A stretch of DNA of 64,000 nucleotides, from NCBI RefSeq assembly GCF_000306785.1, contig NC_017955.1, positions 4,216,001-4,280,000 on the forward strand, read 5' to 3'. Under the pieces are notes generated by a model. That model did no database searches. It saw only the letters and a program-made list of their open reading frames with translations, and was not told the origin of the DNA. Origin of the DNA: Modestobacter italicus. GTDB taxonomy: Bacteria; Actinomycetota; Actinomycetes; Mycobacteriales; Geodermatophilaceae. Positions 1-64,000 of this stretch are shown piece by piece. The stretch's first letter is position 1, and every line of letters starts with the position of its first letter. Position numbers and translations under genes: made by a program.

Positions 1-198
1 GCCGAGCAGCGGGGTCGCCACGGCCGCGGACAGCAGCCAGGCGGTGAGCACCCAGGTGACCGAGGCGGCGTCGGTGCGCAGTTCGGACTGCAGCGTCGAC
101 AGCACCGGGGCGAGCAGGGACTGGAGCATCGCGAAGGAGCCGGTGCTCACGGCGAGCACCGTGAGCACCAGGCGTGGGGACGTGCGGGCAGCAGGCAT
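1..198 (-). CDS. MFS drug exporter, DHA2 type (N-terminal part, cut by window edge)
   Basis: Only the first 66 codons are in the window; the gene runs off the left edge. It starts at the ATG at 198 with MPAARTSPRLVLTVLAVSTG. This is the start of a 12- or 14-helix major facilitator: a first hydrophobic segment at about residues 9-30 and a second segment containing TWVLTAWLLSAAVATPLL. The Q-S-E-L...V-T-W-V-L-T-A-W-L-L pattern is typical of proton-driven multidrug exporters of the EmrB/QacA (DHA2) group. It is divergent from the TetR gene at 364, and the two tandem operators between them make it the likely target of that repressor. The substrate cannot be inferred. Confidence 0.8.
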   Translation of the reverse strand, partial: MPAARTSPRLVLTVLAVSTGSFAMLQSLLAPVLSTLQSELRTDAASVTWVLTAWLLSAAVATPLLG

Positions 199-291
199 GG
201 AGCGTCCTCGGGACGGAGCGGGTGGGGGGACGCACGCTCAGGCCGGAACCGGGACCCGTCGCGAGCGGGTCGGGGCTATCATCGGTCCAAG

Positions 292-329
292 TGGAGGCGC
301 ACCTCCAGATTAGCGGAGGCCAACCTCCG
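292..329. promoter_or_regulatory. Two tandem TetR-type operators
   Basis: Two inverted repeats of the same design lie between the exporter and the TetR gene: TGGAGG-4 nt-CCTCCA at 292-307 and CGGAGG-4 nt-CCTCCG at 314-329. Their centres are 22 bp apart, about two helical turns, so two dimers could bind the same face. The shared core GGAGG-4-CCTCC also looks like a Shine-Dalgarno sequence, but the duplication, symmetry and spacing favour an operator. Repression of both divergent genes by the neighbouring TetR protein is inferred. Confidence 0.7.
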
Positions 330-363
330 GTTGCAAGCGGGGACGACGAGAGGCGGGCGGGGC

Positions 364-939
364 GTGGCCGAGCAGGTGTCCGGGCTGGCGGAGCTGGGCG
401 TCCGCCGTCCGCAGCGGGCCGACGCGCGGCGCAACTTCGACGCCCTCCTCACCGCCGCCCGCGAGGTCTTCGCCGAGCAGGGCGCCGGCGCCTCGCTGGA
501 GGACGTCGCCCGCCGCGCGGGCGTGGGCATCGGCACGCTGTACCGCAACTTCCCCACCCGGCAGGACCTGTTCGAGCGGGTCTACATCGGCGAGGTGGAG
601 GACCTCTGCACCGCGGCCCGGGACCTCGCCGACCTGCCCCCGTGGGAGGCGCTGACCGCCTGGCTGCGCCGGTTCGTCAGCTACATCGCCACCAAGCGGG
701 CGCTGCTGGAGGCCCTCAGCACCGGCTCGCCGGTGTTCGCCGTCTGCCGCGCGGAGATGTACGCCGCCGGGACGCCGCTGTTCGAGCGCGCCCAGGCCGC
801 CGGCGAGGTCCGCGACGACCTGACCTTCGACGACCTGGTGAAGATGGTCTCCGGTCTCACCTCCGGCACGTTCACCGACGACGCCCAGCGCGAGCGGGTC
901 TTCCGGATCGCGCTGGACGGCATCCGGGCCGCCCGGTGA
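364..939 (+). CDS. TetR/AcrR-family transcriptional repressor
   Basis: This is a 191-residue protein of normal TetR length. The N-terminal helix-turn-helix spans about residues 20-65, with RRNFDALLTAAREVFAEQG followed by LEDVARRAGVGIGTLYRNFP, the family signature. The C-terminal two thirds is a helical ligand and dimer domain with no recognisable ligand class. I chose the GTG at 364, which follows the purine-rich stretch GAGGCGGGCGGGG; an in-frame TTG at 331 lies inside the operator region and is less likely. The gene is divergent from an MFS exporter and overlaps the DUF1810 gene downstream by GTGA, so it probably regulates both itself and the exporter. Confidence 0.9.
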   Translation: MAEQVSGLAELGVRRPQRADARRNFDALLTAAREVFAEQGAGASLEDVARRAGVGIGTLYRNFPTRQDLFERVYIGEVEDLCTAARDLADLPPWEALTAWLRRFVSYIATKRALLEALSTGSPVFAVCRAEMYAAGTPLFERAQAAGEVRDDLTFDDLVKMVSGLTSGTFTDDAQRERVFRIALDGIRAAR

Positions 940-1367
940 GCGACCCGTTCGACCTGCAGCGCTTCGTCGACGCGCAGGACGCCGGCGGCACCTACCGGCA
1001 GGCGCTCGCCGAGCTGCGCGCCGGGGCCAAGCGCAGCCACTGGATGTGGTTCGTCCTCCCCCAGGTCGCCGGGCTCGGCCGCAGCGCGACGGCGCAGCGC
1101 TACGCGATCAGCGGCGCCGCCGAGGCGCGCGCCTACCTGGCCCACCCGGTGCTCGGCCCCCGGCTGCTGGAGTCCGCCCGCGCGCTGACCGGGCTGGACA
1201 CCACCGACCCGGTCCGCGTGCTCGGCAGCGTCGACGCGCAGAAGCTGCAGTCGTCGATGACGCTGTTCGCCGCCGTCTCCGACGACCCGGTGTTCACCCA
1301 GGTGCTCGACCAGTACTTCAGCGGCGCGCGGGACGACGGGACGACGTCCCTGCTCAGCGCCGGCTGA
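936..1367 (+). CDS. DUF1810 family protein
   Basis: The 143-residue protein matches the DUF1810 family in length and sequence: DPFDLQRFVDAQ near the start, then KRSHWMWFVLPQ, with the family's S-x-W-M-W-x-x-P-Q core at about residues 33-41. The biochemical function of the family is unknown; no catalytic motif or membrane segment is visible. The GTG start overlaps the stop of the TetR gene (GTGA at 936-939), which implies translational coupling. Being co-transcribed with a drug-exporter regulator hints at a stress role, but that is inference only. Confidence 0.85.
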   Translation: MSDPFDLQRFVDAQDAGGTYRQALAELRAGAKRSHWMWFVLPQVAGLGRSATAQRYAISGAAEARAYLAHPVLGPRLLESARALTGLDTTDPVRVLGSVDAQKLQSSMTLFAAVSDDPVFTQVLDQYFSGARDDGTTSLLSAG

Positions 1368-1521
1368 TCCGCGGCGTCCGGAGGCACGCCGTGGGCGAGG
1401 CCCCGTGTCGCCGATCTGTACGACGGCGGCTCAGACCGTCCCGCTGGGCGAGTGCGGCGAGGACCCTGGTCGACGCTGCCGGGCCGCCAGGGCCCTGCCC
1501 ACTCGGAGAGGAGTGGTGGCC

Positions 1522-2145
1522 ATGTACGCCCGAACCACCACGGTGCACGGCAGTCCCCAGAAGGTCGACGAGGGGATCGGCTACGTCCGGGACCAGGTGA
1601 TGCCCACGGTCGAGCAGATGGACGGCTGCATCGGGTTGTCCATGCTCGCCGACCGGGACTCCGGCCGGTGCATCGTCACGACGGCCTGGGAGTCCGAGAA
1701 CGCCATGCGGGCGAGCGCCGCGGGCGTCGTGGACGTCCGGGCCCGGGCCGCGGAGGTGCTCGGCGGCGACCAGCCGGAGGTCGCCGAGTGGGAGATGGCC
1801 CTCGTGCACCGCGTCCGGCCGGCGGACGCCGGGGCCTGCACCCGGGTCATCTGGGCCCGGCGCGACGCCGGTGCGATGCAGGACGTCATCGACGTGATGC
1901 GGAGCCGGATCCTGCCGCAGGTGGAGCAGCTGCCCGGCTTCTGCAGCGTGAGCGTGCTGGTGGACGCGGCGTCGGGCCGGACCTCGACGGCGGTCACCTA
2001 CGAGAGCCGGGCCGCGCTGGACCGGGCGAACGAGCGCGGCACGATGCTGCGCGCGGAGTTCGCCGAGGCGGCCGGCATGGAGATCACCGAGGTCGCACCG
2101 TTCGAGCTGGCGATCGCCCACCTCCGGGTGCCCGAACTCGTCTGA
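1522..2145 (+). CDS. Tandem dimeric alpha-beta barrel (ABM-like) protein
   Basis: This 207-residue protein is made of two repeats of about 100 residues. Repeat 1 begins YARTTTVHGSPQKVDEGIGY and repeat 2 begins about TRVIWARRDAGAMQDVIDVM. Each repeat carries a P-x-x-E-Q-x-x-G-x-x-x-S segment (PTVEQMDGCIGLS and PQVEQLPGFCSVS) followed by a D-x-x-S-G-R strand turn, as in antibiotic-biosynthesis-monooxygenase-like ferredoxin barrels. No cofactor or active-site assignment is possible. I chose the ATG at 1522, preceded by GGAGAGGAG; an in-frame GTG at 1405 would add 39 residues of poor composition. The gene stands alone, with the following gene on the opposite strand. Confidence 0.75.
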   Translation: MYARTTTVHGSPQKVDEGIGYVRDQVMPTVEQMDGCIGLSMLADRDSGRCIVTTAWESENAMRASAAGVVDVRARAAEVLGGDQPEVAEWEMALVHRVRPADAGACTRVIWARRDAGAMQDVIDVMRSRILPQVEQLPGFCSVSVLVDAASGRTSTAVTYESRAALDRANERGTMLRAEFAEAAGMEITEVAPFELAIAHLRVPELV

Positions 2146-2171
2146 GCGCCGCCGGCGGCTGCGGGGTTCCG

Positions 2172-2906
2172 TCAGACGATGCGGACCCGCAGCCGCCGGA
2201 AGCCGCGGCCCTTGTTCTCCATCTTGACCACCTCGACCCGGCCGACCATCGCCGTCGAGGCGACGTGGGTGCCGCCGTCGGCCTGGGTGTCCAGCCCGAC
2301 GATGTCCACGATCCGCACCTCCTCCAGGTCCGGCGGCAGCAGGTTGGTGGCGGTGCGGATGATGTCCGGGATCGCGAACGCCTCCTCCCGCGGCAGCACC
2401 TGCACCTGGATCGGGCGGTCGGCGGCGAGCTCGGCGTTGACCGCCTCGGCGACCCGGTCCTTGAAGTCGGCGGGCACCTCGGCCAGGTCGAAGTCCATCC
2501 GCGCGGTCAGCGGCTCCATGTTGCCGCCGGTGACCAGCGCGCCGTAGTCGCGGAAGACGACGCCGGTGAGCACGTGCAGGCCGGAGTGGGTGCGCATCAG
2601 CGCGGTCCGCCGCTCGTCGTCCAGCGCGCCGCGCACCGCCGTGCCGACCGGGGGCAGCGGGTCGCCCTCGACCGGCACCAGGTACAGCTCGTCGCCGGTG
2701 CGGGTGCCGGCGATCCTGGTGCGGACGCCGCCCCACAGGAGCACGCCCTCGTCCGGCGGCTGCCCGCCGCCGCCCGGGTAGAACGCCGAGCGGTCCAGCA
2801 CGATCCCCTGCTCGGGGTCGGCGGCAACGACCGTGGCGTCCCACTCGCGGACCGTGGCGTCGGCCAGGTCGAGGCGGTGCGTGTGCCCGATGTGTGCGGT
2901 GGCCAT
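2172..2906 (-). CDS. Alanyl-tRNA editing protein AlaX
   Basis: This is a 244-residue free-standing homologue of the AlaRS editing domain, which hydrolyses mischarged Ser-tRNA(Ala) or Gly-tRNA(Ala). The first zinc motif HSGLH is at residues 107-111 and the second, GGTHV, ends with H214. The N-terminal FYPGGGGQPPD at 42-52 is the usual tRNA synthetase class II accessory loop. The residue before GGTH is Asp (QADGGTH) rather than the usual Cys, so the zinc site may have an altered third ligand. The ATG at 2906 was chosen because upstream extensions run into low-complexity sequence. It is divergent from helR with about 140 bp between. Confidence 0.88.
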   Translation of the reverse strand: MATAHIGHTHRLDLADATVREWDATVVAADPEQGIVLDRSAFYPGGGGQPPDEGVLLWGGVRTRIAGTRTGDELYLVPVEGDPLPPVGTAVRGALDDERRTALMRTHSGLHVLTGVVFRDYGALVTGGNMEPLTARMDFDLAEVPADFKDRVAEAVNAELAADRPIQVQVLPREEAFAIPDIIRTATNLLPPDLEEVRIVDIVGLDTQADGGTHVASTAMVGRVEVVKMENKGRGFRRLRVRIV

Positions 2907-3047
2907 GCCGGCATCCTGCCCGCCGTCCGGCCCGGCGCGGAGCAGTCCACCGGCGGGCCACCTCGGGATGCGCGCCCGCAGCGCCGGCGGGCACGTACGG
3001 TTGCAGGTCGCCACGACGTCCGCACGCCACCCGAGGAGCAGCCCCCG

Positions 3048-5363
3048 TTGTCGAGCTCGTCCCAGGGCGTCGCCCCCGACCCCGACCTGGCCGCCGAGCA
3101 GACCGCGGTCACCGACCTCTACCGCCGGCTGGACGCCGCCCGCGAGCTGGCCGTGACCCGGTTCCGGCAGGCGCTGGCGATGCCGATCATCAACCCGCAG
3201 TCGCTGGGTGAGCGGGAGGCGGCCGCCCGGTTCCAGGGCCAGCGGATCACCGCGCTGGACGCCGCGGACCACGGGCTGGTCATCGGCCGGCTGGACCGCG
3301 AGGTCTCCCCGCAGCCGCTGTACATCGGCCGGGTCGGGCTCCCCGCCGACGACCCGGCCGGCGACCCGGCGCTGGTCGACTGGCGGGCGCCGGCCTCACG
3401 GCCGTTCTACACCGCGACGCCGTTCCGGCCCGAGGGCGTCGTCCGCCGCCGGCACATCCGCACCCGCAGCCGCGAGGTCACCGCCGTCCACGACGAGGTG
3501 CTGACCATCGACGCGACCGAGACCGACGGCCCGCCGCTGACCGGTGAGGCGGCGCTGATGGCCGCGCTGACCGCCGAGCGCACCGGCCGGATGACCGACA
3601 TCGTGGCCACCATCCAGGCCGAGCAGGACGCGATCATCCGCAGCGACGCCCGCGGGGTCCTCGTCGTCCAGGGCGGCCCGGGCACCGGGAAGACGGCGGT
3701 CGCGCTGCACCGCGCCGCCTACCTGCTCTACACCCACCGGGACCGGCTGGCCCGCAGCGGGCTGCTGGTCGTCGGCCCCACCCCGACCTTCCTGCGCTAC
3801 ATCGCCGACGTCCTGCCCGCCCTCGGCGAGACCGGCGTGCTGCTCGCCGGGCTCGGCCAGCTGCGACCCGGCCTGGACGCACGCGGCAGCGAGGCCCCCG
3901 AGGTCGCCGAGGTGAAGGGCCGGCTGGCGATGGTCGACGTGCTCAAGGCCGCCGTCCGCGACCGGGAGACGGTGCCGCGGGGCGTGCGCGAGCTGGTGAT
4001 CGACGGCGTCCGGATCCCGCTGCGCCCGGTCGACCTCACCCGGTGCCGCACCACCGCCCGGCGGGCCTCGCGGCAGCACAACCTGGGCCGGCCGGCGTTC
4101 GTCCGTGCGCTGGCCGAGCTCGTCGCCCAGCGGTACGCCGACCGGATCGGCGGCGACGTCCGCGGCGGCGCCGACCTGCTCGACCGCCGGGACGTCGAGG
4201 CCCTGCAGGCCGAGGTCGTCGGCGAGCCCGCCGTCCGGCAGCTGGTCGACGAGATGTGGCCGGTGCTCACCCCCGAGGGGCTGCTGCGCGACCTGCTGGC
4301 CGACCCGGCGCGCATCCGCCGGGCCACCAAGGGCTGGACCGAGGAGGACCGCGCGCTGCTCGCGCGCCCCGCGGACGCCCCGTGGACCCCGGCCGACGTC
4401 CCGCTGCTGGAGGAGGCCGACGAGCTGCTCGGCTTCGACGACAGCGCCGAGCGGGCCCGGGAGGCGCGCCGCCGCCGGCGGGCGCAGGAGGAGGCGCAGG
4501 ACACCCTGGACCTGCTGCACGGGTCCCGGTCCACCGACCTCGAGGACGACGAGGAGGGCGAGGAGCTCACCGCCGGCGACCTGCTCGACGCCGAGCGGCT
4601 GGCCGAGCGGGACGCCGACCTGGACACCCGGACCGCCGCCGAGCGGGCCGCCACCGACCGCACCTGGGTGTTCGGCCACGTCGTCGTCGACGAGGCGCAG
4701 GAGCTCTCCGCGATGACCTGGCGGCTGCTCGCCCGCAAGTGCCCCACCCGCTCGATGACCGTCGTCGGCGACCTGGCGCAGACCGGCAGCCTGGCCGGCG
4801 CGACCGACTGGGGCACGGTGCTGCAGCCGCACGTCGGCGAGCAGTGGCGGCTGGCCCAGCTCACCGTCAACTACCGGACGCCGGCCGAGATCATGGCGGT
4901 CGCCGCCGACGTGCTCGCCGCCGGCGGCGCGGCCACCGCCGCTCCCCGCTCGGTGCGCAGCACCGGGGTGCCGCCGGTCGCCGAGCAGCTGCCCGAGGAC
5001 GCGCTGCTCCCCCGGGCCGCCGAGGTGACCGCCGAGCTGGTCGCGGCCGGCGGCACGGTCGCGGTCATCGTGCCGCCGAGCCGGGTGCCGGCCGTCGTCG
5101 ACTGCCTGGCCGGGGCGTTCCCCGTCGTCTCCGCCGGCCCGGCCGCGGACTCCTCGGCGGGCCCGGTGGTGCTGGTGCCGGCCGAGGCCAAGGGGCTGGA
5201 GTTCGACTCGGTGCTGCTGGTCGACCCGCAGGGCCTGCTCGACGAGGGCGTCCGCGGGCACAGCGACCTCTACGTCGCGCTCACCCGCCCGACCCAGCGC
5301 CTCACCGTGCTCTCCCCCGGTGCCCTCCCCGCCGAGCTCCACCGCCTCACCGACGACGCCTGA
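3048..5363 (+). CDS. helR: HelD/HelR-type RNA polymerase recycling ATPase
   Basis: This 771-residue UvrD-like superfamily-1 ATPase is of the actinobacterial HelD class. Residues 15-45 form a likely N-terminal coiled coil that in HelD enters the RNA polymerase secondary channel. The family core VDWRAPASRPFY follows, then Walker A GGPGTGKT at 209-216 with the HelD continuation ALHRAAYLLYTHR, Walker B DEAQE at 548-552, motif VVGDLAQTGS, and the C-terminal motif VALTRPTQRL. HelD proteins release RNA polymerase from nucleic acid; in Streptomyces and Mycobacterium relatives (HelR) they also displace rifamycin from the enzyme. The TTG start at 3048 follows GAGGAG with good spacing; no better ATG or GTG keeps the family N-terminus. 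Telling HelR from a plain HelD needs the rifamycin-site loop compared. Confidence 0.8.
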   Translation: MSSSSQGVAPDPDLAAEQTAVTDLYRRLDAARELAVTRFRQALAMPIINPQSLGEREAAARFQGQRITALDAADHGLVIGRLDREVSPQPLYIGRVGLPADDPAGDPALVDWRAPASRPFYTATPFRPEGVVRRRHIRTRSREVTAVHDEVLTIDATETDGPPLTGEAALMAALTAERTGRMTDIVATIQAEQDAIIRSDARGVLVVQGGPGTGKTAVALHRAAYLLYTHRDRLARSGLLVVGPTPTFLRYIADVLPALGETGVLLAGLGQLRPGLDARGSEAPEVAEVKGRLAMVDVLKAAVRDRETVPRGVRELVIDGVRIPLRPVDLTRCRTTARRASRQHNLGRPAFVRALAELVAQRYADRIGGDVRGGADLLDRRDVEALQAEVVGEPAVRQLVDEMWPVLTPEGLLRDLLADPARIRRATKGWTEEDRALLARPADAPWTPADVPLLEEADELLGFDDSAERAREARRRRRAQEEAQDTLDLLHGSRSTDLEDDEEGEELTAGDLLDAERLAERDADLDTRTAAERAATDRTWVFGHVVVDEAQELSAMTWRLLARKCPTRSMTVVGDLAQTGSLAGATDWGTVLQPHVGEQWRLAQLTVNYRTPAEIMAVAADVLAAGGAATAAPRSVRSTGVPPVAEQLPEDALLPRAAEVTAELVAAGGTVAVIVPPSRVPAVVDCLAGAFPVVSAGPAADSSAGPVVLVPAEAKGLEFDSVLLVDPQGLLDEGVRGHSDLYVALTRPTQRLTVLSPGALPAELHRLTDDA

Positions 5364-5367
5364 CCTC

Positions 5368-5424
5368 CGAGTGTGCGGGCAGCGGGCCCTCGACGGTCCG
5401 CAGTGCCCGCTGCCTGCACACTCG
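5368..5424. terminator. Long hairpin between convergent genes, related to the hairpin at 6362
   Basis: The arms at 5368-5387 and 5405-5424 are complementary at 19 of 20 positions, and the one exception is a G-U pair in RNA; the loop is 17 nt. The left arm reads CGAGTGTGCGGGCAGCGGGC. It starts 4 bases after the helR stop and ends 4 bases before the stop of the DUF559 gene, so it can act as a bidirectional terminator. There is no U-tract. Its outer stem shares GAGTGTGC and a distal GGGC with the hairpin on the other side of the DUF559 gene. Confidence 0.7.
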
Positions 5425-5428
5425 CTGC

Positions 5429-6304
5429 TCAGGGGAGCAGGAGGGCACCCAGCCGGGCGATGAGCTCGGTCGGACGGTGCACGTCGACCGCCGTGGCGAA
5501 CACGATCCGCCAACCGGCGTCCCCCAGCTCGTTCCACCGCCGGCGGTCCTTGCCCAGCTGCCCTGGACCGCCGTGCCACTGCCCGTCGTACTCCAGGGCG
5601 AGCCGGTGCGCCGGCCAGGCGAAGTCCAGCCGCAGTGGCCGCCGGCCGGCCCGCGGCACCTCGAACTGGGCGATGGGTGCCGGCAGCCCGCTGCGCAGCA
5701 GGAGCAGCCGGATGCGGGTCTCCTGTGGGGACTCGGCCTTGCCGTCGGCCAGCGAGCAGGCCAGCCGCGCTCGGCGGCAGCCGCGTCCGGTCCCCACCTC
5801 CGCCAGCGCCCGGACCCGCGAGAGGTCAGCGGGTCCACGGGAGGTCAGCTGATCGACGGCGACGACGGCGGCGTCCAGCGGCAGGGTGCCGGCCACGGCC
5901 ACCGCCGTCGTGTCCGGATCCGTCACCAGCACCCCCCGCCGCGTGCACACGTGGCGGGGGTCGAGGAGCACGCGCCGGGCTCGCACCCCGGGCATCCGCA
6001 TCGGGTGCGCCCCCGGCGGCAGGGCCAGCTCCACGTCGTCCTGCGCGGCGGCGAGGTCGACGCCCCAGAGGACCGCGGCGCTGCGGCCGATGACGACCGC
6101 CCCGGGGCGCAGGACGCCTGCGGCGGCCCGCGCGCGGAGTGCGTGGGTGACCGGCTGGTCCGCGGCGACGTAGACGTCGCGGAACACCGCCGTCCACGCC
6201 GGTCCGCGGAGCTCGTCGGGCGTCAGGAGCCCGCGCTGCACCGCTGTGGACCCGCGGAACACCCGGGTGCGCAGCTCTTCGGGGACGCGAGGGCGGACGG
6301 CCAC
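5429..6304 (-). CDS. AbiEi-like N-terminus plus DUF559 (PD-D/ExK-like) nuclease-fold protein
   Basis: This 291-residue protein has two parts. Residues 15-90 resemble the winged-helix AbiEi antitoxin N-terminus (QRGLLTPDEL, then VFRDVYVAAD). The C-terminal 100 residues match DUF559, a restriction-endonuclease-like fold: E191 and E195 in ESPQETRIRLLL, D227 in LRLDFAW, E238 and D240 in LALEYDGQWH, and K252 before RRRWNELGDAGWRIVF. All expected acidic residues are present, so it may be a working nuclease; no substrate is known. The start is a GTG at 6304. Related genes occur as large paralogue sets in actinobacteria. No AbiEii toxin partner lies next to it. Two related hairpins bracket the gene. 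Confidence 0.75.
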   Translation of the reverse strand: MAVRPRVPEELRTRVFRGSTAVQRGLLTPDELRGPAWTAVFRDVYVAADQPVTHALRARAAAGVLRPGAVVIGRSAAVLWGVDLAAAQDDVELALPPGAHPMRMPGVRARRVLLDPRHVCTRRGVLVTDPDTTAVAVAGTLPLDAAVVAVDQLTSRGPADLSRVRALAEVGTGRGCRRARLACSLADGKAESPQETRIRLLLLRSGLPAPIAQFEVPRAGRRPLRLDFAWPAHRLALEYDGQWHGGPGQLGKDRRRWNELGDAGWRIVFATAVDVHRPTELIARLGALLLP

Positions 6305-6361
6305 CGGAGGAGGGTGCCCGCTGAGGGACGACCCCCGCTGCCGCCGTCCACAGGCCCCGTC

Positions 6362-6416
6362 GAGAGTGCAGCCGCCGGGCGCTCAGCGCGCTCGAGCGCC
6401 CGGTAGCTGCACACTC
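6362..6416. terminator. Hairpin upstream of DUF559 gene, related to the hairpin at 5368
   Basis: The arms at 6362-6384 and 6394-6416 pair at 20 of 23 positions plus one G-U, with a 9-nt loop AGCGCGCTC. The right arm reverse-complements to GAGTGTGCAGCTACCGGGCG followed by CTC, sharing GAGTGTGCAG and GGGC with the hairpin at 5368. It lies 29 nt past the stop of the minus-strand phosphatase gene on its far side's end and 57 nt before the DUF559 start, so it could terminate readthrough from the DUF559 side or simply mark an inserted unit. Confidence 0.6.
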
Positions 6417-6444
6417 AGCGCCGCGCGCCGGGTCGGGCGGCGGG

Positions 6445-8709
6445 TCAGGGGTCGCGGGTGAGGGCCAGCAGGGCGATGTCGTCGGCGCGGTGGGTGCCGG
6501 CCAGGTCGCCGAGCAGCCGGTCGCACAGCTCGTCCGGGTCGGTCGTCGGCCGGCGGCCGGCCGCGGCCTGCAGCCTCGCCAGGCCGGCGTCGATGTCGCT
6601 GGTGCGGCTCTCCACCAGCCCGTCGGTGAACAGCACCAGCGTCGCCCCCGGGGGCAGCACCCCGGTCCACTCCACGGCGGGCGCCGGCGGGGCGCCGAGC
6701 ATCCGGCTGGGCACCACCGGCAGGAACTCCGCGTGCCCGTCGACCACCAGCAGCGGCGGCGGGTGCCCGGCCGAGGCGACGTGCAGCACGCCGGTGGGCA
6801 GGTCGAGGGTGGCGAACAGCGCGGTGGCCATCCGCTGCAGCCCGAGCAGCGGCCAGCTGGCCTGCAGCCGGTCGATGACCGCGGTCGGCGCCGGGGCCTC
6901 CACCAGCAGCGACCGGTAGACGCTGCGCAGCTGGCCCATGGTGGCCGCGGCGGTGATGTCGTGCCCGACGACGTCCCCGACCGCGATGGCCACGTGGTCA
7001 CCGGGCAGCGGGGCGACGTCGTAGAAGTCGCCGCCGATCTCCACCCCGTACGTCGCGGCCAGGTACCGGACCGCCACTGCCACCCCGGGCACCCGCGGCG
7101 GGGACGGCGGCAGCAGGGTGGCCTGCAGGGTGTGCGAGGTCCGCGCCTCCAGCTCGAAGCGCTGCGCCTTGGCCATCATCAGCGACACCTGCAAGGCGAG
7201 CTGCTCGGCCAGCTCGACGTCGGCGGCGGTGAACGGCGCGCGCCGCCGGTCGGCCGACAGCGTCATCACGCCCAGCGCCCTGCCCTCGGCGACCAGCGGC
7301 ACGCTGATCACGCTGGCCAGCTCCAGGGCCCGCACGGCGGCCAGCTCGGCCGGGTCCCGGACGACCTCGGACAGCCACTCGTCGGGCAATGAGGGGTACC
7401 AGCGGGTCCGCCCCTCCTCCATGGCGGCCCGGGCCGGTGCGGGCAGGTCCCGGAACGGCGGCGCCCACGCGCGCAGCTCCTCGACGTGCTCCTGCCGGGC
7501 CGGGTCGCCGTGCCGGGCGACCACCCGGCTCATCCCGTGCTCCAGGACCAGGTCGAGCAGGCACATGTCGGCCAGCCGGGGCACCACCATCTCGGCGAGC
7601 CGCTCGACGGACTCGGTGACGCCGGTGGCGCGGGCCAGCAGCCGGGCGGCGTCGAGCAGGAACGCCGACCGCTCGGCCTGGCGGGCGGTCTCCTCGTGCA
7701 GCCGGGCCCGCTCGATGGCCTGCCCCGCCTGCTGGCCCAGCGTGGCGAGCAGGTCGGCGTCGGCCTCCGTCAGCACGTGGTGCTCGCCGGGCTCGGTGAG
7801 CGAGATGAGCTCGCTCTCGTCGGCCCGGGGCCGGGCGAGCACCAGCGCGCCGAGGTGGTCGTCGTCGGCGCTCACCGGGACGACGACGAGGTCGGTGCAG
7901 CCGGCCTCGTCCGCGGCGGCGGCCAGCTCCGGCCAGGCCGCGCGCAGCGCGTCGCCGACAGGCACGGTGCGCACCCCGGAGCCGAGCACCGGCAGCACCC
8001 GGCCGGGAGCGGCCCCGCTGAGCGCGTGCAGCAGCTCCGGCGTCATGCCCTCGGCGGCGGCGAGCTCGACCGCCGGCTCCGCCCCGGGCTGGGCACCGGT
8101 GCCCAGCACCCACAGCGCGGCGCCGGCGGCCTGGGCCGCCCGGCGGCTGCGGTGCACCACCACCGCCGCCGCGTCCGCGGTGGTGACCGCGGCGGCCAGC
8201 TCGGAGGTGAACTGCTGCAGGGTGCGCGAGCGGGCCTCGGACTCCTCGGCGGCCCGCCGTGCGGCGAGGGTCTCGCGCTCGTACCGGCGGCGGGCGGTCG
8301 CCTCGAAGAGGGTGACCCGCACCAGCACCGGCTCGCCCGAGGGGCCGTGGACCTCGACGGCGTTCACCAGGCACGGCAGCAGCGAGCCGTCGGCGCGGAC
8401 CACGTCGAGCGCCACCTCGCGCACCGCCCCCTGCATCCGCAGCAGCGGCGTGAGGTGGGTGTCGTGGAACACCTGGCCGCCGACGCTGAGCAGGTCGCGC
8501 AGCCGCACCCGCAGGACCTTCTCGGCGGGGTGGCCGATCCAGGTGCACAGCGTGCGGTTGACCTTGATGATCGTCCCGTCCGGGAGCGTGGACAGGTAGC
8601 CGCACGGTGCGTTCTCGAAGAGGTCGGCCGGGTCGTCCTCGAGCAGCTGCTGCAGCCGGCCGCGGGCGTCGTCGTCGCTGCGGCGGTCGGTGGTGGGGGT
8701 CGGGTTCAC
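6445..8709 (-). CDS. RsbP-like PAS-GAF-SpoIIE (PP2C) phosphatase
   Basis: A 754-residue sensor phosphatase. Residues about 25-135 form a PAS domain (ENAPCGYLSTLPDGTIIKVN, ending in a PAC-like RVTLFEATARRRYE). Two GAF-like regions follow (about 150-340 and 360-520), then a SpoIIE/PP2C domain with the metal motif GGDFYD near 557-562 and AVGDVVGHD. Such enzymes dephosphorylate a STAS anti-sigma antagonist and so release a stress sigma factor. The GTG start at 8709 overlaps the stop of the RsbQ-type hydrolase gene by GTGA, the same order as Bacillus rsbQ-rsbP. Compared with Bacillus RsbP (PAS-PP2C only, about 400 residues) it has added GAF sensing. No membrane segments are visible. Confidence 0.88.
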   Translation of the reverse strand: MNPTPTTDRRSDDDARGRLQQLLEDDPADLFENAPCGYLSTLPDGTIIKVNRTLCTWIGHPAEKVLRVRLRDLLSVGGQVFHDTHLTPLLRMQGAVREVALDVVRADGSLLPCLVNAVEVHGPSGEPVLVRVTLFEATARRRYERETLAARRAAEESEARSRTLQQFTSELAAAVTTADAAAVVVHRSRRAAQAAGAALWVLGTGAQPGAEPAVELAAAEGMTPELLHALSGAAPGRVLPVLGSGVRTVPVGDALRAAWPELAAAADEAGCTDLVVVPVSADDDHLGALVLARPRADESELISLTEPGEHHVLTEADADLLATLGQQAGQAIERARLHEETARQAERSAFLLDAARLLARATGVTESVERLAEMVVPRLADMCLLDLVLEHGMSRVVARHGDPARQEHVEELRAWAPPFRDLPAPARAAMEEGRTRWYPSLPDEWLSEVVRDPAELAAVRALELASVISVPLVAEGRALGVMTLSADRRRAPFTAADVELAEQLALQVSLMMAKAQRFELEARTSHTLQATLLPPSPPRVPGVAVAVRYLAATYGVEIGGDFYDVAPLPGDHVAIAVGDVVGHDITAAATMGQLRSVYRSLLVEAPAPTAVIDRLQASWPLLGLQRMATALFATLDLPTGVLHVASAGHPPPLLVVDGHAEFLPVVPSRMLGAPPAPAVEWTGVLPPGATLVLFTDGLVESRTSDIDAGLARLQAAAGRRPTTDPDELCDRLLGDLAGTHRADDIALLALTRDP

Positions 8710-9497
8710 AACCACGCCCGGATGGCGGCGGTGGTCTCCTCCGGGGCGCTGAGGTGCGGGCAGTGCCCGGTGGCCGCCAGCTGGGTGAACGTGGCGTCGG
8801 GGAGGTGGTCGGCCACGTAGCGGCCGGCCGACTGGGGCGCGATGACGTCCTCGGAGCACTGCAGCACCAGGCTCGGGACGTCGACACCGGGCAGGTCGGC
8901 GCGGTTGTCGGAGAGGAAGGACACCCGGGCGAACTGCCGCGCGACGTCGGGGTCGGTGCGGCAGAAGCTGTTGGTCAGCTCCTGGGTCAGCTCCGGCCGG
9001 TCCGGGTTGGCCATGATGACCGGGGCCATCGCGGCGGACCACCCGAGGTGGTTGGCGTCGAGGTTGTCCAGCAGGTCCCTGATCTGCTCGCGGCTGAACC
9101 CGCCGCGGTAGTCGCCGTCGTCGACGTACCGGGCGCTGGGTCCGACCATCACCATCGCGCCGAACAGCTCCGGCGCCCGGGCGTGCGCGAGCACACCGAT
9201 CATGGCGCTGACCGAGTGGCCGACGAAGACGACGTCGGTCAGCTCCAGGTCACGCATCACCTCGACGACGTCGTCGGCGTACCCGTGCAGGGAGCCGTAC
9301 CGGGCCGGGTCCCAGGCCGACAGGTCGGAGTTGCCGAAGCCGACGAGGTCGAAGGTGACCACCTGGTGGTCGACCGCGAAGTCCGGGGTGATGAACCGCC
9401 ACATGTTCTGGTCGCAGCCGTAGCCGTGGACGAACACCATGGGGCGGGCACCCGCCGCACCACCCACACGGACGTCGTTCCGTGCGCGGACGTTCAT
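8706..9497 (-). CDS. RsbQ-type alpha/beta hydrolase
   Basis: The 263-residue protein aligns with Bacillus subtilis RsbQ along its whole length: HGYGCDQNMW near the start, the nucleophile elbow VFVGHSVSAMIG (Ser at about 94), MVMVGPSARY, FCRTDPDVARQFAR, the acid in LQCSEDVIAP and the base in ATGHCPHLS. RsbQ is needed for RsbP to sense energy stress and is thought to bind or supply a small hydrophobic ligand; plant KAI2/D14 receptors are relatives. It is the first gene of a two-gene operon, coupled by GTGA to the PAS phosphatase. The ATG at 9497 lies 55 nt from the stop of the upstream P450 gene on the same strand, so all three may be co-transcribed. Confidence 0.9.
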   Translation of the reverse strand: MNVRARNDVRVGGAAGARPMVFVHGYGCDQNMWRFITPDFAVDHQVVTFDLVGFGNSDLSAWDPARYGSLHGYADDVVEVMRDLELTDVVFVGHSVSAMIGVLAHARAPELFGAMVMVGPSARYVDDGDYRGGFSREQIRDLLDNLDANHLGWSAAMAPVIMANPDRPELTQELTNSFCRTDPDVARQFARVSFLSDNRADLPGVDVPSLVLQCSEDVIAPQSAGRYVADHLPDATFTQLAATGHCPHLSAPEETTAAIRAWL

Positions 9498-9552
9498 GCT
9501 CGGAAGGTACGCGACCGCGCGGTTCCGTTTCCAGCCTCCGGGGGCCTGCCGG

Positions 9553-10803
9553 TCAGCCCGGCCGCACGTCGGTGAGCACCACCCCGCTGGCCGGCCGGGC
9601 CGGGATCCGGCGCAGCGAGATGGTCAGGTCCTGGTCGGGCAGCCGGTACCCCAGGCGGGCCAGCCGGACGGCGAGCGAGGCCAGCAGCGCGACGGTGACG
9701 TCCTCCCCGGGGCAGCGGTGCCCGGTGCGCGGGTCGCCGGCGCCCTGCGGCACGAGCTCCCACGGGCCGATGTCGCGGACCCGCTCGCCGTCGTCGGTGA
9801 GGAACCGCTCGGGGCGGAAGGTGTAGGGCTCGGGGAACAGCTCCGGGTCGTGGTCCTGGCCGAACAGGTCCAGCAGCACCATCGAGCCGGCCGGCACCCG
9901 CTCGCCGTCGAACTCGACGTCCCGGGGCGCCCGGCCGCCGATGAACGGCGCGAACGGGTAGTACCGGCGCACCTCGTGCGCGAAGGCGGTGGCGAAGGCC
10001 CCACCGGCGCGCAGCCGCTCCCGGTCGTCCGGCCAGCGGTGCAGGGCGTGCGCGGCGAAGCCGACGAACCAGCTGACCGCGACGGTGGGCCGGATGACGT
10101 TGAGCACCTCGACGGCGGCGACCCGCGGCTCGAGCAGCTCGCCCTCGGAGTCGCGGTGGGTGGCGACGACGTCGAGGACCGAGCCGGCCGGCGCCGTCCG
10201 CTCCCCGGCGCGCACCGCGTCGACGATGCCGGCCAACCAGGCCTCCCGCCGCTGCCGCACCCGGCGGGCCCGCCAGTGCCGCGGGGCGCCGGTGGCGAAG
10301 CCGTCGACGAGCGCGGTCAGGTCGGCGGCCAGGCCGCGGAGCTCGTCCTCGGGCACCGGGACGCCGGCCCAGTCGCACACGCCGCGGGTGAGCACCACGG
10401 CCGCCTCGTCCATCAGCACGACCCGCGGCTGCTCGGCCCACCGCGGCACCGCGTCGTCCCAGGCAGCGCCGACCCGGTCGACGAGGTCGGCCACGCCGCT
10501 GCCGGTCAGCAGGTGCACGAACATGGCCTTGCGCACCCGGTGCGGCTCGCCGTCCAGCGTGTGCACCGCGCCGTGGCCGAACAGGGTGCTCACCACCGGC
10601 TCGGGCAGGGCTCCGCTGCGCCGGACGTGGTCCTCGTCGTACAGGAACCGGGCGCCGGCCGGGCCCGCGACGCCCAGCGTCCGGCGCACCCCCATCAGCC
10701 GCGTCTGCACGGTGCCCCGGTTCGCGGCGCGCCTCCGGTCGGGCAGCCAGGCGTAGCCCTGGGCGAGCAGCGGGAGGGACTGGTCGAAGCGGGGCCGGCG
10801 CAT
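9553..10803 (-). CDS. CYP152-family fatty-acid peroxygenase/decarboxylase P450
   Basis: This 416-residue P450 matches the H2O2-using CYP152 family (P450-BSbeta, P450-SPalpha, OleT). The I helix has Arg238-Pro239 in VIRPTVAVSW in place of the acid-alcohol pair; the Arg binds the fatty-acid carboxylate. Also present are EVRRYYPFAPF, LDLFGQDHDPELF, the heme loop GHRCPGEDV with Cys364, and an RMP-like tail. At the site that is Gln85 in BSbeta and His85 in OleT this protein has His81 (AVHTLDG). It therefore resembles the olefin-forming branch at that position, though His alone does not decide hydroxylation against decarboxylation. It needs no redox partner, and none is encoded nearby. Start ATG at 10803. 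Confidence 0.88.
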   Translation of the reverse strand: MRRPRFDQSLPLLAQGYAWLPDRRRAANRGTVQTRLMGVRRTLGVAGPAGARFLYDEDHVRRSGALPEPVVSTLFGHGAVHTLDGEPHRVRKAMFVHLLTGSGVADLVDRVGAAWDDAVPRWAEQPRVVLMDEAAVVLTRGVCDWAGVPVPEDELRGLAADLTALVDGFATGAPRHWRARRVRQRREAWLAGIVDAVRAGERTAPAGSVLDVVATHRDSEGELLEPRVAAVEVLNVIRPTVAVSWFVGFAAHALHRWPDDRERLRAGGAFATAFAHEVRRYYPFAPFIGGRAPRDVEFDGERVPAGSMVLLDLFGQDHDPELFPEPYTFRPERFLTDDGERVRDIGPWELVPQGAGDPRTGHRCPGEDVTVALLASLAVRLARLGYRLPDQDLTISLRRIPARPASGVVLTDVRPG

Positions 10804-10840
10804 GGCAGGTGCACTGCCCGGCGGGCGGTGCGGGAAACGG

Positions 10841-12394
10841 TCAGCCGTTCCCGTGGCCGAGGTCGCGGAGCAGCCGCAGCACCTCCTGGGCGGCCCAGCT
10901 CCGGCCCGTCCCGCCGCCGAGCGCGGCCGCGGCGTCGGCGAGCGCGTCGGCCAGCGCGGTCTCCTCCTCGTCGAGCAGCCCGCGGTAGGCCGGGTCGAGC
11001 AGGTAGCCCGTCGGCCGGCTGGCCAGGCAGCCGAGCAGGTCCAGCAGCACCTCCAGCCGGCGGGCGGCCTCGGCAGCGGGCACCGCCTCCGCCGTGGAGG
11101 TCATCGCCACGGTGGCCACGTCCCGCTCCCACAGCCGCGCCCGCACCGGGTCCTCGGCCAGCGCCAGCACCGTCCCGCTGCGCCGGCGCGGCGCGTCGTC
11201 CGGCTCGTGCAGCACGTTGCGCACCTGGTGGGCGATCCGGATCAGGTCGTCGTCGAGCATCGAGGTGCCGACGAAGAGCACGTGCCGGGTGAGCAGCAGC
11301 GACTGGAGGACGCCGGCCAGGGCGCTGCGGTGGTCGCCGAACTCCAGGTACTGCTCCCGGGTGAGCACGACGCTGTCCGGGTGCGCGGCGTCGCCGTGCA
11401 GCTTGAGCAGCCACGGCTCGCCCGGCGCCGCCTCGTCGAAGGGCAGCACCCGAACCGGCCGGCCGATGTCGGCGGCGGCCAGCTCCACCAGCGGGTCGTA
11501 GTTGGTGGTCACGAACTCGCGCACCGGCAGGGCGGCGACCAGCGCGTGCGCCAGCGAGTAGGGGCCCGGGCCGAACCGCTCCTGCACGTAGGCGGTCAGC
11601 GCGTCGCGGCCGAGCACCCGGGCCAGCAGCGCGGCGGCGTCCTGCGGCGGGAGGCCGGCCAGCCCGGCCCGCGAGCCGCCGTCCAGGCCGGCGCGGACGG
11701 CGAGCTCCGCGAGCAGCTGCTCCCAGGTGGGCAGCCCGGCGGCGGCGCTGACCCCGGCGCCGAGGAAGACGGCCAGCTCCCCCTCCCGGGCGCGCCGGCC
11801 CAGGTCCTCGGCGAGCGCGCCCAGCGCCTCGGGCAGCGCCCAGCCGCCGCCCTCACCCCGCCGGACCCGCTGGGCCGCGGCCAGGTCGCTGGGTCGGCGG
11901 AGCACCAGCGCGATGTCGTAGCCGTGCTCCTCGGCGGCCTCGCGGAGCACCGGCAGCAGCTGCTGCAGCAGCGCCCCGCGCTGCCCGGCGGCGCCGCCCC
12001 AGCCGGTGCCCAGCGCCGGGAGCCCGACCAGCCGGCGGGCCCGGCCGTGCGCCGGGGCGGTGACCTCGCGCCCGGCGACGGCGGCCAGCACCTCGCGGGC
12101 GCCGTCGAGCAGCCAGCTGAGCCCCCGCTCGGCGTCCCGGGAGCCGTCGGGGTCCACGGTGTCGACCAGCCAGGCACGCCGGTCGCCGCAGCCGGGCACC
12201 TCGTGCACCCGCTCCCCGCCGCGCCAGGCGCCGGCCACGCGGGCGCCGTCGCCGTCCTGCTGCCCGACGGCGTCGACCGGCAGCAGCGGGACCCAGCTCG
12301 CGGTCACCCGCCGGGACCGGTCGGTGGGGACGACGACGTCGTCGCAGGACAGCCGGGTCAGGTCCGCGCCGACGACGAAGACGTGCCCGCTCAC
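10841..12394 (-). CDS. Macro-like domain fused to SIR2-family NADase/deacylase domain
   Basis: A 517-residue two-domain protein. Residues 1-170 look like a diverged macro (ADP-ribose-binding) domain: VVGADLTRLSCDDVVVPTD near the start and LVGLPALGTGWGG at 122-134 followed by a helix and IALVL. Residues 205-480 are a SIR2_2-type domain: FLGAGVSAAAGLPTW at 210-224, TTNYD at 296-300 with Asn298, LKLHGD with His333, and FVGTSMLDDD at 374-383. Asn and His at these places are the catalytic pair of SIR2 NADases such as ThsA. The GTG start overlaps the stop of the catalase-like gene by GTGA. NAD cleavage, deacylation or ADP-ribose metabolism are all possible; a defence role is speculative. Confidence 0.72.
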   Translation of the reverse strand: MSGHVFVVGADLTRLSCDDVVVPTDRSRRVTASWVPLLPVDAVGQQDGDGARVAGAWRGGERVHEVPGCGDRRAWLVDTVDPDGSRDAERGLSWLLDGAREVLAAVAGREVTAPAHGRARRLVGLPALGTGWGGAAGQRGALLQQLLPVLREAAEEHGYDIALVLRRPSDLAAAQRVRRGEGGGWALPEALGALAEDLGRRAREGELAVFLGAGVSAAAGLPTWEQLLAELAVRAGLDGGSRAGLAGLPPQDAAALLARVLGRDALTAYVQERFGPGPYSLAHALVAALPVREFVTTNYDPLVELAAADIGRPVRVLPFDEAAPGEPWLLKLHGDAAHPDSVVLTREQYLEFGDHRSALAGVLQSLLLTRHVLFVGTSMLDDDLIRIAHQVRNVLHEPDDAPRRRSGTVLALAEDPVRARLWERDVATVAMTSTAEAVPAAEAARRLEVLLDLLGCLASRPTGYLLDPAYRGLLDEEETALADALADAAAALGGGTGRSWAAQEVLRLLRDLGHGNG

Positions 12395-13077
12395 CGCAGG
12401 CCGGTCTCCGACCCGACGCCACGGGCGGCGCGGGCCGCGGCGTACGCCGGGCGGCGGAACCGGGCCATCGGGCCGTCGGCGACCAGCCCCGGTGGCGGGT
12501 GCTGGACCGCGTCGAAGGGGAGCTCCGGGTCCGGCGGGGTGCTCGGCTCCCCCAGCGTCACGGTGCCGAACAGCTGCCAGGGCCCACGGCCGACCGCGGC
12601 GGAGAGCCTGACGACCCGGCCGGGCGCGGCTGCGGCCAGCCGGTCGCCGTCGGTGGGCAGCGGGCCGCCGGCGGGGTCGGCGGCCAGCAGCACCGGCCCG
12701 CGGGCGCTGCGGTAGGCCATGATCGAGCCGTAGGTCGTCGCCGCGTCCCGGCGCAGCACCGGCACCCGGCGGGTCCACCGCCCGCGGCCGGTGGAGGAGA
12801 GCAGCAGGTCGACCGGCCGCTCCCCCGGCACCCGGAGGGCGAGGCCGAGCAGGTCGGGCAGCGCGGGGGGCAGCCCGGCGCCGCGGGAGATCCGGACCAG
12901 GACGTCGTCCCGGCCGGCGGCGTCCAGCCAGGGGATGCCGGCGGCCAGCCCGGTCCGCTCGAGCACTGCGGTGAACAGGGTCCCCCGGGGGTGCATCGGC
13001 TTGGCGCCGCGGACCCGGGTGAGCGCGGCCACGGGCCCGGCGACCAGCCGGCCGGCAGCGTCTGCGAGGTCAGCCAT
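12391..13077 (-). CDS. Catalase-superfamily-like protein of unknown function
   Basis: The 228-residue protein shows distant catalase features: KPMHPRGTLF near residue 26-35, where His and the following Gly resemble the distal heme His region; VLVRISRGAGLPPALPDLLG resembling the catalase V-R-F-S-T...P-D-x-x-G segment; and a C-terminal ARFRRPAYAAAR that could hold the heme-ligand Tyr. Proteins of this kind are often labelled phosphodiesterase in actinobacterial genomes with no support that I know of. At 228 residues it is about half a normal catalase. It is coupled by GTGA overlap to the macro-SIR2 gene, so the two products probably act together. Start ATG at 13077. Confidence 0.5.
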   Translation of the reverse strand: MADLADAAGRLVAGPVAALTRVRGAKPMHPRGTLFTAVLERTGLAAGIPWLDAAGRDDVLVRISRGAGLPPALPDLLGLALRVPGERPVDLLLSSTGRGRWTRRVPVLRRDAATTYGSIMAYRSARGPVLLAADPAGGPLPTDGDRLAAAAPGRVVRLSAAVGRGPWQLFGTVTLGEPSTPPDPELPFDAVQHPPPGLVADGPMARFRRPAYAAARAARGVGSETGLR

Positions 13078-13165
13078 GCCGGCGGGAGTTACCCCCCGGC
13101 GGTCGGGTCACGCCTGCGGGCCCACGTACCGGCGCCTCGTCGCGCGCGGTCGCGGGCCTCGGTGC

Positions 13166-13267
13166 TCAGTGCCGGGTGGTGCCGCAGTCGGTGCACCGCT
13201 TGCGGTCAGCGGCGTTGGTGTGCCTGCAGTTCTCGCAGGTCCACACCGTGCGTTCGATGGTGCGCAT
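13166..13267 (-). CDS. 33-residue RanBP2-type zinc-finger protein
   Basis: This tiny gene encodes MRTIERTVWTCENCRHTNAA followed by DRKRCTDCGTTRH. It fits the RanBP2 zinc-finger consensus exactly: W-x-C-x2-C-x3-N-x6-C-x2-C. A very strong ribosome-binding site (GGAGGAGGGGG) lies just before the ATG at 13267, which supports translation. Such fingers bind single-stranded RNA or ubiquitin in eukaryotes; small bacterial versions are common and uncharacterised. It lies between the catalase-like and the membrane-protein genes on the same strand. Confidence 0.75.
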   Translation of the reverse strand: MRTIERTVWTCENCRHTNAADRKRCTDCGTTRH

Positions 13268-13406
13268 GTCCCCCTCCTCCGTGCCGGCCGACGGTCGCGG
13301 CCGCTGTTCCGGCGGGCCGGGATCGCCGACCCACCGCACGACCGACGCTAGGTCGGTCGGATGACGGGGAGGTGTCCGGCGCGGAACGACTGGGGGACGC
13401 CGCAGC

Positions 13407-14045
13407 TCAGCCGAGCGCGCCGCAGCCCCCGGCGCCGCAGGCGCAGCCACCGCAGCCGGCAGCCGCCGGCGCGGGCGCCGGCCGGCGGGCGATCCGGGCC
13501 ATGCCGACGGCACCGGCGAGGTTGGCCAGCCCGAGGACCGCCACGACCACCCCGACGACGACCCGCCCGGTCGAGAGCAGCGCGTCGGTGCGGCCGAGCA
13601 GCCCGAGCGCGACAGCGGCGCCGGCCACGACCACCGCGGCAGCGGTGAGCGCGGCGCGGCGGGCGGCCGCCGCGGCGGCCAGCACCGGCAGCAGGACGAC
13701 GGCGGCGACGAGGGCCCAGCCGGCGGTGGTCGCCGACACCAGCGCCAGCGCGGCCAGAACGACGCCGATCCACACCGCAGCGGCGCCGAGGACCGCACCG
13801 GTCCGCTCGACCTCCCCGGCGCGGGCGCTGCGGAGCAACGCGATCCCGCGGACGACGGCGAACACGCCCAGCGCCGCCAGCAGCAGCCGCGGCCCCACCC
13901 CGGACCAGGTCAGCGCCAGCACGCCGAGGACCAGGAGGGCGGCCCCGAGGGCGGCCATCCGCGGCCAGGTCGACCTGGCCTGCTGCGGCGTGGGCGGGGC
14001 GGCGGGGGCTCCGGCCAGCCGGCCGGCGGTCACGGCGTTCGTCAC
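13407..14045 (-). CDS. Six-helix membrane protein with cysteine-rich C-terminus
   Basis: A 212-residue protein with about six hydrophobic segments (for example ALGAALLVLGVLALTWSGVG and AGWALVAAVVLLPVLAAAAA). The tail, CGGCACGAGGCG, carries four Cys in twelve residues and could bind a metal or thiol reagent; the rest of the tail is Pro-Ala rich. I do not recognise a named family. The start is taken as the GTG at 14045; other GTG codons nearby are possible. It is divergent from the DUF1206 cluster with about 105 bp between. Confidence 0.6.
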   Translation of the reverse strand: MTNAVTAGRLAGAPAAPPTPQQARSTWPRMAALGAALLVLGVLALTWSGVGPRLLLAALGVFAVVRGIALLRSARAGEVERTGAVLGAAAVWIGVVLAALALVSATTAGWALVAAVVLLPVLAAAAAARRAALTAAAVVVAGAAVALGLLGRTDALLSTGRVVVGVVVAVLGLANLAGAVGMARIARRPAPAPAAAGCGGCACGAGGCGALG

Positions 14046-14150
14046 GGCTCCCAGTCTCCCCCACCGGTGCACACCGCACTCGGGCGCACCGTCCGGGCGG
14101 GTGGGACCCTGGTCACGGACCCAGGACCGGTCCGGAGCGGAGCACGCGGG

Positions 14151-14993
14151 GTGGGGACGGGGCAGGCGGCGCACCAGGCCGCCCACGACGCCGCGCGGAG
14201 CAGCACGCTGCGCCGGCTGGCGGCGGTGGGCCTGGCCGGCTACGGCGTCGTCCACCTGCTGGTCGCCTGGCTGGCGTTCCAGCTGGCCTGAGGGCAGACC
14301 GGCGGGTCGGGCCGGACCGCCGACGCCACCGGCGCGCTCGCCGTGCTGGCCGGCTCCCCCGCCGGCCCGGTCCTGCTGGGGGCGCTCACGCTCGGCTTCA
14401 CCGCGCTGGCCGTGTGGCAGGCGGTCGAGGTGCTGCGGCACCGCCGGTCCGTCCCGCCGCCGGGACCCGACCGGCGCCGGGCCCTGCTGCAGCTGCTGCG
14501 CAGCGGCGGCACCGCGCTGGTGTACGGCTACCTGGCCGTGCTCACCGCGCGGGCCGCGGTGGCCGGCGCCGGGATGCGCACCGACGAGCAGGAGTCCGCC
14601 CGCGGCGTGCTCGGGCTGCCGTTCGGCCAGCTGCTGGTCGTGGCGGCCGGGGTCGTCACCCTGGTGATCGGCGGCTACCAGGTGCAGAAGGGCTGGCGGG
14701 CGGCCTTCGCCAGCGAGCTGGACCTCGCGCCGTTCGACCCGCGGGTGCGCCGCGCGCTCCGCTGGGCCTGCCAGGTCGCCTTCGTCACCAAGGGGGTCGC
14801 GTTCGTGCTCGTCGGCGGGGTGCTGGCCTGGGCCGGCGTCACCGTCGACGCCGGGCAGGCGACCGGGCTGGACGGCGCGGTGCGCGCCATCGCGACGGCC
14901 CGGTACGGCCCCGAGCTGCTGTCGGCGATCGCGGTCGGCATCGGGCTGTTCAGCGTCTACTGCTTCGCCCGCGCGCGTCACCCGGTCAGCTGA
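14151..14993 (+). pseudogene. DUF1206 membrane protein, interrupted by an in-frame TGA
   Basis: The frame reads through as a normal 280-residue DUF1206 protein except for a TGA at 14289-14291. Next to its two paralogues downstream the break is clear: they read AWIALQLAWGGSG and GWLAFRIAWSVGP where this gene reads AWLAFQLA-stop-GQTGG, so the stop replaces a conserved Trp codon. Reading continues in the same frame to the true stop at 14993, with all three two-helix DUF1206 units intact. Either a recent nonsense mutation (TGG to TGA), a sequencing error or readthrough. The GTG at 14151 is the likely start, preceded by GGAG at 14139-14142. Confidence 0.8.
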
Positions 14994-15107
14994 CGCCGCG
15001 CCCGTCCGGGGCGCATCCGACCTGCGGTTGTGCCAACCTGATCACCCACGGGGAGGGGGCACCGGATCCGGGCGCCGTCCGCTCCCCGCGAACCGAAGGG
15101 AACCACC

Positions 15108-15944
15108 GTGACCAGATCGGGCACCGCGTCCAGTGCCGACCGGGCGGGCAACAGCGACGCGCTGGAGAACCTGGCCCGCGTCGGGCTGATCGCCTACGGC
15201 GTCGTGCACCTGCTCATCGCCTGGATCGCCCTGCAGCTCGCCTGGGGCGGGAGCGGCCAGTCCGCCGACCAGTCCGGCGCGCTCGCGACGCTGGCCGAGC
15301 AGCCGTTCGGCAAGCCCCTGCTCTGGGTCCTCGCCCTCGGCATGGTGGCCCTGGCCCTCTGGCAGCTGGCCGAGGTGCTGCGGCAGCGCGCCGGGCTGCG
15401 CAGCACGGGTGAGGCCCGGAAGAAGGCGGTGACCAAGACCGTCAAGGCGGTCGCCAAGACGGTCGTGTTCCTGGCGCTGGCCGTGCTGGCCTTCCGGTTC
15501 GCCACCGGCGGCGGCAAGTCCAGCTCCGGCCAGCAGCAGCAGACGGTGTCCGGGGTGTTCAGCTGGCCGGGCGGCCGCTTCATCGTCGGCGTCGTCGCAC
15601 TGGTCATCATCGGCGTGGGCGTCTACCTGGTGCGCAAGGGCATCACGAAGAGCTTCCTCAAGGAGATCGACACCGCGCAGGCGCCGGCCAACCAGCAGCG
15701 GCTCATCGAGCGGCTGGGTCAGGTCGGCTACCCGGCGAAGGGCGTCGCCATCGCACTGGTCGGCGGCCTGCTGGGCTGGGCGGCGATCACCTTCGACCCG
15801 GCCAAGGCGACCGGTCTCGACGGTGCCCTGCGCACCGTGCTGGACGCCCCGTTCGGGAAGTGGCTGCTCACCCTCGTCGCTCTCGGCATCGCGGCGTACG
15901 GGGTGTTCCTGTTCTTCCGCGCCCGCTTCCCGCAGCGCACCTGA
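15108..15944 (+). CDS. DUF1206 membrane protein
   Basis: This intact 278-residue member of the family has six predicted helices in three two-helix units, each opening with a G-x-x-A-Y/K-G-V pattern (VGLIAYGVVHLLIAWIA, VAKTVVFLALAVLAF, VGYPAKGVAIALVGGLL). It carries the conserved ATGLDGALR turn before the last helices. The function of DUF1206 is unknown. The GTG at 15108 follows GAAGGGAACCACC. It is the middle of three tandem paralogues, 114 bp after the interrupted copy and 40 bp before the third. Confidence 0.9.
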   Translation: MTRSGTASSADRAGNSDALENLARVGLIAYGVVHLLIAWIALQLAWGGSGQSADQSGALATLAEQPFGKPLLWVLALGMVALALWQLAEVLRQRAGLRSTGEARKKAVTKTVKAVAKTVVFLALAVLAFRFATGGGKSSSGQQQQTVSGVFSWPGGRFIVGVVALVIIGVGVYLVRKGITKSFLKEIDTAQAPANQQRLIERLGQVGYPAKGVAIALVGGLLGWAAITFDPAKATGLDGALRTVLDAPFGKWLLTLVALGIAAYGVFLFFRARFPQRT

Positions 15945-15984
15945 CCGCCGAGCAGGGGCGCCCGGGGTCGGGCACGATCCGGGG

Positions 15985-16848
15985 GTGACCGCCGTCCGGC
16001 AACGGGTGCACGACGCCGTCGCCCGCGCCCGCGAGGTGACCGACCACCCGGTGCTCACCCACCTGGCCCGGGTCGGGCTGGTGGCCTACGGCGTGCTGCA
16101 CGTGCTCATCGGCTGGCTGGCGTTCCGGATCGCCTGGTCCGTCGGCCCCCGGGCCGAGGACGCCGACCAGACCGGTGCACTGCAGACGGTGGCCGGCTCC
16201 CCCGGCGGCCGGGTGCTGCTGTGGGTCATCGGGCTGGGCATGCTGGCGCTCGCGCTCTGGCAGGCCGGTGAGGTGCTGCGCGTCTGGACCGGCCTCCTCC
16301 GGCCGGCCCGCCGGCTGCGCACCGCCGTGACCTGCGCGAAGTGCACGGCCAAGGGCGCTGTCTACGCCGTCCTGGGGGTCACCGCGCTGTTCTTCGCCGT
16401 GGGCGCGGAGTACGACGCCGCCGACCGGTTCCGGGAGCTGACCGACGACGCGCTGGAGATCCCCGGCGGCACGGCCGGGGTGGTCGCGGTCGGCGTCGGG
16501 GTGGCGGCGGTCGGCGCCTACACGCTGGTGCGCGGGCTGACCGGCGGGTTCATGAAGGACGTCGACCTCGCCGCCGCCCCCGACCGGTGGGAGCCGCTGA
16601 TCGAGCGGATCGGCTCGGCGGGCTACGTGGCCAAGGGGGTGGCCTTCGCCCTCTCCGGTGGCCTGCTGGTCTACGCCGCGGCCACCGAGGACGTGTCGAC
16701 GGCGACCGGGCTGGACGGCGCGATGCGCGCGATCGCCGGCGTCCCGACCGGGCAGTGGCTGCTCACCGCGGTCGCGGTCGGGTTCGCCGCCTTCGGGGTC
16801 TACGCCCTGGCCCGGGCCCGCTTCCCCGACCGCGACCCCTCGACCTAG
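15985..16848 (+). CDS. DUF1206 membrane protein
   Basis: The third tandem paralogue has 287 residues with the same three two-helix units (VGLVAYGVLHVLIGWLAF, KGAVYAVLGVTALFF, GYVAKGVAFALSGGLL) and the turn TATGLDGAMRAIAG. It differs by a C-A-K-C pair at about residues 116-119 at the start of the second unit, and by a longer acidic loop. Start GTG at 15985, inside a G-rich stretch that gives a ribosome site. It is probably transcribed together with the preceding DUF1206 gene. Role unknown. Confidence 0.9.
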   Translation: MTAVRQRVHDAVARAREVTDHPVLTHLARVGLVAYGVLHVLIGWLAFRIAWSVGPRAEDADQTGALQTVAGSPGGRVLLWVIGLGMLALALWQAGEVLRVWTGLLRPARRLRTAVTCAKCTAKGAVYAVLGVTALFFAVGAEYDAADRFRELTDDALEIPGGTAGVVAVGVGVAAVGAYTLVRGLTGGFMKDVDLAAAPDRWEPLIERIGSAGYVAKGVAFALSGGLLVYAAATEDVSTATGLDGAMRAIAGVPTGQWLLTAVAVGFAAFGVYALARARFPDRDPST

Positions 16849-16875
16849 ACGGAGGACCCTGCAGGGCCGAACTGC

Positions 16876-17802
16876 TCACGGCTCCAGCAGGTCGGCGGCG
16901 CGGGCGAGCGCCCGGGCCAGCGCCGCCTCCGCCGCCGGGGCGAGCGCGACCAGGTGCGCGAAGCCGTGCGGCATGTCCGGCAGGTCCAGCCACTCGGCGC
17001 GGGTGCCGGCCGCGGTGAGCGCCTCGGCGTAGGCCCGCCCCGAGTCGTGCAGGGGGTCCGCCCCGGCGGTGACGACCAGCGCGGGCGGCAGCCCGGCGAG
17101 GTCGCCCTCCGCCGGGCTGATCCGCGGATCGCCCAGGTCGGTGCCCCGCGGCACGTAGTTGCGGGTGTACCAGCCCATGTCGGACAGGGTCAGGAACGGC
17201 AGGTGCCCGAAGGCCTGCACCGAGGGGTGGTCGGCACCGCGGGAGACGTTCGGGTACAGCAGCAGCTGCGCCACCGGCTGCGGGCCGCCGGCGTCGCGGA
17301 GCTGCTGGCAGGCGACCGCGGCGAGGTTGCCGCCGCCGCTGTCCCCGGCGACGGCCACCCGCCGCGGGTCCCCGCCGAGCTCCGCGGCGTGCGCCAGCGC
17401 CCACCGGGTGCCGGCGACGGCGTCGTCCACGGCGGCGGGGAACGGGTGCTCGGGCGCCCGCCGGTGCTCCACGGCGAGCACCACCGCGGACAGGCCGGTG
17501 GCCAGCCGGCGGGCCAGCCCGTCGTAGTCGTCGACGCTGCCCAGGGTCCAGCCGCCGCCGTGCAGGAAGACGACGGTGGCACCCTGCTCGGTGGCGGGCC
17601 GGTAGACCCGGGCGGTGAGCCCGTCGTCCAGGGCGACGTCCTCGGCCTCGACCGCCGGCGCCCCGGCGAGCCCGGCGGTCAGCAGCTCGCTGAACCTGCC
17701 GCGGGCGGCGTCCAGGCCGACCTCACGGGCCGGGGCGGTGGGCAACCCCGGCAGCAGCGCCGCGAGCTGGGGGTGGAGCTGGGGAGGAACGCCGTCGTCC
17801 AT
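16876..17802 (-). CDS. HSL-family (GDSAG-type) esterase/lipase
   Basis: A 308-residue alpha/beta hydrolase of the hormone-sensitive-lipase family. The oxyanion-hole motif HGGGW lies near residue 80, the nucleophile motif is GDSGGGN at about 154-160, the acid follows in AGADPLHDSG, and the base lies in MPHGFAHL. Soluble, no signal peptide. Enzymes of this family hydrolyse short-chain esters and lactones. It converges on the DUF1206 genes with only 27 bp between stops. Start ATG at 17802. Confidence 0.9.
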   Translation of the reverse strand: MDDGVPPQLHPQLAALLPGLPTAPAREVGLDAARGRFSELLTAGLAGAPAVEAEDVALDDGLTARVYRPATEQGATVVFLHGGGWTLGSVDDYDGLARRLATGLSAVVLAVEHRRAPEHPFPAAVDDAVAGTRWALAHAAELGGDPRRVAVAGDSGGGNLAAVACQQLRDAGGPQPVAQLLLYPNVSRGADHPSVQAFGHLPFLTLSDMGWYTRNYVPRGTDLGDPRISPAEGDLAGLPPALVVTAGADPLHDSGRAYAEALTAAGTRAEWLDLPDMPHGFAHLVALAPAAEAALARALARAADLLEP

Positions 17803-17838
17803 CCGCCCATCATGGCCGAGGAGCCCGGCGCCCCTCGC

Positions 17839-18186
17839 TCACTCGACGACGGTGAAGACGCTCCACAGGCCGGTGATCTGCAGCGGGCGGACCACGGCGC
17901 GCGTGGTGCCGCAGCGCATCTGCAGCACCCGCCCGGCCGCGGCGGCGGCCCGGTGCGCGGTGGCCAGCGCGGAGAGCCCCGCGGAGTCGAGGAACGTGAC
18001 GCCCTGCAGGTCGACCTCGATCGGCGCGGAGCCCGGTCGGGCCACGACCTCCAGCAGGCAGTTGCGCAGGCCGGGTGCGGTGGTGGAGTCGACCTCGCCG
18101 CTGACGCAGACGACGGTCCCGCTGGAGCTCGTCGCGGCGCGGACGTCGATGCGGGTGGGGTCGATGTCGATGGGTGCTGCGGTCAT
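17839..18186 (-). CDS. STAS-domain anti-sigma-factor antagonist (RsbV/SpoIIAA-like)
   Basis: The 115-residue protein is a single STAS domain. GTVVCVSGEVDSTTAP forms the first strand and helix and VTFLDSAGLSAL carries the phosphorylatable Ser68 of the D-S-x-G motif. In partner switching, the unphosphorylated form binds the anti-sigma kinase; SpoIIE phosphatases such as those at 6445 and 25311 would reactivate it. No anti-sigma kinase or sigma gene is adjacent. Start ATG at 18186, preceded by GGAGG. Single gene with its own 150-bp upstream region. Confidence 0.9.
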   Translation of the reverse strand: MTAAPIDIDPTRIDVRAATSSSGTVVCVSGEVDSTTAPGLRNCLLEVVARPGSAPIEVDLQGVTFLDSAGLSALATAHRAAAAAGRVLQMRCGTTRAVVRPLQITGLWSVFTVVE

Positions 18187-18332
18187 GGGAACCTCCGGCA
18201 GACCGTCGTGGCCGGTGGCTCCTGCCACCGGTCTCGTGCGCCGGGCAGCGTGCACCCGGTCGCGGCTGGTGGTTGAACCGCGCAGAGGACGTTAGAGACG
18301 ACCTCGGTCGTGCACAAGTGGTCCTCGGCGTG

Positions 18333-19457
18333 TCAGCCCCAGACCTCCTGCGCGACCTCGACCACCAGCGCCAACTTGGCCATCTGCTCGTCCCTGGTCA
18401 GCGCGTTGCCCTCCACCGTGGAGCTGAAGCCGCACTGGGGTGACAGCGCCAGCTGGTCCAGCGGCACGAAGCGGGCGGCCTCGTCGATGCGCCGCTTGAG
18501 CTCGTCCTTGCTCTCCAGCATTGGGCGCTTGGTGGTGACCAGCCCGAGGACGACCCGCTTGCCCGGTGGCACGAACCGCAGCGGCTCGAAGGTCCCCGAG
18601 CGGGCGTCGTCGAACTCGAGGAAGAAGCCGTCGACCTCCAGCTCCCCGAACAGCGCCTCCGCGACGAAGTCGTAGCCGCCCTCGGCGGCCCAGGAGGAGC
18701 GGAAGTTGCCGCGGCACAGGTGGGTGGTGACGGTCAGCCCCGCGGGGCGGTCGGCCAGCGCGGCGTTGATCTGCCGGATGTAGCGCTCGTGCTGGTGCTC
18801 GGCGTCCCGGCCCTGGCCGGCGAGCTCGGCGCGCTGCGCCGGGTCGTTGAGGTACGCCAGGCTGGTGTCGTCGAGCTGCAGGTAGCTGCAGCCCTGCGCG
18901 GCGATGCCCTGCACCTGCTGCCGGTAGGCCGCCGACAGCGCGTCCCAGAAGGAGTCCTCGTCGGGGTAGACGGCCGGGTCGATCGCCGCCGCACCGCCCC
19001 GGTAGTGGACCATCGACGGCGAGGGGATCGTCAGCTTCGCGGTCTGCCCCGGCTGCACCCGCGACTGCAGGAACGCGAAGTCCGCGCCGAAGACCGGCTC
19101 GTCGATCGACAGCGGCCCGTCGACGTGCAGCCCGGCGGGCGACCAGTCGATCGACCCGTCGGCGTTCCGGAAGTGCACCGGCCGGCCCTCGCCCGCCACG
19201 GGGGTGATGCCGGTGATCGCGTAGATGAAGTCCATGTGCCAGGTGCTGCGGCGGAACTCCCCGTCGGTCGCCGTCGCCAGACCGAGGTCGCCCTGCATGC
19301 GCACCGCGGCGGCGATCGCGGCGTCCTCGATGCTGCGCAGCTCCGCGGCGTCGATCTCCCCCGCGGCGCGCCGGGCGCGCGCGTCGAGCAGCGCCTGCGG
19401 GCGCAGCAGGCTGCCGACGTGGTCGGCGCGGAACGGGGGGCCGGAGGTGTCGGGCAT
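18333..19457 (-). CDS. MetE C-terminal-like cobalamin-independent methyltransferase
   Basis: The 374-residue protein corresponds to the C-terminal catalytic barrel of cobalamin-independent methionine synthase (short MetE-like, YxjG/YxjH type). Zinc ligands are His246 and Cys248 in THLCRGNFRSS and Cys342 in PQCGFSST, with a further acidic residue expected near Glu281. The early ADHVGSLLRP and the LQLDDTSLAYL barrel strand agree. These short forms may use other methyl donors than full-length MetE. Start ATG at 19457 taken; another ATG 12 bases upstream is possible. Monocistronic, about 147 bp from the STAS gene. Confidence 0.87.
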   Translation of the reverse strand: MPDTSGPPFRADHVGSLLRPQALLDARARRAAGEIDAAELRSIEDAAIAAAVRMQGDLGLATATDGEFRRSTWHMDFIYAITGITPVAGEGRPVHFRNADGSIDWSPAGLHVDGPLSIDEPVFGADFAFLQSRVQPGQTAKLTIPSPSMVHYRGGAAAIDPAVYPDEDSFWDALSAAYRQQVQGIAAQGCSYLQLDDTSLAYLNDPAQRAELAGQGRDAEHQHERYIRQINAALADRPAGLTVTTHLCRGNFRSSWAAEGGYDFVAEALFGELEVDGFFLEFDDARSGTFEPLRFVPPGKRVVLGLVTTKRPMLESKDELKRRIDEAARFVPLDQLALSPQCGFSSTVEGNALTRDEQMAKLALVVEVAQEVWG

Positions 19458-19546
19458 GCGCCCGAGCATGCCCGACACCGGCGACGGGCGGACGCCTGCC
19501 CGGCCGGGACCGGAGCCGCACAGCCGGGGCGCGGATACTGGCGGCC

Positions 19547-19867
19547 ATGTCGAAGCGGACCGGCGTCGCCGGAGCTGTCTGGGCCCTCCTCTCCGTGCTG
19601 GCGTTCCTCGTCGACCCGATCCTGGGCGCCTGCGTGCTGGTCTTCGGCGCCATCGGCGTGGTCGTCGTCCAGCTGGCGAGCACCTGGGACGAGCACCCCG
19701 ACTTCGAGGCCCGCGAGCTCGTGCGGGCCCGCAAGCGCAAGCAGAAGTGGGACAGGGACGCCGGCAAGCGGGAGAAGGACGCCGCCCGGTACGCCGCGCA
19801 CCAGGCGCGCCAGGCGCAGAAGGCCCGGTCGGCGCCGGAGCCCGGCGTCGACGAGCGCGCCTCCTGA
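19547..19867 (+). CDS. Small two-helix membrane protein with charged tail
   Basis: A 106-residue protein with two adjacent hydrophobic segments (about residues 7-43: VAGAVWALLSVLAFLVDPIL then ACVLVFGAIGVVVVQLA), followed by a strongly charged tail rich in Arg, Lys, Asp and Glu likely to be helical and cytoplasmic. No family recognised. Start ATG at 19547. It is divergent from the MetE-like gene, with 89 bp between. Confidence 0.65.
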   Translation: MSKRTGVAGAVWALLSVLAFLVDPILGACVLVFGAIGVVVVQLASTWDEHPDFEARELVRARKRKQKWDRDAGKREKDAARYAAHQARQAQKARSAPEPGVDERAS

Positions 19868-20083
19868 AAACGCCTCGACGGCCGCACCGGGCCGCCGCTG
19901 GCGTCCCGGCCATGGGCGACACACTGCTGCGGCTGCGGCTGCGGCTGAGCACCTCCTGAGCTGACCCGCGGGCTGCTGTCCGCCGTCCGCCGGCCCGCGC
20001 GGCCGGCCGGAACCGCTCTCCCCCGTTCCCCGGCGTGCCCGCCGGACGTCGCGGGCACCGCTCACCCCTGCTGGAGGTCTCCC

Positions 20084-20464
20084 GTGTCACGACCCACCCC
20101 TGCCCTCGACGGCCCCGCCGTCGCCGCCCGCGCCCAGCTCCCCGAGGACGACCGGGCCGACTTCGACCGGCTCGCGCACGCCGTCCTGTCCGCCCCGGGT
20201 GCGACCCGGCAGCCGGCGCTCGGTGCGGTCCTGCGCAGCCAGCTCCCGGGCACCGCCGGGGTCCGGTGGCTGCACGGCGAGGGCCTGTCGCCGATGTCCC
20301 GGGCGTCCGCGCTGACCGCCGAGCACTGGGTGTCGCTCTTCACCGCCTGGCGGGCGCACGAGCAGGCACCGCGGTCCGCCGGCCGGTCCGGCGGCCACGG
20401 TCCGCGCGCGGACAGCCGGCACGGCCACGCACCGGGCGCCCAGGCCGCCCCGCGCTGGTTCTGA
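20084..20464 (+). CDS. Hypothetical protein
   Basis: The 126-residue soluble protein starts at a GTG at 20084 behind a good GGAGG at 20072-20076. The first 90 residues have normal composition and predicted helices (DRADFDRLAHAVL, EHWVSLFTAWRAHE); the tail is low-complexity, rich in Gly, Arg and His. No family recognised. The 216 bp before it hold no gene; they contain a short CTGCGG hexamer repeat near 19926. The structured repeat at 20467 starts 2 bases after the stop. Confidence 0.55.
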   Translation: MSRPTPALDGPAVAARAQLPEDDRADFDRLAHAVLSAPGATRQPALGAVLRSQLPGTAGVRWLHGEGLSPMSRASALTAEHWVSLFTAWRAHEQAPRSAGRSGGHGPRADSRHGHAPGAQAAPRWF

Positions 20465-20466
20465 GA

Positions 20467-20520
20467 GGACCCCGTCCTCTTCACCCCTCGCACGCTCGGG
20501 GCGAGCCTCTGGACGGGGCC
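20467..20520 (+). repeat. Structured intergenic element, copy 1
   Basis: This is a 54-bp nested hairpin. The outer stem is CCCCGTCC (20470-20477) with GGACGGGG (20511-20518). Inside, an inner stem CCCC/GGGG closes the loop TCGCACGCTC. Copy 3 at 58113-58166 on the other strand matches it at 49 of 54 positions, and two of the five differences form a compensating base-pair change in the outer stem. Sits directly behind a stop codon, so a terminator or mRNA 3-prime element is likely. Confidence 0.75.
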
Positions 20521-20540
20521 GAAGAGGAGGGCCGGGCGCT

Positions 20541-20567
20541 GGGGGCGTCGTCAGGGACGACGCCCCC
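20541..20567. terminator. Hairpin terminator between convergent genes
   Basis: GGGGGCGTCGTC at 20541-20552 pairs perfectly with 20556-20567 around a 3-nt loop. It lies 11 bp past the stop of the minus-strand tannase-like gene and downstream of the plus-strand gene at 20084. Confidence 0.75.
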
Positions 20568-20577
20568 GGCGGCCGGG

Positions 20578-22185
20578 TCAGCGGGGGGCGGGGGCCAGCT
20601 CCGTGGCGCGGACGCAGCGGTAGCTGCCGGCGTCGGCGGGGTCGCCGTGACCGACCAGCCGGGCCACCTTCGGGTAGGCGCACAGCGGGCGGGTCGCCAC
20701 GACCGCCCCCTCGGCGTCGACCCGCTGCGCGGTGAGGGTCCGCGGCGCGTTCCCGTTCTCCACCCAGTCGACGAGCGCCTCGAACTGACCGACCGGCTGC
20801 GGCCCGGCGCCCCCGCCGCAGTGACCGACGCCCGGGGCGAGGAACAGCCGGAGGAAGTCCTTCGTCCTCCCCGGGCCCAGGGTGTCCTCGACCCGCTCGA
20901 CGTAGTCGACCGTGCCCTGGAACGGGACGCCGAAGTCGGCCGCCCCGTGCCACAGCAGCGCCTTGCCGCCGGAGTCGGCGAACGCCGACAGGTCGGGGTC
21001 GTCGGCCGAGAGCACCGCCGTGTACATCTCGATCGACTGCTGGAAGAACTGCTCGTAGCCGGCGTAGGTCAGCGTCCGCCAGTCCCAGGCCCGGTCCTGC
21101 GCCAGGAACAGGCCGATCCACCACAGGTCGTACTGGAACGGCTTCCCGACCAGCTGGCCGTCGACCACCTCGGTGTCGTTGAGCCCCGCGTACGGCGTGC
21201 CGGGCGCCTGGCCGTACCAGAGGAACTCCCCGTCCTGGGTGCGCGGCCCCTCGGCGATGCGGCGCATCACCTCGACGTCGCCGGCGGTGATGTCCCCGCA
21301 CGGGGTCGGGGTGCCGACCAGCGTGCCGAGGTCGAAGGAGCAGCCCAGCGGGTCGCCGATCACGCCGTCGACGACGCCGTCACCGACCGTGTCACAGGCC
21401 GCGACCGTGGCGGCCAGCGCCGCCTCGAACTTGCAGGGGGCGACCGGGTTGGCCTCCTCCAGCATCACCACCTGACCCCACATCTGGCCGATCTGCATGC
21501 GGGAGAAGTTGACGACCGGGGCGCCGGCGAGCACGCCGTCGTAGTCGTCGGGGTACCGCTGGGCCTCCATCAGGCCCTGCCGGCCGCCGGTGGAGCAGCC
21601 GTTCCAGTAGGAGTACTCCGGGCCGGTGCCGTAGAACGCGGCGATGACGGCCTTGGCGGTGACGGTCATGTCGTGCACGCCGCGGTAGCCGAAGTCCTCG
21701 ATCGCCGGCCAGTTCAGCGTGCCGTCGGCGCGCAGCGCGAAGTCGGCCGTGGCGCCGGGGTGCCCGGCGTCGGTGGCCGCGGCGGCGTAGCCGTTGCGCA
21801 GCGGGGCCAGCAGCGAGGCCGCCGAGCCGCCGCTGAACCCGCCGCCGCCCACCGCCTGGAACCGGCCGTTTCAGGTGTCGGTGGGCAGGTGGACCCACAC
21901 GGTGACGGCGTCCCCGGCCGGCGGGTGGGTGACCGTCAGCGTGACCCGGCAGGACGCCGGCGTCGTCGCGTCACCCGGGTCGCTCACCGCCGAGGTGACG
22001 GTGGTGCCGGGCAGCGCCAGCCGGGCGGTGGTCAGCTCGGCGCAGCCGACGGGTGGCGCAGACCCCCCGGTCCCGCCGCCCGGTGGCGTGGCGCTCGCCG
22101 CGGGCGCCACCACCACCGCCGCGCCCAGGGCCAGTGCCGCCGCCACTCCCAGCGCGCGCGCCGTCCAGCGGGTCCCGTGCCTCAT
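20578..22185 (-). pseudogene. Tannase/feruloyl-esterase family secreted hydrolase, interrupted by in-frame TGA
   Basis: Read through one TGA (21871-21873, codon 105), this is a 535-codon secreted tannase-like esterase. Start ATG at 22185 with an Ala-rich signal peptide ending near APAASA. The family segment normally W-N-G-R-F reads here LPTDT-stop-NGRFQAVGGGGF, so TGA stands at a Trp codon. The rest is intact: nucleophile motif CSTGGRQGLMEAQRYP, the Cys that pairs with it, the acid in LLWHGAADFGVPF, and the base in APGVGHCGGG. Family members hydrolyse ester bonds of hydroxycinnamates or gallates outside the cell. As written the product would be a 104-residue secreted fragment; an internal restart would lack the signal peptide. 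Confidence 0.82.
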
Positions 22186-22310
22186 CCGCCTGCCACCTCT
22201 CGGTCGGTCCTCGGGGACCCGGCGGGAGCAGAGGGCAGGTGCCGCTGTGCGCCGACCAGGGACCAGCTGAGCGAGTGTGGCACGTGGTTGTGACGTGCAC
22301 CACAGCGCGG

Positions 22311-25278
22311 TCAGGACCCCTGCTGCGGCTGCTGCACGGCGTCCTCGGCAGCCAGCTCGACGGCCCGCTGGGGGTGGGCGAACGCCTCCCCCTTTTGGGT
22401 GGTGCAGCGACCAGACCCCCGACCGCCAGGCCAGCGCCCGGCCCAGCGCCGCGGGCGAACCGTCGACCGCGTCCGGCTCCCCCGGCCACCAGGCGACGGT
22501 CCGGCCGCCGGTCACGGTGAGCGTCGGGTGGACGGCGACCGACCCGGGGAGCTCCGGAACGCCGAGCCGGGCCGCGGCCAGCCCGGCACCGGGGACCTCC
22601 GCCCATCGCACGGTGCGCGCCGCCCGGCTGGTGACCCGCGCGCGGCCGGCCTGCTCGCTGGCCAGCGGCAGGTCGAGCAGGTCGGCGACCGGTCCCGGCG
22701 CCCCGCCCGCCGGGACGACGTCCGGACCGACCAGTGGCTGCAACCACGGCGCGTCGAGGACCACCGCCTCGTCGCTGACGCGGTCCGGCGCCACCCGGAC
22801 CCGGCGCGGTGGCTCGACGTCGACGTCGGCCAGCGCGGCGGCCAGGTCGGCGTAGACGGTGCGCAGCGCCGCCGGGCCGACCGTCCGCCCGGGGTCGCCG
22901 AGCCGGTCGAGCAGGTCGAGGGCGTCCTCGACGTCGGCCAATACGTCGGCCACCGCCGCCGGCGGCCGGAGCAGCGCCAGGACGTCGGCCGGCAGCTCCG
23001 GCACCGGGTCGTACAGCCCCTGCAGCTCCACGGCGTCCGGGGCGCGCAGCCGGTCGGGCCGGGCACCGTGCAGCACCGGCGACGTGCGCAGCCACCAGCG
23101 CAGGTAGCCCGGGACGGCGGTGCCGCCGAGGTCGACGTCGGCGAGCGCGGCGACCGGCAGGGCGGCCAGCAGCGGCAGCGCCCGGTCCCAGTCGCGGACC
23201 AGCTCCAGGTCGCGCACCGCGGTCAGCGGCGGCCAGACCGGCGGCGGGGCGTCGGCGGGCAGCCGGTCCAGCACGGCGTCGACCCACTCCTCGGCCCGGT
23301 CGACGTCGAGGTCGTCGGGGTCCTCGGCGGTCAGCAGCGCGAAGGTGTCCAGCACGCCCACGGCGCGCAGCGCGGCGCCGTCCTGGCCGGCGGCGAAGCC
23401 CGGGTCCAGCACGCCGAGCGAGCCGGGGGCGAGGACGTCGGCCAGCGGTGACCCCGGGCGCACCAGCTCCCCCGCCGGTGCCCAGCCGCCGTCGTCGTCG
23501 GGCAGCGCGAGCTCCGCCAGCCACGGCAGCTCACCCGGTGCGGTCCCGGCGGCGGCGACCAGCGTGAGCACGGCGACGGCCAGCGGTCCGACGTCCGCGC
23601 CGTCGTCGGCCTCGTCCAGCGAGCTCTCCACCGCGGCCCGCACGCCGGGGTCGGCGAGCACCGCGGCGGCGGTCGCCGGGCGGGCTCCCAGCCGCTCCAG
23701 CACCCGGCGGGCCGGCCCGGCCGCCGCTGCCGGGTCGGCGATGCGCAGGCCGAGCGGCCCGAGCCGGTCGGCGGGCAGCGACGCGTCGGCCAGCAGCACC
23801 CCGGCCGGGCCGTGCGCCGTCCGGCCGTCGGCCAGCGGCACCGGCAGGGCCGCGAGCTCCTCCCGGTCGGCGGTCTCCAGCGCGGCGTAGAGGCCGGCCC
23901 ACCAGGCGCCCGGCCGCTGCACGCCCCGGACGGCCTCCACGACCTCGGCCAGCCCGGCGCGGCGGACGCCGAGCGCGCCGAGCACCGCGGCGTCCGACCG
24001 CCGCGACCAGGCGGCCGGCAGCAGACCGGGCAGCACGCCGACGAGGGCGGCGACCCGCTCGTCGGTCGGGTCGTCGAGGGCGACGGCGCGGTCCGGCCGG
24101 AGCAGCGCCTCCTCCGGGTCGGCGGGCGGCAGCCAGGCGGAGCCGCGGAGCCGGTCCAGGACGGCGCCGCCCAGCACGGCGTCGAGTTCGGCGGCGGCGA
24201 GACCGGTCCGGGGCACGATCTGCAGCAGGACCGGGTCGGCCGGCAGGGCCGCGAGCAGCTCGGCATAGCCGTCGGCGGCCACAGCCACCAGGGCGTCGGT
24301 GACCGGGCCGGGCGCGACGTGCCGCCGGTCGGGGCCGAGCGGGAAGGGGGCGATCAACCGGGCCGGCAGCGACAGCGGCTCGTCGCTGGGGGTCGGGGCG
24401 TGCACGACCTGCCGGCCGGTCAGCGGGACCGGGACGCCGTCGGCCACCGGGAGAGCCCAGGTGACGGTGTAGCCGCGGCGGTCCCGCTCCTCCACCGGCC
24501 GGTCGGCGAGCAGCTCCGCGGGCAGCTCGCCGGCCCGCTGGACGACCCGCCACGTCGTCGCCCGCTCCCCGTCGGTGAGCACCCGGTCGGCGCCCTGCGC
24601 GGGGAGCGAGCTGAGGGTGCGGACGGCGCCGTCGACGACGACGTCGACCCGGGCCAGCGCCGGCAGGGCGAGCAGCAGCCCGGCGTCCAGCCCCGCCAGG
24701 GCGGCGCGGACCTGACCGGTGGCGCCGGGCCGGAGCGGGAGGACGACCTCGGTGGCGAACCCGGCCGGCGGGGCGCCGTCGGCCGGGAACGGCAGCCGGA
24801 GGACCGGGACGGCGCCGCCCCGGCGGGCCAGCTCGTCGGCGAGGGCGGGCACGGCGGCGACGGCGGCCCGGGTCTCGGCGGCGCTGAACCGGACCGAGCG
24901 GTCGGTGGAGACGACGGCCGGCTCGTCGCTGACGGCCAGCACGGCGGCGAAGCCGACGCCGAACCGGCCGACGGTGGCGCCCGCGTCCCGCTTCGCCGAG
25001 GCCCGCAGGCTGGCCAGCGCCTGGACGCCGTCGTCGTCCAGCGGGGCGCCGGTGTTGGCCGCCCGCAGCACGTCGCCGGTCAGCTCGAGGCGGAGGTGCC
25101 CCCGGTCGCCTGCGCGGGTGGCCGCGTCGGCCGCGTTCTGGGCGAGCTCGACGAGCAGCCGGTCGCGGTAGCCGCCGAGGACGAGGTCCTCCTCGGCGTT
25201 CGCGTCCTCCCGGAAGCGGGCCGGGGAGTCGGTCCAGGTGGTCAGCACCCGGCGGCGCAGCTCGGCGGGGTCAGGCAC
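22311..25278 (-). pseudogene. Sacsin N-terminal ATPase-like large protein, frameshifted near its 3-prime end
   Basis: The protein is about 988 residues. The N-terminus is a GHKL-type ATPase fold like sacsin and Hsp90: LVELAQNAADA (N box), FGVGFAAVLAVSDEP (G1 region) and a later ATPase-like strand set; the rest is Ala-Leu-Asp-rich with no known domain. GTG start at 25278. Near 22388-22396 (C5T4 on the plus strand) one extra base shifts the frame: as written, reading runs on past the gene into the tannase gene without a stop, while removing one base gives a normal tail, HHPKGEAFAHPQRAVELAAE..., and a TGA at 22311. Function unknown; possibly a chaperone. It lies 32 bp after the SpoIIE phosphatase gene and may be co-transcribed with it. 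Confidence 0.75.
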
Positions 25279-25310
25279 CTGCGCAGCATGCCCGACCGGC
25301 CGGCGGCGGC

Positions 25311-27689
25311 TCAGCGCAGCGCGCTGTGGCCCTCCGGCAGCCGCACCGGGCCGGCCGACGGCGGGCGGGGCCGGTCCTCCGGGTGCGCCCGGATCGCCAG
25401 CAGCGCGACGTCGTCCTCGACCCGGCCGGCGAGCTCGCCGAGCACCCGGTCGCACAGCTCCTCGAGGGTCAGGTGCCGCAGCTCGCGGAGCAGGCCGCCC
25501 AGCCACGCCACGCCGTCGTCGAGCGGGACGCCGCGGCGCTCGATGAGGCCGTCGGTGTAGAGCAGCACGGTGGAGCCCGGCTCGAGCTCTTGCGCGTGGT
25601 CGTACCGGGCGCGGTCCGGGTCGACGCCGAGCAGCAGGTCCGCCGGGCGCTCCAGCACCTCCACCCCGCCGTCGGGCCGCACCAGCAGCGGTGGCGGGTG
25701 GCCGGCGTTGGACCACCGCAGCACCCGGGCGCCGCGGGCGGCGTCGGCGTCGGTCTGCTCGACGGTGGCGAGCACCGCGGTGGCCAGCGTGCCGATGGCG
25801 AGGTCGCGCATCGCGCGGTCCAGGCCGGTGAGCACCTCCGCCGGGGTGCCGCCGCTGTGGTGGGCGACCCCGCGGAGCACGTTGCGCACCTGCGCCATCG
25901 CGGCGGCGGCGTGGCTGTCGTGGCCGGTGACGTCGCCGATGACGAGCACGGTGCGCCCGTCGGCCAGCAGGAAGCTGTCGTACCAGTCGCCGCCGACCTG
26001 GGCCTGCCGCGCCGCGGGCAGGTACCGGACGGCGACCTGCAGGTGGTCCGGCTCGGGCGGCTCGGACAGCAGGCTGCGCTGCAGCGCCTCGACCGTGCCG
26101 GCCAGGGCGGTGAGCGCGGTGCGCTCGGCCACCCGGGTCTGCAGCCGGTCGAGCGCCTGGGCGGCCTGGGCGGCGAAGGCGACGACCAGCTCGAGGTCGG
26201 CCGGGCCGAACGCCTGCGGTTCGGCCCATCCCACGGTCAGCGACCCGAGCAGCCGGCCGCCGCTCTCCAGCGGGACCGCCGTCCACGCCTGGCAGCCGGT
26301 GTCGGCGACGACCCGGTCCATGTCGGGGGTCAGCGCCCGGCACTCCGCCGCGTCGTGCAGCACCACGGGCCGGCGGGTGCGGGCGGCGATGCTGGCGGGC
26401 AGCGGGCCGGCCAGCGGGAGCAGCGCGTAGGTCTGCTGGGTCTCCTCGCCCAGCCCGTCGGTGATCGCCAGCCGCAGCACCGCCGGGTCGTCCGGGTCGG
26501 TCACGGCGACCGCGCCACCCTGGGCACCGAGCGCCGCGAGGCCGCGGTCCACCACGGTCGCCGCCAGCTCGTGCACCGACTCCGCGCGCCCCAGCGCCAG
26601 GGCCAGCTCGGCGAGCGCGGTCAGCTGCCGCGCGCCGCGGAGCTCCGCCTCGCGGGTCTGGATGCGGTCCAGGGTCTGGCTGCACTGCGCGGCGAACGCG
26701 ACCAGCACCTCCACCTCGGCCGGGACGAAGGCCTGCGGCTCGTCCCAGACGACGGTCAGCACGCCGATCTCCCGGTTCGGGGTGCGCAGCGGCAGGCTGG
26801 CGTAGGCCACCCCGCCGGTGGCCGCCACGACGCCGGCCATCTCGGGGGCGAACGCCAGGGACGCATCGAGGTCGGGCAGCAGGACCGGACGACCGGTGCG
26901 CGCGGCGACGCTCACCGGGAGCGGCCCGTCGAGGGGCTGCAGCTCGTAGGTCTGCTGGGTCTGCGGGCCGCCCAGCTCCGCCGAGATCACCGACCGCAGG
27001 ACGTCGCCCTCGCGGACCGCCACGGCACCACCGGGGGCGCCCACCACGGCCAGCCCGCCCTCGGTGACCACCGACACCAGGTCGGCCACCGTCTCGGCCC
27101 CGGCCAGCCGCAGCGCGACCCCGGCGAGCGCGGTGAGCCGGCCGGCGCTGACCGCCTCGGCCGCCCGGGCGTCGGCCAGCTCGAGCCCGCGGGCGTAGAG
27201 GTCGGACTCCACCTCCACGACGCGCCGCTGCAGCTCGGTGGGGTCGACGACGCCGGCGCGGCGCCGCTCGACCACGTAGTCGGTGATGTCCTCGGCACGC
27301 TGCACGACGTACGTGCACCGGCCGGCGTCGTCCAGCACAGGCGTGCTGATCAGGCTCCAGAACCGCTTGCTGTACCCACCCGCGCCGTCGGGGATGTCGT
27401 ACTCCTGCACCGGCATGGTGTCCGGCTGCCGGGTGTCGCGGGCCCGCTCGAAGGACGCCTGGACCTTGCTGACCCCGCCGTCGGCCTCGCTGTCGGACGG
27501 GTTGCCCGGGAACGCCTCGAAGACCGGCCGGCCGACCAGCTCGGCGCGGGTGCGCCCGGTGGTGGTCAGGTAGGCCTCGTTCGCCTCGACGATGACCAGG
27601 TCGGGGGTCATCACCAGGAACGGCGTCGGCAGGGCAGCGAAGACCGCGGCGACGTCGATCCCGCCGTGCGCTGCCCCGGCCTGCTCCAC
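25311..27689 (-). CDS. PAS-GAF-GAF-SpoIIE (PP2C) phosphatase
   Basis: A 792-residue signalling phosphatase. The PAS domain is at about residues 13-140 (FLVMTPDLVIVEANEAYL, then WSLISTPVLDDAG). GAF 1 is at about 190-350 and GAF 2 at about 365-520; these two are near repeats of each other, both with a Q-Q-T-Y-x-L-x-P-L-x-G-P-L-P segment. The SpoIIE/PP2C domain at about 560-760 has VGGDWYDSF, IGDVTGHD and DDVALL. It would dephosphorylate a STAS antagonist, with the one at 17839 the nearest candidate. GTG start at 27689. It differs from the RsbP-like protein at 6445 by lacking an RsbQ partner. Confidence 0.88.
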   Translation of the reverse strand: MEQAGAAHGGIDVAAVFAALPTPFLVMTPDLVIVEANEAYLTTTGRTRAELVGRPVFEAFPGNPSDSEADGGVSKVQASFERARDTRQPDTMPVQEYDIPDGAGGYSKRFWSLISTPVLDDAGRCTYVVQRAEDITDYVVERRRAGVVDPTELQRRVVEVESDLYARGLELADARAAEAVSAGRLTALAGVALRLAGAETVADLVSVVTEGGLAVVGAPGGAVAVREGDVLRSVISAELGGPQTQQTYELQPLDGPLPVSVAARTGRPVLLPDLDASLAFAPEMAGVVAATGGVAYASLPLRTPNREIGVLTVVWDEPQAFVPAEVEVLVAFAAQCSQTLDRIQTREAELRGARQLTALAELALALGRAESVHELAATVVDRGLAALGAQGGAVAVTDPDDPAVLRLAITDGLGEETQQTYALLPLAGPLPASIAARTRRPVVLHDAAECRALTPDMDRVVADTGCQAWTAVPLESGGRLLGSLTVGWAEPQAFGPADLELVVAFAAQAAQALDRLQTRVAERTALTALAGTVEALQRSLLSEPPEPDHLQVAVRYLPAARQAQVGGDWYDSFLLADGRTVLVIGDVTGHDSHAAAAMAQVRNVLRGVAHHSGGTPAEVLTGLDRAMRDLAIGTLATAVLATVEQTDADAARGARVLRWSNAGHPPPLLVRPDGGVEVLERPADLLLGVDPDRARYDHAQELEPGSTVLLYTDGLIERRGVPLDDGVAWLGGLLRELRHLTLEELCDRVLGELAGRVEDDVALLAIRAHPEDRPRPPSAGPVRLPEGHSALR

Positions 27690-27808
27690 GCGCCTCCCGT
27701 CGTCCCCCGTGACCCGGTGGCCCGGGCGTGCGCGTCGAGGGTATCCGGGGCCGCTGACCTGCCCCGGCGCTCGGCGCGACCCCGGCGGCGCACGTAGCCT
27801 GCGGTGCC

Positions 27809-29341
27809 ATGCCGCTCAGCGAGGAGTGGGACAGCGTCCCGGCCACCACCACCGGGACCCTCGACCACCCCACCCAGGAGACCTTCGAGTCCACCGACCC
27901 GGCCTCCGGCGCCGTCCTCGGGGTGTTCCCGGTGCACGACGCCGCCGCCGTCGGGGAGGCCGTGACCCGGGCCCGCGCCGCCGCGGAGCAGTGGGCGGCG
28001 CTCGGCTTCGCCGGCCGGCGCACCCGGCTGGCCGCCTACCGCGGGCACCTGGCCCGGCACGTGCACGAGCTGGCCGACCTCGTGCACCGGGAGAACGGCA
28101 AGCCGCACGCCGACGCGCTGCTGGAGATCACCCTGGCCGTCGACCACCTGGCCTGGGCCGGCGCCCACGCACGGCGGACGCTCGGCCCGCGCCGGGTGAA
28201 CCCGGGCCTGCTCGCCGCCAACCACGCCGCCTCGCTGGAGTACCAGCCGCTCGGCGTCGTGGGCGTGATCGGGCCGTGGAACTACCCGGTGTTCACCCCG
28301 ATGGGCTCGATCGCCTACGCGCTGGCCGCCGGCAACGCCGTCGTGTTCAAGCCCAGCGAGTTCACCCCGGCGGTCGGCTCCTGGCTGGCCGAGGCGTGGC
28401 GGGCCGCCGTCCCCGAGCTGCCCGACGTCCTCCAGGTGGTCACCGGGTCCGGCGGGACCGGTGCGGCGCTGTGCCGGGCGGGTGTCGGCAAGCTCGCCTT
28501 CACCGGCTCGGCGGCGACCGGCCGGAAGGTGATGGCCGCCTGCGCCGAGACGCTGACCCCGGTGCTCATGGAGTGCGGCGGCAAGGACGCCATGATCGTC
28601 GACGACGACGCCGACGTGGTCGCCGCCGCCGGTGCCGCCGTGTGGGGCGGGATGAGCAACGCCGGGCAGACCTGCATCGGCATCGAGCGGGTGTACGCCA
28701 CCAGCGCCGTCTACGACCGGTTCGTCGCCGAGGTCACCCGGCAGGTGGCCGACCTGCGACCGGGGTCGGACGAGCAGGCGACCTACGGGCCGATGACCAT
28801 GGCGAGCCAGACCGACGTCGTCCGCCGGCACCTCGACGACGCCCGCGCCGCGGGGGGCCGGGTCGCCACCGGGGGCACCGTGGAGGGCGGCTACGTCGCG
28901 CCGACGGTGCTGGTCGACGTGCCCGAGACGTCGACCGCGGTCACCGAGGAGACCTTCGGGCCGACGCTCACCATCGCCCGGGTGGCCGACGCGGAGGAGG
29001 GCCTGCGGCGGGCCAACGCCACCTCGCTGGGCCTGAGCTCGGTGTTCAGCGGCTCGACGGCGAAGGCGGTCGACCTCGCCCGCCGGATGCGCAGCGGCAT
29101 GACCTCGATCAACTCGGTGCTGACCTTCGCCTCGGTGCCCGCGCTGCCCTTCGGCGGCGTCGGCGACAGCGGCTTCGGCCGGATCCACGGCGCGGACGGG
29201 CTCCGCGAGTTCACCCGGGCCAAGGCGATCACCCGGCAGCGCTTCCCGCTGCCGGTGGACCTGATGAGCTTCCGGCGCCCCGCCGCCGCGGCCGACACGC
29301 TCGCCCGGGTCATGGGCGTCGTCCACGGCCGCCACCGCTGA
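27809..29341 (+). CDS. NAD(P)-dependent aldehyde dehydrogenase
   Basis: The 510-residue protein is of normal ALDH length. The cofactor-binding segment is IGPWNYP and later KPSEFTP; the general base Glu is in LMECGGKDAMIV and the nucleophile Cys is in NAGQTCIGIERVY; the closing motifs are EETFGPTLTI and LPFGGVGDSGFGR. Highest resemblance is to broad succinate-semialdehyde or aliphatic aldehyde dehydrogenases, but the substrate cannot be fixed from sequence. Start ATG at 27809. It is divergent from the PAS phosphatase and converges on the MFS gene, with palindromes between. Confidence 0.9.
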   Translation: MPLSEEWDSVPATTTGTLDHPTQETFESTDPASGAVLGVFPVHDAAAVGEAVTRARAAAEQWAALGFAGRRTRLAAYRGHLARHVHELADLVHRENGKPHADALLEITLAVDHLAWAGAHARRTLGPRRVNPGLLAANHAASLEYQPLGVVGVIGPWNYPVFTPMGSIAYALAAGNAVVFKPSEFTPAVGSWLAEAWRAAVPELPDVLQVVTGSGGTGAALCRAGVGKLAFTGSAATGRKVMAACAETLTPVLMECGGKDAMIVDDDADVVAAAGAAVWGGMSNAGQTCIGIERVYATSAVYDRFVAEVTRQVADLRPGSDEQATYGPMTMASQTDVVRRHLDDARAAGGRVATGGTVEGGYVAPTVLVDVPETSTAVTEETFGPTLTIARVADAEEGLRRANATSLGLSSVFSGSTAKAVDLARRMRSGMTSINSVLTFASVPALPFGGVGDSGFGRIHGADGLREFTRAKAITRQRFPLPVDLMSFRRPAAAADTLARVMGVVHGRHR

Positions 29342-29354
29342 CCGGTCACCTCCG

Positions 29355-29397
29355 GGTTCGGCGCCGGAACCTGCACCGGTTTCGGCGCCGAAACCGG
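29355..29397. terminator. Two tandem palindromes sharing the core TTCGGCGCCG
   Basis: The second, 29376-29397, is a perfect 22-bp palindrome with half-site CCGGTTTCGGC. The first, around 29355-29371 (GGTTCGGCGCCGGAACC), is nearly perfect. Both lie in the 63 bp between convergent stops, so a bidirectional terminator is the simple reading; the duplicated core could also be a DNA-binding site. Confidence 0.6.
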
Positions 29398-29404
29398 ATC
29401 GGCG

Positions 29405-30721
29405 TCAGCCGTGGGCCTGGTCGGCGGCCGCGGGGAGGGGTTCGACCGGCAGCGTGGTGGCCGGGGACGACGGCCGGCGGCGGATCGAGATCGACAGCGC
29501 CGCGGCGACCAGGCAGAGGGCGGCAGCGCCGTACCAGGCGCCGTCGTAGGAGCCGGTGACGTCGCGGACGACGCCGGCGCCGAAGGCGGCCAGCGCCGCG
29601 CCCACCTGGTGGGAGGCGAAGACCCAGCCGAAGACGACGGGCGCCCGGGCACCGAAGTACTGCCGGCACAGCGCCAGCGTGGGCGGCACGGTGGCCACCC
29701 AGTCCAGGCCGTAGAAGACGATGAACGCGATCATCGAGGCCTGGAGGTCGGTGCCGAACAGCTGCGGCAGCAGGAACAGCGACATCCCGCGCAGCCCGTA
29801 GTAGGCCAGCAGCAGCACCCGCGGGTCGGCGCGGTCGGTGAGCCAGCCGGAGAAGATGGTGCCGGCGACGTCGAAGACGCCGACGACGGCCAGCAGCCCG
29901 GCCGCGGTGGTGACGGGCATGCCGTGGTCGTGCGCCGCGGGGATGAAGTGCGGCTGCACCAGGCCGTTGGTCGAGGCGCCGCAGATCAGGAAGCCGCCGG
30001 CGAGCAGCCAGAACGGCCGGGTGCGCACCGCGTCGGCCAGCCCGCGCAGCGCGGTGCGGGCCGGGTTGCCGCGGGAGGGCTCGACGTCGTCCTCGACGGT
30101 GCCGCCGTAGGGCGCCACCCCCAGGTCGCGGGGCCGGTCGCGCAGCAGCCAGGCCACGAACGGGGCGACGGCGAGCGCGGCGGCCGCGGTGCCCAGCGCC
30201 GCGGGACGCCAGCCCCAGCGGGTGGAGACGGCGGCCACGAACGGCAGGAAGATGAGCTGCCCGGTGGCACCCGCCGCGGTCAGCACGCCGGACACCAGCC
30301 CGCGGCGGGCCACGAACCAGCGCCCGGTGACGGTGGCAACCAGCGACATCGCCATCGAGCCGGTGCCCAGCCCGACCAGCACGCCCCAGCAGAGGACCAG
30401 CTGCCAGCTCGCCGTCATGAACACGGTGAGCCCGCTGCCGACGGCGACCACCAGCAGCGCGGCGACGACGACCCGGCGGATGCCGAAGCGCTCCATCAGC
30501 GCGGCGGCGAAGGGCGCGGTGAGCCCGTAGAGCGCCAGGTTGATGGCGATGGCCAGCGAGATGGTCGACAGCGACCAGCCGAACTCCTCGTGCAGCGGGT
30601 CGATGAGCACGCCGGGCACCGCGCGGAACGCGGCGGCGCCGATCAGCGCGAGGAAGGTCACCGCGGCCACCCACCACGCGGGGTGGATCCGGGAGGTGCG
30701 GGTCGGCGGCGCGGTGGTCAC
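29405..30721 (-). CDS. MFS transporter (monocarboxylate/oxalate-formate antiporter type)
   Basis: This 438-residue protein has twelve hydrophobic segments in two halves. The N-terminal FRAVPGVLIDPLHEEFGWSL, the conserved RFGIRR loop after helix 2, the central GLGTG and the cytoplasmic loop RDRPRDLGVAPYG before helix 7 match the OFA/monocarboxylate-like MFS group. The substrate is unknown, probably a small organic acid. The GTG at 30721 follows AGGA with 8-nt spacing and is preferred to a TTG at 30754. It is divergent from the GlxA-type regulator 71 bp away, which likely controls it. Confidence 0.85.
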   Translation of the reverse strand: MTTAPPTRTSRIHPAWWVAAVTFLALIGAAAFRAVPGVLIDPLHEEFGWSLSTISLAIAINLALYGLTAPFAAALMERFGIRRVVVAALLVVAVGSGLTVFMTASWQLVLCWGVLVGLGTGSMAMSLVATVTGRWFVARRGLVSGVLTAAGATGQLIFLPFVAAVSTRWGWRPAALGTAAAALAVAPFVAWLLRDRPRDLGVAPYGGTVEDDVEPSRGNPARTALRGLADAVRTRPFWLLAGGFLICGASTNGLVQPHFIPAAHDHGMPVTTAAGLLAVVGVFDVAGTIFSGWLTDRADPRVLLLAYYGLRGMSLFLLPQLFGTDLQASMIAFIVFYGLDWVATVPPTLALCRQYFGARAPVVFGWVFASHQVGAALAAFGAGVVRDVTGSYDGAWYGAAALCLVAAALSISIRRRPSSPATTLPVEPLPAAADQAHG

Positions 30722-30792
30722 GGCGCAGATCCTGCCGACGGGGGCGCCGCGCAACCAGTGGCCCGGAAGCCAGCCTGTGCAAGGATCCGGCC

Positions 30793-31806
30793 ATGTCTGA
30801 GGAGGCTGTGCCCGAGCCCGTCCTGCACGAGGTCGCCGTCCTGGCGATGGACACGACCGTCGCCTTCGAGCTCGGGCTGCCGCACGCCTTCCTCGGCGGC
30901 GCCCTGGACGCCGGGGGGCGCCCGCTGTACCGGGTCCGGGTCGCCACGGTCGACGGCGGCCCGGTGCGCACCAGCGCCGGGTACGCGGTGCTCCCCGACC
31001 ACGACCTCCGGCTGCTGGAGACCGCGGACACCGTCGTCGTCCCGGGCGTCTACGGCGGTCCGCAGGCCGACGGCGTGCTCTCCCCCGCCCTCACCGAGGC
31101 GCTGACCCGCGCGGCCACGCACGCCCGGATCGTCTCCATCTGCACGGGTGCGTTCGTGCTCGCGGCCGCCGGGCTGCTCGACGGCCGCCCGGCCACCACG
31201 CACTGGATGCACGCCGCCGCGTTCTCCGGCTTCTTCCCGCAGGTCCACCTGGACCCCGACGTGCTGTTCGTCGACGACGGCGACGTGCTCACCTCGGCCG
31301 GCAACGCCGCCGGCATCGACCTGCTGCTGCACGTCGTGCGCCGTGACCACGGCAGCGAGGTGGCCAACAGCGTCGCCCGCCGGCGGGTGGCCTCGCCGTG
31401 GCGGGACGGCGGCCAGTCGCAGTTCATCGAGCGGCCGCTGCCCGACCCCGACGGCACCGGCACCGCGGACACCCGGGCCTGGGCGACGGCCCGGCTGGGC
31501 GAGCCGCTGACCCTGGCCGGGCTGGCCGGCCACGCCCGGATGAGCGTGCGCACCTTCACCCGGCGGTTCCGCCAGGAGACCGGACTGAGCCCGCAGCGGT
31601 GGCTGACCCAGCAGCGGGTGGCGCTGGCCCGGCACCTGCTGGAGTCGACCGACACCCCGGTCGAGCGGGTCGCCGCCGAGGCGGGGTTCGGCACCACCGC
31701 GTCGCTCCGCCAGCACCTGCACGCGGCCATCGGGGTGGCGCCGCTGACCTACCGGCGCACCTTCCGCGGCGCCGCGCCGACCCCGACGGCGCCCACCCCC
31801 GTGTGA
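30793..31806 (+). CDS. GlxA-family transcriptional regulator (DJ-1/PfpI plus AraC HTH)
   Basis: A 337-residue two-domain regulator. Residues 12-185 are a DJ-1/PfpI amidotransferase-like sensor with nucleophile-elbow Cys in IVSICTGAFVLAAAGLL and the conserved TTHWMHAA. Residues 235-330 are an AraC DNA-binding domain with two helix-turn-helix units (TLAGLAGHARMSVRTFTRRF and PVERVAAEAGFGTTASLRQH). The sensor domain probably binds an amino acid or small metabolite. Divergent from the MFS transporter gene, so that gene is the likely target. Start ATG at 30793. Confidence 0.92.
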   Translation: MSEEAVPEPVLHEVAVLAMDTTVAFELGLPHAFLGGALDAGGRPLYRVRVATVDGGPVRTSAGYAVLPDHDLRLLETADTVVVPGVYGGPQADGVLSPALTEALTRAATHARIVSICTGAFVLAAAGLLDGRPATTHWMHAAAFSGFFPQVHLDPDVLFVDDGDVLTSAGNAAGIDLLLHVVRRDHGSEVANSVARRRVASPWRDGGQSQFIERPLPDPDGTGTADTRAWATARLGEPLTLAGLAGHARMSVRTFTRRFRQETGLSPQRWLTQQRVALARHLLESTDTPVERVAAEAGFGTTASLRQHLHAAIGVAPLTYRRTFRGAAPTPTAPTPV

Positions 31807-32038
31807 CGAGCGACTCCCCGACGTCCCCGCGCAGGACGGGTGTCTCTGGCAGAGTGGGCGTCACCGGCGCCGCCCCCCGCTCAATCCGAGAGCGGGTGGA
31901 CTCGACGTCGGCGCGAGGCTGCGCCACGGAGGCGCGCCGGCGACCCGACGTCCGACCCGGACGAGCGATGCGGCCCCACCGAGGCGGCCCCGCACCCGGT
32001 GGATGAACGGTGGCCACCGGACTGTTGAGGAACCACGT

Positions 32039-33748
32039 ATGACTTCCAGCCAGCACACCCCTGCCCAGAACGACGGCGCTGACCGCCCGCGCCGTCGCGC
32101 CACCCGCCCCGCCGCCGCGCCCGGCGCGACCGGCGCCTCCCCCGCCTTCCGCGGCGCCCCCGCCGCCGGGCCCACCGGTGACACCGAGGGCGCGCGCCGC
32201 CGCCGCGGTGGCCGCGGCCGCGGCACCGGACCCCGCCCCGAGGGCCAGCAGCCCGCGCCGCGCACCCCGGCCCGCGCCGACGAGCAGGTCCCCGTCGCCC
32301 CGGTCGTCCCGGTCGGCGACGAGGCCACCGTCGTCGCCACCGACACCACCTTCGCCGCCCTCGGCGTCCCGGCCCCGCTGGTCGAGGTGCTCACCGCCAG
32401 CGGCATCGACGCGCCGTTCCCGATCCAGGTCGCCACGCTGCCCGACACGCTGGCCGGCCGCGACGTGCTCGGCCGCGGCCGCACCGGCTCGGGCAAGACG
32501 CTGGCGTTCTCCCTCCCGCTGGTCGCCCGGCTCGCCGCCTCCACCAGCAAGCGGCAGCCCAAGCGCCCGCGCTCGCTGATCCTGGTGCCGACCCGCGAGC
32601 TGGCCAACCAGGTCAACGCGGTCGTCGACCCGCTGGCCCGCGCGCTGGGCATGCGCTCGACCGTCGTGTTCGGCGGGGTCGGGCAGAACCCGCAGGTGCA
32701 GGCGCTGGCCGCCGGCGTCGACGTGCTCATCGCCTGCCCCGGCCGGCTCGAGGACCTCATCGGTCAGGGCCACGCCGACCTGGGCGCCGTCGAGATCACC
32801 ATCCTCGACGAGGCCGACCACATGGCCGACCTGGGCTTCCTGCCCGGCGTCAAGCGCCTGCTGGACCGCACCCCGAAGGTCGGTCAGCGGCTGCTGTTCT
32901 CCGCCACGCTGGACAACGGCGTCGACGTGCTGATCAAGCGCTACCTGGACCGGCCGACCACGCACTCGGTCGACCCGGCCGTCGCCCCGGTCTCCACGAT
33001 GACCCACCACGTGTTCCGGGTCGACCCGCTGGACAAGTCCCAGATCGTCAAGGAGCTCGCCTCGGGCCTGGGCCGCAGCGTGCTGTTCACCCGGACCAAG
33101 CACCAGGCGAAGAAGCTGGCCAAGCAGCTGACCGCGGCCGGCGTGCCCGCCGTCGACCTGCACGGCAACCTGAGCCAGAACGCCCGCGAGCGCAACCTCG
33201 AGGCGTTCAGCACCGGCGAGACCCGGGTGCTCTGCGCGACCGACATCGCCGCCCGCGGCATCCACGTCGACGACGTCGCGATCGTGGTGCACGTCGATCC
33301 GCCGGCCGAGCACAAGGCCTACCTGCACCGCTCGGGCCGGACCGCCCGCGCCGGTGCCGGCGGCACCGTGGTCACCATCGCCACGCCCGACCAGGCCGCC
33401 GAGGTGCGCACCCTGGCCCGCCAGGCCGGCATCACCCCGGAGGTCTCGGCGATCAAGCCGGGCGCCCGGGAGATCACCGCGCTGACCGGCCCGGCCGCGC
33501 CGTTCGTCGAGCCCGCCCCGGTGGCCGCACCGCAGCCGCAGGGCAGCGGCGGTGGCGCCAACGGCGGCCGCCGCCGCCGGTCCGGCGGTGCCGGCACGTC
33601 GTCGGCCTCGACCGCGTCGTCCTCCGGTGGCGGGCGCGGCGGGCAGACCCGGTCGGCCGGCCCGGCGCGCACCCGCGCCGAGCTCGCCGCGCGCGCCGGC
33701 CAGGCACCCAGCGGCGCCGGCCGGGGGCGCGGCCGCTCCGGTCGCTGA
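32039..33748 (+). CDS. DEAD-box ATP-dependent RNA helicase, RhlE/CsdA-like
   Basis: The 569-residue protein has all core motifs in order: Q motif FAALGVPAPLVEVLTASGI...FPIQ, motif I RTGSGKT, PTRELA, ILDEADHMADLGF, SAT in LLFSATLDNG, ATDIAARGIHVDDV and HRSGRTARAG. Both termini are low-complexity: an Arg-Gly-Ala-rich head of about 95 residues and an RGG-like tail that would bind RNA. Roles are ribosome assembly and cold-shock mRNA unwinding. The ATG at 32039 is preceded by GAGGA. The 232 bp upstream hold no gene; a long leader fits cold-shock control, but no element was identified there. Confidence 0.92.
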   Translation: MTSSQHTPAQNDGADRPRRRATRPAAAPGATGASPAFRGAPAAGPTGDTEGARRRRGGRGRGTGPRPEGQQPAPRTPARADEQVPVAPVVPVGDEATVVATDTTFAALGVPAPLVEVLTASGIDAPFPIQVATLPDTLAGRDVLGRGRTGSGKTLAFSLPLVARLAASTSKRQPKRPRSLILVPTRELANQVNAVVDPLARALGMRSTVVFGGVGQNPQVQALAAGVDVLIACPGRLEDLIGQGHADLGAVEITILDEADHMADLGFLPGVKRLLDRTPKVGQRLLFSATLDNGVDVLIKRYLDRPTTHSVDPAVAPVSTMTHHVFRVDPLDKSQIVKELASGLGRSVLFTRTKHQAKKLAKQLTAAGVPAVDLHGNLSQNARERNLEAFSTGETRVLCATDIAARGIHVDDVAIVVHVDPPAEHKAYLHRSGRTARAGAGGTVVTIATPDQAAEVRTLARQAGITPEVSAIKPGAREITALTGPAAPFVEPAPVAAPQPQGSGGGANGGRRRRSGGAGTSSASTASSSGGGRGGQTRSAGPARTRAELAARAGQAPSGAGRGRGRSGR

Positions 33749-33765
33749 CCCCACCCCGACCACCC

Positions 33766-33807
33766 GGGCCGGCGGTGGCCCTCCTCGCAGAGGGTCGCCG
33801 CCGGCCC
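33766..33807 (+). terminator. Hairpin terminator after the DEAD-box helicase gene
   Basis: The arms GGGCCGGCGGTGGCCCTC (33766-33783) and 33790-33807 pair at 16 of 18 positions around the loop CTCGCA. It starts 18 nt after the helicase stop. Confidence 0.75.
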
Positions 33808-33853
33808 GGTCCCGTCCCACCCCCCGGTCGCGGGTGGCGGACCGGGCGACGAC

Positions 33854-33878
33854 GATGGTGCTTGAGCACTGCACCATC
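33854..33878. promoter_or_regulatory. Nested inverted repeat upstream of the DoxX-like gene
   Basis: GATGGTGC (33854-33861) and GCACCATC (33871-33878) are perfect 8-bp arms with a 9-nt spacer. Inside, GTGCT-TG-AGCAC (33858-33869) forms an overlapping second palindrome. It lies 22-47 bp before the start codon, where an operator would overlap the promoter. No known regulator consensus recognised. Confidence 0.5.
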
Positions 33879-33900
33879 CCCGTCGCCAGTGAGGTCCACC

Positions 33901-34500
33901 ATGCGCCTGCCCATCACCCCCGCCGAGATCGCGCCCCGCGTCGCGACCGGCGCGTTCATCCTCAACTCCGGCCTCGGCAAGCGCGGCGCCGACGAGGGCA
34001 CCGCGGCCGGGCTGCACGGCTTCGCCGCCGGCACCTACCCGTTCCTCAAGGACGTCCCCCCGGCCACCTTCGCCAAGGTGCTGTCCACGGCCGAGATCAG
34101 CGTCGGTGCGCTGCTGCTGACCCCGTTCGTGCCGACCGCGGTCGCCGGCGCGGCCCTGACCGGCTTCTCCTCGGGCCTGCTGGGCCTCTACCTGCGCACC
34201 CCGGGGATGACCAAGCCCGGCCGGAGCGTGGCCCCCACCCAGGAGGGCCTGCCCATCGCCAAGGACGTCTGGATGCTGGGCATCGGGATCGGCCTTCTCA
34301 CCCAGGGGCTCCTCGACCGGCAGTCGCGCACGGCCGGTGACACCGTCGTCGACCGCCGGGCCGCCCGGGCCAAGGCCAAGCAGGCCCGCCAGGCGCAGGC
34401 CCGCAAGGCCGCCAAGGTGAGCAAGCGGGCCAGCCGGAAGGCTGCCAAGCAGGCCGGGATCGCCGCCGAGGCGCGCCGCGAGGCCGTCGCCGTCTCCTAG
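33901..34500 (+). CDS. DoxX-like small membrane protein with basic tail
   Basis: A 199-residue protein. Hydrophobic segments lie at about residues 48-100 (EISVGALLLTPFVPTAVAGA, GFSSGLLGLYLRTP) and 118-137 (DVWMLGIGIGLLTQGLL), and the segment order resembles DoxX-family proteins. The last 55 residues are Lys/Arg/Ala-rich, probably a cytoplasmic helix able to bind acidic partners. Its TAG stop overlaps the TAG stop of the opposite-strand hydrolase gene in the palindrome CTAG (34497-34500). Start ATG at 33901. Function unknown. Confidence 0.6.
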   Translation: MRLPITPAEIAPRVATGAFILNSGLGKRGADEGTAAGLHGFAAGTYPFLKDVPPATFAKVLSTAEISVGALLLTPFVPTAVAGAALTGFSSGLLGLYLRTPGMTKPGRSVAPTQEGLPIAKDVWMLGIGIGLLTQGLLDRQSRTAGDTVVDRRAARAKAKQARQAQARKAAKVSKRASRKAAKQAGIAAEARREAVAVS

Positions 34501-35189
34501 TCGGCCGCCCCGCGGAGGCACCCCACCAGCTCGCCGACCAGTTCGGCGACGGCGGCGGGGTGGGTCTGCGGGGTCATGTGCGCCGCCCCGGGGAGCTCGA
34601 CGAGCCGGCCCCGGGGCGCGCACCGGGCCAGGTGGGCGGCCCAGTCGTGCGGGCACAGCGCGTCCCGCTCCCCGCGGACGACGACGACCGGGACGCCGAC
34701 CCGGCGCAGCCGCTCGTCGACCCGGTCGCGGGAGGCCCGCCGCCACAGCGCGGCCATCGCCACCGGGCCGGTGTGCAGCCACTGGGCCAGCACCAGCGGC
34801 AGCTGCCACCAGGGCTCGCGGAGCGCGGTGCGCACCCAGCGGGCCGCCAGCACGGTGGGCCGGCGCAGCCGCGGGTCGGTGGTCGGGCCGAGCAGCAGCA
34901 GGCCGGCCACCCGCGGGTCCGCCTCGGCGGCCGCGACCACCACCTGGCAGCTCTGCGAGTGCCCGACCAGCACCACCGGCCCGCTGCCGAGCTGCGCGCG
35001 GAGCCCCTCGGCCAGCTCGGGCAGCGTGCCGACGGAGCGGCGCAGCCCCATACCGGGCAGAATGGCCACCGTCCCGCTGCTGCGCCGTCGCAGTCGAGCG
35101 GAGGAGCGCCCGTCCAGGCCCAGGCCTGGCACGCACACGATCCTGGGAACACCTGCCGACCCGGCAGCGCTGACCCAGGTGGAGCTCAC
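34497..35189 (-). CDS. Alpha/beta hydrolase
   Basis: The 230-residue protein has a small alpha/beta-hydrolase fold: oxyanion strand RIVCVPGLGLDG, nucleophile elbow VVLVGHSQSCQVV, acid in VVRGERDALCPHDW, and base in LPGAAHMTPQTHP. The substrate is unknown. The GTG at 35189 is the likeliest start, giving the usual lead into the first strand; the ribosome site is weak. Uses a TAG stop, rare in this window, that overlaps the convergent gene's stop. Confidence 0.75.
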   Translation of the reverse strand: MSSTWVSAAGSAGVPRIVCVPGLGLDGRSSARLRRRSSGTVAILPGMGLRRSVGTLPELAEGLRAQLGSGPVVLVGHSQSCQVVVAAAEADPRVAGLLLLGPTTDPRLRRPTVLAARWVRTALREPWWQLPLVLAQWLHTGPVAMAALWRRASRDRVDERLRRVGVPVVVVRGERDALCPHDWAAHLARCAPRGRLVELPGAAHMTPQTHPAAVAELVGELVGCLRGAAD

Positions 35190-35236
35190 CACGCCACCCG
35201 GCGGAGGTCGAGCGCAGCAGCCCACAGCGCGGTGGG

Positions 35237-35251
35237 ATGATGAGTCATCAT
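35237..35251. promoter_or_regulatory. AT-rich perfect palindrome before ndh
   Basis: ATGATGA-G-TCATCAT at 35237-35251 is perfectly symmetric about the central G. Its low GC content stands out in this sequence. It lies 22 bp upstream of the ndh start, between the divergent hydrolase and ndh genes, so it is a candidate operator for either. It does not match the Rex consensus. Confidence 0.6.
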
Positions 35252-35272
35252 GACGACATATCAGGAGGCACC

Positions 35273-36676
35273 GTGACCACCGCGACCCAGCCCACCGGAC
35301 AGCGACCCCGGGTCGTCATCGTCGGGTCGGGGTTCGGCGGTCTCTTCGCCGCCCAGCGGCTCAAGAAGGCCCCTGTCGACGTCACGCTCATCGGCAAGAC
35401 GACCCACCACCTCTTCCAGCCGCTGCTCTACCAGGTGGCCACCGGCATCCTCTCCGAGGGCGAGATCGCCCCGGCCACCCGGGAGATCCTCTCCCGGCAG
35501 GACAACGCGCGCGTCGTCCTCGGTGAGGTCACCGACATCGACCTCGCCGCCCGCACCGTCACCTCGGTCGTGCTCGGCCGCACCACGGTGCACGAGTACG
35601 ACGAGCTGATCGTCGCCGCCGGCGCCGGGCAGTCCTACTTCGGCAACGACCAGTTCGCCGAGTACGCCCCCGGCATGAAGAGCATCGACGACGCCCTCGA
35701 GCTGCGCGGCCGGATCTTCGGCGCCTTCGAGCTGGCCGAGCTGGCCACCGACCCGGCCGAGATCGACCGCCTGCTGACCTTCGTCGTGGTCGGCGCCGGC
35801 CCGACCGGGGTGGAGATGGCCGGCCAGATCGCCGAGCTGGCCCGCCGCACGCTGCGCCGCGACTTCCGCAACATCGACCCGACCAGCGCCCGGGTGATCC
35901 TGCTCGACGCCGCGCCCAAGGTGCTGCCGCCGTTCGCCGACTCCCTCGGCCAGAACGCGCACAAGCGGCTCAACGAGATCGGCGTCGAGGTCCAGCTCGG
36001 CGCGATGGTCACCAACGTCGACGCCGACGGCATCGTGGTCAAGGACGGCGACGGGCACGAGCGCCGCATCCACTCCGCGACCAAGATCTGGGCCGCCGGC
36101 GTGCAGGCCAGTGCGCTGGGCAAGCTGCTCGGCGAACAGTCCGGCGCGGCGGTCGACCGGGCCGGCCGGGTCTCCGTGCAGCCCGACCTCACCCTCCCCG
36201 GGCACCCCGAGGTGCACGTCGTCGGCGACATGATCTCGCTGAACCGGCTCCCCGGCGTGGCCCAGGTGGCCATCCAGGGCGGGCGCTTCGCCGCGGACGC
36301 CGTCAAGGCCCGTGCCGCCGGCCGCCCGACCGCGCCGGAGTTCCACTACCACGACAAGGGCAGCATGGCGACGGTCGCGCGGTTCGCCGCGGTCGCCGAC
36401 CTGGGCAAGCTCAAGTTCACCGGCTTCATCGCCTGGGTGATGTGGTTGGTCGTGCACATCTTCTACGTCGTGGGCTTCAAGAGCCGCTTCACCACCGCGC
36501 TCGGCTGGGCGGTCAGCTTCCTGGGCCGCGGCCGCGGGCAGCGCACGGCCACCCAGCAGCAGGTCTACGGCCGGCTGGCCCTGGAGGAGCTCGGCTCGTC
36601 CTTCGAGGTCTCCAAGACCGGCGGCCGCAAGGACGCCCTGGTGGCGGTCGACGCGACCGGGCGCGAGTCCGCCTGA
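35273..36676 (+). CDS. ndh: Type II NADH dehydrogenase (NDH-2)
   Basis: This 467-residue flavoprotein oxidises NADH and reduces the menaquinone pool without pumping protons. FAD site VIVGSGFGGLFAAQRL at about 13-28, NADH site VVVGAGPTGVEMAGQIAELA in the middle, the quinone-site region Q-P-L-L-Y-Q-V-A and P-G-V-A-Q-V-A-I-Q-G-G, and a C-terminal hydrophobic amphipathic stretch FIAWVMWLVVHIFYVVGF that anchors it to the membrane. AGGAGG at 35263-35268 decides for the GTG at 35273 over upstream ATGs inside the palindrome. A strong hairpin follows at 36691. Confidence 0.93.
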   Translation: MTTATQPTGQRPRVVIVGSGFGGLFAAQRLKKAPVDVTLIGKTTHHLFQPLLYQVATGILSEGEIAPATREILSRQDNARVVLGEVTDIDLAARTVTSVVLGRTTVHEYDELIVAAGAGQSYFGNDQFAEYAPGMKSIDDALELRGRIFGAFELAELATDPAEIDRLLTFVVVGAGPTGVEMAGQIAELARRTLRRDFRNIDPTSARVILLDAAPKVLPPFADSLGQNAHKRLNEIGVEVQLGAMVTNVDADGIVVKDGDGHERRIHSATKIWAAGVQASALGKLLGEQSGAAVDRAGRVSVQPDLTLPGHPEVHVVGDMISLNRLPGVAQVAIQGGRFAADAVKARAAGRPTAPEFHYHDKGSMATVARFAAVADLGKLKFTGFIAWVMWLVVHIFYVVGFKSRFTTALGWAVSFLGRGRGQRTATQQQVYGRLALEELGSSFEVSKTGGRKDALVAVDATGRESA

Positions 36677-36690
36677 CCCAGCCCGTACGG

Positions 36691-36732
36691 CCGAGGCCCG
36701 GCCCCCCGCAGCACGCGGGGGCCGGGCCTCGG
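36691..36732. terminator. Strong hairpin terminator between ndh and the dehydrogenase gene
   Basis: The arms pair over 18 bp (left arm starts CCGAGGCCCGGCCCCC at 36691, right arm 36715-36732) with one bulged C and a loop of about 5 nt. It lies between convergent stops at 36676 and 36744 and may serve both genes. Confidence 0.85.
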
Positions 36733-36743
36733 TCGTGCCGGGG

Positions 36744-38204
36744 TCAGAACGGGTAGCTCGGCAGGTCCCCGCGCAGCGTGACCCACTGGGTCTCGGTGAA
36801 CGCCTCGATGTTGGCCTGCGGACCGCCGTGCCGGGAGCCGGTGCCCGAGGCGCCGACGCCGCCGAACGGGGCGACCGCCTCGTCGTTGACCGTCTGGTCG
36901 TTGATGTGCACCAGCCCGGCCGGGATGCGCTCGGCCAGCTGCAGCCCGGCGTAGACGTCGCGGGTCAGGATGCCCAGTGAGAGCCCGTACTCGGTGCCGG
37001 CGGCCAGCGCCGCGACCTCGTCGACCGAGGAGAACGGCGTCACCGGGGCGACCGGGCCGAAGATCTCCTGCTGGTAGGCGGGCGCGTCGACCGGCACGTC
37101 GCCGAGCACCGTCGGCCGGTAGAACAGCCCCTCGTAGGTGCCCCCGGTGCGCACGGTGGCGCCGGCCTCGACGCTGGCGGTGACCAGGCCGTGCACCCGG
37201 TCCCGCTGGCCGGCGTCGATGATCGGCCCGAGCGCGACCTGCTCCCGGAACGGGTCGCCCACCGGCAGGTGCTCCACCTTGCTGGCGAGCACCGCCGTGT
37301 ACTCCTCGGCGATCGAGGCGTGCACCAGGTGCCGGGACGTCGCCATGCAGATCTGCCCGGAGTGGGCGAAGGTCCCCCACGCGCCGACCGACGCCGCCGC
37401 CGTGACGTCGACGTCGGGCATCACGATCAGCGCGGAGTTCCCGCCGAGCTCCAGGTGCGCCCGCTTGAGGTGCTGACCGGCCAGCGCACCCACCGCCCGG
37501 CCGGCCTTCGTGGAACCGGTGAACGCGATGACCCGGACCGCCGGGTCGACCACCAGCGCCTCGCCGACGTCGGCGCCGCCGGGCAGCACCTGGAACACCC
37601 CGGCCGGCACGCCGGCCTCCTCGAACACCCGGGCGAACACCGCGCCGCCGGAGATCGCCGTCCGCGGGTCGGGCTTGAGGACCACCGCGTTGCCCAGCGC
37701 CAGCGCCGGGGCGATGGCGCGGATCGCCAGGATCGTCGGCACGTTGAACGGGGCGATGACGCCGACGACCCCGGCCGGCACCCGGCGGGCGAAGGACAGC
37801 CGCGGCGACCCGGTGCGCAGCAGCTCACCGTAGGGGTGGCTGGGCAGCGCCGAGGCCTCGTAGCACTCCTGCGCGCTGGTGTGCACCTGGAAGTCGCCGA
37901 AGGGCAGGATCGACCCGGACTCCCGCGCCAGCCAGCCCTTGATCTCCTCGGCGTTGGCCGTGAGCAGGTCGCCGGCCCGGCGCAGGACGGCGGCGCGCTG
38001 CTCGAACGGCAGGGCCGCCCACGCCCGCTGCGCCTGCACCGCCCGCGCGCCGGCCTTCTCCACGTCGGCGGGGGTGGCCTGGCCGACCTCCCCCAGCTCG
38101 TCCCCGGTGGCCGGCTCGACCGCGGTGTAGGTGCCGCCGCTGCCGTCGGTCCAGGCCCCCGTCCAGACCTTGCCCCGCCATGCGCCGTCCTCGAGCAGTG
38201 CCAT
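36744..38204 (-). CDS. Benzaldehyde/vanillin-type aldehyde dehydrogenase
   Basis: A 486-residue ALDH. The cofactor segment is IAPFNVPTILAIRAIAPALA, the base Glu lies in LELGGNSALIV, the catalytic Cys in HSGQICMATSRHLVH, and the ends are QQEIFGPVAPV and FGGVGASGTGSRHGG. The H-S-G-Q-I-C-M-A-T-S and N-V-P-T-I-L-A segments are those of the aromatic aldehyde group (XylC, vanillin dehydrogenase). It would oxidise aromatic aldehydes to acids; with the tannase-like esterase this hints at plant phenolic use, which is inference. Start ATG at 38204 after GAGGCGAGGGG. Confidence 0.88.
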   Translation of the reverse strand: MALLEDGAWRGKVWTGAWTDGSGGTYTAVEPATGDELGEVGQATPADVEKAGARAVQAQRAWAALPFEQRAAVLRRAGDLLTANAEEIKGWLARESGSILPFGDFQVHTSAQECYEASALPSHPYGELLRTGSPRLSFARRVPAGVVGVIAPFNVPTILAIRAIAPALALGNAVVLKPDPRTAISGGAVFARVFEEAGVPAGVFQVLPGGADVGEALVVDPAVRVIAFTGSTKAGRAVGALAGQHLKRAHLELGGNSALIVMPDVDVTAAASVGAWGTFAHSGQICMATSRHLVHASIAEEYTAVLASKVEHLPVGDPFREQVALGPIIDAGQRDRVHGLVTASVEAGATVRTGGTYEGLFYRPTVLGDVPVDAPAYQQEIFGPVAPVTPFSSVDEVAALAAGTEYGLSLGILTRDVYAGLQLAERIPAGLVHINDQTVNDEAVAPFGGVGASGTGSRHGGPQANIEAFTETQWVTLRGDLPSYPF

Positions 38205-38362
38205 CTGTGCCCCTCGCCTCGTCCCTGTCCTGAGCTGCTCCGGCGACCCCGCCGGCCGGGGTCCAGGGTGCCAGGGGCCCGCAGCCGACCTCACCCGGAC
38301 GGGTCGCCGCAGCCCCGCGCCGGGTCTCGCCGACCACCGGTCCGGCCGATCCTCCCGCTGAC

Positions 38363-39307
38363 ATGGACGAGGACACGACAGGCAGCAGGCTGCCGCCGCA
38401 CGTGGGGCTGCTCGCGCTGCTGCACGGTGCCGGCGGGCTGCTCTGCGCGGTCGGCGCGCTGTGGCCGATGAGCCCGGACACCCCGGTGGGGCTCGCCTGG
38501 GTGCTGGCCGGGGTCGGCCTGACCGTGGCCGCGCTGCTGGTGACCGCCGGCGAGCGGTTGCCCGCACCGGCCCAGCAGGCCGCGCTGGCCCTGTTCTCGC
38601 TGCTGCTGGGCCTGCTCGCCGCCCGGTCGGCCACCGCCGAGGGGGTCATCGGCCTCGGGCCGGTGCTGCTGTGCACCGGCCTGTACGCGGCCCACTTCCT
38701 CCCCCTCCCAGCGGCGCGGGCGCAGGTGCTGCTCGCGGTCGGGGCGGCCACCGCCGGCGCGCTCGCCGCCCGCCCCTCGGGCTTCCTGCTGCCGTGGTCG
38801 ATCGCCGTGATCACCGCGCTGGTGGTCACCGAGTCGCACGGCCGGCTGATCGGCCGGCTGCGCACCCAGGCCTCCGTCGACCCGCTCACCGGCGTGGCCA
38901 ACCGGCGCGCCTGGGAGGCGGAGGCGACCCGCGACCTGGCCCGGGCGGCGCGCACCGGCGAGCCGCTGACCGTCGCGATCCTCGACCTCGACGGGTTCAA
39001 GGAGGTCAACGACCGCGACGGGCACGGCGCCGGCGACCGGCTGCTGCGCCAGGTCGCGACCGCCTGGCGGACCCGGCTGCGGACCTCGGACCTGCTGGGC
39101 CGGTACGGCGGGGACGAGTTCGTGCTCTGCCTGCCGGGCACGGACGCCCGCACCGCCGTCGACGTGCTGCAGCGCCTGGACGGCGGCCTGCCGGTCGGGT
39201 GGTCGGTCGGCACGGCGACCGCGGACCGCGGGGACTCGCTGACCGAGCTGCTGCAGCGCGCCGACGTCCGGCTGTACGAGGGCAAGCGCGCCCGCCGGAG
39301 CCGCTGA
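38363..39307 (+). CDS. Membrane diguanylate cyclase (GGDEF)
   Basis: The 314-residue protein has about six transmembrane segments in residues 13-155 and a cytoplasmic GGDEF domain from about 170: DPLTGVANRRAW, LDLDGFKEVND, GHGAGDRLL, and the active site RYGGDEFVL. The site is intact, so it should make cyclic di-GMP from two GTP. There is no visible RxxD inhibitory site four residues ahead of the motif (DLLGRYGGDEF). No EAL domain. Start ATG at 38363; convergent with the frameshifted gene that ends at 39315. Confidence 0.9.
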   Translation: MDEDTTGSRLPPHVGLLALLHGAGGLLCAVGALWPMSPDTPVGLAWVLAGVGLTVAALLVTAGERLPAPAQQAALALFSLLLGLLAARSATAEGVIGLGPVLLCTGLYAAHFLPLPAARAQVLLAVGAATAGALAARPSGFLLPWSIAVITALVVTESHGRLIGRLRTQASVDPLTGVANRRAWEAEATRDLARAARTGEPLTVAILDLDGFKEVNDRDGHGAGDRLLRQVATAWRTRLRTSDLLGRYGGDEFVLCLPGTDARTAVDVLQRLDGGLPVGWSVGTATADRGDSLTELLQRADVRLYEGKRARRSR

Positions 39308-39314
39308 CCGGCGC

Positions 39315-40228
39315 TCAGCGCCCCCCTGCCTCCAGGTCCGCCACCCGGGCGGCCGACCGGTCCCGGATCGCCGCGGCCGTCTCCGACCGGCGGACGGCGG
39401 CGTCCCGCCGCCGCTCGGTCTGCTGGGCGCGGGTGGCCGCCTCGGTGGCCTCCCGCTCGGCCCGGCGCAGCTCCTTCTCGAGCTCGTCGGCCCGCCGGCG
39501 CAGCTCCTCGCGCCGCTGCTGCGCCTCGGTGAGCTCCTGCTCGGCCGCCGCCGCCGTCGCCGCCGCATCGCGGGCGACCCCGGCGGCCTCCTCGGCATCG
39601 CGGCGGGCCTGCTCGAGCTCGCGCTGCCGGCGCTCCTCGGCCTCGCGGCGGCGCCGGTCCGCGCCGTCCTCCGCCGGCTCCTCCGGCTCCGCGGCGCGCC
39701 GGGGGCGGGCGCGGAGCGCACCGGCGTCGCCAGGGCACCGCTGAGGTCGACCGGCCCGAGGCCGCTGTAGGTCAGCGCGGTGGTCAGCCGGCCAGCGGCC
39801 AGCGCCTCCCCGGCGTCCGGGTCGACGACGGCCGCCCGCAGCGTGCTCTCCACCTGCTCGGCGACGGCGCTGCTGACGTCGTGGCCCTCCGCGTGGGCCA
39901 GCCCGCGGGCCTGCCTGGCCAGCGCGGCCACCACCTGGTTGCGCTGCTGGCCGAGCTGGCGGAGCTCGGGCCCGGACAGCGCCTGCTGGGCCTGGCGCAG
40001 CATCTCGCCGACCTCGCGGAGCTGGCTGACCTCCTCGGGCCGGCGGCGGACGAGCAGGTTGCAGACCCAGGCCGCGGTCGTCGGCTTGGGCAGCGCGGCG
40101 ACCGCCTTGGCCAGCTCCTTGTCCTGCCCCTTGGCCCGGTCGCGGGCGGCGGTGCGGGCCGCGACGAACTCCTCGGGCGGGACGCCGTAGAGCTCCTCGG
40201 CGACCTCGTCCAGCGCGTCGTCGTCCAC
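39315..40228 (-). pseudogene. Conserved actinobacterial coiled-coil protein, frameshifted
   Basis: GTG start at 40228. The first 170 residues are well formed (LAKAVAALPKPTTAAWVCNL, LRQLGQQRNQVVAALA, LTTALTYSGLGPVDLSGALA). At the G5 run at 39701-39705 the frame breaks: continuing gives Arg-Ser-Pro nonsense, while the -1/+2 frame gives a clear coiled coil (RRAAEPEEPAEDGADRRRRE, EQELTEAQQRREELRRRADE, RAEREATEATRAQQTERRRD) ending at the TGA at 39315. One more G in the run restores about 304 codons. Function unknown; possibly DNA or envelope associated. It lies 22 bp after the SDR gene and probably shares its transcript. Confidence 0.8.
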
Positions 40229-40250
40229 CGCTGCTCCTCCTCGCCGCCGG

Positions 40251-41060
40251 TCAGGGACGGCGCCAGTCGTCGGCGGTCATGTGCGAGCCGGCCGTCGGCC
40301 CCATCTGCAGCATGCCGCCGTCGACCGCCCAGGAGGCCCCGGTGACGTAGGCCGCGGCCGGTGAGGCGAGGAAGGCGACCACCGCGGCGACCTCCCGGGC
40401 GTCGCCGGGGCGGCCGAGCGGGACGCCCGGGCGGTGCTTCCCCGGCGCGGTCGGGTTCTCGTCCTCCTGCCCGGTCATCGGGGTGGCGATCTCGCCGGGG
40501 GCGACGGCGTTGACCGTGATGCCGTGCTCGGCGAGCTCCAGGGCGGCCACCCGGGTGAGCAGGCCGAGCCCGCCCTTGGCGGCGCAGTAGGCGGCCGCCC
40601 CCACCCGCGGCTGGTGCTCGTGGACGCTGGTGATGTTGACGATCCGGCCGCCGCGCCCGGCGGCGACCATCCGCCGCGCCGCGCGCTGCAGGCACAGGAA
40701 GGCGCCGTCGAGGTCGGTGGCGAGCACGGTGCGCCAGGTGTCGTAGCCGGTGTCGAGCAGGGCGGTGCTGTGCCCGGTCCCGGCGCAGTTGACCAGCACG
40801 TCCAGGCCGCCGAGCGCCTCGGCCAGCTCGTCGACGACGTCCGCGGCGTCCGGCAGCCGGGTGAGGTCGAGGTGGCGCACCTCGGCGCGGCGGCCGGTGC
40901 GGCGGACCTCCTCGGCGGTCGCCTGCGCGGCGGCCTCCTCCTGGTACCAGGTGACGCCGACGTCGCAGCCGGCCTCGGCGAGGGCGACGGCGGTGGCCCG
41001 GCCGATGCCGGACTCGGAGCCGGTGACGACGGCGGTGCTTGGCTGGGGGCTCTCGGTCAT
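40251..41060 (-). CDS. Short-chain dehydrogenase/reductase
   Basis: A 269-residue classical SDR. Cofactor motif TGSESGIG at about 14-21, HLDLT (Asp after the second strand), NCAGTG in place of N-A-G, the catalytic Ser in ITSVHEH, and Tyr-x-x-x-Lys in YCAAKGG; a C-terminal GASWAVDGGM closes the fold. NADP(H) preference is suggested by the Trp-Tyr-Gln after the second strand but is not certain. Substrate unknown. Start ATG at 41060, 9 bp after the WYL regulator stop on the same strand. Confidence 0.92.
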   Translation of the reverse strand: MTESPQPSTAVVTGSESGIGRATAVALAEAGCDVGVTWYQEEAAAQATAEEVRRTGRRAEVRHLDLTRLPDAADVVDELAEALGGLDVLVNCAGTGHSTALLDTGYDTWRTVLATDLDGAFLCLQRAARRMVAAGRGGRIVNITSVHEHQPRVGAAAYCAAKGGLGLLTRVAALELAEHGITVNAVAPGEIATPMTGQEDENPTAPGKHRPGVPLGRPGDAREVAAVVAFLASPAAAYVTGASWAVDGGMLQMGPTAGSHMTADDWRRP

Positions 41061-41069
41061 GGCCCGCCG

Positions 41070-42065
41070 CTACCCCACCGGGTCCGGCCGGAAGCCCGCG
41101 GCGTCGCGGGTGAGCGCCCGGGCGAAGCGCTGCGACCACTCCCCCAGCCGCTCGCGCAGCTCGTCCGGGGCGACCACGGTGAACTCCGCCCGCACGGCGC
41201 CGAGCACCAGCACCGGCCAGTCCAGCGAGTCGGTGTCCATCCGCAGCCGGCAGCGGTCCGGGCCCTCGTCGGAGACCTGCGCCCAGCGGCCCACCCGGTC
41301 CCGCACCACCGCCGCCGGCGCCTCGACCACCGCCTCCACCGCGCGGCTCACCCGGAACTGGTCCAGGCCGGCGCGGACGAAGGCGGCGGCGTCCGCGGCG
41401 GGCAGCGGCCGGGGCGCGAACCGGGCCCCGGTGCCGGCCACGCCGGTCATCCGGTCCAGCCGGAAGCTCCGCCAGTCCCCGCGGGCGGGGTCGTAGGCGA
41501 CCAGGTACCAGCGCCGGCCGAGCGGCACCAGGCGGTGCGGTTCGACCAGCCGGGCACCCGCCTCCCCGGACGCCCGGGTGTAGGCGAACTCCAGCCGCCG
41601 GGTCTCCCGGCACGCCTGCGCCACCTCCACGAGCGCCTGCGGGTCGACCTCCGGCCCGCCGTCGGACCACGGCGGCGCCGGCACCGTGACGGCCCGCAGC
41701 GCGTCCACCCGGCGGCGCAGCCGGGCGGGGAGCACCGGCACCACCTTGGTCAGCGCCCGCACCGAGGGCTCGGCCATCCCGGCGACCACCCCGGCCGCCG
41801 CTGCCTGCAGGCCGACGACGAGCGCCACCGCCTCGTCGTCGTCGAGCACCAGCGGCGGCAGCGCGGCCCCGGCGGCCAGCCGGTAGCCGCCCTCGACCCC
41901 GGGCCGGGCCTCCACCGGGTAGCCGAGCTCGCGCAGCCGCTCGACGTCGCGGCGCAGCGTGCGGAGCGAGACGTCCAGCCGGCCGGCGAGGTCGGCGCCG
42001 GCCCAGTCCCGGCGTCCCTGGAGCAGGGTGAGCAACCGGAGGGCGCGGGACGTCGGATCGGTCAT
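41070..42065 (-). CDS. WYL-domain transcriptional regulator (YafY family)
   Basis: The 331-residue protein has an N-terminal HTH_11/DeoR-like winged helix (RALRLLTLLQGRRDWAGADL, VSLRTLRRDVERLRELGYPV) and a WYL domain at about 140-210 (VEPHRLVPLGRRWYLVAYDP and DWRSFRLDRM), followed by a WCX C-terminal extension. WYL domains sense nucleic acids or nucleotides and often regulate DNA-stress genes. The gene is divergent from a DinB-family gene, 91 bp apart, a common pairing in actinobacteria. Start ATG at 42065. Confidence 0.92.
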   Translation of the reverse strand: MTDPTSRALRLLTLLQGRRDWAGADLAGRLDVSLRTLRRDVERLRELGYPVEARPGVEGGYRLAAGAALPPLVLDDDEAVALVVGLQAAAAGVVAGMAEPSVRALTKVVPVLPARLRRRVDALRAVTVPAPPWSDGGPEVDPQALVEVAQACRETRRLEFAYTRASGEAGARLVEPHRLVPLGRRWYLVAYDPARGDWRSFRLDRMTGVAGTGARFAPRPLPAADAAAFVRAGLDQFRVSRAVEAVVEAPAAVVRDRVGRWAQVSDEGPDRCRLRMDTDSLDWPVLVLGAVRAEFTVVAPDELRERLGEWSQRFARALTRDAAGFRPDPVG

Positions 42066-42156
42066 GGCACGAGAGTCTCCCGGATCGCGGCCAGGATCTG
42101 GCACCGATGGCCCCTAGCGTCGTCCGTACGAGTTCGAACCGACGAGAGGCAGACCG

Positions 42157-42681
42157 ATGACCACGACCGAGGCCACCACCACCGCCACCGGCGAGCGGGC
42201 CGACCTGCTCGACGCACTGGGCAGCCACCGCTGGTTTCTGACCCGCACCGTCCAGGGGCTGACCGAGGAGCAGGCCCGGCTCCGGCCGACCGCCAGCGAG
42301 TTGACGCTCGGCGGGCTGGTCAAGCACGTCACCGCCACCGAGAAGATGTGGGCCGAGTTCGCCGTCGCCGGCCCCGCGACGTTCCCCACCTTCGACGAGT
42401 CGACGGCCGCCGACTGGGCCGCGGAGTTCGTGATGCTGCCGACCGAGACCCTGGGCGGGCTGCTGGCCGCGTACGCCGAGGTGGCGGAGCGCACCGACGA
42501 GCTGGTGCGCACCCTGGACCTCGACGTGACGCACCCGCTGCCCGAGGCGCCGTGGTTCACCCCGGGCGCCACCCGCTCGGCCCGCCGGGTGTTCCTGCAC
42601 GTGATCGCCGAGACCGCCCAGCACGCCGGGCACGCGGACATCCTGCGGGAGTCGATCGACGGCCAGAAGACGATGGGCTGA
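42157..42681 (+). CDS. DinB-family (DUF664-like) metal-dependent protein
   Basis: A 174-residue four-helix-bundle protein of the DinB superfamily. The three metal-binding His are in GGLVKHVTATE and in FLHVIAETAQHAGHADIL. Relatives include thiol-S-transferases for mycothiol and bacillithiol. It is controlled, by inference, by the divergent WYL regulator. Start ATG at 42157, preceded by GACGAGAGG. Confidence 0.88.
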   Translation: MTTTEATTTATGERADLLDALGSHRWFLTRTVQGLTEEQARLRPTASELTLGGLVKHVTATEKMWAEFAVAGPATFPTFDESTAADWAAEFVMLPTETLGGLLAAYAEVAERTDELVRTLDLDVTHPLPEAPWFTPGATRSARRVFLHVIAETAQHAGHADILRESIDGQKTMG

Positions 42682-42739
42682 CCGCTGTTCGCTCCTGGCG
42701 TGACCGGCAGGACCCCACCACGCCACCATCGGGCGTCTA

Positions 42740-42765
42740 CTGATCACACGTAAGTGAGTAATCAG
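42740..42765. promoter_or_regulatory. Nested inverted repeat before the HtrA-like gene
   Basis: The outer arms CTGAT/ATCAG (42740-42744, 42761-42765) enclose inner arms TCAC/GTGA (42744-42747, 42754-42757). The stretch is AT-richer than its surroundings and ends 9 bp before the chosen start codon. A regulator site is possible but not matched to any known consensus. Confidence 0.35.
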
Positions 42766-42774
42766 GGGGCACGG

Positions 42775-43725
42775 ATGGGCCTGGCGGACGAGCACGACAC
42801 CGAGCCGGCGCTGGACGCCTACTCGCGGGTGGTGACCACGGTGGCCGCGGAGATGGCGCCGCACGTGGCCGCGCTGGAGGTGAGCGGGCCCGGCGGCCGG
42901 GGCGGCGCGGGCTCCGGCGTCGTCGTCAGCGACGACGGGCTGCTGCTGACCAACGCGCACGTCGTCGCCCGGTCCACCGGCGGGCGGGCGGTGTTCAGCG
43001 ACGGCTCGGAGGCACCGGTCGAGGTCGTGGGCGCGGACCCGCTGTCGGACCTGGCCGTGGTCCGCGCCCGCGGCGCCACTCCCCCACCGGCGGTGCTCGG
43101 CGACGCCGCCACGCTGCAGGTCGGTCAGCTGGTGGTCGCGGTGGGCAACCCGTTCGGGCTGGCCGGCTCGGTCACCGCTGGGGTGGTGAGCGCGCTGGGC
43201 CGCTCGCTGCCCACCCGCGACGGGCGCACGGCCCGGGTGGTCGAGGACGTCATCCAGACCGACGCCGCGCTGAACCCGGGCAACTCCGGCGGCGCCCTGG
43301 CCGACGCCCGCGGCCGGGTCGTCGGGATCAACACCGCGGTGGCCGGCTGGGGTCTGGGCCTGGCCGTGCCGGTCAACGACACCAGCCGGCGGATCGTGGA
43401 GACGCTGCTGCGCGACGGCCGGGTGCGGCGGGCCTACCTGGGGCTGGTCAGCAGCCCGGTGCCGCTGCCGGCCGACCTCGCGGCGCGGACCGGCCAGCGG
43501 CGCGGGCTGCAGGTGCTCGACGTGATCGCCGGCTCCCCGGCCGACCGGGCCGGGCTCAAGCCCGGCGACCTGGTGCTGGAGGCCGGCCGGGCGCCGGTGG
43601 CCTCGGCGCAGAGCCTGCAGCGGCTGCTGTTCGCCGAGGCGATCGGCGAGCCGCTGCCGGTGACCGTCGTCCGGCACGGGGCCATGGTCGACGTCATCAC
43701 CGTCCCGAGCGAGCTCACCGGCTGA
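42775..43725 (+). CDS. Trypsin-like HtrA/DegP-type serine protease with PDZ domain, apparently cytosolic
   Basis: This 316-residue protein has a complete catalytic triad: His62 in LLTNAHVV, Asp92 in SDLAVV and Ser171 in NPGNSGG. A PDZ domain follows (about 215-310: GLQVLDVIAGSPADRAGLKP, GDLVLEAGRAPV). Unlike most actinobacterial HtrA proteins it has no signal peptide or membrane anchor before the protease domain, so it should be cytosolic. The ATG at 42775 is favoured by the preceding CAGGGGG; a GTG at 42754 would add only 7 residues. Converges on the lipoprotein gene with 3 bp between stops. Confidence 0.88.
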   Translation: MGLADEHDTEPALDAYSRVVTTVAAEMAPHVAALEVSGPGGRGGAGSGVVVSDDGLLLTNAHVVARSTGGRAVFSDGSEAPVEVVGADPLSDLAVVRARGATPPPAVLGDAATLQVGQLVVAVGNPFGLAGSVTAGVVSALGRSLPTRDGRTARVVEDVIQTDAALNPGNSGGALADARGRVVGINTAVAGWGLGLAVPVNDTSRRIVETLLRDGRVRRAYLGLVSSPVPLPADLAARTGQRRGLQVLDVIAGSPADRAGLKPGDLVLEAGRAPVASAQSLQRLLFAEAIGEPLPVTVVRHGAMVDVITVPSELTG

Positions 43726-43728
43726 CCG

Positions 43729-44460
43729 TCAGCCCAGCGGCACGCAGAGCGCGTCCGGGTCGTCGGGGCACACCTCACCCTGGGTCACCGCGCCCACCGA
43801 CAGCGGCTGCTCGACGTCGGCGTCGGTCCGCAGCCGGAGGTCGGAGATGCGCGCCTGCAGCGTCCGCAGGACGTCGTCGCGGCCCTGCGGGGTCGCCGCG
43901 GTGACCGCCCGGTCGAGCACGACGTACCCGGTCACCCGGGGCGTGCCGCGCGCGTGGAAGGAGTCGGTCGTCGGCAGCAGCGGGGCGTCCGGGCAGTAGG
44001 TCTCGTCCGCCGTGGCCGGTTCGAAGAAGACCCCGATCGGACCGGTGCCGGCCGGGGTCCCCGGTCCCGGGGTCACCGTCAGGTGCGCTGCGAGACCGCC
44101 GGCGAGCGGAGACGACGTCTCGAAGGTGAGCACGACCGGCACCGTCTGCACCGCCGTGGTGTCCAGCCCGCAGTCGTCGGCCAGCTGCGGGATCGACGGC
44201 CCGATCCCGGTCCGCACCCGGTCGACCGAGACGGTCAGCGACCCGGCGGCACGACCCCCGGTGAGGGTGGCGGCCGCCAGCGGGACCGGGTACCGGACCG
44301 GCGGCGCCGCCGGGGCGACGGTGCCGTCCGCGCTGCTCACGGGAGGCACCGGGGCCGCCTCGGGGTGGGCCACCGCGTCGAGGAAGCCGCACCCGGAGGT
44401 GGACAGGACAGCGGCGACGAGGGCCGCGACGCCGGTGCTGCGCCGCCCTGGTCGACGCAC
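43729..44460 (-). CDS. Putative secreted lipoprotein
   Basis: A 243-residue protein starting at GTG 44460 with a basic, then hydrophobic leader STGVAALVAAVLSTSGC and a plausible lipobox T-S-G-C at about residues 21-24. The mature part is beta-rich with paired Cys (DDCGLD, TYCPDA, EVCPDDPDALC) that may form disulfides. No family recognised; the general look is that of a surface lipoprotein of unknown binding function. Confidence 0.65.
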   Translation of the reverse strand: MRRPGRRSTGVAALVAAVLSTSGCGFLDAVAHPEAAPVPPVSSADGTVAPAAPPVRYPVPLAAATLTGGRAAGSLTVSVDRVRTGIGPSIPQLADDCGLDTTAVQTVPVVLTFETSSPLAGGLAAHLTVTPGPGTPAGTGPIGVFFEPATADETYCPDAPLLPTTDSFHARGTPRVTGYVVLDRAVTAATPQGRDDVLRTLQARISDLRLRTDADVEQPLSVGAVTQGEVCPDDPDALCVPLG

Positions 44461-44569
44461 GCGGGCAGACGGCACCGGGCTCCTCGGGACGAGTTGTGGG
44501 CCGAGAGCGTCCCATTCCCCGGCCACGGGCGGAAGAGGCGCGGCATGGTCCCGCCGTGCCACGGTCGGG

Positions 44570-45160
44570 TCAGGTGCTCAGCGCGCTCCGCGCCGTCGCG
44601 GCGGGCAGCAGGGTGAACCGCCAGGCCGGTGGCGGACGCCGGCCGTGCAGCACCACCCGGCAGGCGCCGAGGTCGGCGACGCCGGCGAACCCCTCGGCGC
44701 GCTGGTGCAGCCAGAGCAGGAACGGGTGGCCGTCGACGTCCATGGTGGTGCGCGGCCAGCTGCGGACGTCGTCCAGCCGGGCAGCGACGGTCCGGCCGGT
44801 CACCCCGGCCTGCTGGGTCCAGCGCAGCGTGTCCTCGGCCGACGCGGCGTGCGGGATCAGCTTGAGCAGCATGCTGGTCACCGCCGTCTCGGCGACGCCG
44901 CGCAGGCTGCCGTCGACGGTCCAGCCGCCGTCCGCGTCGGGGCGGCACCCGCGCCGGGCGATGGTGCGCACCGACCAGGCCGGTGGCGCGTCCGGCGGGG
45001 TGCCCGGCGGCGGGACGGGGCCGACGCTGACGTCCTCCCACCAGGAGGGTGCGCCCGGCGCGGCGGTGCCGCGGGCGGCGGCGAGCAGGGAGAGGGACCG
45101 GGGAGGCACGCCCGCCGGCACCAGCACCGGCATGTCCAGGCCGGCCAGCGAGATCGTCAT
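44570..45160 (-). CDS. Hypothetical protein
   Basis: The 196-residue soluble protein starts at ATG 45160 (another Met 27 bases later is possible). Segments such as GRTVAARLDDVRSWPRTTMD, DGHPFLLWLHQRAEGFAGVA and ACRVVLHGR have normal coding character. No family recognised and no motif supports a function. It lies 76 bp from the divergent VOC gene. Confidence 0.6.
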   Translation of the reverse strand: MTISLAGLDMPVLVPAGVPPRSLSLLAAARGTAAPGAPSWWEDVSVGPVPPPGTPPDAPPAWSVRTIARRGCRPDADGGWTVDGSLRGVAETAVTSMLLKLIPHAASAEDTLRWTQQAGVTGRTVAARLDDVRSWPRTTMDVDGHPFLLWLHQRAEGFAGVADLGACRVVLHGRRPPPAWRFTLLPAATARSALST

Positions 45161-45236
45161 CGAGGATGATCTACACCCACCGGGCGCCCGCCGTCGAGGT
45201 CCCGGCGCAGACCGGCCGGCGCTACGGTCGCGCGCC

Positions 45237-45626
45237 ATGGGACCCCTGGCGCTGTTCGAGGTCACGCTGGACTGCCCGGAGCCCCGGGCGCTGGCCGAGT
45301 TCTACCGCCGGGCGCTCGGCTGGGCCTACGCGCCGGGCCACGAGCAGGACGACCCGGACGGCGACGAGTGGCTGGTGCTGCTCCCGCCGGGCGGCGGCAC
45401 CCGGCTGGCCTTCCAGCGCTCCCCCGCGGCCGTGCCGCCCTGGCGCACCGGCGCCCGGGTGCACCTGGACGTCGCCGTCCCGGACCTGGCCGCGGGGCAC
45501 GCGCACCTGCTGGCCTGCGGTGCCCGGGCGCTGACCGGGTCGCCGGCGGAGGAGGGCCACCCCGAGGACCTGTTCCGGGTCTACGCCGACCCGGTGGGCC
45601 ACCCGTTCTGCGCCACCCAGGTCTGA
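45237..45626 (+). CDS. VOC (glyoxalase/bleomycin-resistance-like) domain protein
   Basis: A 129-residue protein with two beta-alpha-beta-beta-beta units: LALFEVTLDCPEPRALAEFY then RVHLDVAVPDLAAGHAHLLA and a final VYADPVGHPFC. One candidate metal His is in the second unit and the terminal P-x-G-H-P-F-C is typical of glyoxalase-like_dom proteins; the Glu/His set for a true glyoxalase I is incomplete. Probably binds a small molecule. Start ATG at 45237. Confidence 0.88.
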   Translation: MGPLALFEVTLDCPEPRALAEFYRRALGWAYAPGHEQDDPDGDEWLVLLPPGGGTRLAFQRSPAAVPPWRTGARVHLDVAVPDLAAGHAHLLACGARALTGSPAEEGHPEDLFRVYADPVGHPFCATQV

Positions 45627-45632
45627 GCCGGC

Positions 45633-46463
45633 TCAGCGCGCCGGCGCCCGCTCCCGCTCGGCCGGCCGCGGCGGTGCGTCGTAGGCACGCTGGACGGTGA
45701 GGTCGCCGGCGTCCCCGTAGAGCCGGCCCTCACGGGACTTCACCCCGGCCACCAGCACGATGCTCACCACGACGAGCAGCGACCACGAGCCGAGCTTGGC
45801 CGCGTGCACCAGCGTCCACACCGACTCCTGCGACGGGTACTGCCAGGCGCGCAGCCAGGTGGCGGCGTTCTCGGCGACCCACAGGAAGAAGCCGATCAGG
45901 CCGAAGGACAGCGCGAGCGGCATCGCGTAGCGACGGCGGCCGACGGTGAAGTGCACCCAGGTGCGCCGGGTGACGACCAGCAGCGCGAGGGCCAGCGGCA
46001 GCCGCACGTCCCAGGTGACGTGCGAGGTGAAGAAGTTCAGGTAGACCAGGCCGGCCACCCCGGCCGTCGCACGCGGCCGGTAGCCGGTGATGCGCAGGTC
46101 GAACCGGCGCCAGGCCTGGCAGACGTAGCTGCCGACAGCGGCGTACATGAACCCGCTGTACAGCGGGACGCCGCCGATCGCCGCGTGCCCGGTGTCGGGG
46201 TAGGACCAGGAGCCCTGCCGGACCTTGAACAGCTCGAGGGCCAGCCCGACCAGGTGGAAGCCGAAGATGACGGCGACCTCCCGGCCGGTCTCCCAGCCCA
46301 CGAGCCACAGCCCCAGCGTCACCGCCAGGCACCAGGCCAGCAGCGCGTCGGCCGGGTCGACCGGGAGCGGCAGGACCCGGACGAGCGCCAGGCCGAGGAA
46401 GAAGAGGACGGCGAACAGGCAGCACTGCGCCTCGAGCCAGGCGAACCGGAGCAGCTGACGCAC
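45633..46463 (-). CDS. DUF817 integral membrane protein
   Basis: The 276-residue protein has about eight hydrophobic segments and the DUF817 signature GSWSYPD...GVPLYSGFMYAAVGSYVCQAWR, followed by FTSHVTWDVRLPLALALL and W-V-A-E-N-A-A-T-W. The conserved Trp, Tyr and His residues in membrane loops suggest an enzyme or transporter, but the function is unknown. GTG start at 46463. The 231 bp to the next, divergent gene hold no recognisable gene. Confidence 0.85.
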   Translation of the reverse strand: MRQLLRFAWLEAQCCLFAVLFFLGLALVRVLPLPVDPADALLAWCLAVTLGLWLVGWETGREVAVIFGFHLVGLALELFKVRQGSWSYPDTGHAAIGGVPLYSGFMYAAVGSYVCQAWRRFDLRITGYRPRATAGVAGLVYLNFFTSHVTWDVRLPLALALLVVTRRTWVHFTVGRRRYAMPLALSFGLIGFFLWVAENAATWLRAWQYPSQESVWTLVHAAKLGSWSLLVVVSIVLVAGVKSREGRLYGDAGDLTVQRAYDAPPRPAERERAPAR

Positions 46464-46694
46464 GCGCCGAGGCTAGGGGACGGCGGCCCCCGCGCCCGGC
46501 AGGCCCGACCGCACGTCAGGATCACGGGGCGCACGGCCCCCTTGACGCCCCCGGGCACCGGGAGAAGCGTCGTCCTCCGCGAGGACATCCGTCCTGGCGC
46601 GGGGGTCCCGGGACGCTGGACGGGGACGCCGCCCCGGGTCGACTCCCCGCTCTCCGTCCGCCCCGGTGCGGACCTCGGCCTCGAGGAGGCCGGA

Positions 46695-47447
46695 GTGACC
46701 GAGAACCGAAGCCCCTACCCCGTCCGTGTGGACGCCGTGCTGGACCCCGCGACCTCGCGGTGGCTGTGGCTGGTCAAGTGGCTGCTGCTGATCCCGCACG
46801 CCATCGTGCTGTTCTTCCTCTGGCTCGGCTTCTTCGTGCTCAGCGTGGTCGCGTTCTTCGCGATCCTGGTGACCGGTCGCTACCCCCGGGACCTGTTCGA
46901 CTTCAACGTCGGGGTGCTGCGCTGGACCTGGCGGGTGCACTACTACGGCTACGGAGCGCTGGGCACCGACCGCTACCCGCCGTTCACCCTCGCCGAGGTG
47001 CCCGACTACCCGGCGCACCTCGACGTCCCCTACCCCGAGCGGTTGTCCCGGGGGCTCGTCCTGGTCAAGTCGTGGCTGCTGGCCATCCCGCACTACCTCG
47101 TCCTCGCCGTCTTCATCGGCGGTGGGTGGTGGCTGGGCACCGGCGGTGCCGACGGGTGGGACGACAGCTGGACCGCCGGCGGGGGCCTGGTCGGGCTGCT
47201 GGTGCTGATCGCCGCCATCGTGCTGCTGATCACCGGCCGCTACCCCCGGCCGCTGTACGACTTCGTGATGGGCATGGACCGGTGGGTGCTCCGGGTCGCC
47301 GCCTACGCGGGGCTGATGACCGACCGCTACCCACCGTTCCGGCTCGACCTGGGCGGTGACGACCCGGGCGGGACGCCGGCCGTCCCGGTCCCGCCGGCTC
47401 CTCGCGGGACGCCGGTGACCCCGCCGCCGGTCGGCGCCCCGGGCTGA
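46695..47447 (+). CDS. DUF4389 membrane protein
   Basis: A 250-residue protein with two copies of the DUF4389 unit, each with a hydrophobic helix pair and an I-T-G-R-Y-P-R motif: first WLWLVKWLLLIPHAIVLFFL...TGRYPRDLFDF and second LVKSWLLAIPHYLVLAVF...TGRYPRPLYDF, both closing in T-D-R-Y-P-P-F. The tail is Pro-rich. Function unknown. GTG start at 46695 after GAGGAGGCCGGA. A strong terminator follows. Confidence 0.88.
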   Translation: MTENRSPYPVRVDAVLDPATSRWLWLVKWLLLIPHAIVLFFLWLGFFVLSVVAFFAILVTGRYPRDLFDFNVGVLRWTWRVHYYGYGALGTDRYPPFTLAEVPDYPAHLDVPYPERLSRGLVLVKSWLLAIPHYLVLAVFIGGGWWLGTGGADGWDDSWTAGGGLVGLLVLIAAIVLLITGRYPRPLYDFVMGMDRWVLRVAAYAGLMTDRYPPFRLDLGGDDPGGTPAVPVPPAPRGTPVTPPPVGAPG

Positions 47448-47450
47448 ACT

Positions 47451-47482
47451 CCGGGGCGGCGCCGGTCCCGGCGCCGCCCCGG
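47451..47482. terminator. Perfect hairpin between convergent genes
   Basis: The 15-bp arms CCGGGGCGGCGCCGG at 47451-47465 and 47468-47482 are exact complements. It lies between the stops of the DUF4389 gene (47447) and the SRPBCC gene (47486) and can serve both. Confidence 0.85.
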
Positions 47483-47485
47483 GTG

Positions 47486-47974
47486 TCAGCTGAACGCAGC
47501 GCCCGTCTGGGCCGCCGCCAGCGCCTCCGGGCCCTCGAAGGAGTTCGGCCGGCCGGCCCCGGCGGCGATGAGGGTGCGGAGGCTGCCGGTGACGTACTCG
47601 CCCCAGGCGCGGGAGCAGACCTGGTAGCACTCGGCCTGCGGGTACAGCCCCTCGTGGGTGAAGCGGACCTCGGTCGACCCGTCGCGCTCGGTGATGTCGA
47701 AGACGACGGTCGTCCCGGTCCACTCCTCCTTGTCCGCCGGGAAGCTCAGCCAGCTGTCGGTCACCAGCCAGGCCACCCGGCGGCCCGGCTCGAGCTCGGT
47801 GATCCGGAACTCCGACCAGTGGATGTCCGGGACGGTGTAGCTGAAGACGGCGCCCAGCTCGTCGGTCGGGCCGGTGATGGTCCCCGACCACCAGGCGCGG
47901 ACGTCGGTGATCGCGGCGAAGGCCTGCTCCGGGGTCTGCTCGACGGTGAAGGTGTAGCTGAGGCTGGTGTCCAT
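47486..47974 (-). CDS. SRPBCC (AHSA1-like) protein
   Basis: The 162-residue START/SRPBCC-fold protein has a strand-helix lead TFTVEQTPEQAFAAITDVRA followed by W-W-S-G and later WTGTTVVFDI and CYQVCSRAWGEYVTGSLRTL. These proteins have a deep hydrophobic pocket for ligands. Divergent from an HxlR regulator with a shared inverted repeat between, so it is probably a regulated detoxification or stress gene. Start ATG at 47974. Confidence 0.88.
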   Translation of the reverse strand: MDTSLSYTFTVEQTPEQAFAAITDVRAWWSGTITGPTDELGAVFSYTVPDIHWSEFRITELEPGRRVAWLVTDSWLSFPADKEEWTGTTVVFDITERDGSTEVRFTHEGLYPQAECYQVCSRAWGEYVTGSLRTLIAAGAGRPNSFEGPEALAAAQTGAAFS

Positions 47975-48045
47975 GGGAGGTGCACCTCTCGTCCGTGCCG
48001 TCCGGTTCGCTCGCCGGTCCGACATGCCTGCTTTCATGATGCAAG

Positions 48046-48072
48046 TCACGCTACGGGCAGGAGCTAGCGTGA
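48046..48072. promoter_or_regulatory. Candidate HxlR operator
   Basis: TCACGCTA (48046-48053) and TAGCGTGA (48065-48072) are perfect 8-bp arms with an 11-bp spacer, midway between the divergent SRPBCC and HxlR starts. Surrounding GCAAGT and AAGCAAGT sequences extend the similarity. Binding by the adjacent HxlR protein is inferred. Confidence 0.65.
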
Positions 48073-48090
48073 AGCAAGTACTCTGCTCGC

Positions 48091-48579
48091 ATGCTCGGGA
48101 AGACGTACGACCGCGAGGTGTGCTCGATGGCCCGCGCCCTGGAGGTGGTGGGCGAGCGGTGGAGCCTGCTGATCGTCCGGGACGCGCTGTTCGCCGGCGT
48201 GACCCGGTTCAGCGACTTCCAGCGCGGCCTGGGCATCGCGCCCAACGTGCTGGCGGCCAGGCTCGACGCCTTCGTCACCGCGGGGCTGATGGAGCGCCGG
48301 CGGTACGCCGACCAGCCCGAGCAGTTCGACTACGTGCTGACGCCGATGGGCCGCGACCTGTCCACCTCGATCGTCGCGCTCACGCAGTGGGGCGACCGGT
48401 GGGCCGGGACCGGCGAGCCGCCGATCCTCTACACCCACGCGGGGTGCGGCGGCGCGGTCGAGTCGCGGAGCGTCTGCACGACGTGCGGGACGCACGACCC
48501 GGACGACGTGCAGGCCCGCCCCGGCCCCGGGATGCCCGCGGGCTACGTGGAGGCCCGCCGCCGCGGCCGCACCGCCTGA
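48091..48579 (+). CDS. HxlR-family transcriptional regulator
   Basis: The 162-residue winged-helix protein begins MLGKTYDREVCSMARALEVV and continues GERWSLLIVRDALFAGVTRF, the HxlR signature with a conserved Cys near residue 11 used for redox or electrophile sensing. A C-terminal extension holds four Cys (AGCGGAV...VCTTCG) that may bind zinc. Divergent from the SRPBCC gene. Start ATG at 48091. A 30-bp palindrome follows its stop. Confidence 0.92.
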   Translation: MLGKTYDREVCSMARALEVVGERWSLLIVRDALFAGVTRFSDFQRGLGIAPNVLAARLDAFVTAGLMERRRYADQPEQFDYVLTPMGRDLSTSIVALTQWGDRWAGTGEPPILYTHAGCGGAVESRSVCTTCGTHDPDDVQARPGPGMPAGYVEARRRGRTA

Positions 48580-48582
48580 CCG

Positions 48583-48612
48583 TCGGGGCCATGTTGGCCA
48601 ACATGGCCCCGA
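48583..48612. terminator. Perfect 30-bp palindrome between convergent genes
   Basis: The half-site TCGGGGCCATGTTGG at 48583-48597 is exactly repeated in inverse at 48598-48612 with no spacer. It begins 4 bp after the HxlR stop and ends 11 bp before the stop of the B3/B4-domain gene. As RNA it is a hairpin usable on both strands. Confidence 0.75.
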
Positions 48613-48623
48613 GCGGACGCCGG

Positions 48624-49379
48624 TCAGCTCCTCTTCGGGCGGTCGGCGGCGCCGATCTGCCGGCGGTGGACGACGGCGTCCCGGCTGAGCGCGAGCAGGC
48701 CGTCGGTGAGGGCGTCGGCCGCGGCCTGCACCTCCTCATCGGTCAGCGGGTCGAGGGCGTCGAGGATGAAGACGGCGCTGCTGGTGTCGGTGGTGATCCG
48801 GGTGCGGACGCCCTGCCGCCAGTTCCAGCGACGGCAGGTGACGCCGAGCTGGTCGCGCCAGACGACCTCACCGGGTTCGGGGTGCTCGACGGCGGGCTCG
48901 CCGGCGGCGGTGGTGTCGAAGGGCTCGTCGCCGGCGGCGCGGACCAGCCGGGGCGGCCCGGCGTAGGCGGCGCGGTCCTCCCCGCCCAGCGGGAGCAGGT
49001 GCGCGATGGACACGGCGTTGTAGACGTCGGTGATCCGGTCGATGCGCGGCAGCCCGCCGGGCTCGAGGCGGCGCAGGAGGGCCTCGACGCTGGGCCGGGT
49101 GCGCTGCGGCTTGGCACCGAACGCGCGGTAGGCCTCCCGCCAGGCGGCCGGGTGCGGCAGCTGCTCCGGCCTCCGACCGTCGAGCAGCCGGCGGGCGGTG
49201 GCCTCCGCGGCGGTGAGGACGCGCTCGCTGACCTCGTCGCTGGGCCCGCCACGGAGGCCGTCGCCGGTCACTAGCAGCGCTCGGTAGTCCGGCTGCAGCT
49301 CGAACACCGCCGCATCGACGCTCGCCGCGGCCAACCACGCCTCCGCGTCGGGGTGCGGTCGTCCGTCCTGGTGGGTCAT
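48624..49379 (-). CDS. B3/B4 (PheT editing-like) domain protein
   Basis: A 251-residue protein resembling the free-standing B3/4 domain of the phenylalanyl-tRNA synthetase beta chain: WREAYRAFGAKPQRTRPSVE, IDRITDVYNAVSI, and LGVTCRRWNWRQGVRTRITT are the family markers. In PheRS this domain edits Tyr-tRNA(Phe); stand-alone versions are uncharacterised but could be tRNA-editing or amino-acid-binding proteins. Start ATG at 49379. It lies 65 bp after the arr gene on the same strand. Confidence 0.85.
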   Translation of the reverse strand: MTHQDGRPHPDAEAWLAAASVDAAVFELQPDYRALLVTGDGLRGGPSDEVSERVLTAAEATARRLLDGRRPEQLPHPAAWREAYRAFGAKPQRTRPSVEALLRRLEPGGLPRIDRITDVYNAVSIAHLLPLGGEDRAAYAGPPRLVRAAGDEPFDTTAAGEPAVEHPEPGEVVWRDQLGVTCRRWNWRQGVRTRITTDTSSAVFILDALDPLTDEEVQAAADALTDGLLALSRDAVVHRRQIGAADRPKRS

Positions 49380-49443
49380 CTGCGGCCTCCGCCTCGGAAG
49401 ATGAGCGTCCCCGACCGTCCAGCCGGCGGCCGCGTGCGGCCCC

Positions 49444-49854
49444 TCAGTTGATGATCTCGCCGCGCTCGTCGGCACGGAGCGCCGACAGCCGGTCCCGCCA
49501 CACCTGCAGCGCCTCGGGCGTCAGCCGCGTCCAGTCGGTGACCTCACCGATGACCCTGAGCGGGGCGCTGCTGCGGTAGGACCGGGTGGGGTTGCCCGGG
49601 AACTTCCTGTCGGTCACGTTGGGGTCGTCCTCGAACGCTCCCGTGGGCACGACCGCGTAGACGCGCGGGAGGCCGTCACCGACCGCGAGTTCTGCAGCGA
49701 GGCCGGCTCCGTCACGCAGCGCGGTGAAGTAGATGTGGTTCATCACCACATCAGGGCGGTAGTTCGACCGGAACCCCGGTGTCAGGAGGTCGCCGGCCGG
49801 CAGATCGGCCTTCGTACCGTGGAAGAACGGTCCCTCGTCCGACGGGTGGCTCAT
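49444..49854 (-). CDS. arr: NAD+:rifampin ADP-ribosyltransferase
   Basis: The 136-residue protein has the length and near-consensus sequence of Arr: GPFFHGTKADL, GFRSNYRPDVVMNHIYFTAL, LPRVYAVVPTGAFEDDPNVT, FPGNPTRSYRS. By offset from Mycobacterium Arr, the catalytic His-Tyr-Asp would be His12, Tyr42 and Asp77, all present. It transfers ADP-ribose to the C23 hydroxyl of rifampin and inactivates it. Start ATG at 49854. A 16-bp palindrome centred 44 bp upstream may regulate it. Together with HelR at 3048 it gives two layers of rifamycin protection. Confidence 0.92.
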   Translation of the reverse strand: MSHPSDEGPFFHGTKADLPAGDLLTPGFRSNYRPDVVMNHIYFTALRDGAGLAAELAVGDGLPRVYAVVPTGAFEDDPNVTDRKFPGNPTRSYRSSAPLRVIGEVTDWTRLTPEALQVWRDRLSALRADERGEIIN

Positions 49855-49889
49855 CGCGGGAAGGCGGTCCTCTCGGGGGTGAACGGGCC

Positions 49890-49905
49890 CATCGCCGCGG
49901 CGATG
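49890..49905. promoter_or_regulatory. Palindrome upstream of arr
   Basis: CATCGCCGCGGCGATG is a perfect 16-bp palindrome about 36-51 bp before the arr start. It could be an operator or a leader hairpin. I could not match it with confidence to the Streptomyces rifamycin-associated element. Confidence 0.35.
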
Positions 49906-50105
49906 CTGCCCCCATCCTGACGATCGAACCAGGCCACGACGACCTCCGGTCCCCGACGGCTCGCGCACGACAGCGGACGGCGCTCAGGGAGTTGCACCGC
50001 GTCCCGGCCGGCAGCGCGCCACGGAAGGCGCGCCGGCGGGCCGGCCGCCCGGCCGCACCCGCTGCTGGACTCGGTGCCTCCACGACCCACGACGAGGTGG
50101 TCCCG

Positions 50106-50438
50106 ATGCCCAGGTTCGTCATCTTCTTCGCCTACACCCCGGAGACCTGGGGCCGCATGGTCGAGCAGCCCGGTGACCGCACGGCCGCCGTGCGCGCGTC
50201 GGCGGAGGCCGTCGGCGCCCGGCTGGAGGCCCTGTACTGGATGCTCGGTGAGGCGGACGGCATGGTGGTCCTGGAGGCGCCGGACGCCCAGACTGCGGCC
50301 GCGGTCACGCTCACCTCGGCGAGCACGGGCACGGTCCGCAGCCTGGGCACCCACCAGCTGTTCGACCAGGACGAGCTGCAGTCCGTCCTGGCCAGGGTGC
50401 GTGCCGGGCGCGCCGCCTTCCAGGCGCCCGGCACCTGA
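50106..50438 (+). CDS. GYD-domain protein
   Basis: A 110-residue ferredoxin-like barrel protein: FVIFFAYTPETWGRMVEQPG, then VGARLEALYWMLGEADGMVV, then TAAAVTLTSASTGTVRSLGTH. This matches the GYD (DUF1330/EthD-like) group, whose members form dimeric barrels and sometimes bind small aromatic compounds. Start ATG at 50106 with a moderate ribosome site. The 250 bp upstream, towards arr, hold no recognisable gene. Confidence 0.8.
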   Translation: MPRFVIFFAYTPETWGRMVEQPGDRTAAVRASAEAVGARLEALYWMLGEADGMVVLEAPDAQTAAAVTLTSASTGTVRSLGTHQLFDQDELQSVLARVRAGRAAFQAPGT

Positions 50439-50460
50439 CCGCCGCCGGTCAGCCCGCGCG

Positions 50461-50542
50461 CGGCGAGCCGGCGGCTCGCCGAAGCAGCCGGTCGGAGCGC
50501 ACAGAGCCGCCCCGGCCTTCGGAGGGGTCGGGGCGGCTCTGT
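50461..50542. terminator. Two hairpins between GYD gene and nrdJ
   Basis: CGGCGAGCCG at 50461-50470 pairs with 50472-50481. ACAGAGCCGCCCCG at 50501-50514 pairs exactly with 50529-50542 around a 14-nt loop and is the stronger terminator. Both sit in the 211 bp between convergent genes. Confidence 0.8.
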
Positions 50543-50649
50543 GTGCGTCGTGCCTGCGGTGTGTGCCGCCGACCCCCGCGAGGGAGGTCAGCGGGAGCCC
50601 GCCGGGCCACCAGCCGAGGATCCGGCCGGCGCCCCGGCGGGCGCTGCTG

Positions 50650-53544
<2,895 letters not shown>

Positions 53545-53625
53545 GGCGTGCTCCCTGGTCTGGCGTTCGGGCGTGCGGGTGGCGGCTGACGGACGTCGTC
53601 GGAAGCCGGTGGTGCGGAGTGCGGG

Positions 53626-54144
53626 CTAGCTGGGTGGAACGGGCCCGGCGTCGTCGCCGGGTGCGCCCTCGCCGGGTGGGCCCCCGGCGGTGGACGCGGG
53701 ACGCAGCCGCTTGAGCTCGGCGATCTCCTTCTCGAAGTCGGCCGCCGAGCTGAAGGACCGGTAGACGCTGGCGAAGCGCAGGTAGGCGACCTCGTCGAGG
53801 TAGCGCAGCGGCCCGAGGATGGCGAGGCCCACCTCGTTGCTGGGCACCTCGGCCGAGCCGGTGGCGCGCACCGCGTCCTCGACCTTGGCGGCGAGGACGG
53901 CCAGCTGCCCCTCGTCGACCGGGCGGCCCTGGCAGGCCCGGCGGACGCCGGCGATGACCTTGTTGCGGTCGAACGGCTCGCTGACGCCGCTGCGCTTGAC
54001 GACCGCCAGCACGGGCTCCTCCACGGTCGTGAACCGCCGACCGCAGACCGGGCAGGACCGGCGACGGCGTGTCGTCGCGCCCTCGTCGGTCTCGCGTGAG
54101 TCGATGACCCGGCTGTCTGGGCTGTGGCAGAACGGGCAACGCAC
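53626..54144 (-). CDS. nrdR: NrdR, transcriptional repressor of ribonucleotide reductase genes
   Basis: A 172-residue protein with an N-terminal zinc ribbon (Cys3, Cys6, Cys31, Cys34 in [15 protein letters not shown] and [14 protein letters not shown]) and an ATP-cone ([20 protein letters not shown]). It senses dATP/ATP and represses nrd operons. Of two GTG candidates I chose 54144: AGGAGG lies 8 nt before it, while the other GTG (54153) overlaps that ribosome site. The Pro-Gly tail after residue 150 is an extension. Candidate NrdR boxes lie at 54281-54331. Confidence 0.95.
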
Positions 54145-54280
54145 CGGGGGCACCTCCTCGTCGATCGGCGGCCCGTGGAGGGCGACCGCCCGACGCTCCC
54201 TGTGGACCGACCGGGGGACATCCGGTGGATGTCCTGGGGTTGACCTGGGGAAGCGCCTGTGGACTGACTTACATCTCTGT

Positions 54281-54331
54281 CACTACAAGATGTTGGGGTG
54301 AGGTTAACCCCGCACCACTACAGGTACAACC
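54281..54331 (-). promoter_or_regulatory. Candidate NrdR boxes upstream of nrdR-nrdJ
   Basis: Two copies of CACTACA-x-G occur at 54281 and 54316, 35 bp apart. The first (CACTACAAGATGTTGG) is a recognisable imperfect palindrome of the actinobacterial NrdR type; the second lacks a good right half. A 6-bp pair ACATCT/AGATGT (54271, 54288) overlaps the first. The stretch is AT-richer than its surroundings. It is about 140-180 bp upstream of the nrdR start. Confidence 0.5.
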
Positions 54332-54410
54332 TCTGGGCCCCGGCGCGTCTTCCCCCGTCGCGTGCGCCCCGCCCGTCCCACGCGCCTGACCGGCCCGTTC
54401 CGACCCGGCG

Positions 54411-55019
54411 TCACGGCAGCTGCAGCACCGCACCCGGCAGCAGGTCGACGTCCCGGAGCCCGTTGAGGTCGACGATGGCGTCGACCACGGCCCGCGCGTC
54501 CTCCTCGGGGGCCACCTGCCGGGCCAGCGACCAGAGCGTGTCGCCCGGCTGCACCACGACGGTCGAGGACCCGGCCAGCTCCAGCCCACCCCGCTCGGCG
54601 TTGAGCTGGACGGTGACCACGGTGGCCGCGGCGATGGACAACCCCACCGCGATCGACAGCCCGGCGACCACCCGGCGGCCCCGCTCGGTGAGCCGGACCG
54701 GGATGAACTCGTCGGGCGCCGGCCGCCACCCGGCGACCGCGCGCGCCGGCGCCGCGCGGCGCTCCCCGCCCTCGACCGCGCAGCCCCCGCGGACCGGGCG
54801 CCCGGACGCCGGCGCACCGGCCCACGCCGGCCGGGCCCCCGGTCGGGCCGGGTCCCGCCGGGAGGTCGCCGGCGCGGCCGCCCGGGGGCCGCGCCCGGCC
54901 GGCACGCCGCAGCGCGCGGCCGCCGGCGGGACGGCGACCGGCCGGGAGGCGAGGCGCTCGGCCGGGAACTCGGACAGCGGCGCGACGGGGGGAGGGACAC
55001 GGCGCTGGGGGCTGGTCAC
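54411..55019 (-). CDS. LysM protein, ChiZ/YneA-like SOS division inhibitor
   Basis: A 202-residue protein with a Pro/Arg-rich cytoplasmic N-terminus (about 115 residues), one transmembrane helix ([20 protein letters not shown]) and an extracellular LysM domain ([16 protein letters not shown]...[20 protein letters not shown]). Position next to and divergent from lexA matches Mycobacterium Rv2719c (ChiZ), a DNA-damage-induced inhibitor of septation. The intergenic region carries LexA boxes and a PafBC-type promoter facing this gene. GTG start at 55019 after CAGGAG. Confidence 0.82.
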
Positions 55020-55094
55020 GAGGGCGCTCCTGGGGTCAGACGGTGCCGGGCGGCGGGACGGGCCGTGCGACCGACCAGGCGTGGAGCACTGCCC

Positions 55095-55127
55095 TCGAAC
55101 GCCTGTTCGATTCGAACGTCTGTGCGA
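55095..55127. promoter_or_regulatory. Two LexA (SOS) boxes side by side
   Basis: Box 1, TCGAACGCCTGTTCGA at 55095-55110, is a perfect 16-bp palindrome of the actinobacterial SOS consensus GAAC-N4-GTTC. Box 2, TCGAACGTCTGTGCGA at 55112-55127, differs at one position. Box 2 lies at the start-site side of the promoter facing the LysM gene, so LexA would repress that gene. Confidence 0.9.
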
Positions 55128-55150
55128 TGTCTACCGCATCCCACCGACAA
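55128..55150 (-). promoter_or_regulatory. PafBC-type (RecA-independent) DNA-damage promoter for the LysM gene
   Basis: Read on the minus strand, TTGTCGGTG (55142-55150), then an 8-nt spacer, then TAGACA (55128-55133). The mycobacterial RecA-independent damage promoter is TTGTCRGTG-N8-TANNNT; only the last base of the -10 departs. Next to LexA box 2, it gives dual control. Confidence 0.75.
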
Positions 55151-55174
55151 GTCCAGCCCCTGACACCGACTTCT

Positions 55175-55216
55175 TCGAACAGGTGTTTGAACTACACGGG
55201 TGTGACCCGCTACCGT
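55175..55216 (+). promoter_or_regulatory. LexA box 3 and probable lexA promoter
   Basis: TCGAACAGGTGTTTGA at 55175-55190 is a one-mismatch SOS box. It overlaps a possible -35 TTGAAC (55187-55192), followed by 18 bp and TACCGT (55211-55216). The lexA ATG is 99 bp further on. The arrangement fits LexA self-repression. Confidence 0.7.
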
Positions 55217-55314
55217 TCACCTGCGATCGAGATCGGGATCGCCGCGCCGGCCCCGCCCGGAGTGCGGCGACGCACCCGGGAACCGCTGCCCCGGCAGCCG
55301 GACGAGGAGGACAC

Positions 55315-56121
55315 ATGGCGGTCGACGGCCCGACGGCAGGCAGTGGCAAGGGCTCCGCGCGGCGCGGTCGCGCCGGGGAGACGGGGGCGGCCGGCGCCGG
55401 TGCGGCGATCCGGGAGTTCCCCGACCGCGGCGAGGCCGGCGACGGGCTGACCCAGCGGCAGCGCCGGGTGCTCGAGGTCATCCGCGACTCCATCGACCGC
55501 CGCGGCTACCCGCCCTCGGTCCGCGAGATCGGCGAGGCGGTCGGGCTCTCCTCGGCCTCCTCGGTGGCCCACCAGCTCTCGGTGCTGCAGCGCAAGGGCT
55601 GGCTGCGGCGCGACCCGAACCGCCCGCGGGCGCTCGACGTCCGGCTCCCCGGCGAGACCGCCGTCATGACCGAGGCCGCCGAGCCCGCCGCCGGGCCGCT
55701 CGCGGCCTCCGGTGGCGCCAGCGGCGTGGACGAGGCCGCCGCGCCCCGCCCGACCTACGTGCCGCTGGTCGGCCGGATCGCCGCGGGTGGCCCGGTGCTG
55801 GCCGAGCAGGCGGTGGAGGAGGTCTTCCCGCTCCCCCGCGAGCTGGTCGGCGAGGGCACGCTGTTCATGCTCAAGGTCGCCGGTGACTCGATGGTCGACG
55901 CCGCCATCTGTGACGGCGACTGGGTCGTCGTCCGCCAGCAGCCGACCGCGGAGAACGGCGAGATCGTGGCCGCCATGATCGACGGCGAGGCCACGGTGAA
56001 GACCTACAAGCGCCGCGACGGGCACGTCTGGCTGATGCCGCACAACGAGGCGTACGAGCCGATCCCCGGCGACGACGCCACCGTCCTGGGCCGGGTCGTC
56101 ACCGTCCTGCGCCGCGTCTGA
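55315..56121 (+). CDS. lexA: LexA repressor of the SOS response
   Basis: The 268-residue protein has an N-terminal winged helix ([39 protein letters not shown]) and a C-terminal autoprotease domain. The cleavage site is Ala157-Gly158 (VGRIAAGGP), the nucleophile Ser192 (AGDSMVD) and the base Lys229 ([10 protein letters not shown]). There is an N-terminal extension of about 40 residues, common in actinobacteria, and a 40-residue linker. ATG at 55315 behind GAGGAGG. Upstream SOS boxes indicate autoregulation. Confidence 0.97.
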
Positions 56122-56125
56122 GGAA

Positions 56126-56181
56126 GGACCCCCTCTCCCCCCACCACTCGCAGGCTCGTGGCGGGGACCTGAGAGGGGGCC
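56126..56181 (+). repeat. Structured intergenic element, copy 2
   Basis: The outer stem is CCCCCTCTC (56129-56137) with GAGAGGGGG (56171-56179). The inner stem CCAC/GTGG closes the loop TCGCAGGCTC. Compared with copies 1 and 3 the inner stem has changed by compensating bases (CCCC/GGGG to CCAC/GTGG) while the loop keeps TCGCA-N-GCTC. It lies between the convergent stops of lexA and the propeller gene. Confidence 0.75.
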
Positions 56182-56187
56182 GGGTGG

Positions 56188-57261
56188 TCAGCCTTGCTGG
56201 CGGCGGCGGAAGCGGCCGACGAGCCACACCAGGGTGGTGGCGACCAGGGCGGCGATCAGCCCGGCCGTCAGCGGGCTCACCGAGCGGGCGAGCCCGCCGT
56301 CGGCCGAGGCGTCCTCGGCCGGGCCGGTCGCCGCGGCCGGCTCGAGCGCGCCGGACGCGGGCACCAGGGTCACCGTGGCCGGCAGCCCCTCCCCCGACAC
56401 CAGCAGGTCACGGCTGTTCGCGGCGAACGTGATCGCCTCGCCCTGAGGTGAGTCCGGCAGCGGCACCCGGACCGGGGAGCCGCCCAGTGCGCCGACCACG
56501 TCGGAGCCGACCAGCGGCCAGACGTAGGCGTCGGTGTAGGTGCGCAGCGCGATCCGCTGGCCGTCGGGCGAGACCGACCCGCCGGTGACGAGCAGCTGCC
56601 CGGCGCGCCCCACCGGGCCGCCGGGGGTCCCGGTGAGGGTGAACCCGAGCCGGAGCACCTGGCTCATCGGCACGGTGGCGTCGTCGGCGAGCGGGCCGTC
56701 GGGCCGGTAGACGGCGCTGGCCCCCAGCACCTCCTTGGTGACCACGTACGGCGTGCCGTCCGGCGCCAGCAGGAGGGCCTCGGCGTCGTGCGGGCCGTCC
56801 GGGTAGGTGAGCCGGGTCAGGGTGGAGCTGCCGTCCGGGCGGAGGCCGATGAGCGCCACGGTCTCCCGGGTCTGGTTGTTGTCCCCGGTGTCGGCCAGCC
56901 AGATCGTCCCGTCCCCGGCCAGCGCCAGGTCCTCCGGGTCGTAGGGGTCGACGTCGGCGGAGCGGACCTCGCCGATCGCGCAGCCGCCGTCGAGGACGAA
57001 CACCTCGGCACGGTCGCCCCCGTCGTTCATGGCCAGCATCGAGTCGCCGGCGCTGGCCAGCCCGGAGAGCTCCGGCAGCCGCGGGTCGGTGACCGCGCAC
57101 CGCGTGCTCGGCTCGCCGTAGGGCGCGGCGTCCGCGCCCTGGGCGACGGCCGGGGCGACCGGCAGGACGGCGAGCACCAGACCGAGGGGCGCGCCGAGGG
57201 CCGCGCGGCCCGCTCTCCGGCGTCCCGCGCGGTCAGGGCTGCGAACGGCCCGCTCTGGCAC
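56188..57261 (-). CDS. Secreted, membrane-anchored propeller-like protein
   Basis: About 357 residues. A signal peptide (LGLVLAVLPVAPAVAQG) leads to a beta-propeller-like domain with repeated D-G-strand units (ELSGLASAGDSMLAMNDGGD, DPEDLALAGDGTIWLADTGD, DAEALLLAPDGTPYVVTKEV), then a C-terminal transmembrane helix (LTAGLIAALVATTLVWLVG) and FRRRQQG. The topology is outside with a single anchor. Function unknown. The GTG at 57261 lies inside the upstream phosphatase gene (29-bp overlap), so coupled translation is likely; an ATG at 57297 is an alternative. Confidence 0.7.
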   Translation of the reverse strand: MPERAVRSPDRAGRRRAGRAALGAPLGLVLAVLPVAPAVAQGADAAPYGEPSTRCAVTDPRLPELSGLASAGDSMLAMNDGGDRAEVFVLDGGCAIGEVRSADVDPYDPEDLALAGDGTIWLADTGDNNQTRETVALIGLRPDGSSTLTRLTYPDGPHDAEALLLAPDGTPYVVTKEVLGASAVYRPDGPLADDATVPMSQVLRLGFTLTGTPGGPVGRAGQLLVTGGSVSPDGQRIALRTYTDAYVWPLVGSDVVGALGGSPVRVPLPDSPQGEAITFAANSRDLLVSGEGLPATVTLVPASGALEPAAATGPAEDASADGGLARSVSPLTAGLIAALVATTLVWLVGRFRRRQQG

Positions 57262-57958
57262 GGACCCAGCGTGACACCACGACAGCGTCGAGTGCATGAA
57301 CCACGCCCAACAGCAGCAGCCCGACGGCCAGCCCCACGACCGCGTCGGTGACCCAGTGGAAGTCCAGCGCCACCATGGCCACGCCGGTGCACAGCGGCCC
57401 CAGGATGCTCAGCGCCCAGGTGGTGCGCTGCGTCCAGGCGGGCAACCCGTACTCCACGGCCGTCCACCGGGCGACCCCCCACATCAGGACGGCGTTGGCC
57501 ACGTGCCCGGAGGGGTAGCTGGCGCCGTCCCGGTGGAAGAACGACCCGGGGTAGGCCGGCGCCGTCCGGCCGGTGCCGTACTTGAAGGCGTAGACGACCG
57601 CGGTGAGCAGGGCCAGGGCCATCAGCACGCGGACCAGGGGGACGAGGGTCCGGCGGCGGACGGCCAACCAGCCGACCAGGGCCGCCAGCACGATGAGGAT
57701 GAAGCCGCGGCCGCCGGCCTGGGTGAAGGCCCAGACGAACCAGTAGGCGTCGGAGTGCCGCAGGTCCCAGACGCTGACCACCTCGGAGACCCGGAGGTCC
57801 ATCCGCTCCAGCCAGCCCCGGTTGAGCAGGTCGACGGTGACCCCGAGGGTCACCAGCGCGGAGAGCAGCAGCACCCACCACGGCGGCCGGCCGACCCCGA
57901 TGACCGGCGCAGACCGGGAGGACGGCAGGCCGCCGGCGGCGTCCGCCATCGACTGCAC
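57233..57958 (-). CDS. PAP2-family membrane phosphatase
   Basis: A 241-residue integral membrane enzyme with about six helices and the three PAP2 motifs: KYGTGRTAP, SYPSGHVANAV and DFHWVTDAVVG (with R-x6-P, P-S-G-H and S/H-R-x5-H-x3-D equivalents; the third has H-W-x-T-D). It would hydrolyse a lipid or isoprenoid (pyro)phosphate at the membrane. The GTG at 57958 follows AGGAG with short spacing; the ATG at 57949 is the main alternative. Forms an operon with the propeller gene. Confidence 0.85.
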   Translation of the reverse strand: MQSMADAAGGLPSSRSAPVIGVGRPPWWVLLLSALVTLGVTVDLLNRGWLERMDLRVSEVVSVWDLRHSDAYWFVWAFTQAGGRGFILIVLAALVGWLAVRRRTLVPLVRVLMALALLTAVVYAFKYGTGRTAPAYPGSFFHRDGASYPSGHVANAVLMWGVARWTAVEYGLPAWTQRTTWALSILGPLCTGVAMVALDFHWVTDAVVGLAVGLLLLGVVHALDAVVVSRWVRARAGRSQP

Positions 57959-58028
57959 CGCGCTCCTGGCCACCGGGTCACGGTACCGGGACCGTGACCT
58001 GGTCGTGACCAAGACCGACCCCGGCCCC

Positions 58029-58166
58029 CTCTCAGGGCCCCGCCCCGAGCAGGTGACGCGCTGGAACGGCCCGCCTGCAGGGCCCCGCCCCGAGCCTGCG
58101 CGGGGTGGGTCAGGCCTCGTCCCGAGGCTCGCCCCGAGCTTGCGAGGGGTGAGGAGGACGAGGTCC
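58029..58166 (-). repeat. Structured intergenic element, copy 3 plus two degenerate copies
   Basis: The minus-strand copy at 58113-58166 has outer stem CCTCGTCC/GGACGAGG and inner CCCC/GGGG around TCGCAAGCTC. A second, partial copy (about 58072-58107) keeps CCCC-GCGCAGGCTC-GGGG, and the right half of a third lies at 58029-58050. All are in the 220 bp between the PAP2 gene start and the hflX stop; nothing else is seen there. Confidence 0.7.
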
Positions 58167-58177
58167 TTCGACCTTCG

Positions 58178-59677
58178 TCAGATCCCGGCGACCGGCGCGG
58201 CGTAGTCCTCGAGCACCGCCGCGAGCGCCGGGGCGACCCGGGCGGTGAGGAGGGTGCCGGTGGCCCCGTGCCGCTCCTCGATGACCTCGCCGTCCCGGTG
58301 GACCCGGGCGACCAGGTCACCCCGGTCGTAGGGCACCAGCACCTCGACGTCGACGTCCGGGTGCGGCAGCCGCGCGGCGATGACGTCCCGCAGCGCCTCG
58401 ATGCCCTCGCCGGTCCGGGCGGAGACCCAGGCGGCGCCGGGGAGCGCCTGCCGCAGGGCGAGCACGTCGTCCTCGGTCATCGCGTCGACCTTGTTGACCA
58501 CGATGAGCTCGGGGACGGCGGCGGCGTCGATCTCGTTGAGCACGACCCGCACCGCGTCGATCTGGCCCAGCGGGTCGGGGTCGGACCCGTCGACCACGTG
58601 CACGAGCAGGTCGGCGGCCGCGACCTCCTCCAGCGTGGACCGGAAGGCGTCGACCAGCTGGTGCGGCAGGTGGCGCACGAAGCCGACGGTGTCGGTCACC
58701 GTGAACTCCCGGCCGTCCGGGGTCTGCGCGCGCCGGACCGTCGGGTCCAGGGTGGCGAACAGCGCGTCCTGCACCAGCACGCCGGCGTCGGTGAGCTGGT
58801 TGAGCAGGCTGGACTTGCCGGCGTTGGTGTACCCGGCGATGGCCACGCTCGGGGTGGCGTTGCGGTCGCGGGAGTTGCGCTGGGTGGTGCGGGCGGTCGC
58901 CATGCCGGCGATCTCCTTGCGCAGCTTGCTCACCCGGGCGCGGATCCGGCGACGGTCGGTCTCGATCTTGGTCTCACCGGGACCACGGGTACCGATGCCG
59001 CCACCACCGGCGACGCGGCCACCGGCCTGCCGGCTCAGCGACTCACCCCAACCGCGCAGCCGCGGCAGCATGTACTGCATCTGGGCGAGCTCGACCTGCG
59101 CCTTGCCCTCCCGGCTGGTGGCGTGCTGGGCGAAGATGTCCAGGATCAGCGCGGTCCGGTCGACCACCTTGACCTTGAGGATCTTCTCCAGCTGGTTGAG
59201 CTGGCCCGGGGCCAGCTCGCCGTCGCAGATCACGGTGTCGGCGCCGGTGGCGGCGACGACGTCGCGCAGCTCGGCGGCCTTGCCCGAGCCCACGTAGGTG
59301 GCCGGGTCGGGCTTGTCGCGGCGCTGCACGAGCGCGTCGAGCACCTGCGATCCGGCGGTCTCGGCGAGCGCGGCGAGCTCGGCCAGCGAGCGGTGCGCGT
59401 CGACCGCCGTCCCCTCGGTCCAGACGCCGACCAGGACGACCCGCTCCAGGCGGAGCTGCCGGTACTCGACCTCGGTGACGTCGGTGAGCTCGGTCGACAG
59501 ACCGGCGACGCGGCGCAGCGCACCGCGCTCCTCCTTGACGTAGGAGCCGGTCGAGTCGTCCGGGGCGTCCCACGGGGTGGTGGGCGCAGGGGTCGGGTCC
59601 TGGGCGCGGGCGCGCGCGGCCTTGTCGACCCGGGCCTCGGCCTCGTCGAGGATCGCGCGGTTCTGGGCTGTCGTCAT
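58178..59677 (-). CDS. hflX: Ribosome-associated GTPase HflX
   Basis: The 499-residue protein has an HflX N-terminal domain (TYVGSGKAAELRDVVAATGA, DGELAPGQLNQLEK), the glycine-rich linker AGGGGIGTRGPGETKIETDR, and a G domain with GYTNAGKSS, DTVGFVRHLP and NKVD. HflX splits stalled 70S ribosomes. The ATG at 59677 was chosen over upstream TTG/ATG codons that add unfamiliar sequence. It corresponds to mycobacterial Rv2725c and keeps the conserved neighbourhood with lexA and dapF-miaA, with a transporter pair inserted. Confidence 0.96.
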   Translation of the reverse strand: MTTAQNRAILDEAEARVDKAARARAQDPTPAPTTPWDAPDDSTGSYVKEERGALRRVAGLSTELTDVTEVEYRQLRLERVVLVGVWTEGTAVDAHRSLAELAALAETAGSQVLDALVQRRDKPDPATYVGSGKAAELRDVVAATGADTVICDGELAPGQLNQLEKILKVKVVDRTALILDIFAQHATSREGKAQVELAQMQYMLPRLRGWGESLSRQAGGRVAGGGGIGTRGPGETKIETDRRRIRARVSKLRKEIAGMATARTTQRNSRDRNATPSVAIAGYTNAGKSSLLNQLTDAGVLVQDALFATLDPTVRRAQTPDGREFTVTDTVGFVRHLPHQLVDAFRSTLEEVAAADLLVHVVDGSDPDPLGQIDAVRVVLNEIDAAAVPELIVVNKVDAMTEDDVLALRQALPGAAWVSARTGEGIEALRDVIAARLPHPDVDVEVLVPYDRGDLVARVHRDGEVIEERHGATGTLLTARVAPALAAVLEDYAAPVAGI

Positions 59678-59756
59678 CGTGTCCAGCGTGGCATGCCCTC
59701 GCACGGAGGGCGACTGACTTGTGGTGCGAGCTGTTGTCATCGCCCGGTACAACACC

Positions 59757-60287
59757 TCAGGGCTCCGGGTGCATCCCGAGGTACACCGACCACTTCTCCC
59801 CCTGCGGATCCGCCGGCCGGCGGGCGAACTCGTCGAGCACCGCGTGCAGCCGGCCGGCGAGCTCCTCCCGCTCGGCAGCCGTCAGGCGCAACCCGAGCCG
59901 GTTGCTGTGCAGCCGGTCCTCCCCCGCCTCCGCGACCTCCTCGAGGAAGGCCGCCAGCGACGGGTCGCGCCCGGCGGCCGGCCCTCCTGCGTCGTCCATC
60001 AGCCAGCTCTTCCCGGTCGCCCGGTACGGCACCTCCCGCGCACCGCGGGTGCCCCGCCGCGCCGGCTCCGCGGCCAGGAAGCCGGTGTCGACGAGGGTGC
60101 GCACGTGGTGCAGGACGGTGGCCGGGTTGCGGTCCAGCCGGGCCGCCAGCTCCTTGTTGGTGAGCGGGGCGTCCAGGCACAGCCGCAGGATGCGCAGCCG
60201 GACGGCGGAGGCGAGGGCCCGGGCCTCGGCGTCGGTCGCCGGACGGCGCTCGCCGGCGACGCGGGGACGACGCTCCGGCTCGGGCAC
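59757..60287 (-). CDS. ArsR-like winged-helix regulator
   Basis: A 176-residue protein. Winged helix at about 20-85 (EARALASAVRLRILRLCLDA, LTNKELAARLDRNPATVLHH, VRTLVDTGFLAAE), then a C-terminal effector region. GTG start at 60287. Divergent from the MFS transporter 70 bp away with inverted repeats between, so it most likely represses that gene. Together the two genes interrupt the conserved hflX-dapF order. Confidence 0.88.
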   Translation of the reverse strand: MPEPERRPRVAGERRPATDAEARALASAVRLRILRLCLDAPLTNKELAARLDRNPATVLHHVRTLVDTGFLAAEPARRGTRGAREVPYRATGKSWLMDDAGGPAAGRDPSLAAFLEEVAEAGEDRLHSNRLGLRLTAAEREELAGRLHAVLDEFARRPADPQGEKWSVYLGMHPEP

Positions 60288-60314
60288 GGGAGCAGCCTAG
60301 GCAGACACGACGCA

Positions 60315-60339
60315 AAGTGATTGACACTTCCCGATCACT
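60315..60339. promoter_or_regulatory. Overlapping inverted repeats between regulator and MFS gene
   Basis: AAGTG-5 nt-CACTT (60315-60329) and AGTGAT-12 nt-ATCACT (60316-60339) overlap. The TTGACA inside (60321-60326) could be a -35 for the MFS gene. Operator for the wHTH protein by inference. Confidence 0.6.
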
Positions 60340-60356
60340 CACTCCACCCTGCCGCG

Positions 60357-61643
60357 GTGAGCACCGACCGCAGCCTGCTGCGCCACCACGACTTCCGGCA
60401 GCTGTGGGCCGCCGAGACGGTCAGCCAGGTCGGCACCCAGGTGACCCTGCTGGCGCTGCCGGTCGTCGCGGTGACCGTGCTGGACGCGACGCCGCTGCAG
60501 ATGGGCGTCCTCACCGCGTTGGAGACCGCCGCCTTCCTGCTCATCGGCCTGCCGGCCGGGGCGTGGGTGGACCGCTGGCGCCGCAAGCGGGTGCTGGTGA
60601 CCGCCGACCTGGTCCGCGCCGCCGTGCTGGCCACGCTGCCGGTCGCGTACCTGCTCGACGTGCTCACCCTGGGCCAGCTCTTCGCCGTCGCGGCGGTCAC
60701 CGGCGCGGCCACGGTGTTCTTCGACGTCGCCTACCAGAGCTACCTGCCCGCCCTGGTCGACCGCGACCAGCTGGTCGACGGCAACGGCAAGCTCGAGGCG
60801 AGCCGCGCGGTCGCGCAGGTCGCCGGCCCGGGCGCCACCGGTGTGCTGCTGCGGGTGCTCGGCGCCCCGCTGCTCATCGCCGTCGACGCGGTGTCCTACC
60901 TGGTGTCCGCGCTGTTCATCGGCCAGATCGGCGCGCCGGACGTCGTCCCGGACCGGGCGTCCCGGCGGCCGCTGCGCACCGAGATCGGTGAGGGGCTGGC
61001 CTTCGTCGTGCGGCACCCGCTGCTGCGCCGGATCGTGGCGTGCACCGGCACCGGGAACCTCTTCGGCAGCATCACCAGCACGCTGCTGGTGCTGTTCGCG
61101 ATCCGGGAGCTCGGCCTGTCCGAGAGCACCCTGGGACTGGCGCTGTCGGCCGGGGCCGTCGGCGGGCTGCTGGGCGCGGCCACCGCCGCACGGTTCGCCC
61201 GGCGCGTGGGCGAGGGGCGGGCCATCCCGCTGTCCGCGGCGGTCCTGGTGCCGTTCGCCGCGCTCACGCCGTTGGCCGACCTCGGCGCCCCGGTGGTGCT
61301 GCTGGTGGTGAGCATGTTCGGGTTCAGCTGGTCGGTCGTGGTCTACAACGTCACCCAGGTCAGCTTCCGTCAGCGGCTGTGCCCGCCCGGCCTGCTCGGC
61401 CGGATGAACGCCTCGGTCCGGTTCATCGTCTTCGGCACCATGCCGCTGGGTGGGCTCCTCGGCGGCGTGCTGGGCACCTGGCTCGGCGTCGTCCCGGCGC
61501 TGTGGGTCGGCGTGGCCGGTACGGCGCTGGCCTGCCTGCCCGTCGTCCTCAGCCCGCTGCTGACGATGGGCGACCTCACCGACGAGTGGGACGGGGGCCG
61601 GGTGCCGGAAGCGGAGCCGGTTGTGCCGGGGGCCAGCGGGTAG
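60357..61643 (+). CDS. MFS transporter, EntS-like group
   Basis: The 428-residue protein has twelve hydrophobic segments. FRQLWAAETVSQVGTQVTLL and AGAWVDRWRRKRVLVTADLV (loop 2-3) together with AASRAVAQ-like EASRAVAQVAGPG and FRQRLCPPGLLGRMNAS are typical of the EntS/MFS_3 exporter group for siderophores and macrolides. The GTG at 60357 gives the family N-terminus (STDRSLLRHHDF); a TTG at 60321 overlaps the operator. The actual substrate is unknown. Confidence 0.88.
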   Translation: MSTDRSLLRHHDFRQLWAAETVSQVGTQVTLLALPVVAVTVLDATPLQMGVLTALETAAFLLIGLPAGAWVDRWRRKRVLVTADLVRAAVLATLPVAYLLDVLTLGQLFAVAAVTGAATVFFDVAYQSYLPALVDRDQLVDGNGKLEASRAVAQVAGPGATGVLLRVLGAPLLIAVDAVSYLVSALFIGQIGAPDVVPDRASRRPLRTEIGEGLAFVVRHPLLRRIVACTGTGNLFGSITSTLLVLFAIRELGLSESTLGLALSAGAVGGLLGAATAARFARRVGEGRAIPLSAAVLVPFAALTPLADLGAPVVLLVVSMFGFSWSVVVYNVTQVSFRQRLCPPGLLGRMNASVRFIVFGTMPLGGLLGGVLGTWLGVVPALWVGVAGTALACLPVVLSPLLTMGDLTDEWDGGRVPEAEPVVPGASG

Positions 61644-61681
61644 GGCGGGGACGACCGGATGCCCTGCGAGGGAGGACGACG

Positions 61682-61897
61682 ATGACCAGCCCCACCACCA
61701 ACTCCGACGGCGAGCTCGACGACCCGGGCCGCGACCCGAAGGGGCTCAACCCGCCGCGGAACCTGTTCGGCGGCGGCGCCGACCAGGACAGCGGGCAGGG
61801 CACCCCGGACGGCACCGGCAACGTCGGTCCCGGTGACAAGCCCGAGGCGCCGACCGACGAGCCGGAGACCCGCGCCGACACCCCCGACCGCCCCTGA
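61682..61897 (+). CDS. Small hydrophilic, disordered protein
   Basis: The 71-residue acidic protein is rich in Gly, Asp, Pro and Thr, with no predicted fold (GLNPPRNLFGGGADQDSGQG). The ribosome site GAGGGAGGACGACG before the ATG supports expression. No family recognised. It lies 38 bp after the MFS gene and converges on dapF with a 6-bp gap. Confidence 0.55.
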   Translation: MTSPTTNSDGELDDPGRDPKGLNPPRNLFGGGADQDSGQGTPDGTGNVGPGDKPEAPTDEPETRADTPDRP

Positions 61898-61903
61898 GGT
61901 CGG

Positions 61904-62803
61904 TCAGCCGCCGAGCCACTCCGCGGTGAGCATGCCGGAGGCGACGACGACCGCCGGGCCCGACAGCACCGTCGTCGTCCCGTCGAACTCCACCGACAGC
62001 CGGCCGCCCGGGACGTCCACCGCGACCGTCCCGGCGGTCCGGCCGCCGGCCTCCAGCGCGGCGTAGGCCGCGGCGCAGGCGCCGGTGCCGCAGGACCGCG
62101 TCTCGCCCACGCCGCGCTCGTACACCCGCAGCCGGACGTGCGCGCAGGCGCCGGCGGGGGCGTCCTCGGCGGCCAGCACGTTGACGACCTCGACGTTGAC
62201 CCCCTCGGGGAACATCGCCGGGTCCACTCCGGGCAGCGCCGACAGGTCCAGCGAGTCGACCTCGACGTCGGTGAGCGCGACCAGGTGCGGGTTGCCCATC
62301 GACACCCCGAGCCCCGGGAAGGGGACCCCGGCGATCCGGGCCTCGCCGCGGCCCAGCGGCACGGCCGGGCCCATGTCCACCCAGTAGCCGCCGTCCGCGC
62401 GGGCACCGACCCGCCGCGGCCCGCCGCGGGTGCCGACCAGCACGCCTGCCTCGGCGGCCGCGCGGTCCAGCAGGCCCTCGGCGAGCAGCACGTGCAGGTA
62501 CAGCCGGATGCCGTTGCCGCACATCTCCGCGTGCGAGCCGTCGGCGTTGCGGTGGTCCATGAACCACTCGCAGTCGGCGAGGGCGTCGCCGAGGACGGCG
62601 GGGGCGTCGGGCACGTGCCGGCTGCGGACGACGCGCAGCACCCCGTCGCCGCCCAGGCCGGCCCGGCGGTCGCACAGCCGGCGGACCAGGTCGGCGTCGA
62701 GCCGGGACTCCGGCCAGACGCCGCCGTCGGGGTCGGGCAGGACGACGAAGTCGTTCTCCGTGCCGTGGCCCAGGAGCACCCGCGGGCTCGCGCTGTCGAT
62801 CAC
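61904..62803 (-). CDS. dapF: Diaminopimelate epimerase
   Basis: The 299-residue enzyme converts LL- to meso-diaminopimelate for lysine and peptidoglycan. The two catalytic Cys lie in HAEMCGNGIRLYLH (Cys95) and in GETRSCGTGACAAA (near 249). Other family signs are GHGTENDFVVLPD and VSMGNPHLV. GTG start at 62803 overlaps the miaA stop by GTGA, so the two are translationally coupled, as in other actinobacteria. Confidence 0.95.
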   Translation of the reverse strand: MIDSASPRVLLGHGTENDFVVLPDPDGGVWPESRLDADLVRRLCDRRAGLGGDGVLRVVRSRHVPDAPAVLGDALADCEWFMDHRNADGSHAEMCGNGIRLYLHVLLAEGLLDRAAAEAGVLVGTRGGPRRVGARADGGYWVDMGPAVPLGRGEARIAGVPFPGLGVSMGNPHLVALTDVEVDSLDLSALPGVDPAMFPEGVNVEVVNVLAAEDAPAGACAHVRLRVYERGVGETRSCGTGACAAAYAALEAGGRTAGTVAVDVPGGRLSVEFDGTTTVLSGPAVVVASGMLTAEWLGG

Positions 62804-63723
62804 CGCCCGATCGTACGGTCGGCGATCAGCTGCACGACGGCGTCGGCCAGGTCGGCCCGGCCCGCGTCGAACCAGGTGGTGGCGGCGTCCCGGCGGAACC
62901 AGGAGCGCTGCCGTCGGACGAACCGGCGGGTGGTGCTCACCGTGCGCGCCCGGGCCTCCTCGGCGGTGAGCAGGCCGTCGAACTGCTGGAGGACCTGGGC
63001 GTAGCCCAGCGCGCGGGAGGCGGTCGGCCCCTCGCGCAGGCCGTCGGCGGCCAGCGCGGCCACCTCGTCGACGAAGCCCGCGGCCCACATGGCGTCCACC
63101 CGCCGGGCGACCCGCTCGTCGAGCTCGTCGGGCGCCCGGTCCAGCCCGACGGTCACCGCCGGGTAGTGCGCCGCCGGCTCGGGCAGCCGGGCGGTGAAGG
63201 GCTGCCCGGTCAGCTCGATGACCTCCAGCGCGCGGACCACCCGCCGGCCGTTGCTGGGCAGGATCGCCGCGGCGGCCGCGGGGTCGAGGGCGGTCAGCCG
63301 GTCGTGCAGGGCCGCCGGCCCGACGGCGGCCAGCTCCTCGGTCAGCCGGGCGCGCACCTCCGGGTCGGTGCCGGGGAAGTCCAGCTCGTCGAGGACGGCC
63401 CTGACGTAGAGCCCGGAGCCGCCGACCAGCAGGGGGACGACGCCCGCGGCGCGCAGCCGGTCCACCTCGGCCCGGGCGCGCTGCCGGTACTCGGCGACCG
63501 AGGCCGGCTCCCGGACGTGCCACAGGTCCATCAGGTGGTGCGGCACGCCGGCCCGCTCGGCCGGGGTGGGCTTGGCCGTGCCGATGTCCATGCCGCGGTA
63601 GAGCTGCATCGAGTCCGCGTTCACCACCTCTCCGCCGAGCCGGGTGGCCAGCGCGACGGCGAGCGCGGTCTTCCCGGTGGCGGTGGGCCCGACGACGGCG
63701 ACCACCGGCGGCCCTGCGGTCAC
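62800..63723 (-). CDS. miaA: tRNA dimethylallyltransferase
   Basis: A 307-residue enzyme that adds dimethylallyl to A37 of tRNAs reading UNN codons. P-loop GPTATGKTALAVALA at 12-26, then VNADSMQLYRGMDIGTAKP, VGGSGLYVRAVLDELDF, RRVVRALEVIELTG and the tail RQRSWFRRD. GTG start at 63723 overlaps the stop of the dioxygenase-like gene (GTGA), giving a three-gene coupled operon. Confidence 0.95.
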   Translation of the reverse strand: MTAGPPVVAVVGPTATGKTALAVALATRLGGEVVNADSMQLYRGMDIGTAKPTPAERAGVPHHLMDLWHVREPASVAEYRQRARAEVDRLRAAGVVPLLVGGSGLYVRAVLDELDFPGTDPEVRARLTEELAAVGPAALHDRLTALDPAAAAAILPSNGRRVVRALEVIELTGQPFTARLPEPAAHYPAVTVGLDRAPDELDERVARRVDAMWAAGFVDEVAALAADGLREGPTASRALGYAQVLQQFDGLLTAEEARARTVSTTRRFVRRQRSWFRRDAATTWFDAGRADLADAVVQLIADRTIGR

Positions 63724-64000
63724 CGGGTCCGCCAGGTCGCGACCGGGTAGCCGACCCCGAACGGCGCCTCGTCGGTGAGCAGCTCCGCGTCGATGTCCAG
63801 CCCGTCGAGGGCGGCACCGACGGCCCGCCACACCGGCACCCCCGCCGCCAGCAGCCGGCTCCCCTCGACCGGGTCGAGGGCGGCCAGCGCGCCGGCGTCC
63901 CCGGTGGCCAGGGACCGGGCGACGGCGGCGTCGAACGGGGCTGCGGCGGGGTCCAGGTGGCCGGGGGCCCGCTCGCTGCGCCGGGCCGAGCCGTCGCCCA
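63720..64000 (-). CDS. Class III extradiol-dioxygenase-like protein (C-terminal part)
   Basis: Only the last 93 codons are present; the gene enters from the right edge. Visible segments are GDGSARRSERAPGHLDPAAA, FDAAVARSLATGDAGALAAL and TDEAPFGVGYPVATWRTR. This matches the conserved actinobacterial gene upstream of miaA (mycobacterial Rv2728c), built on the LigB/MEMO dioxygenase fold. Its substrate is unknown. Coupled by GTGA to miaA. Confidence 0.8.
   Translation of the reverse strand, partial: GDGSARRSERAPGHLDPAAAPFDAAVARSLATGDAGALAALDPVEGSRLLAAGVPVWRAVGAALDGLDIDAELLTDEAPFGVGYPVATWRTR

What the first reader, a model, noticed from the sequence alone, without database searches (positions are those of the whole stretch)
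20467..58166. Intergenic hairpin element with invariant loop and covarying stems
Copies at 20467-20520, 56126-56181 and (inverted) 58113-58166 share a nested-stem design around the loop TCGCA-N-GCTC. Copies 1 and 3 match at 49 of 54 positions and two differences compensate each other in the outer stem (C:G to T:A). Copy 2 has a compensating change in the inner stem (CCCC/GGGG to CCAC/GTGG) yet keeps the loop. Stems that vary in pairs while the loop stays fixed point to selection on structure and on a loop that something reads, beyond plain termination. Two degenerate copies lie beside copy 3. All copies sit right after stop codons.
Basis: seen in the sequence. Interest (0 to 1): 0.72.

Follow-up and report, generated by a model that had tools for sequence, protein, structure and literature searches.

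The report
Mobile hairpin behind stop codons
Many bacteria of the Modestobacter family carry dozens to more than a hundred copies of a short hairpin element that lands directly behind stop codons and, in some relatives, often inside its own older copies, so its fixed loop and paired stems reflect a mobile element at least as much as a gene terminator.

Summary
The three hairpins are real and belong to a dispersed family: 147 model matches in this genome although only 150 candidates were scored. Matches occur in 32 of 59 genomes searched (own included), all of one family, Geodermatophilaceae, and in 0 of 24 genomes of other families of the order. Stems covary strongly; the loop TCGC-N-N-GCTC is nearly fixed. 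But G-U pairs are almost absent, a common A-C mismatch makes the opposite strand fold better in 112 of 113 copies, and 0 of 126 copies have a U-rich tail. In 69 of 119 copies with a recognisable upstream gene the element starts two bases after TGA. At 61 orthologous sites in two relatives only 24 hold a sense copy; several are empty. In three Geodermatophilus genomes, chosen for many junctions, 20 of 29 top copies lie beside or inside another copy, some at TCG^ of its loop. The 'degenerate copies' beside copy 3 are 3-prime remnants of older copies. Best reading: a small mobile palindromic element like REPs or MIRUs, without the REP transposase (0 of 112 genomes), whose hairpin may act as a U-less terminator at some sites.

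The parts
20467..20520 (+). Copy 1: outer stem GGACCCCGTCC/GGACGGGGCC, inner stem, loop TCGCACGCTC; begins two bases behind the stop codon at 20462-20464
20541..20567 (.). Independent plain hairpin GGGGGCGTCGTCAGGGACGACGCCCCC between copy 1 and the convergent tannase-like gene; looks like an ordinary terminator (inference)
56126..56181 (+). Copy 2, behind the LexA stop codon (56119-56121)
58113..58166 (-). Copy 3, behind the HflX-like gene (stop 58178-58180, minus strand)
58172..58177 (-). CGAAGG: left-end remnant of the older copy in which copy 3 is lodged
   Evidence: reading of the sequence
58068..58107 (-). 3-prime part of that older copy (CACCCC-loop-GGGG...GCAGGCGGGCC)
58053..58067 (-). 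Tail GTTCCAGCGCGTCAC, the family's right end in the longer form
58023..58052 (-). 3-prime half of a further copy, starting inside its loop (CTGCTCGGGG...GGGGGCC)

Best explanation
The hairpins are copies of a small mobile palindromic element (about 54-58 nt, or about 75 nt with the tail GTTCCAGCACGTCAC) of the Geodermatophilaceae. Shown: it is dispersed, it sits directly behind stop codons in the sense direction, it is present or absent at orthologous sites of close relatives, and in relatives it lies inside older copies of itself, in part joined at TCG^CANGCTC of their loop. Inferred: a mobilising activity joins the element to TGA-type gene ends and to its own hairpins, and the loop stays fixed because it takes part in that recognition. 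Inferred and weaker: once placed, the stem is kept paired and can act as a U-less terminator or 3-prime-end hairpin of the gene. The enzyme is unknown; no recognisable Y1 (REP-type) transposase was found.
For: Copy number and restriction to one family. Spacing: 69 of 119 copies with a recognisable upstream gene (142 examined) have exactly two bases between TGA and the element; the second is G in 56 of 69, the first is free. A sense gene ends -14 to +2 nt from the 5-prime end in 119 of 142; an antisense gene ends within 60 nt of the 3-prime side in 56 of 142, widely spread but with 16 at 0 or 1 nt. Turnover: of 61 orthologous sites in G010 and G006, 24 carry a sense copy, 4 an inverted one within about 120 nt, 33 no match (remnants, other hairpins or nothing); empty or near-empty sites at s8, s11, s14, s16, s23, s29 (sites assigned by hand). 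Nesting: 20 of 29 distinct top-scoring copies of three Geodermatophilus genomes have another copy's 5-prime start next to them, against 3 of 210 background windows; pattern counts for the junction CTCG|TAGAAGGACC of 45-83 per genome in G104, G096, G113, G115 against 2-4 for the reversed control. 46-nt 3-prime halves joined tail|ANGCTC. lexA site: one copy in L184, nested in L231 and L209, triple in L238 (read by eye).
Against: No mobilising enzyme was identified. The 20 left-junction examples were chosen by a pattern that contains the junction, and the three genomes were chosen because their junction counts were high, so neither gives the share of loops among all insertion points; other copies are joined in host arms. 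By eye 6 of the 29 copies join at TCG^ and 2 elsewhere in a loop. In the window's genome nesting is rare (2 of 142 by the motif test, which misses copy 3). Loss of about ten host bases at the right junction is unexplained. The tail is nearly intact (15 of 126) or absent (109 of 126), so I cannot say which form moves. The terminator part lacks transcript data.
Confidence: 0.7

Rival explanations
1. A vertically inherited family of intrinsic terminators (or 3-prime-end RNA hairpins) selected at the RNA level, whose loop binds a protein or RNA; similarity between copies comes from gene conversion.
For: Position behind stop codons; strong covariation; at one orthologous site two paired changes on an otherwise shared element (s31: CCCCGTCCC/GGGACGGGG, CCTCGTCCC/GGGACGAGG, CCTCGTCTC/GAGACGAGG); behind hflX the close relative L161 has an unrelated plain hairpin at the same place. 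U-less terminators near stop codons are described for mycobacteria (PMC12288462, passages).
Against: 0 of 126 copies have four or more T in the eight bases after the stem; G-T pairs nearly absent and antisense RNA folds better in 112 of 113 own and 52 of 56 relatives' copies; 28 of 142 copies are followed within 110 nt by an independent hairpin of 11 or more pairs against 20 of 710 control windows; turnover and nesting.
Confidence: 0.15
2. A classical REP element moved by a RAYT (Y1 tyrosine transposase).
For: Short palindrome, over 100 copies, extragenic, downstream of genes, as for REPs (PMC3733652, abstract, section 6 and passages).
Against: Y1_Tnp (PF01797) found in 0 of 112 genomes of the family at E up to 0.001, while 5 of 14 control genomes matched; no GTAG tag, and the CGTC of the tail lies about 10 nt from the stem on the 3-prime side.
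Confidence: 0.04
3. A MITE: a deletion derivative of a DDE-type insertion sequence, with terminal inverted repeats GAAGGACC/GGCC and a target duplication.
For: Imperfect inverted ends; insertion at defined sites.
Against: No duplication of flanking bases was noticed by eye at the empty/filled pairs (not tested systematically); around 30 tail matches in the own genome no longer element was seen in the 95 nt before and 80 nt after.
Confidence: 0.06
4. The stem covariation is produced at DNA level (one arm templating the other, or conversion of whole copies) and says nothing about function.
For: Frequent C-G/G-C flips and almost no G-T intermediates; inner module exchanged as a block while the outer stem stays (s27).
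Against: A templating process should also erase the common A-C mismatch, the bulged A and the unequal internal loop, which persist (A-C at one position in 89 of 113 copies).
Confidence: 0.05

Closest known systems
REP / BIME elements and CGTC-tagged REPs (Di Nocera 2013, PMC3733652; RepRanger, PMC12306157)
   Same: Short extragenic palindromes in high copy number, downstream of genes, heterogeneous stems and loops; CGTC REPs also lack a dedicated transposase (abstract of PMC3733652).
   Different: Nested-stem design with a 10-nt loop, no GTAG tag, CGTC not next to the stem, Y1 transposase in 0 of 112 host genomes, fixed distance to TGA, nesting in its own copies. The held main text of PMC12306157 has 0 occurrences of Geodermatophil-, Blastococcus and Modestobacter.
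MIRU, mycobacterial interspersed repetitive units (recalled; search returned no paper)
   Same: Actinobacterial, about 50-100 bp, recalled as inserted at DTGA stop-codon sites and as forming tandem arrays.
   Different: As recalled, MIRUs carry small open frames and sit in operons; here a strong hairpin, a nearly fixed loop, self-nesting, and 46 of 119 copies between convergent gene ends.
U-less ('I-shaped') intrinsic terminators of mycobacteria (PMC12288462, passages)
   Same: GC-rich hairpin without U-tract near the stop codon.
   Different: Those are not described there as a repeated sequence family; this is one dispersed family that turns over.
IS110/IS1111 elements (PMC11208160, PMC11187229, search listing only)
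   Same: Recalled: members insert into REP or attC hairpin sites.
   Different: No enzyme was linked to this family here; analogy only.

Membership tests
REP (RAYT-associated) | short extragenic palindrome in over 100 copies | tested here: met
   147 matches, 150 candidates scored
REP (RAYT-associated) | GTAG or CGTC motif next to the stem | tested here: not met
   ends are GAAGGACC and GGCC(G); the CGTC of the tail is about 10 nt downstream of the stem
REP (RAYT-associated) | Y1 transposase in the host | tested here: not met
   PF01797: 0 of 112 genomes of the family, own genome 0
MITE | terminal inverted repeats with target duplication | tested here: inconclusive
   imperfect inverted ends; no duplication noticed by eye at the few empty sites
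MITE | parent transposon with the same ends | tested here: inconclusive
   only the surroundings of 30 tail matches in the own genome were read
Intrinsic terminator | GC-rich hairpin behind a stop codon in sense direction | tested here: met
   119 of 142 copies
Intrinsic terminator | U-tract after the stem | tested here: not met
   0 of 126 copies with four or more T of eight
Intrinsic terminator | transcript 3-prime ends at the hairpin | not testable with these tools
   needs RNA data
MIRU | insertion at DTGA (recalled) | tested here: inconclusive
   69 of 119 copies at TGA plus two bases; the published definition was not seen
Any Rfam family | match at the gathering score | tested here: not met
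   0 matches in the window

The most novel reading that the evidence does not exclude
A self-targeting hairpin element: its conserved loop is itself an integration site for the next copy, so the family spreads by landing in its own hairpins and behind TGA stop codons, stacking copies like Russian dolls and leaving 46-nt cassette-like arrays. An unknown, probably structure-recognising recombinase outside the Y1 class moves it, and the family constantly re-supplies and replaces the 3-prime-end hairpins of genes across the Geodermatophilaceae.
Probability: 0.35. Interest if true: 0.8.

Novelty: new variant of a known kind. Interest (0 to 1): 0.6.

Why it matters
If right, gene ends in a whole bacterial family are supplied by a mobile element that aims at stop codons and at itself, which would make terminator turnover visible in action. 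It also warns that strong covariation in dispersed hairpins need not mean a selected RNA. The empty/filled site pairs and nested copies make the insertion chemistry directly testable.

Tried and rejected
Gradual decay of the tail as evidence for selection on the stem: rejected, because the tail is nearly intact or absent (15, 2 and 109 of 126 copies with 0-3, 4-6 and 7 or more mismatches) and stem pairing is similar in both groups (7.47 and 7.23 of 8 outer pairs).

Strand asymmetry of mismatches outside the two positions where A-C is common: own genome G-T 6, A-C 18; relatives G-T 10, A-C 6. No consistent direction, so not used.

Flank-to-flank pairing as a test of nesting: inconclusive, since flanks of different loci pair about as often (11 of 29 against 217 of 812; own 10 of 142 against 153 of 1690). 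Replaced by the motif test.

A loop-only target: an early impression from pattern-selected examples. A search of loci not selected for junctions found 8 candidate pairs of neighbouring starts, of which by eye two (L209, L231, one site) join in the loop, two (L080, L155) in the outer arm, and the rest are gene sequence or unclear; so the loop is one target among others.

MFE z-scores of single copies: uninformative. Rfam: no match. Literature: the listings showed no paper on this repeat family; PMC2625358 (passages) uses BOX-primer PCR on Modestobacter isolates but the passages describe no such repeat. Only held open-access papers were searched. A role in chromosome organisation was considered and not tested.
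Full report
Observation. Copy 1 stands between a 126-aa ORF without Pfam match and a convergent tannase-like gene, copy 2 between LexA and a convergent ORF without Pfam match, copy 3 behind an HflX-like GTPase with a PAP2 gene next on the same strand.

A dispersed family. A covariance model of the three copies gave 147 matches at E up to 1 in the 5.58-Mb genome; only 150 of 1662 candidates were scored, so this is a lower bound. I worked with 142 of these; four were not fetched and one partial match was left out. With stricter filters and at most 93 candidates scored per genome, 32 of 59 genomes matched: the window's own, 22 of 22 others of its genus, 9 of 12 of other genera of the family (as few as 3 matches in one), 0 of 24 of other families of the order. 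Named loci suggest the genus Modestobacter in the Geodermatophilaceae (closest HflX relatives 97% and 95% identical). The matches are uneven: 18 of the 147 lie between 1.41 and 3.28 Mb, a third of the chromosome (counted from the list).

Anatomy. Consensus read: TGA-N-GAAGGACCCC-NNNN-C-CC-CCCACNNC-TCGCANGCTC-GNNGCGGG-NCCCT-G-NNNN-GGGGCCG, with a second form typified by GACCCCGTCC and an inner CTC/GAG. Some copies add GTTCCAGCACGTCAC: 15 of 126 with 0-3 mismatches.

Covariation. On 32 distinct rows 97.2% of 534 cells are paired, with 62 cells changed on both sides against 14.0 in shuffles; further pair types do not exceed shuffles (14 against 13.4), and the alignment was fitted to the structure. 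On 108 distinct own-genome copies mutual information reaches 1.38 bits per pair, against 0.05-0.08 on average for the outer pairs when partners are slid. Rows were kept only if at least 6 of 8 outer and 4 of 7 inner pairs were Watson-Crick (111 of 142 copies; at least 5 and 4 of 8, 113 distinct), which raises the percentage paired. Against an RNA-only reading: G-T pairs are 5, A-C pairs 14 and other mismatches 21 of 904 outer cells, an A-C mismatch occurs at one inner position in 89 of 113 copies and at another in 29 of 113, and the antisense RNA folds better in 112 of 113 own and 52 of 56 relatives' copies.

Placement. A sense coding frame ends near the 5-prime end in 119 of 142 copies; in 69 of them exactly two bases separate TGA from the element, the second of them G in 56. 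The other 23 copies failed my simple coding-frame test. Among the 119, 46 have a convergent gene end close by, 66 a same-strand start within 450 nt, 7 neither. The base C before the stop (82 of 119) is about as frequent as at the two preceding third codon positions (78, 79), so no longer target is seen.

Turnover. I looked up 34 occupied sites in two relatives; one query was dropped because it held element sequence, two (s18, s32) gave no site, and 61 orthologous sites were read, most with gene ends 85-98% identical. By model search, with sites assigned by hand, a sense copy was found at 24, an inverted one within about 120 nt at 4, none at 33; 'none' includes remnants and other hairpins. Empty or nearly empty sites by eye: s8 and s29 in G006, s11 in both, s14 and s23 in G010, s16 in G006. 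Some shared copies keep the stem with paired changes (s31) or keep the outer stem while the inner module differs (s27). Behind hflX, L161 has an unrelated hairpin and L164 and L165 a shortened copy.

Nesting. At the lexA site, L184 has one uninterrupted copy, L231 and L209 have a second copy joined after CCCCTCG of the first one's loop, and L238 has three copies nested, one inverted. Behind the gene holding copy 1, L241 and L244 show a copy followed by 3-prime halves of others. The pattern tail|ANGCTC, up to 3 mismatches, occurs in 74 of 112 genomes of the family; its reversed control occurred once in each of two genomes; some matches are tails without the loop half, so the count is an upper bound. 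The pattern CCNCTCG|TAGAAGGACCC, up to 2 mismatches, is near control level in most genomes but 45-83 per genome in G104, G096, G113 and G115. Reading 20 such places showed the left junction, as selected, and host copies that had mostly lost about ten bases from CANGCTC onward. Three of the high-count genomes (G115, G104, G096) were then searched with the model; 20 of 29 distinct top-scoring copies stood next to another copy's 5-prime start, 13 to the left and 9 inverted to the right, against 3 of 210 background windows and 2 of 142 in the window's genome. These genomes were chosen for high counts, so the fraction is not typical. By eye 6 of the 29 join at TCG^ of a loop and 2 elsewhere in a loop; others are in inner arms or in inverted hosts.

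Arrays. Halves joined tail|ANGCTC repeat at 46-nt spacing. In 11 of 14 arrays (L380-L393) the first hairpin, next to the gene, has 8-11 exactly complementary bases by script; L386 does by eye, L388 is complex, and L393 has a T-G interruption. Whether arrays arise by insertion or by tandem duplication is open.

Copy 3 fits this picture: the gene end is followed by CGAAGG of an older copy, then copy 3, then the older copy's 3-prime part, the tail, and a 3-prime half of another copy. L160 has nearly the same arrangement.

Mobiliser. Y1 transposase was found in 0 of 112 genomes of the family, with matches in 5 of 14 control genomes. The surroundings of 30 tail matches in the own genome showed no longer element. 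The enzyme is unknown.

Function. The hairpin could end transcription without a U-tract, as described for mycobacteria (PMC12288462, passages); titles in that review's reference list disagree on whether a U-tract is needed. Against a general terminator role: 28 of 142 copies are followed within 110 nt by another hairpin of at least 11 pairs, against 20 of 710 control windows, among them the plain hairpin behind copy 1.

Judgement. Mobility and self-nesting are well supported; the loop as an integration target is supported but its share is unmeasured; terminator function is plausible and untested. Papers seen: PMC3733652 abstract, section 6 and passages; PMC12306157 one passage; PMC12288462 passages; PMC2625358 passages; others only as search listings. 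MIRU features and the link of IS110-type elements to hairpins are recalled.

Noticed in passing
window 20541-20567: Plain strong hairpin GGGGGCGTCGTCAGGGACGACGCCCCC between the convergent genes, behind copy 1; probably an ordinary bidirectional terminator.
   Followed up: partly
G000, 1.41-3.28 Mb: Only 18 of 147 copies lie in this third of the chromosome; depletion unexplained, the origin was not located.
   Followed up: no
L380, L382, L384, L387: Tandem arrays with identical 46-nt units (3-prime half plus tail) in relatives (L387 holds a run of N), which could be variable-number repeats useful for typing.
   Followed up: partly
L277, L289, L422, L423 and G000 4358753, 1927725: A second inner module with a loop like ACGCTYCGCGC in place of TCGCNNGCTC, sharing the outer stem design.
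   Followed up: no
G000 232790, 3899784, 4925383: Sub-family starting GAAACACC instead of GAAGGACC, with similar right flanks (GGCCGGGCAGAGCCCT or close), seemingly recent relatives.
   Followed up: no
window 14217-16287: Three diverged direct repeats spaced about 900-950 bp (D1 and D3), apparently one protein domain repeated three times.
   Followed up: no
own-genome copies: The common A-C mismatch is a G-U pair on the opposite strand, so the antisense strand is the better folder; unexplained.
   Followed up: partly
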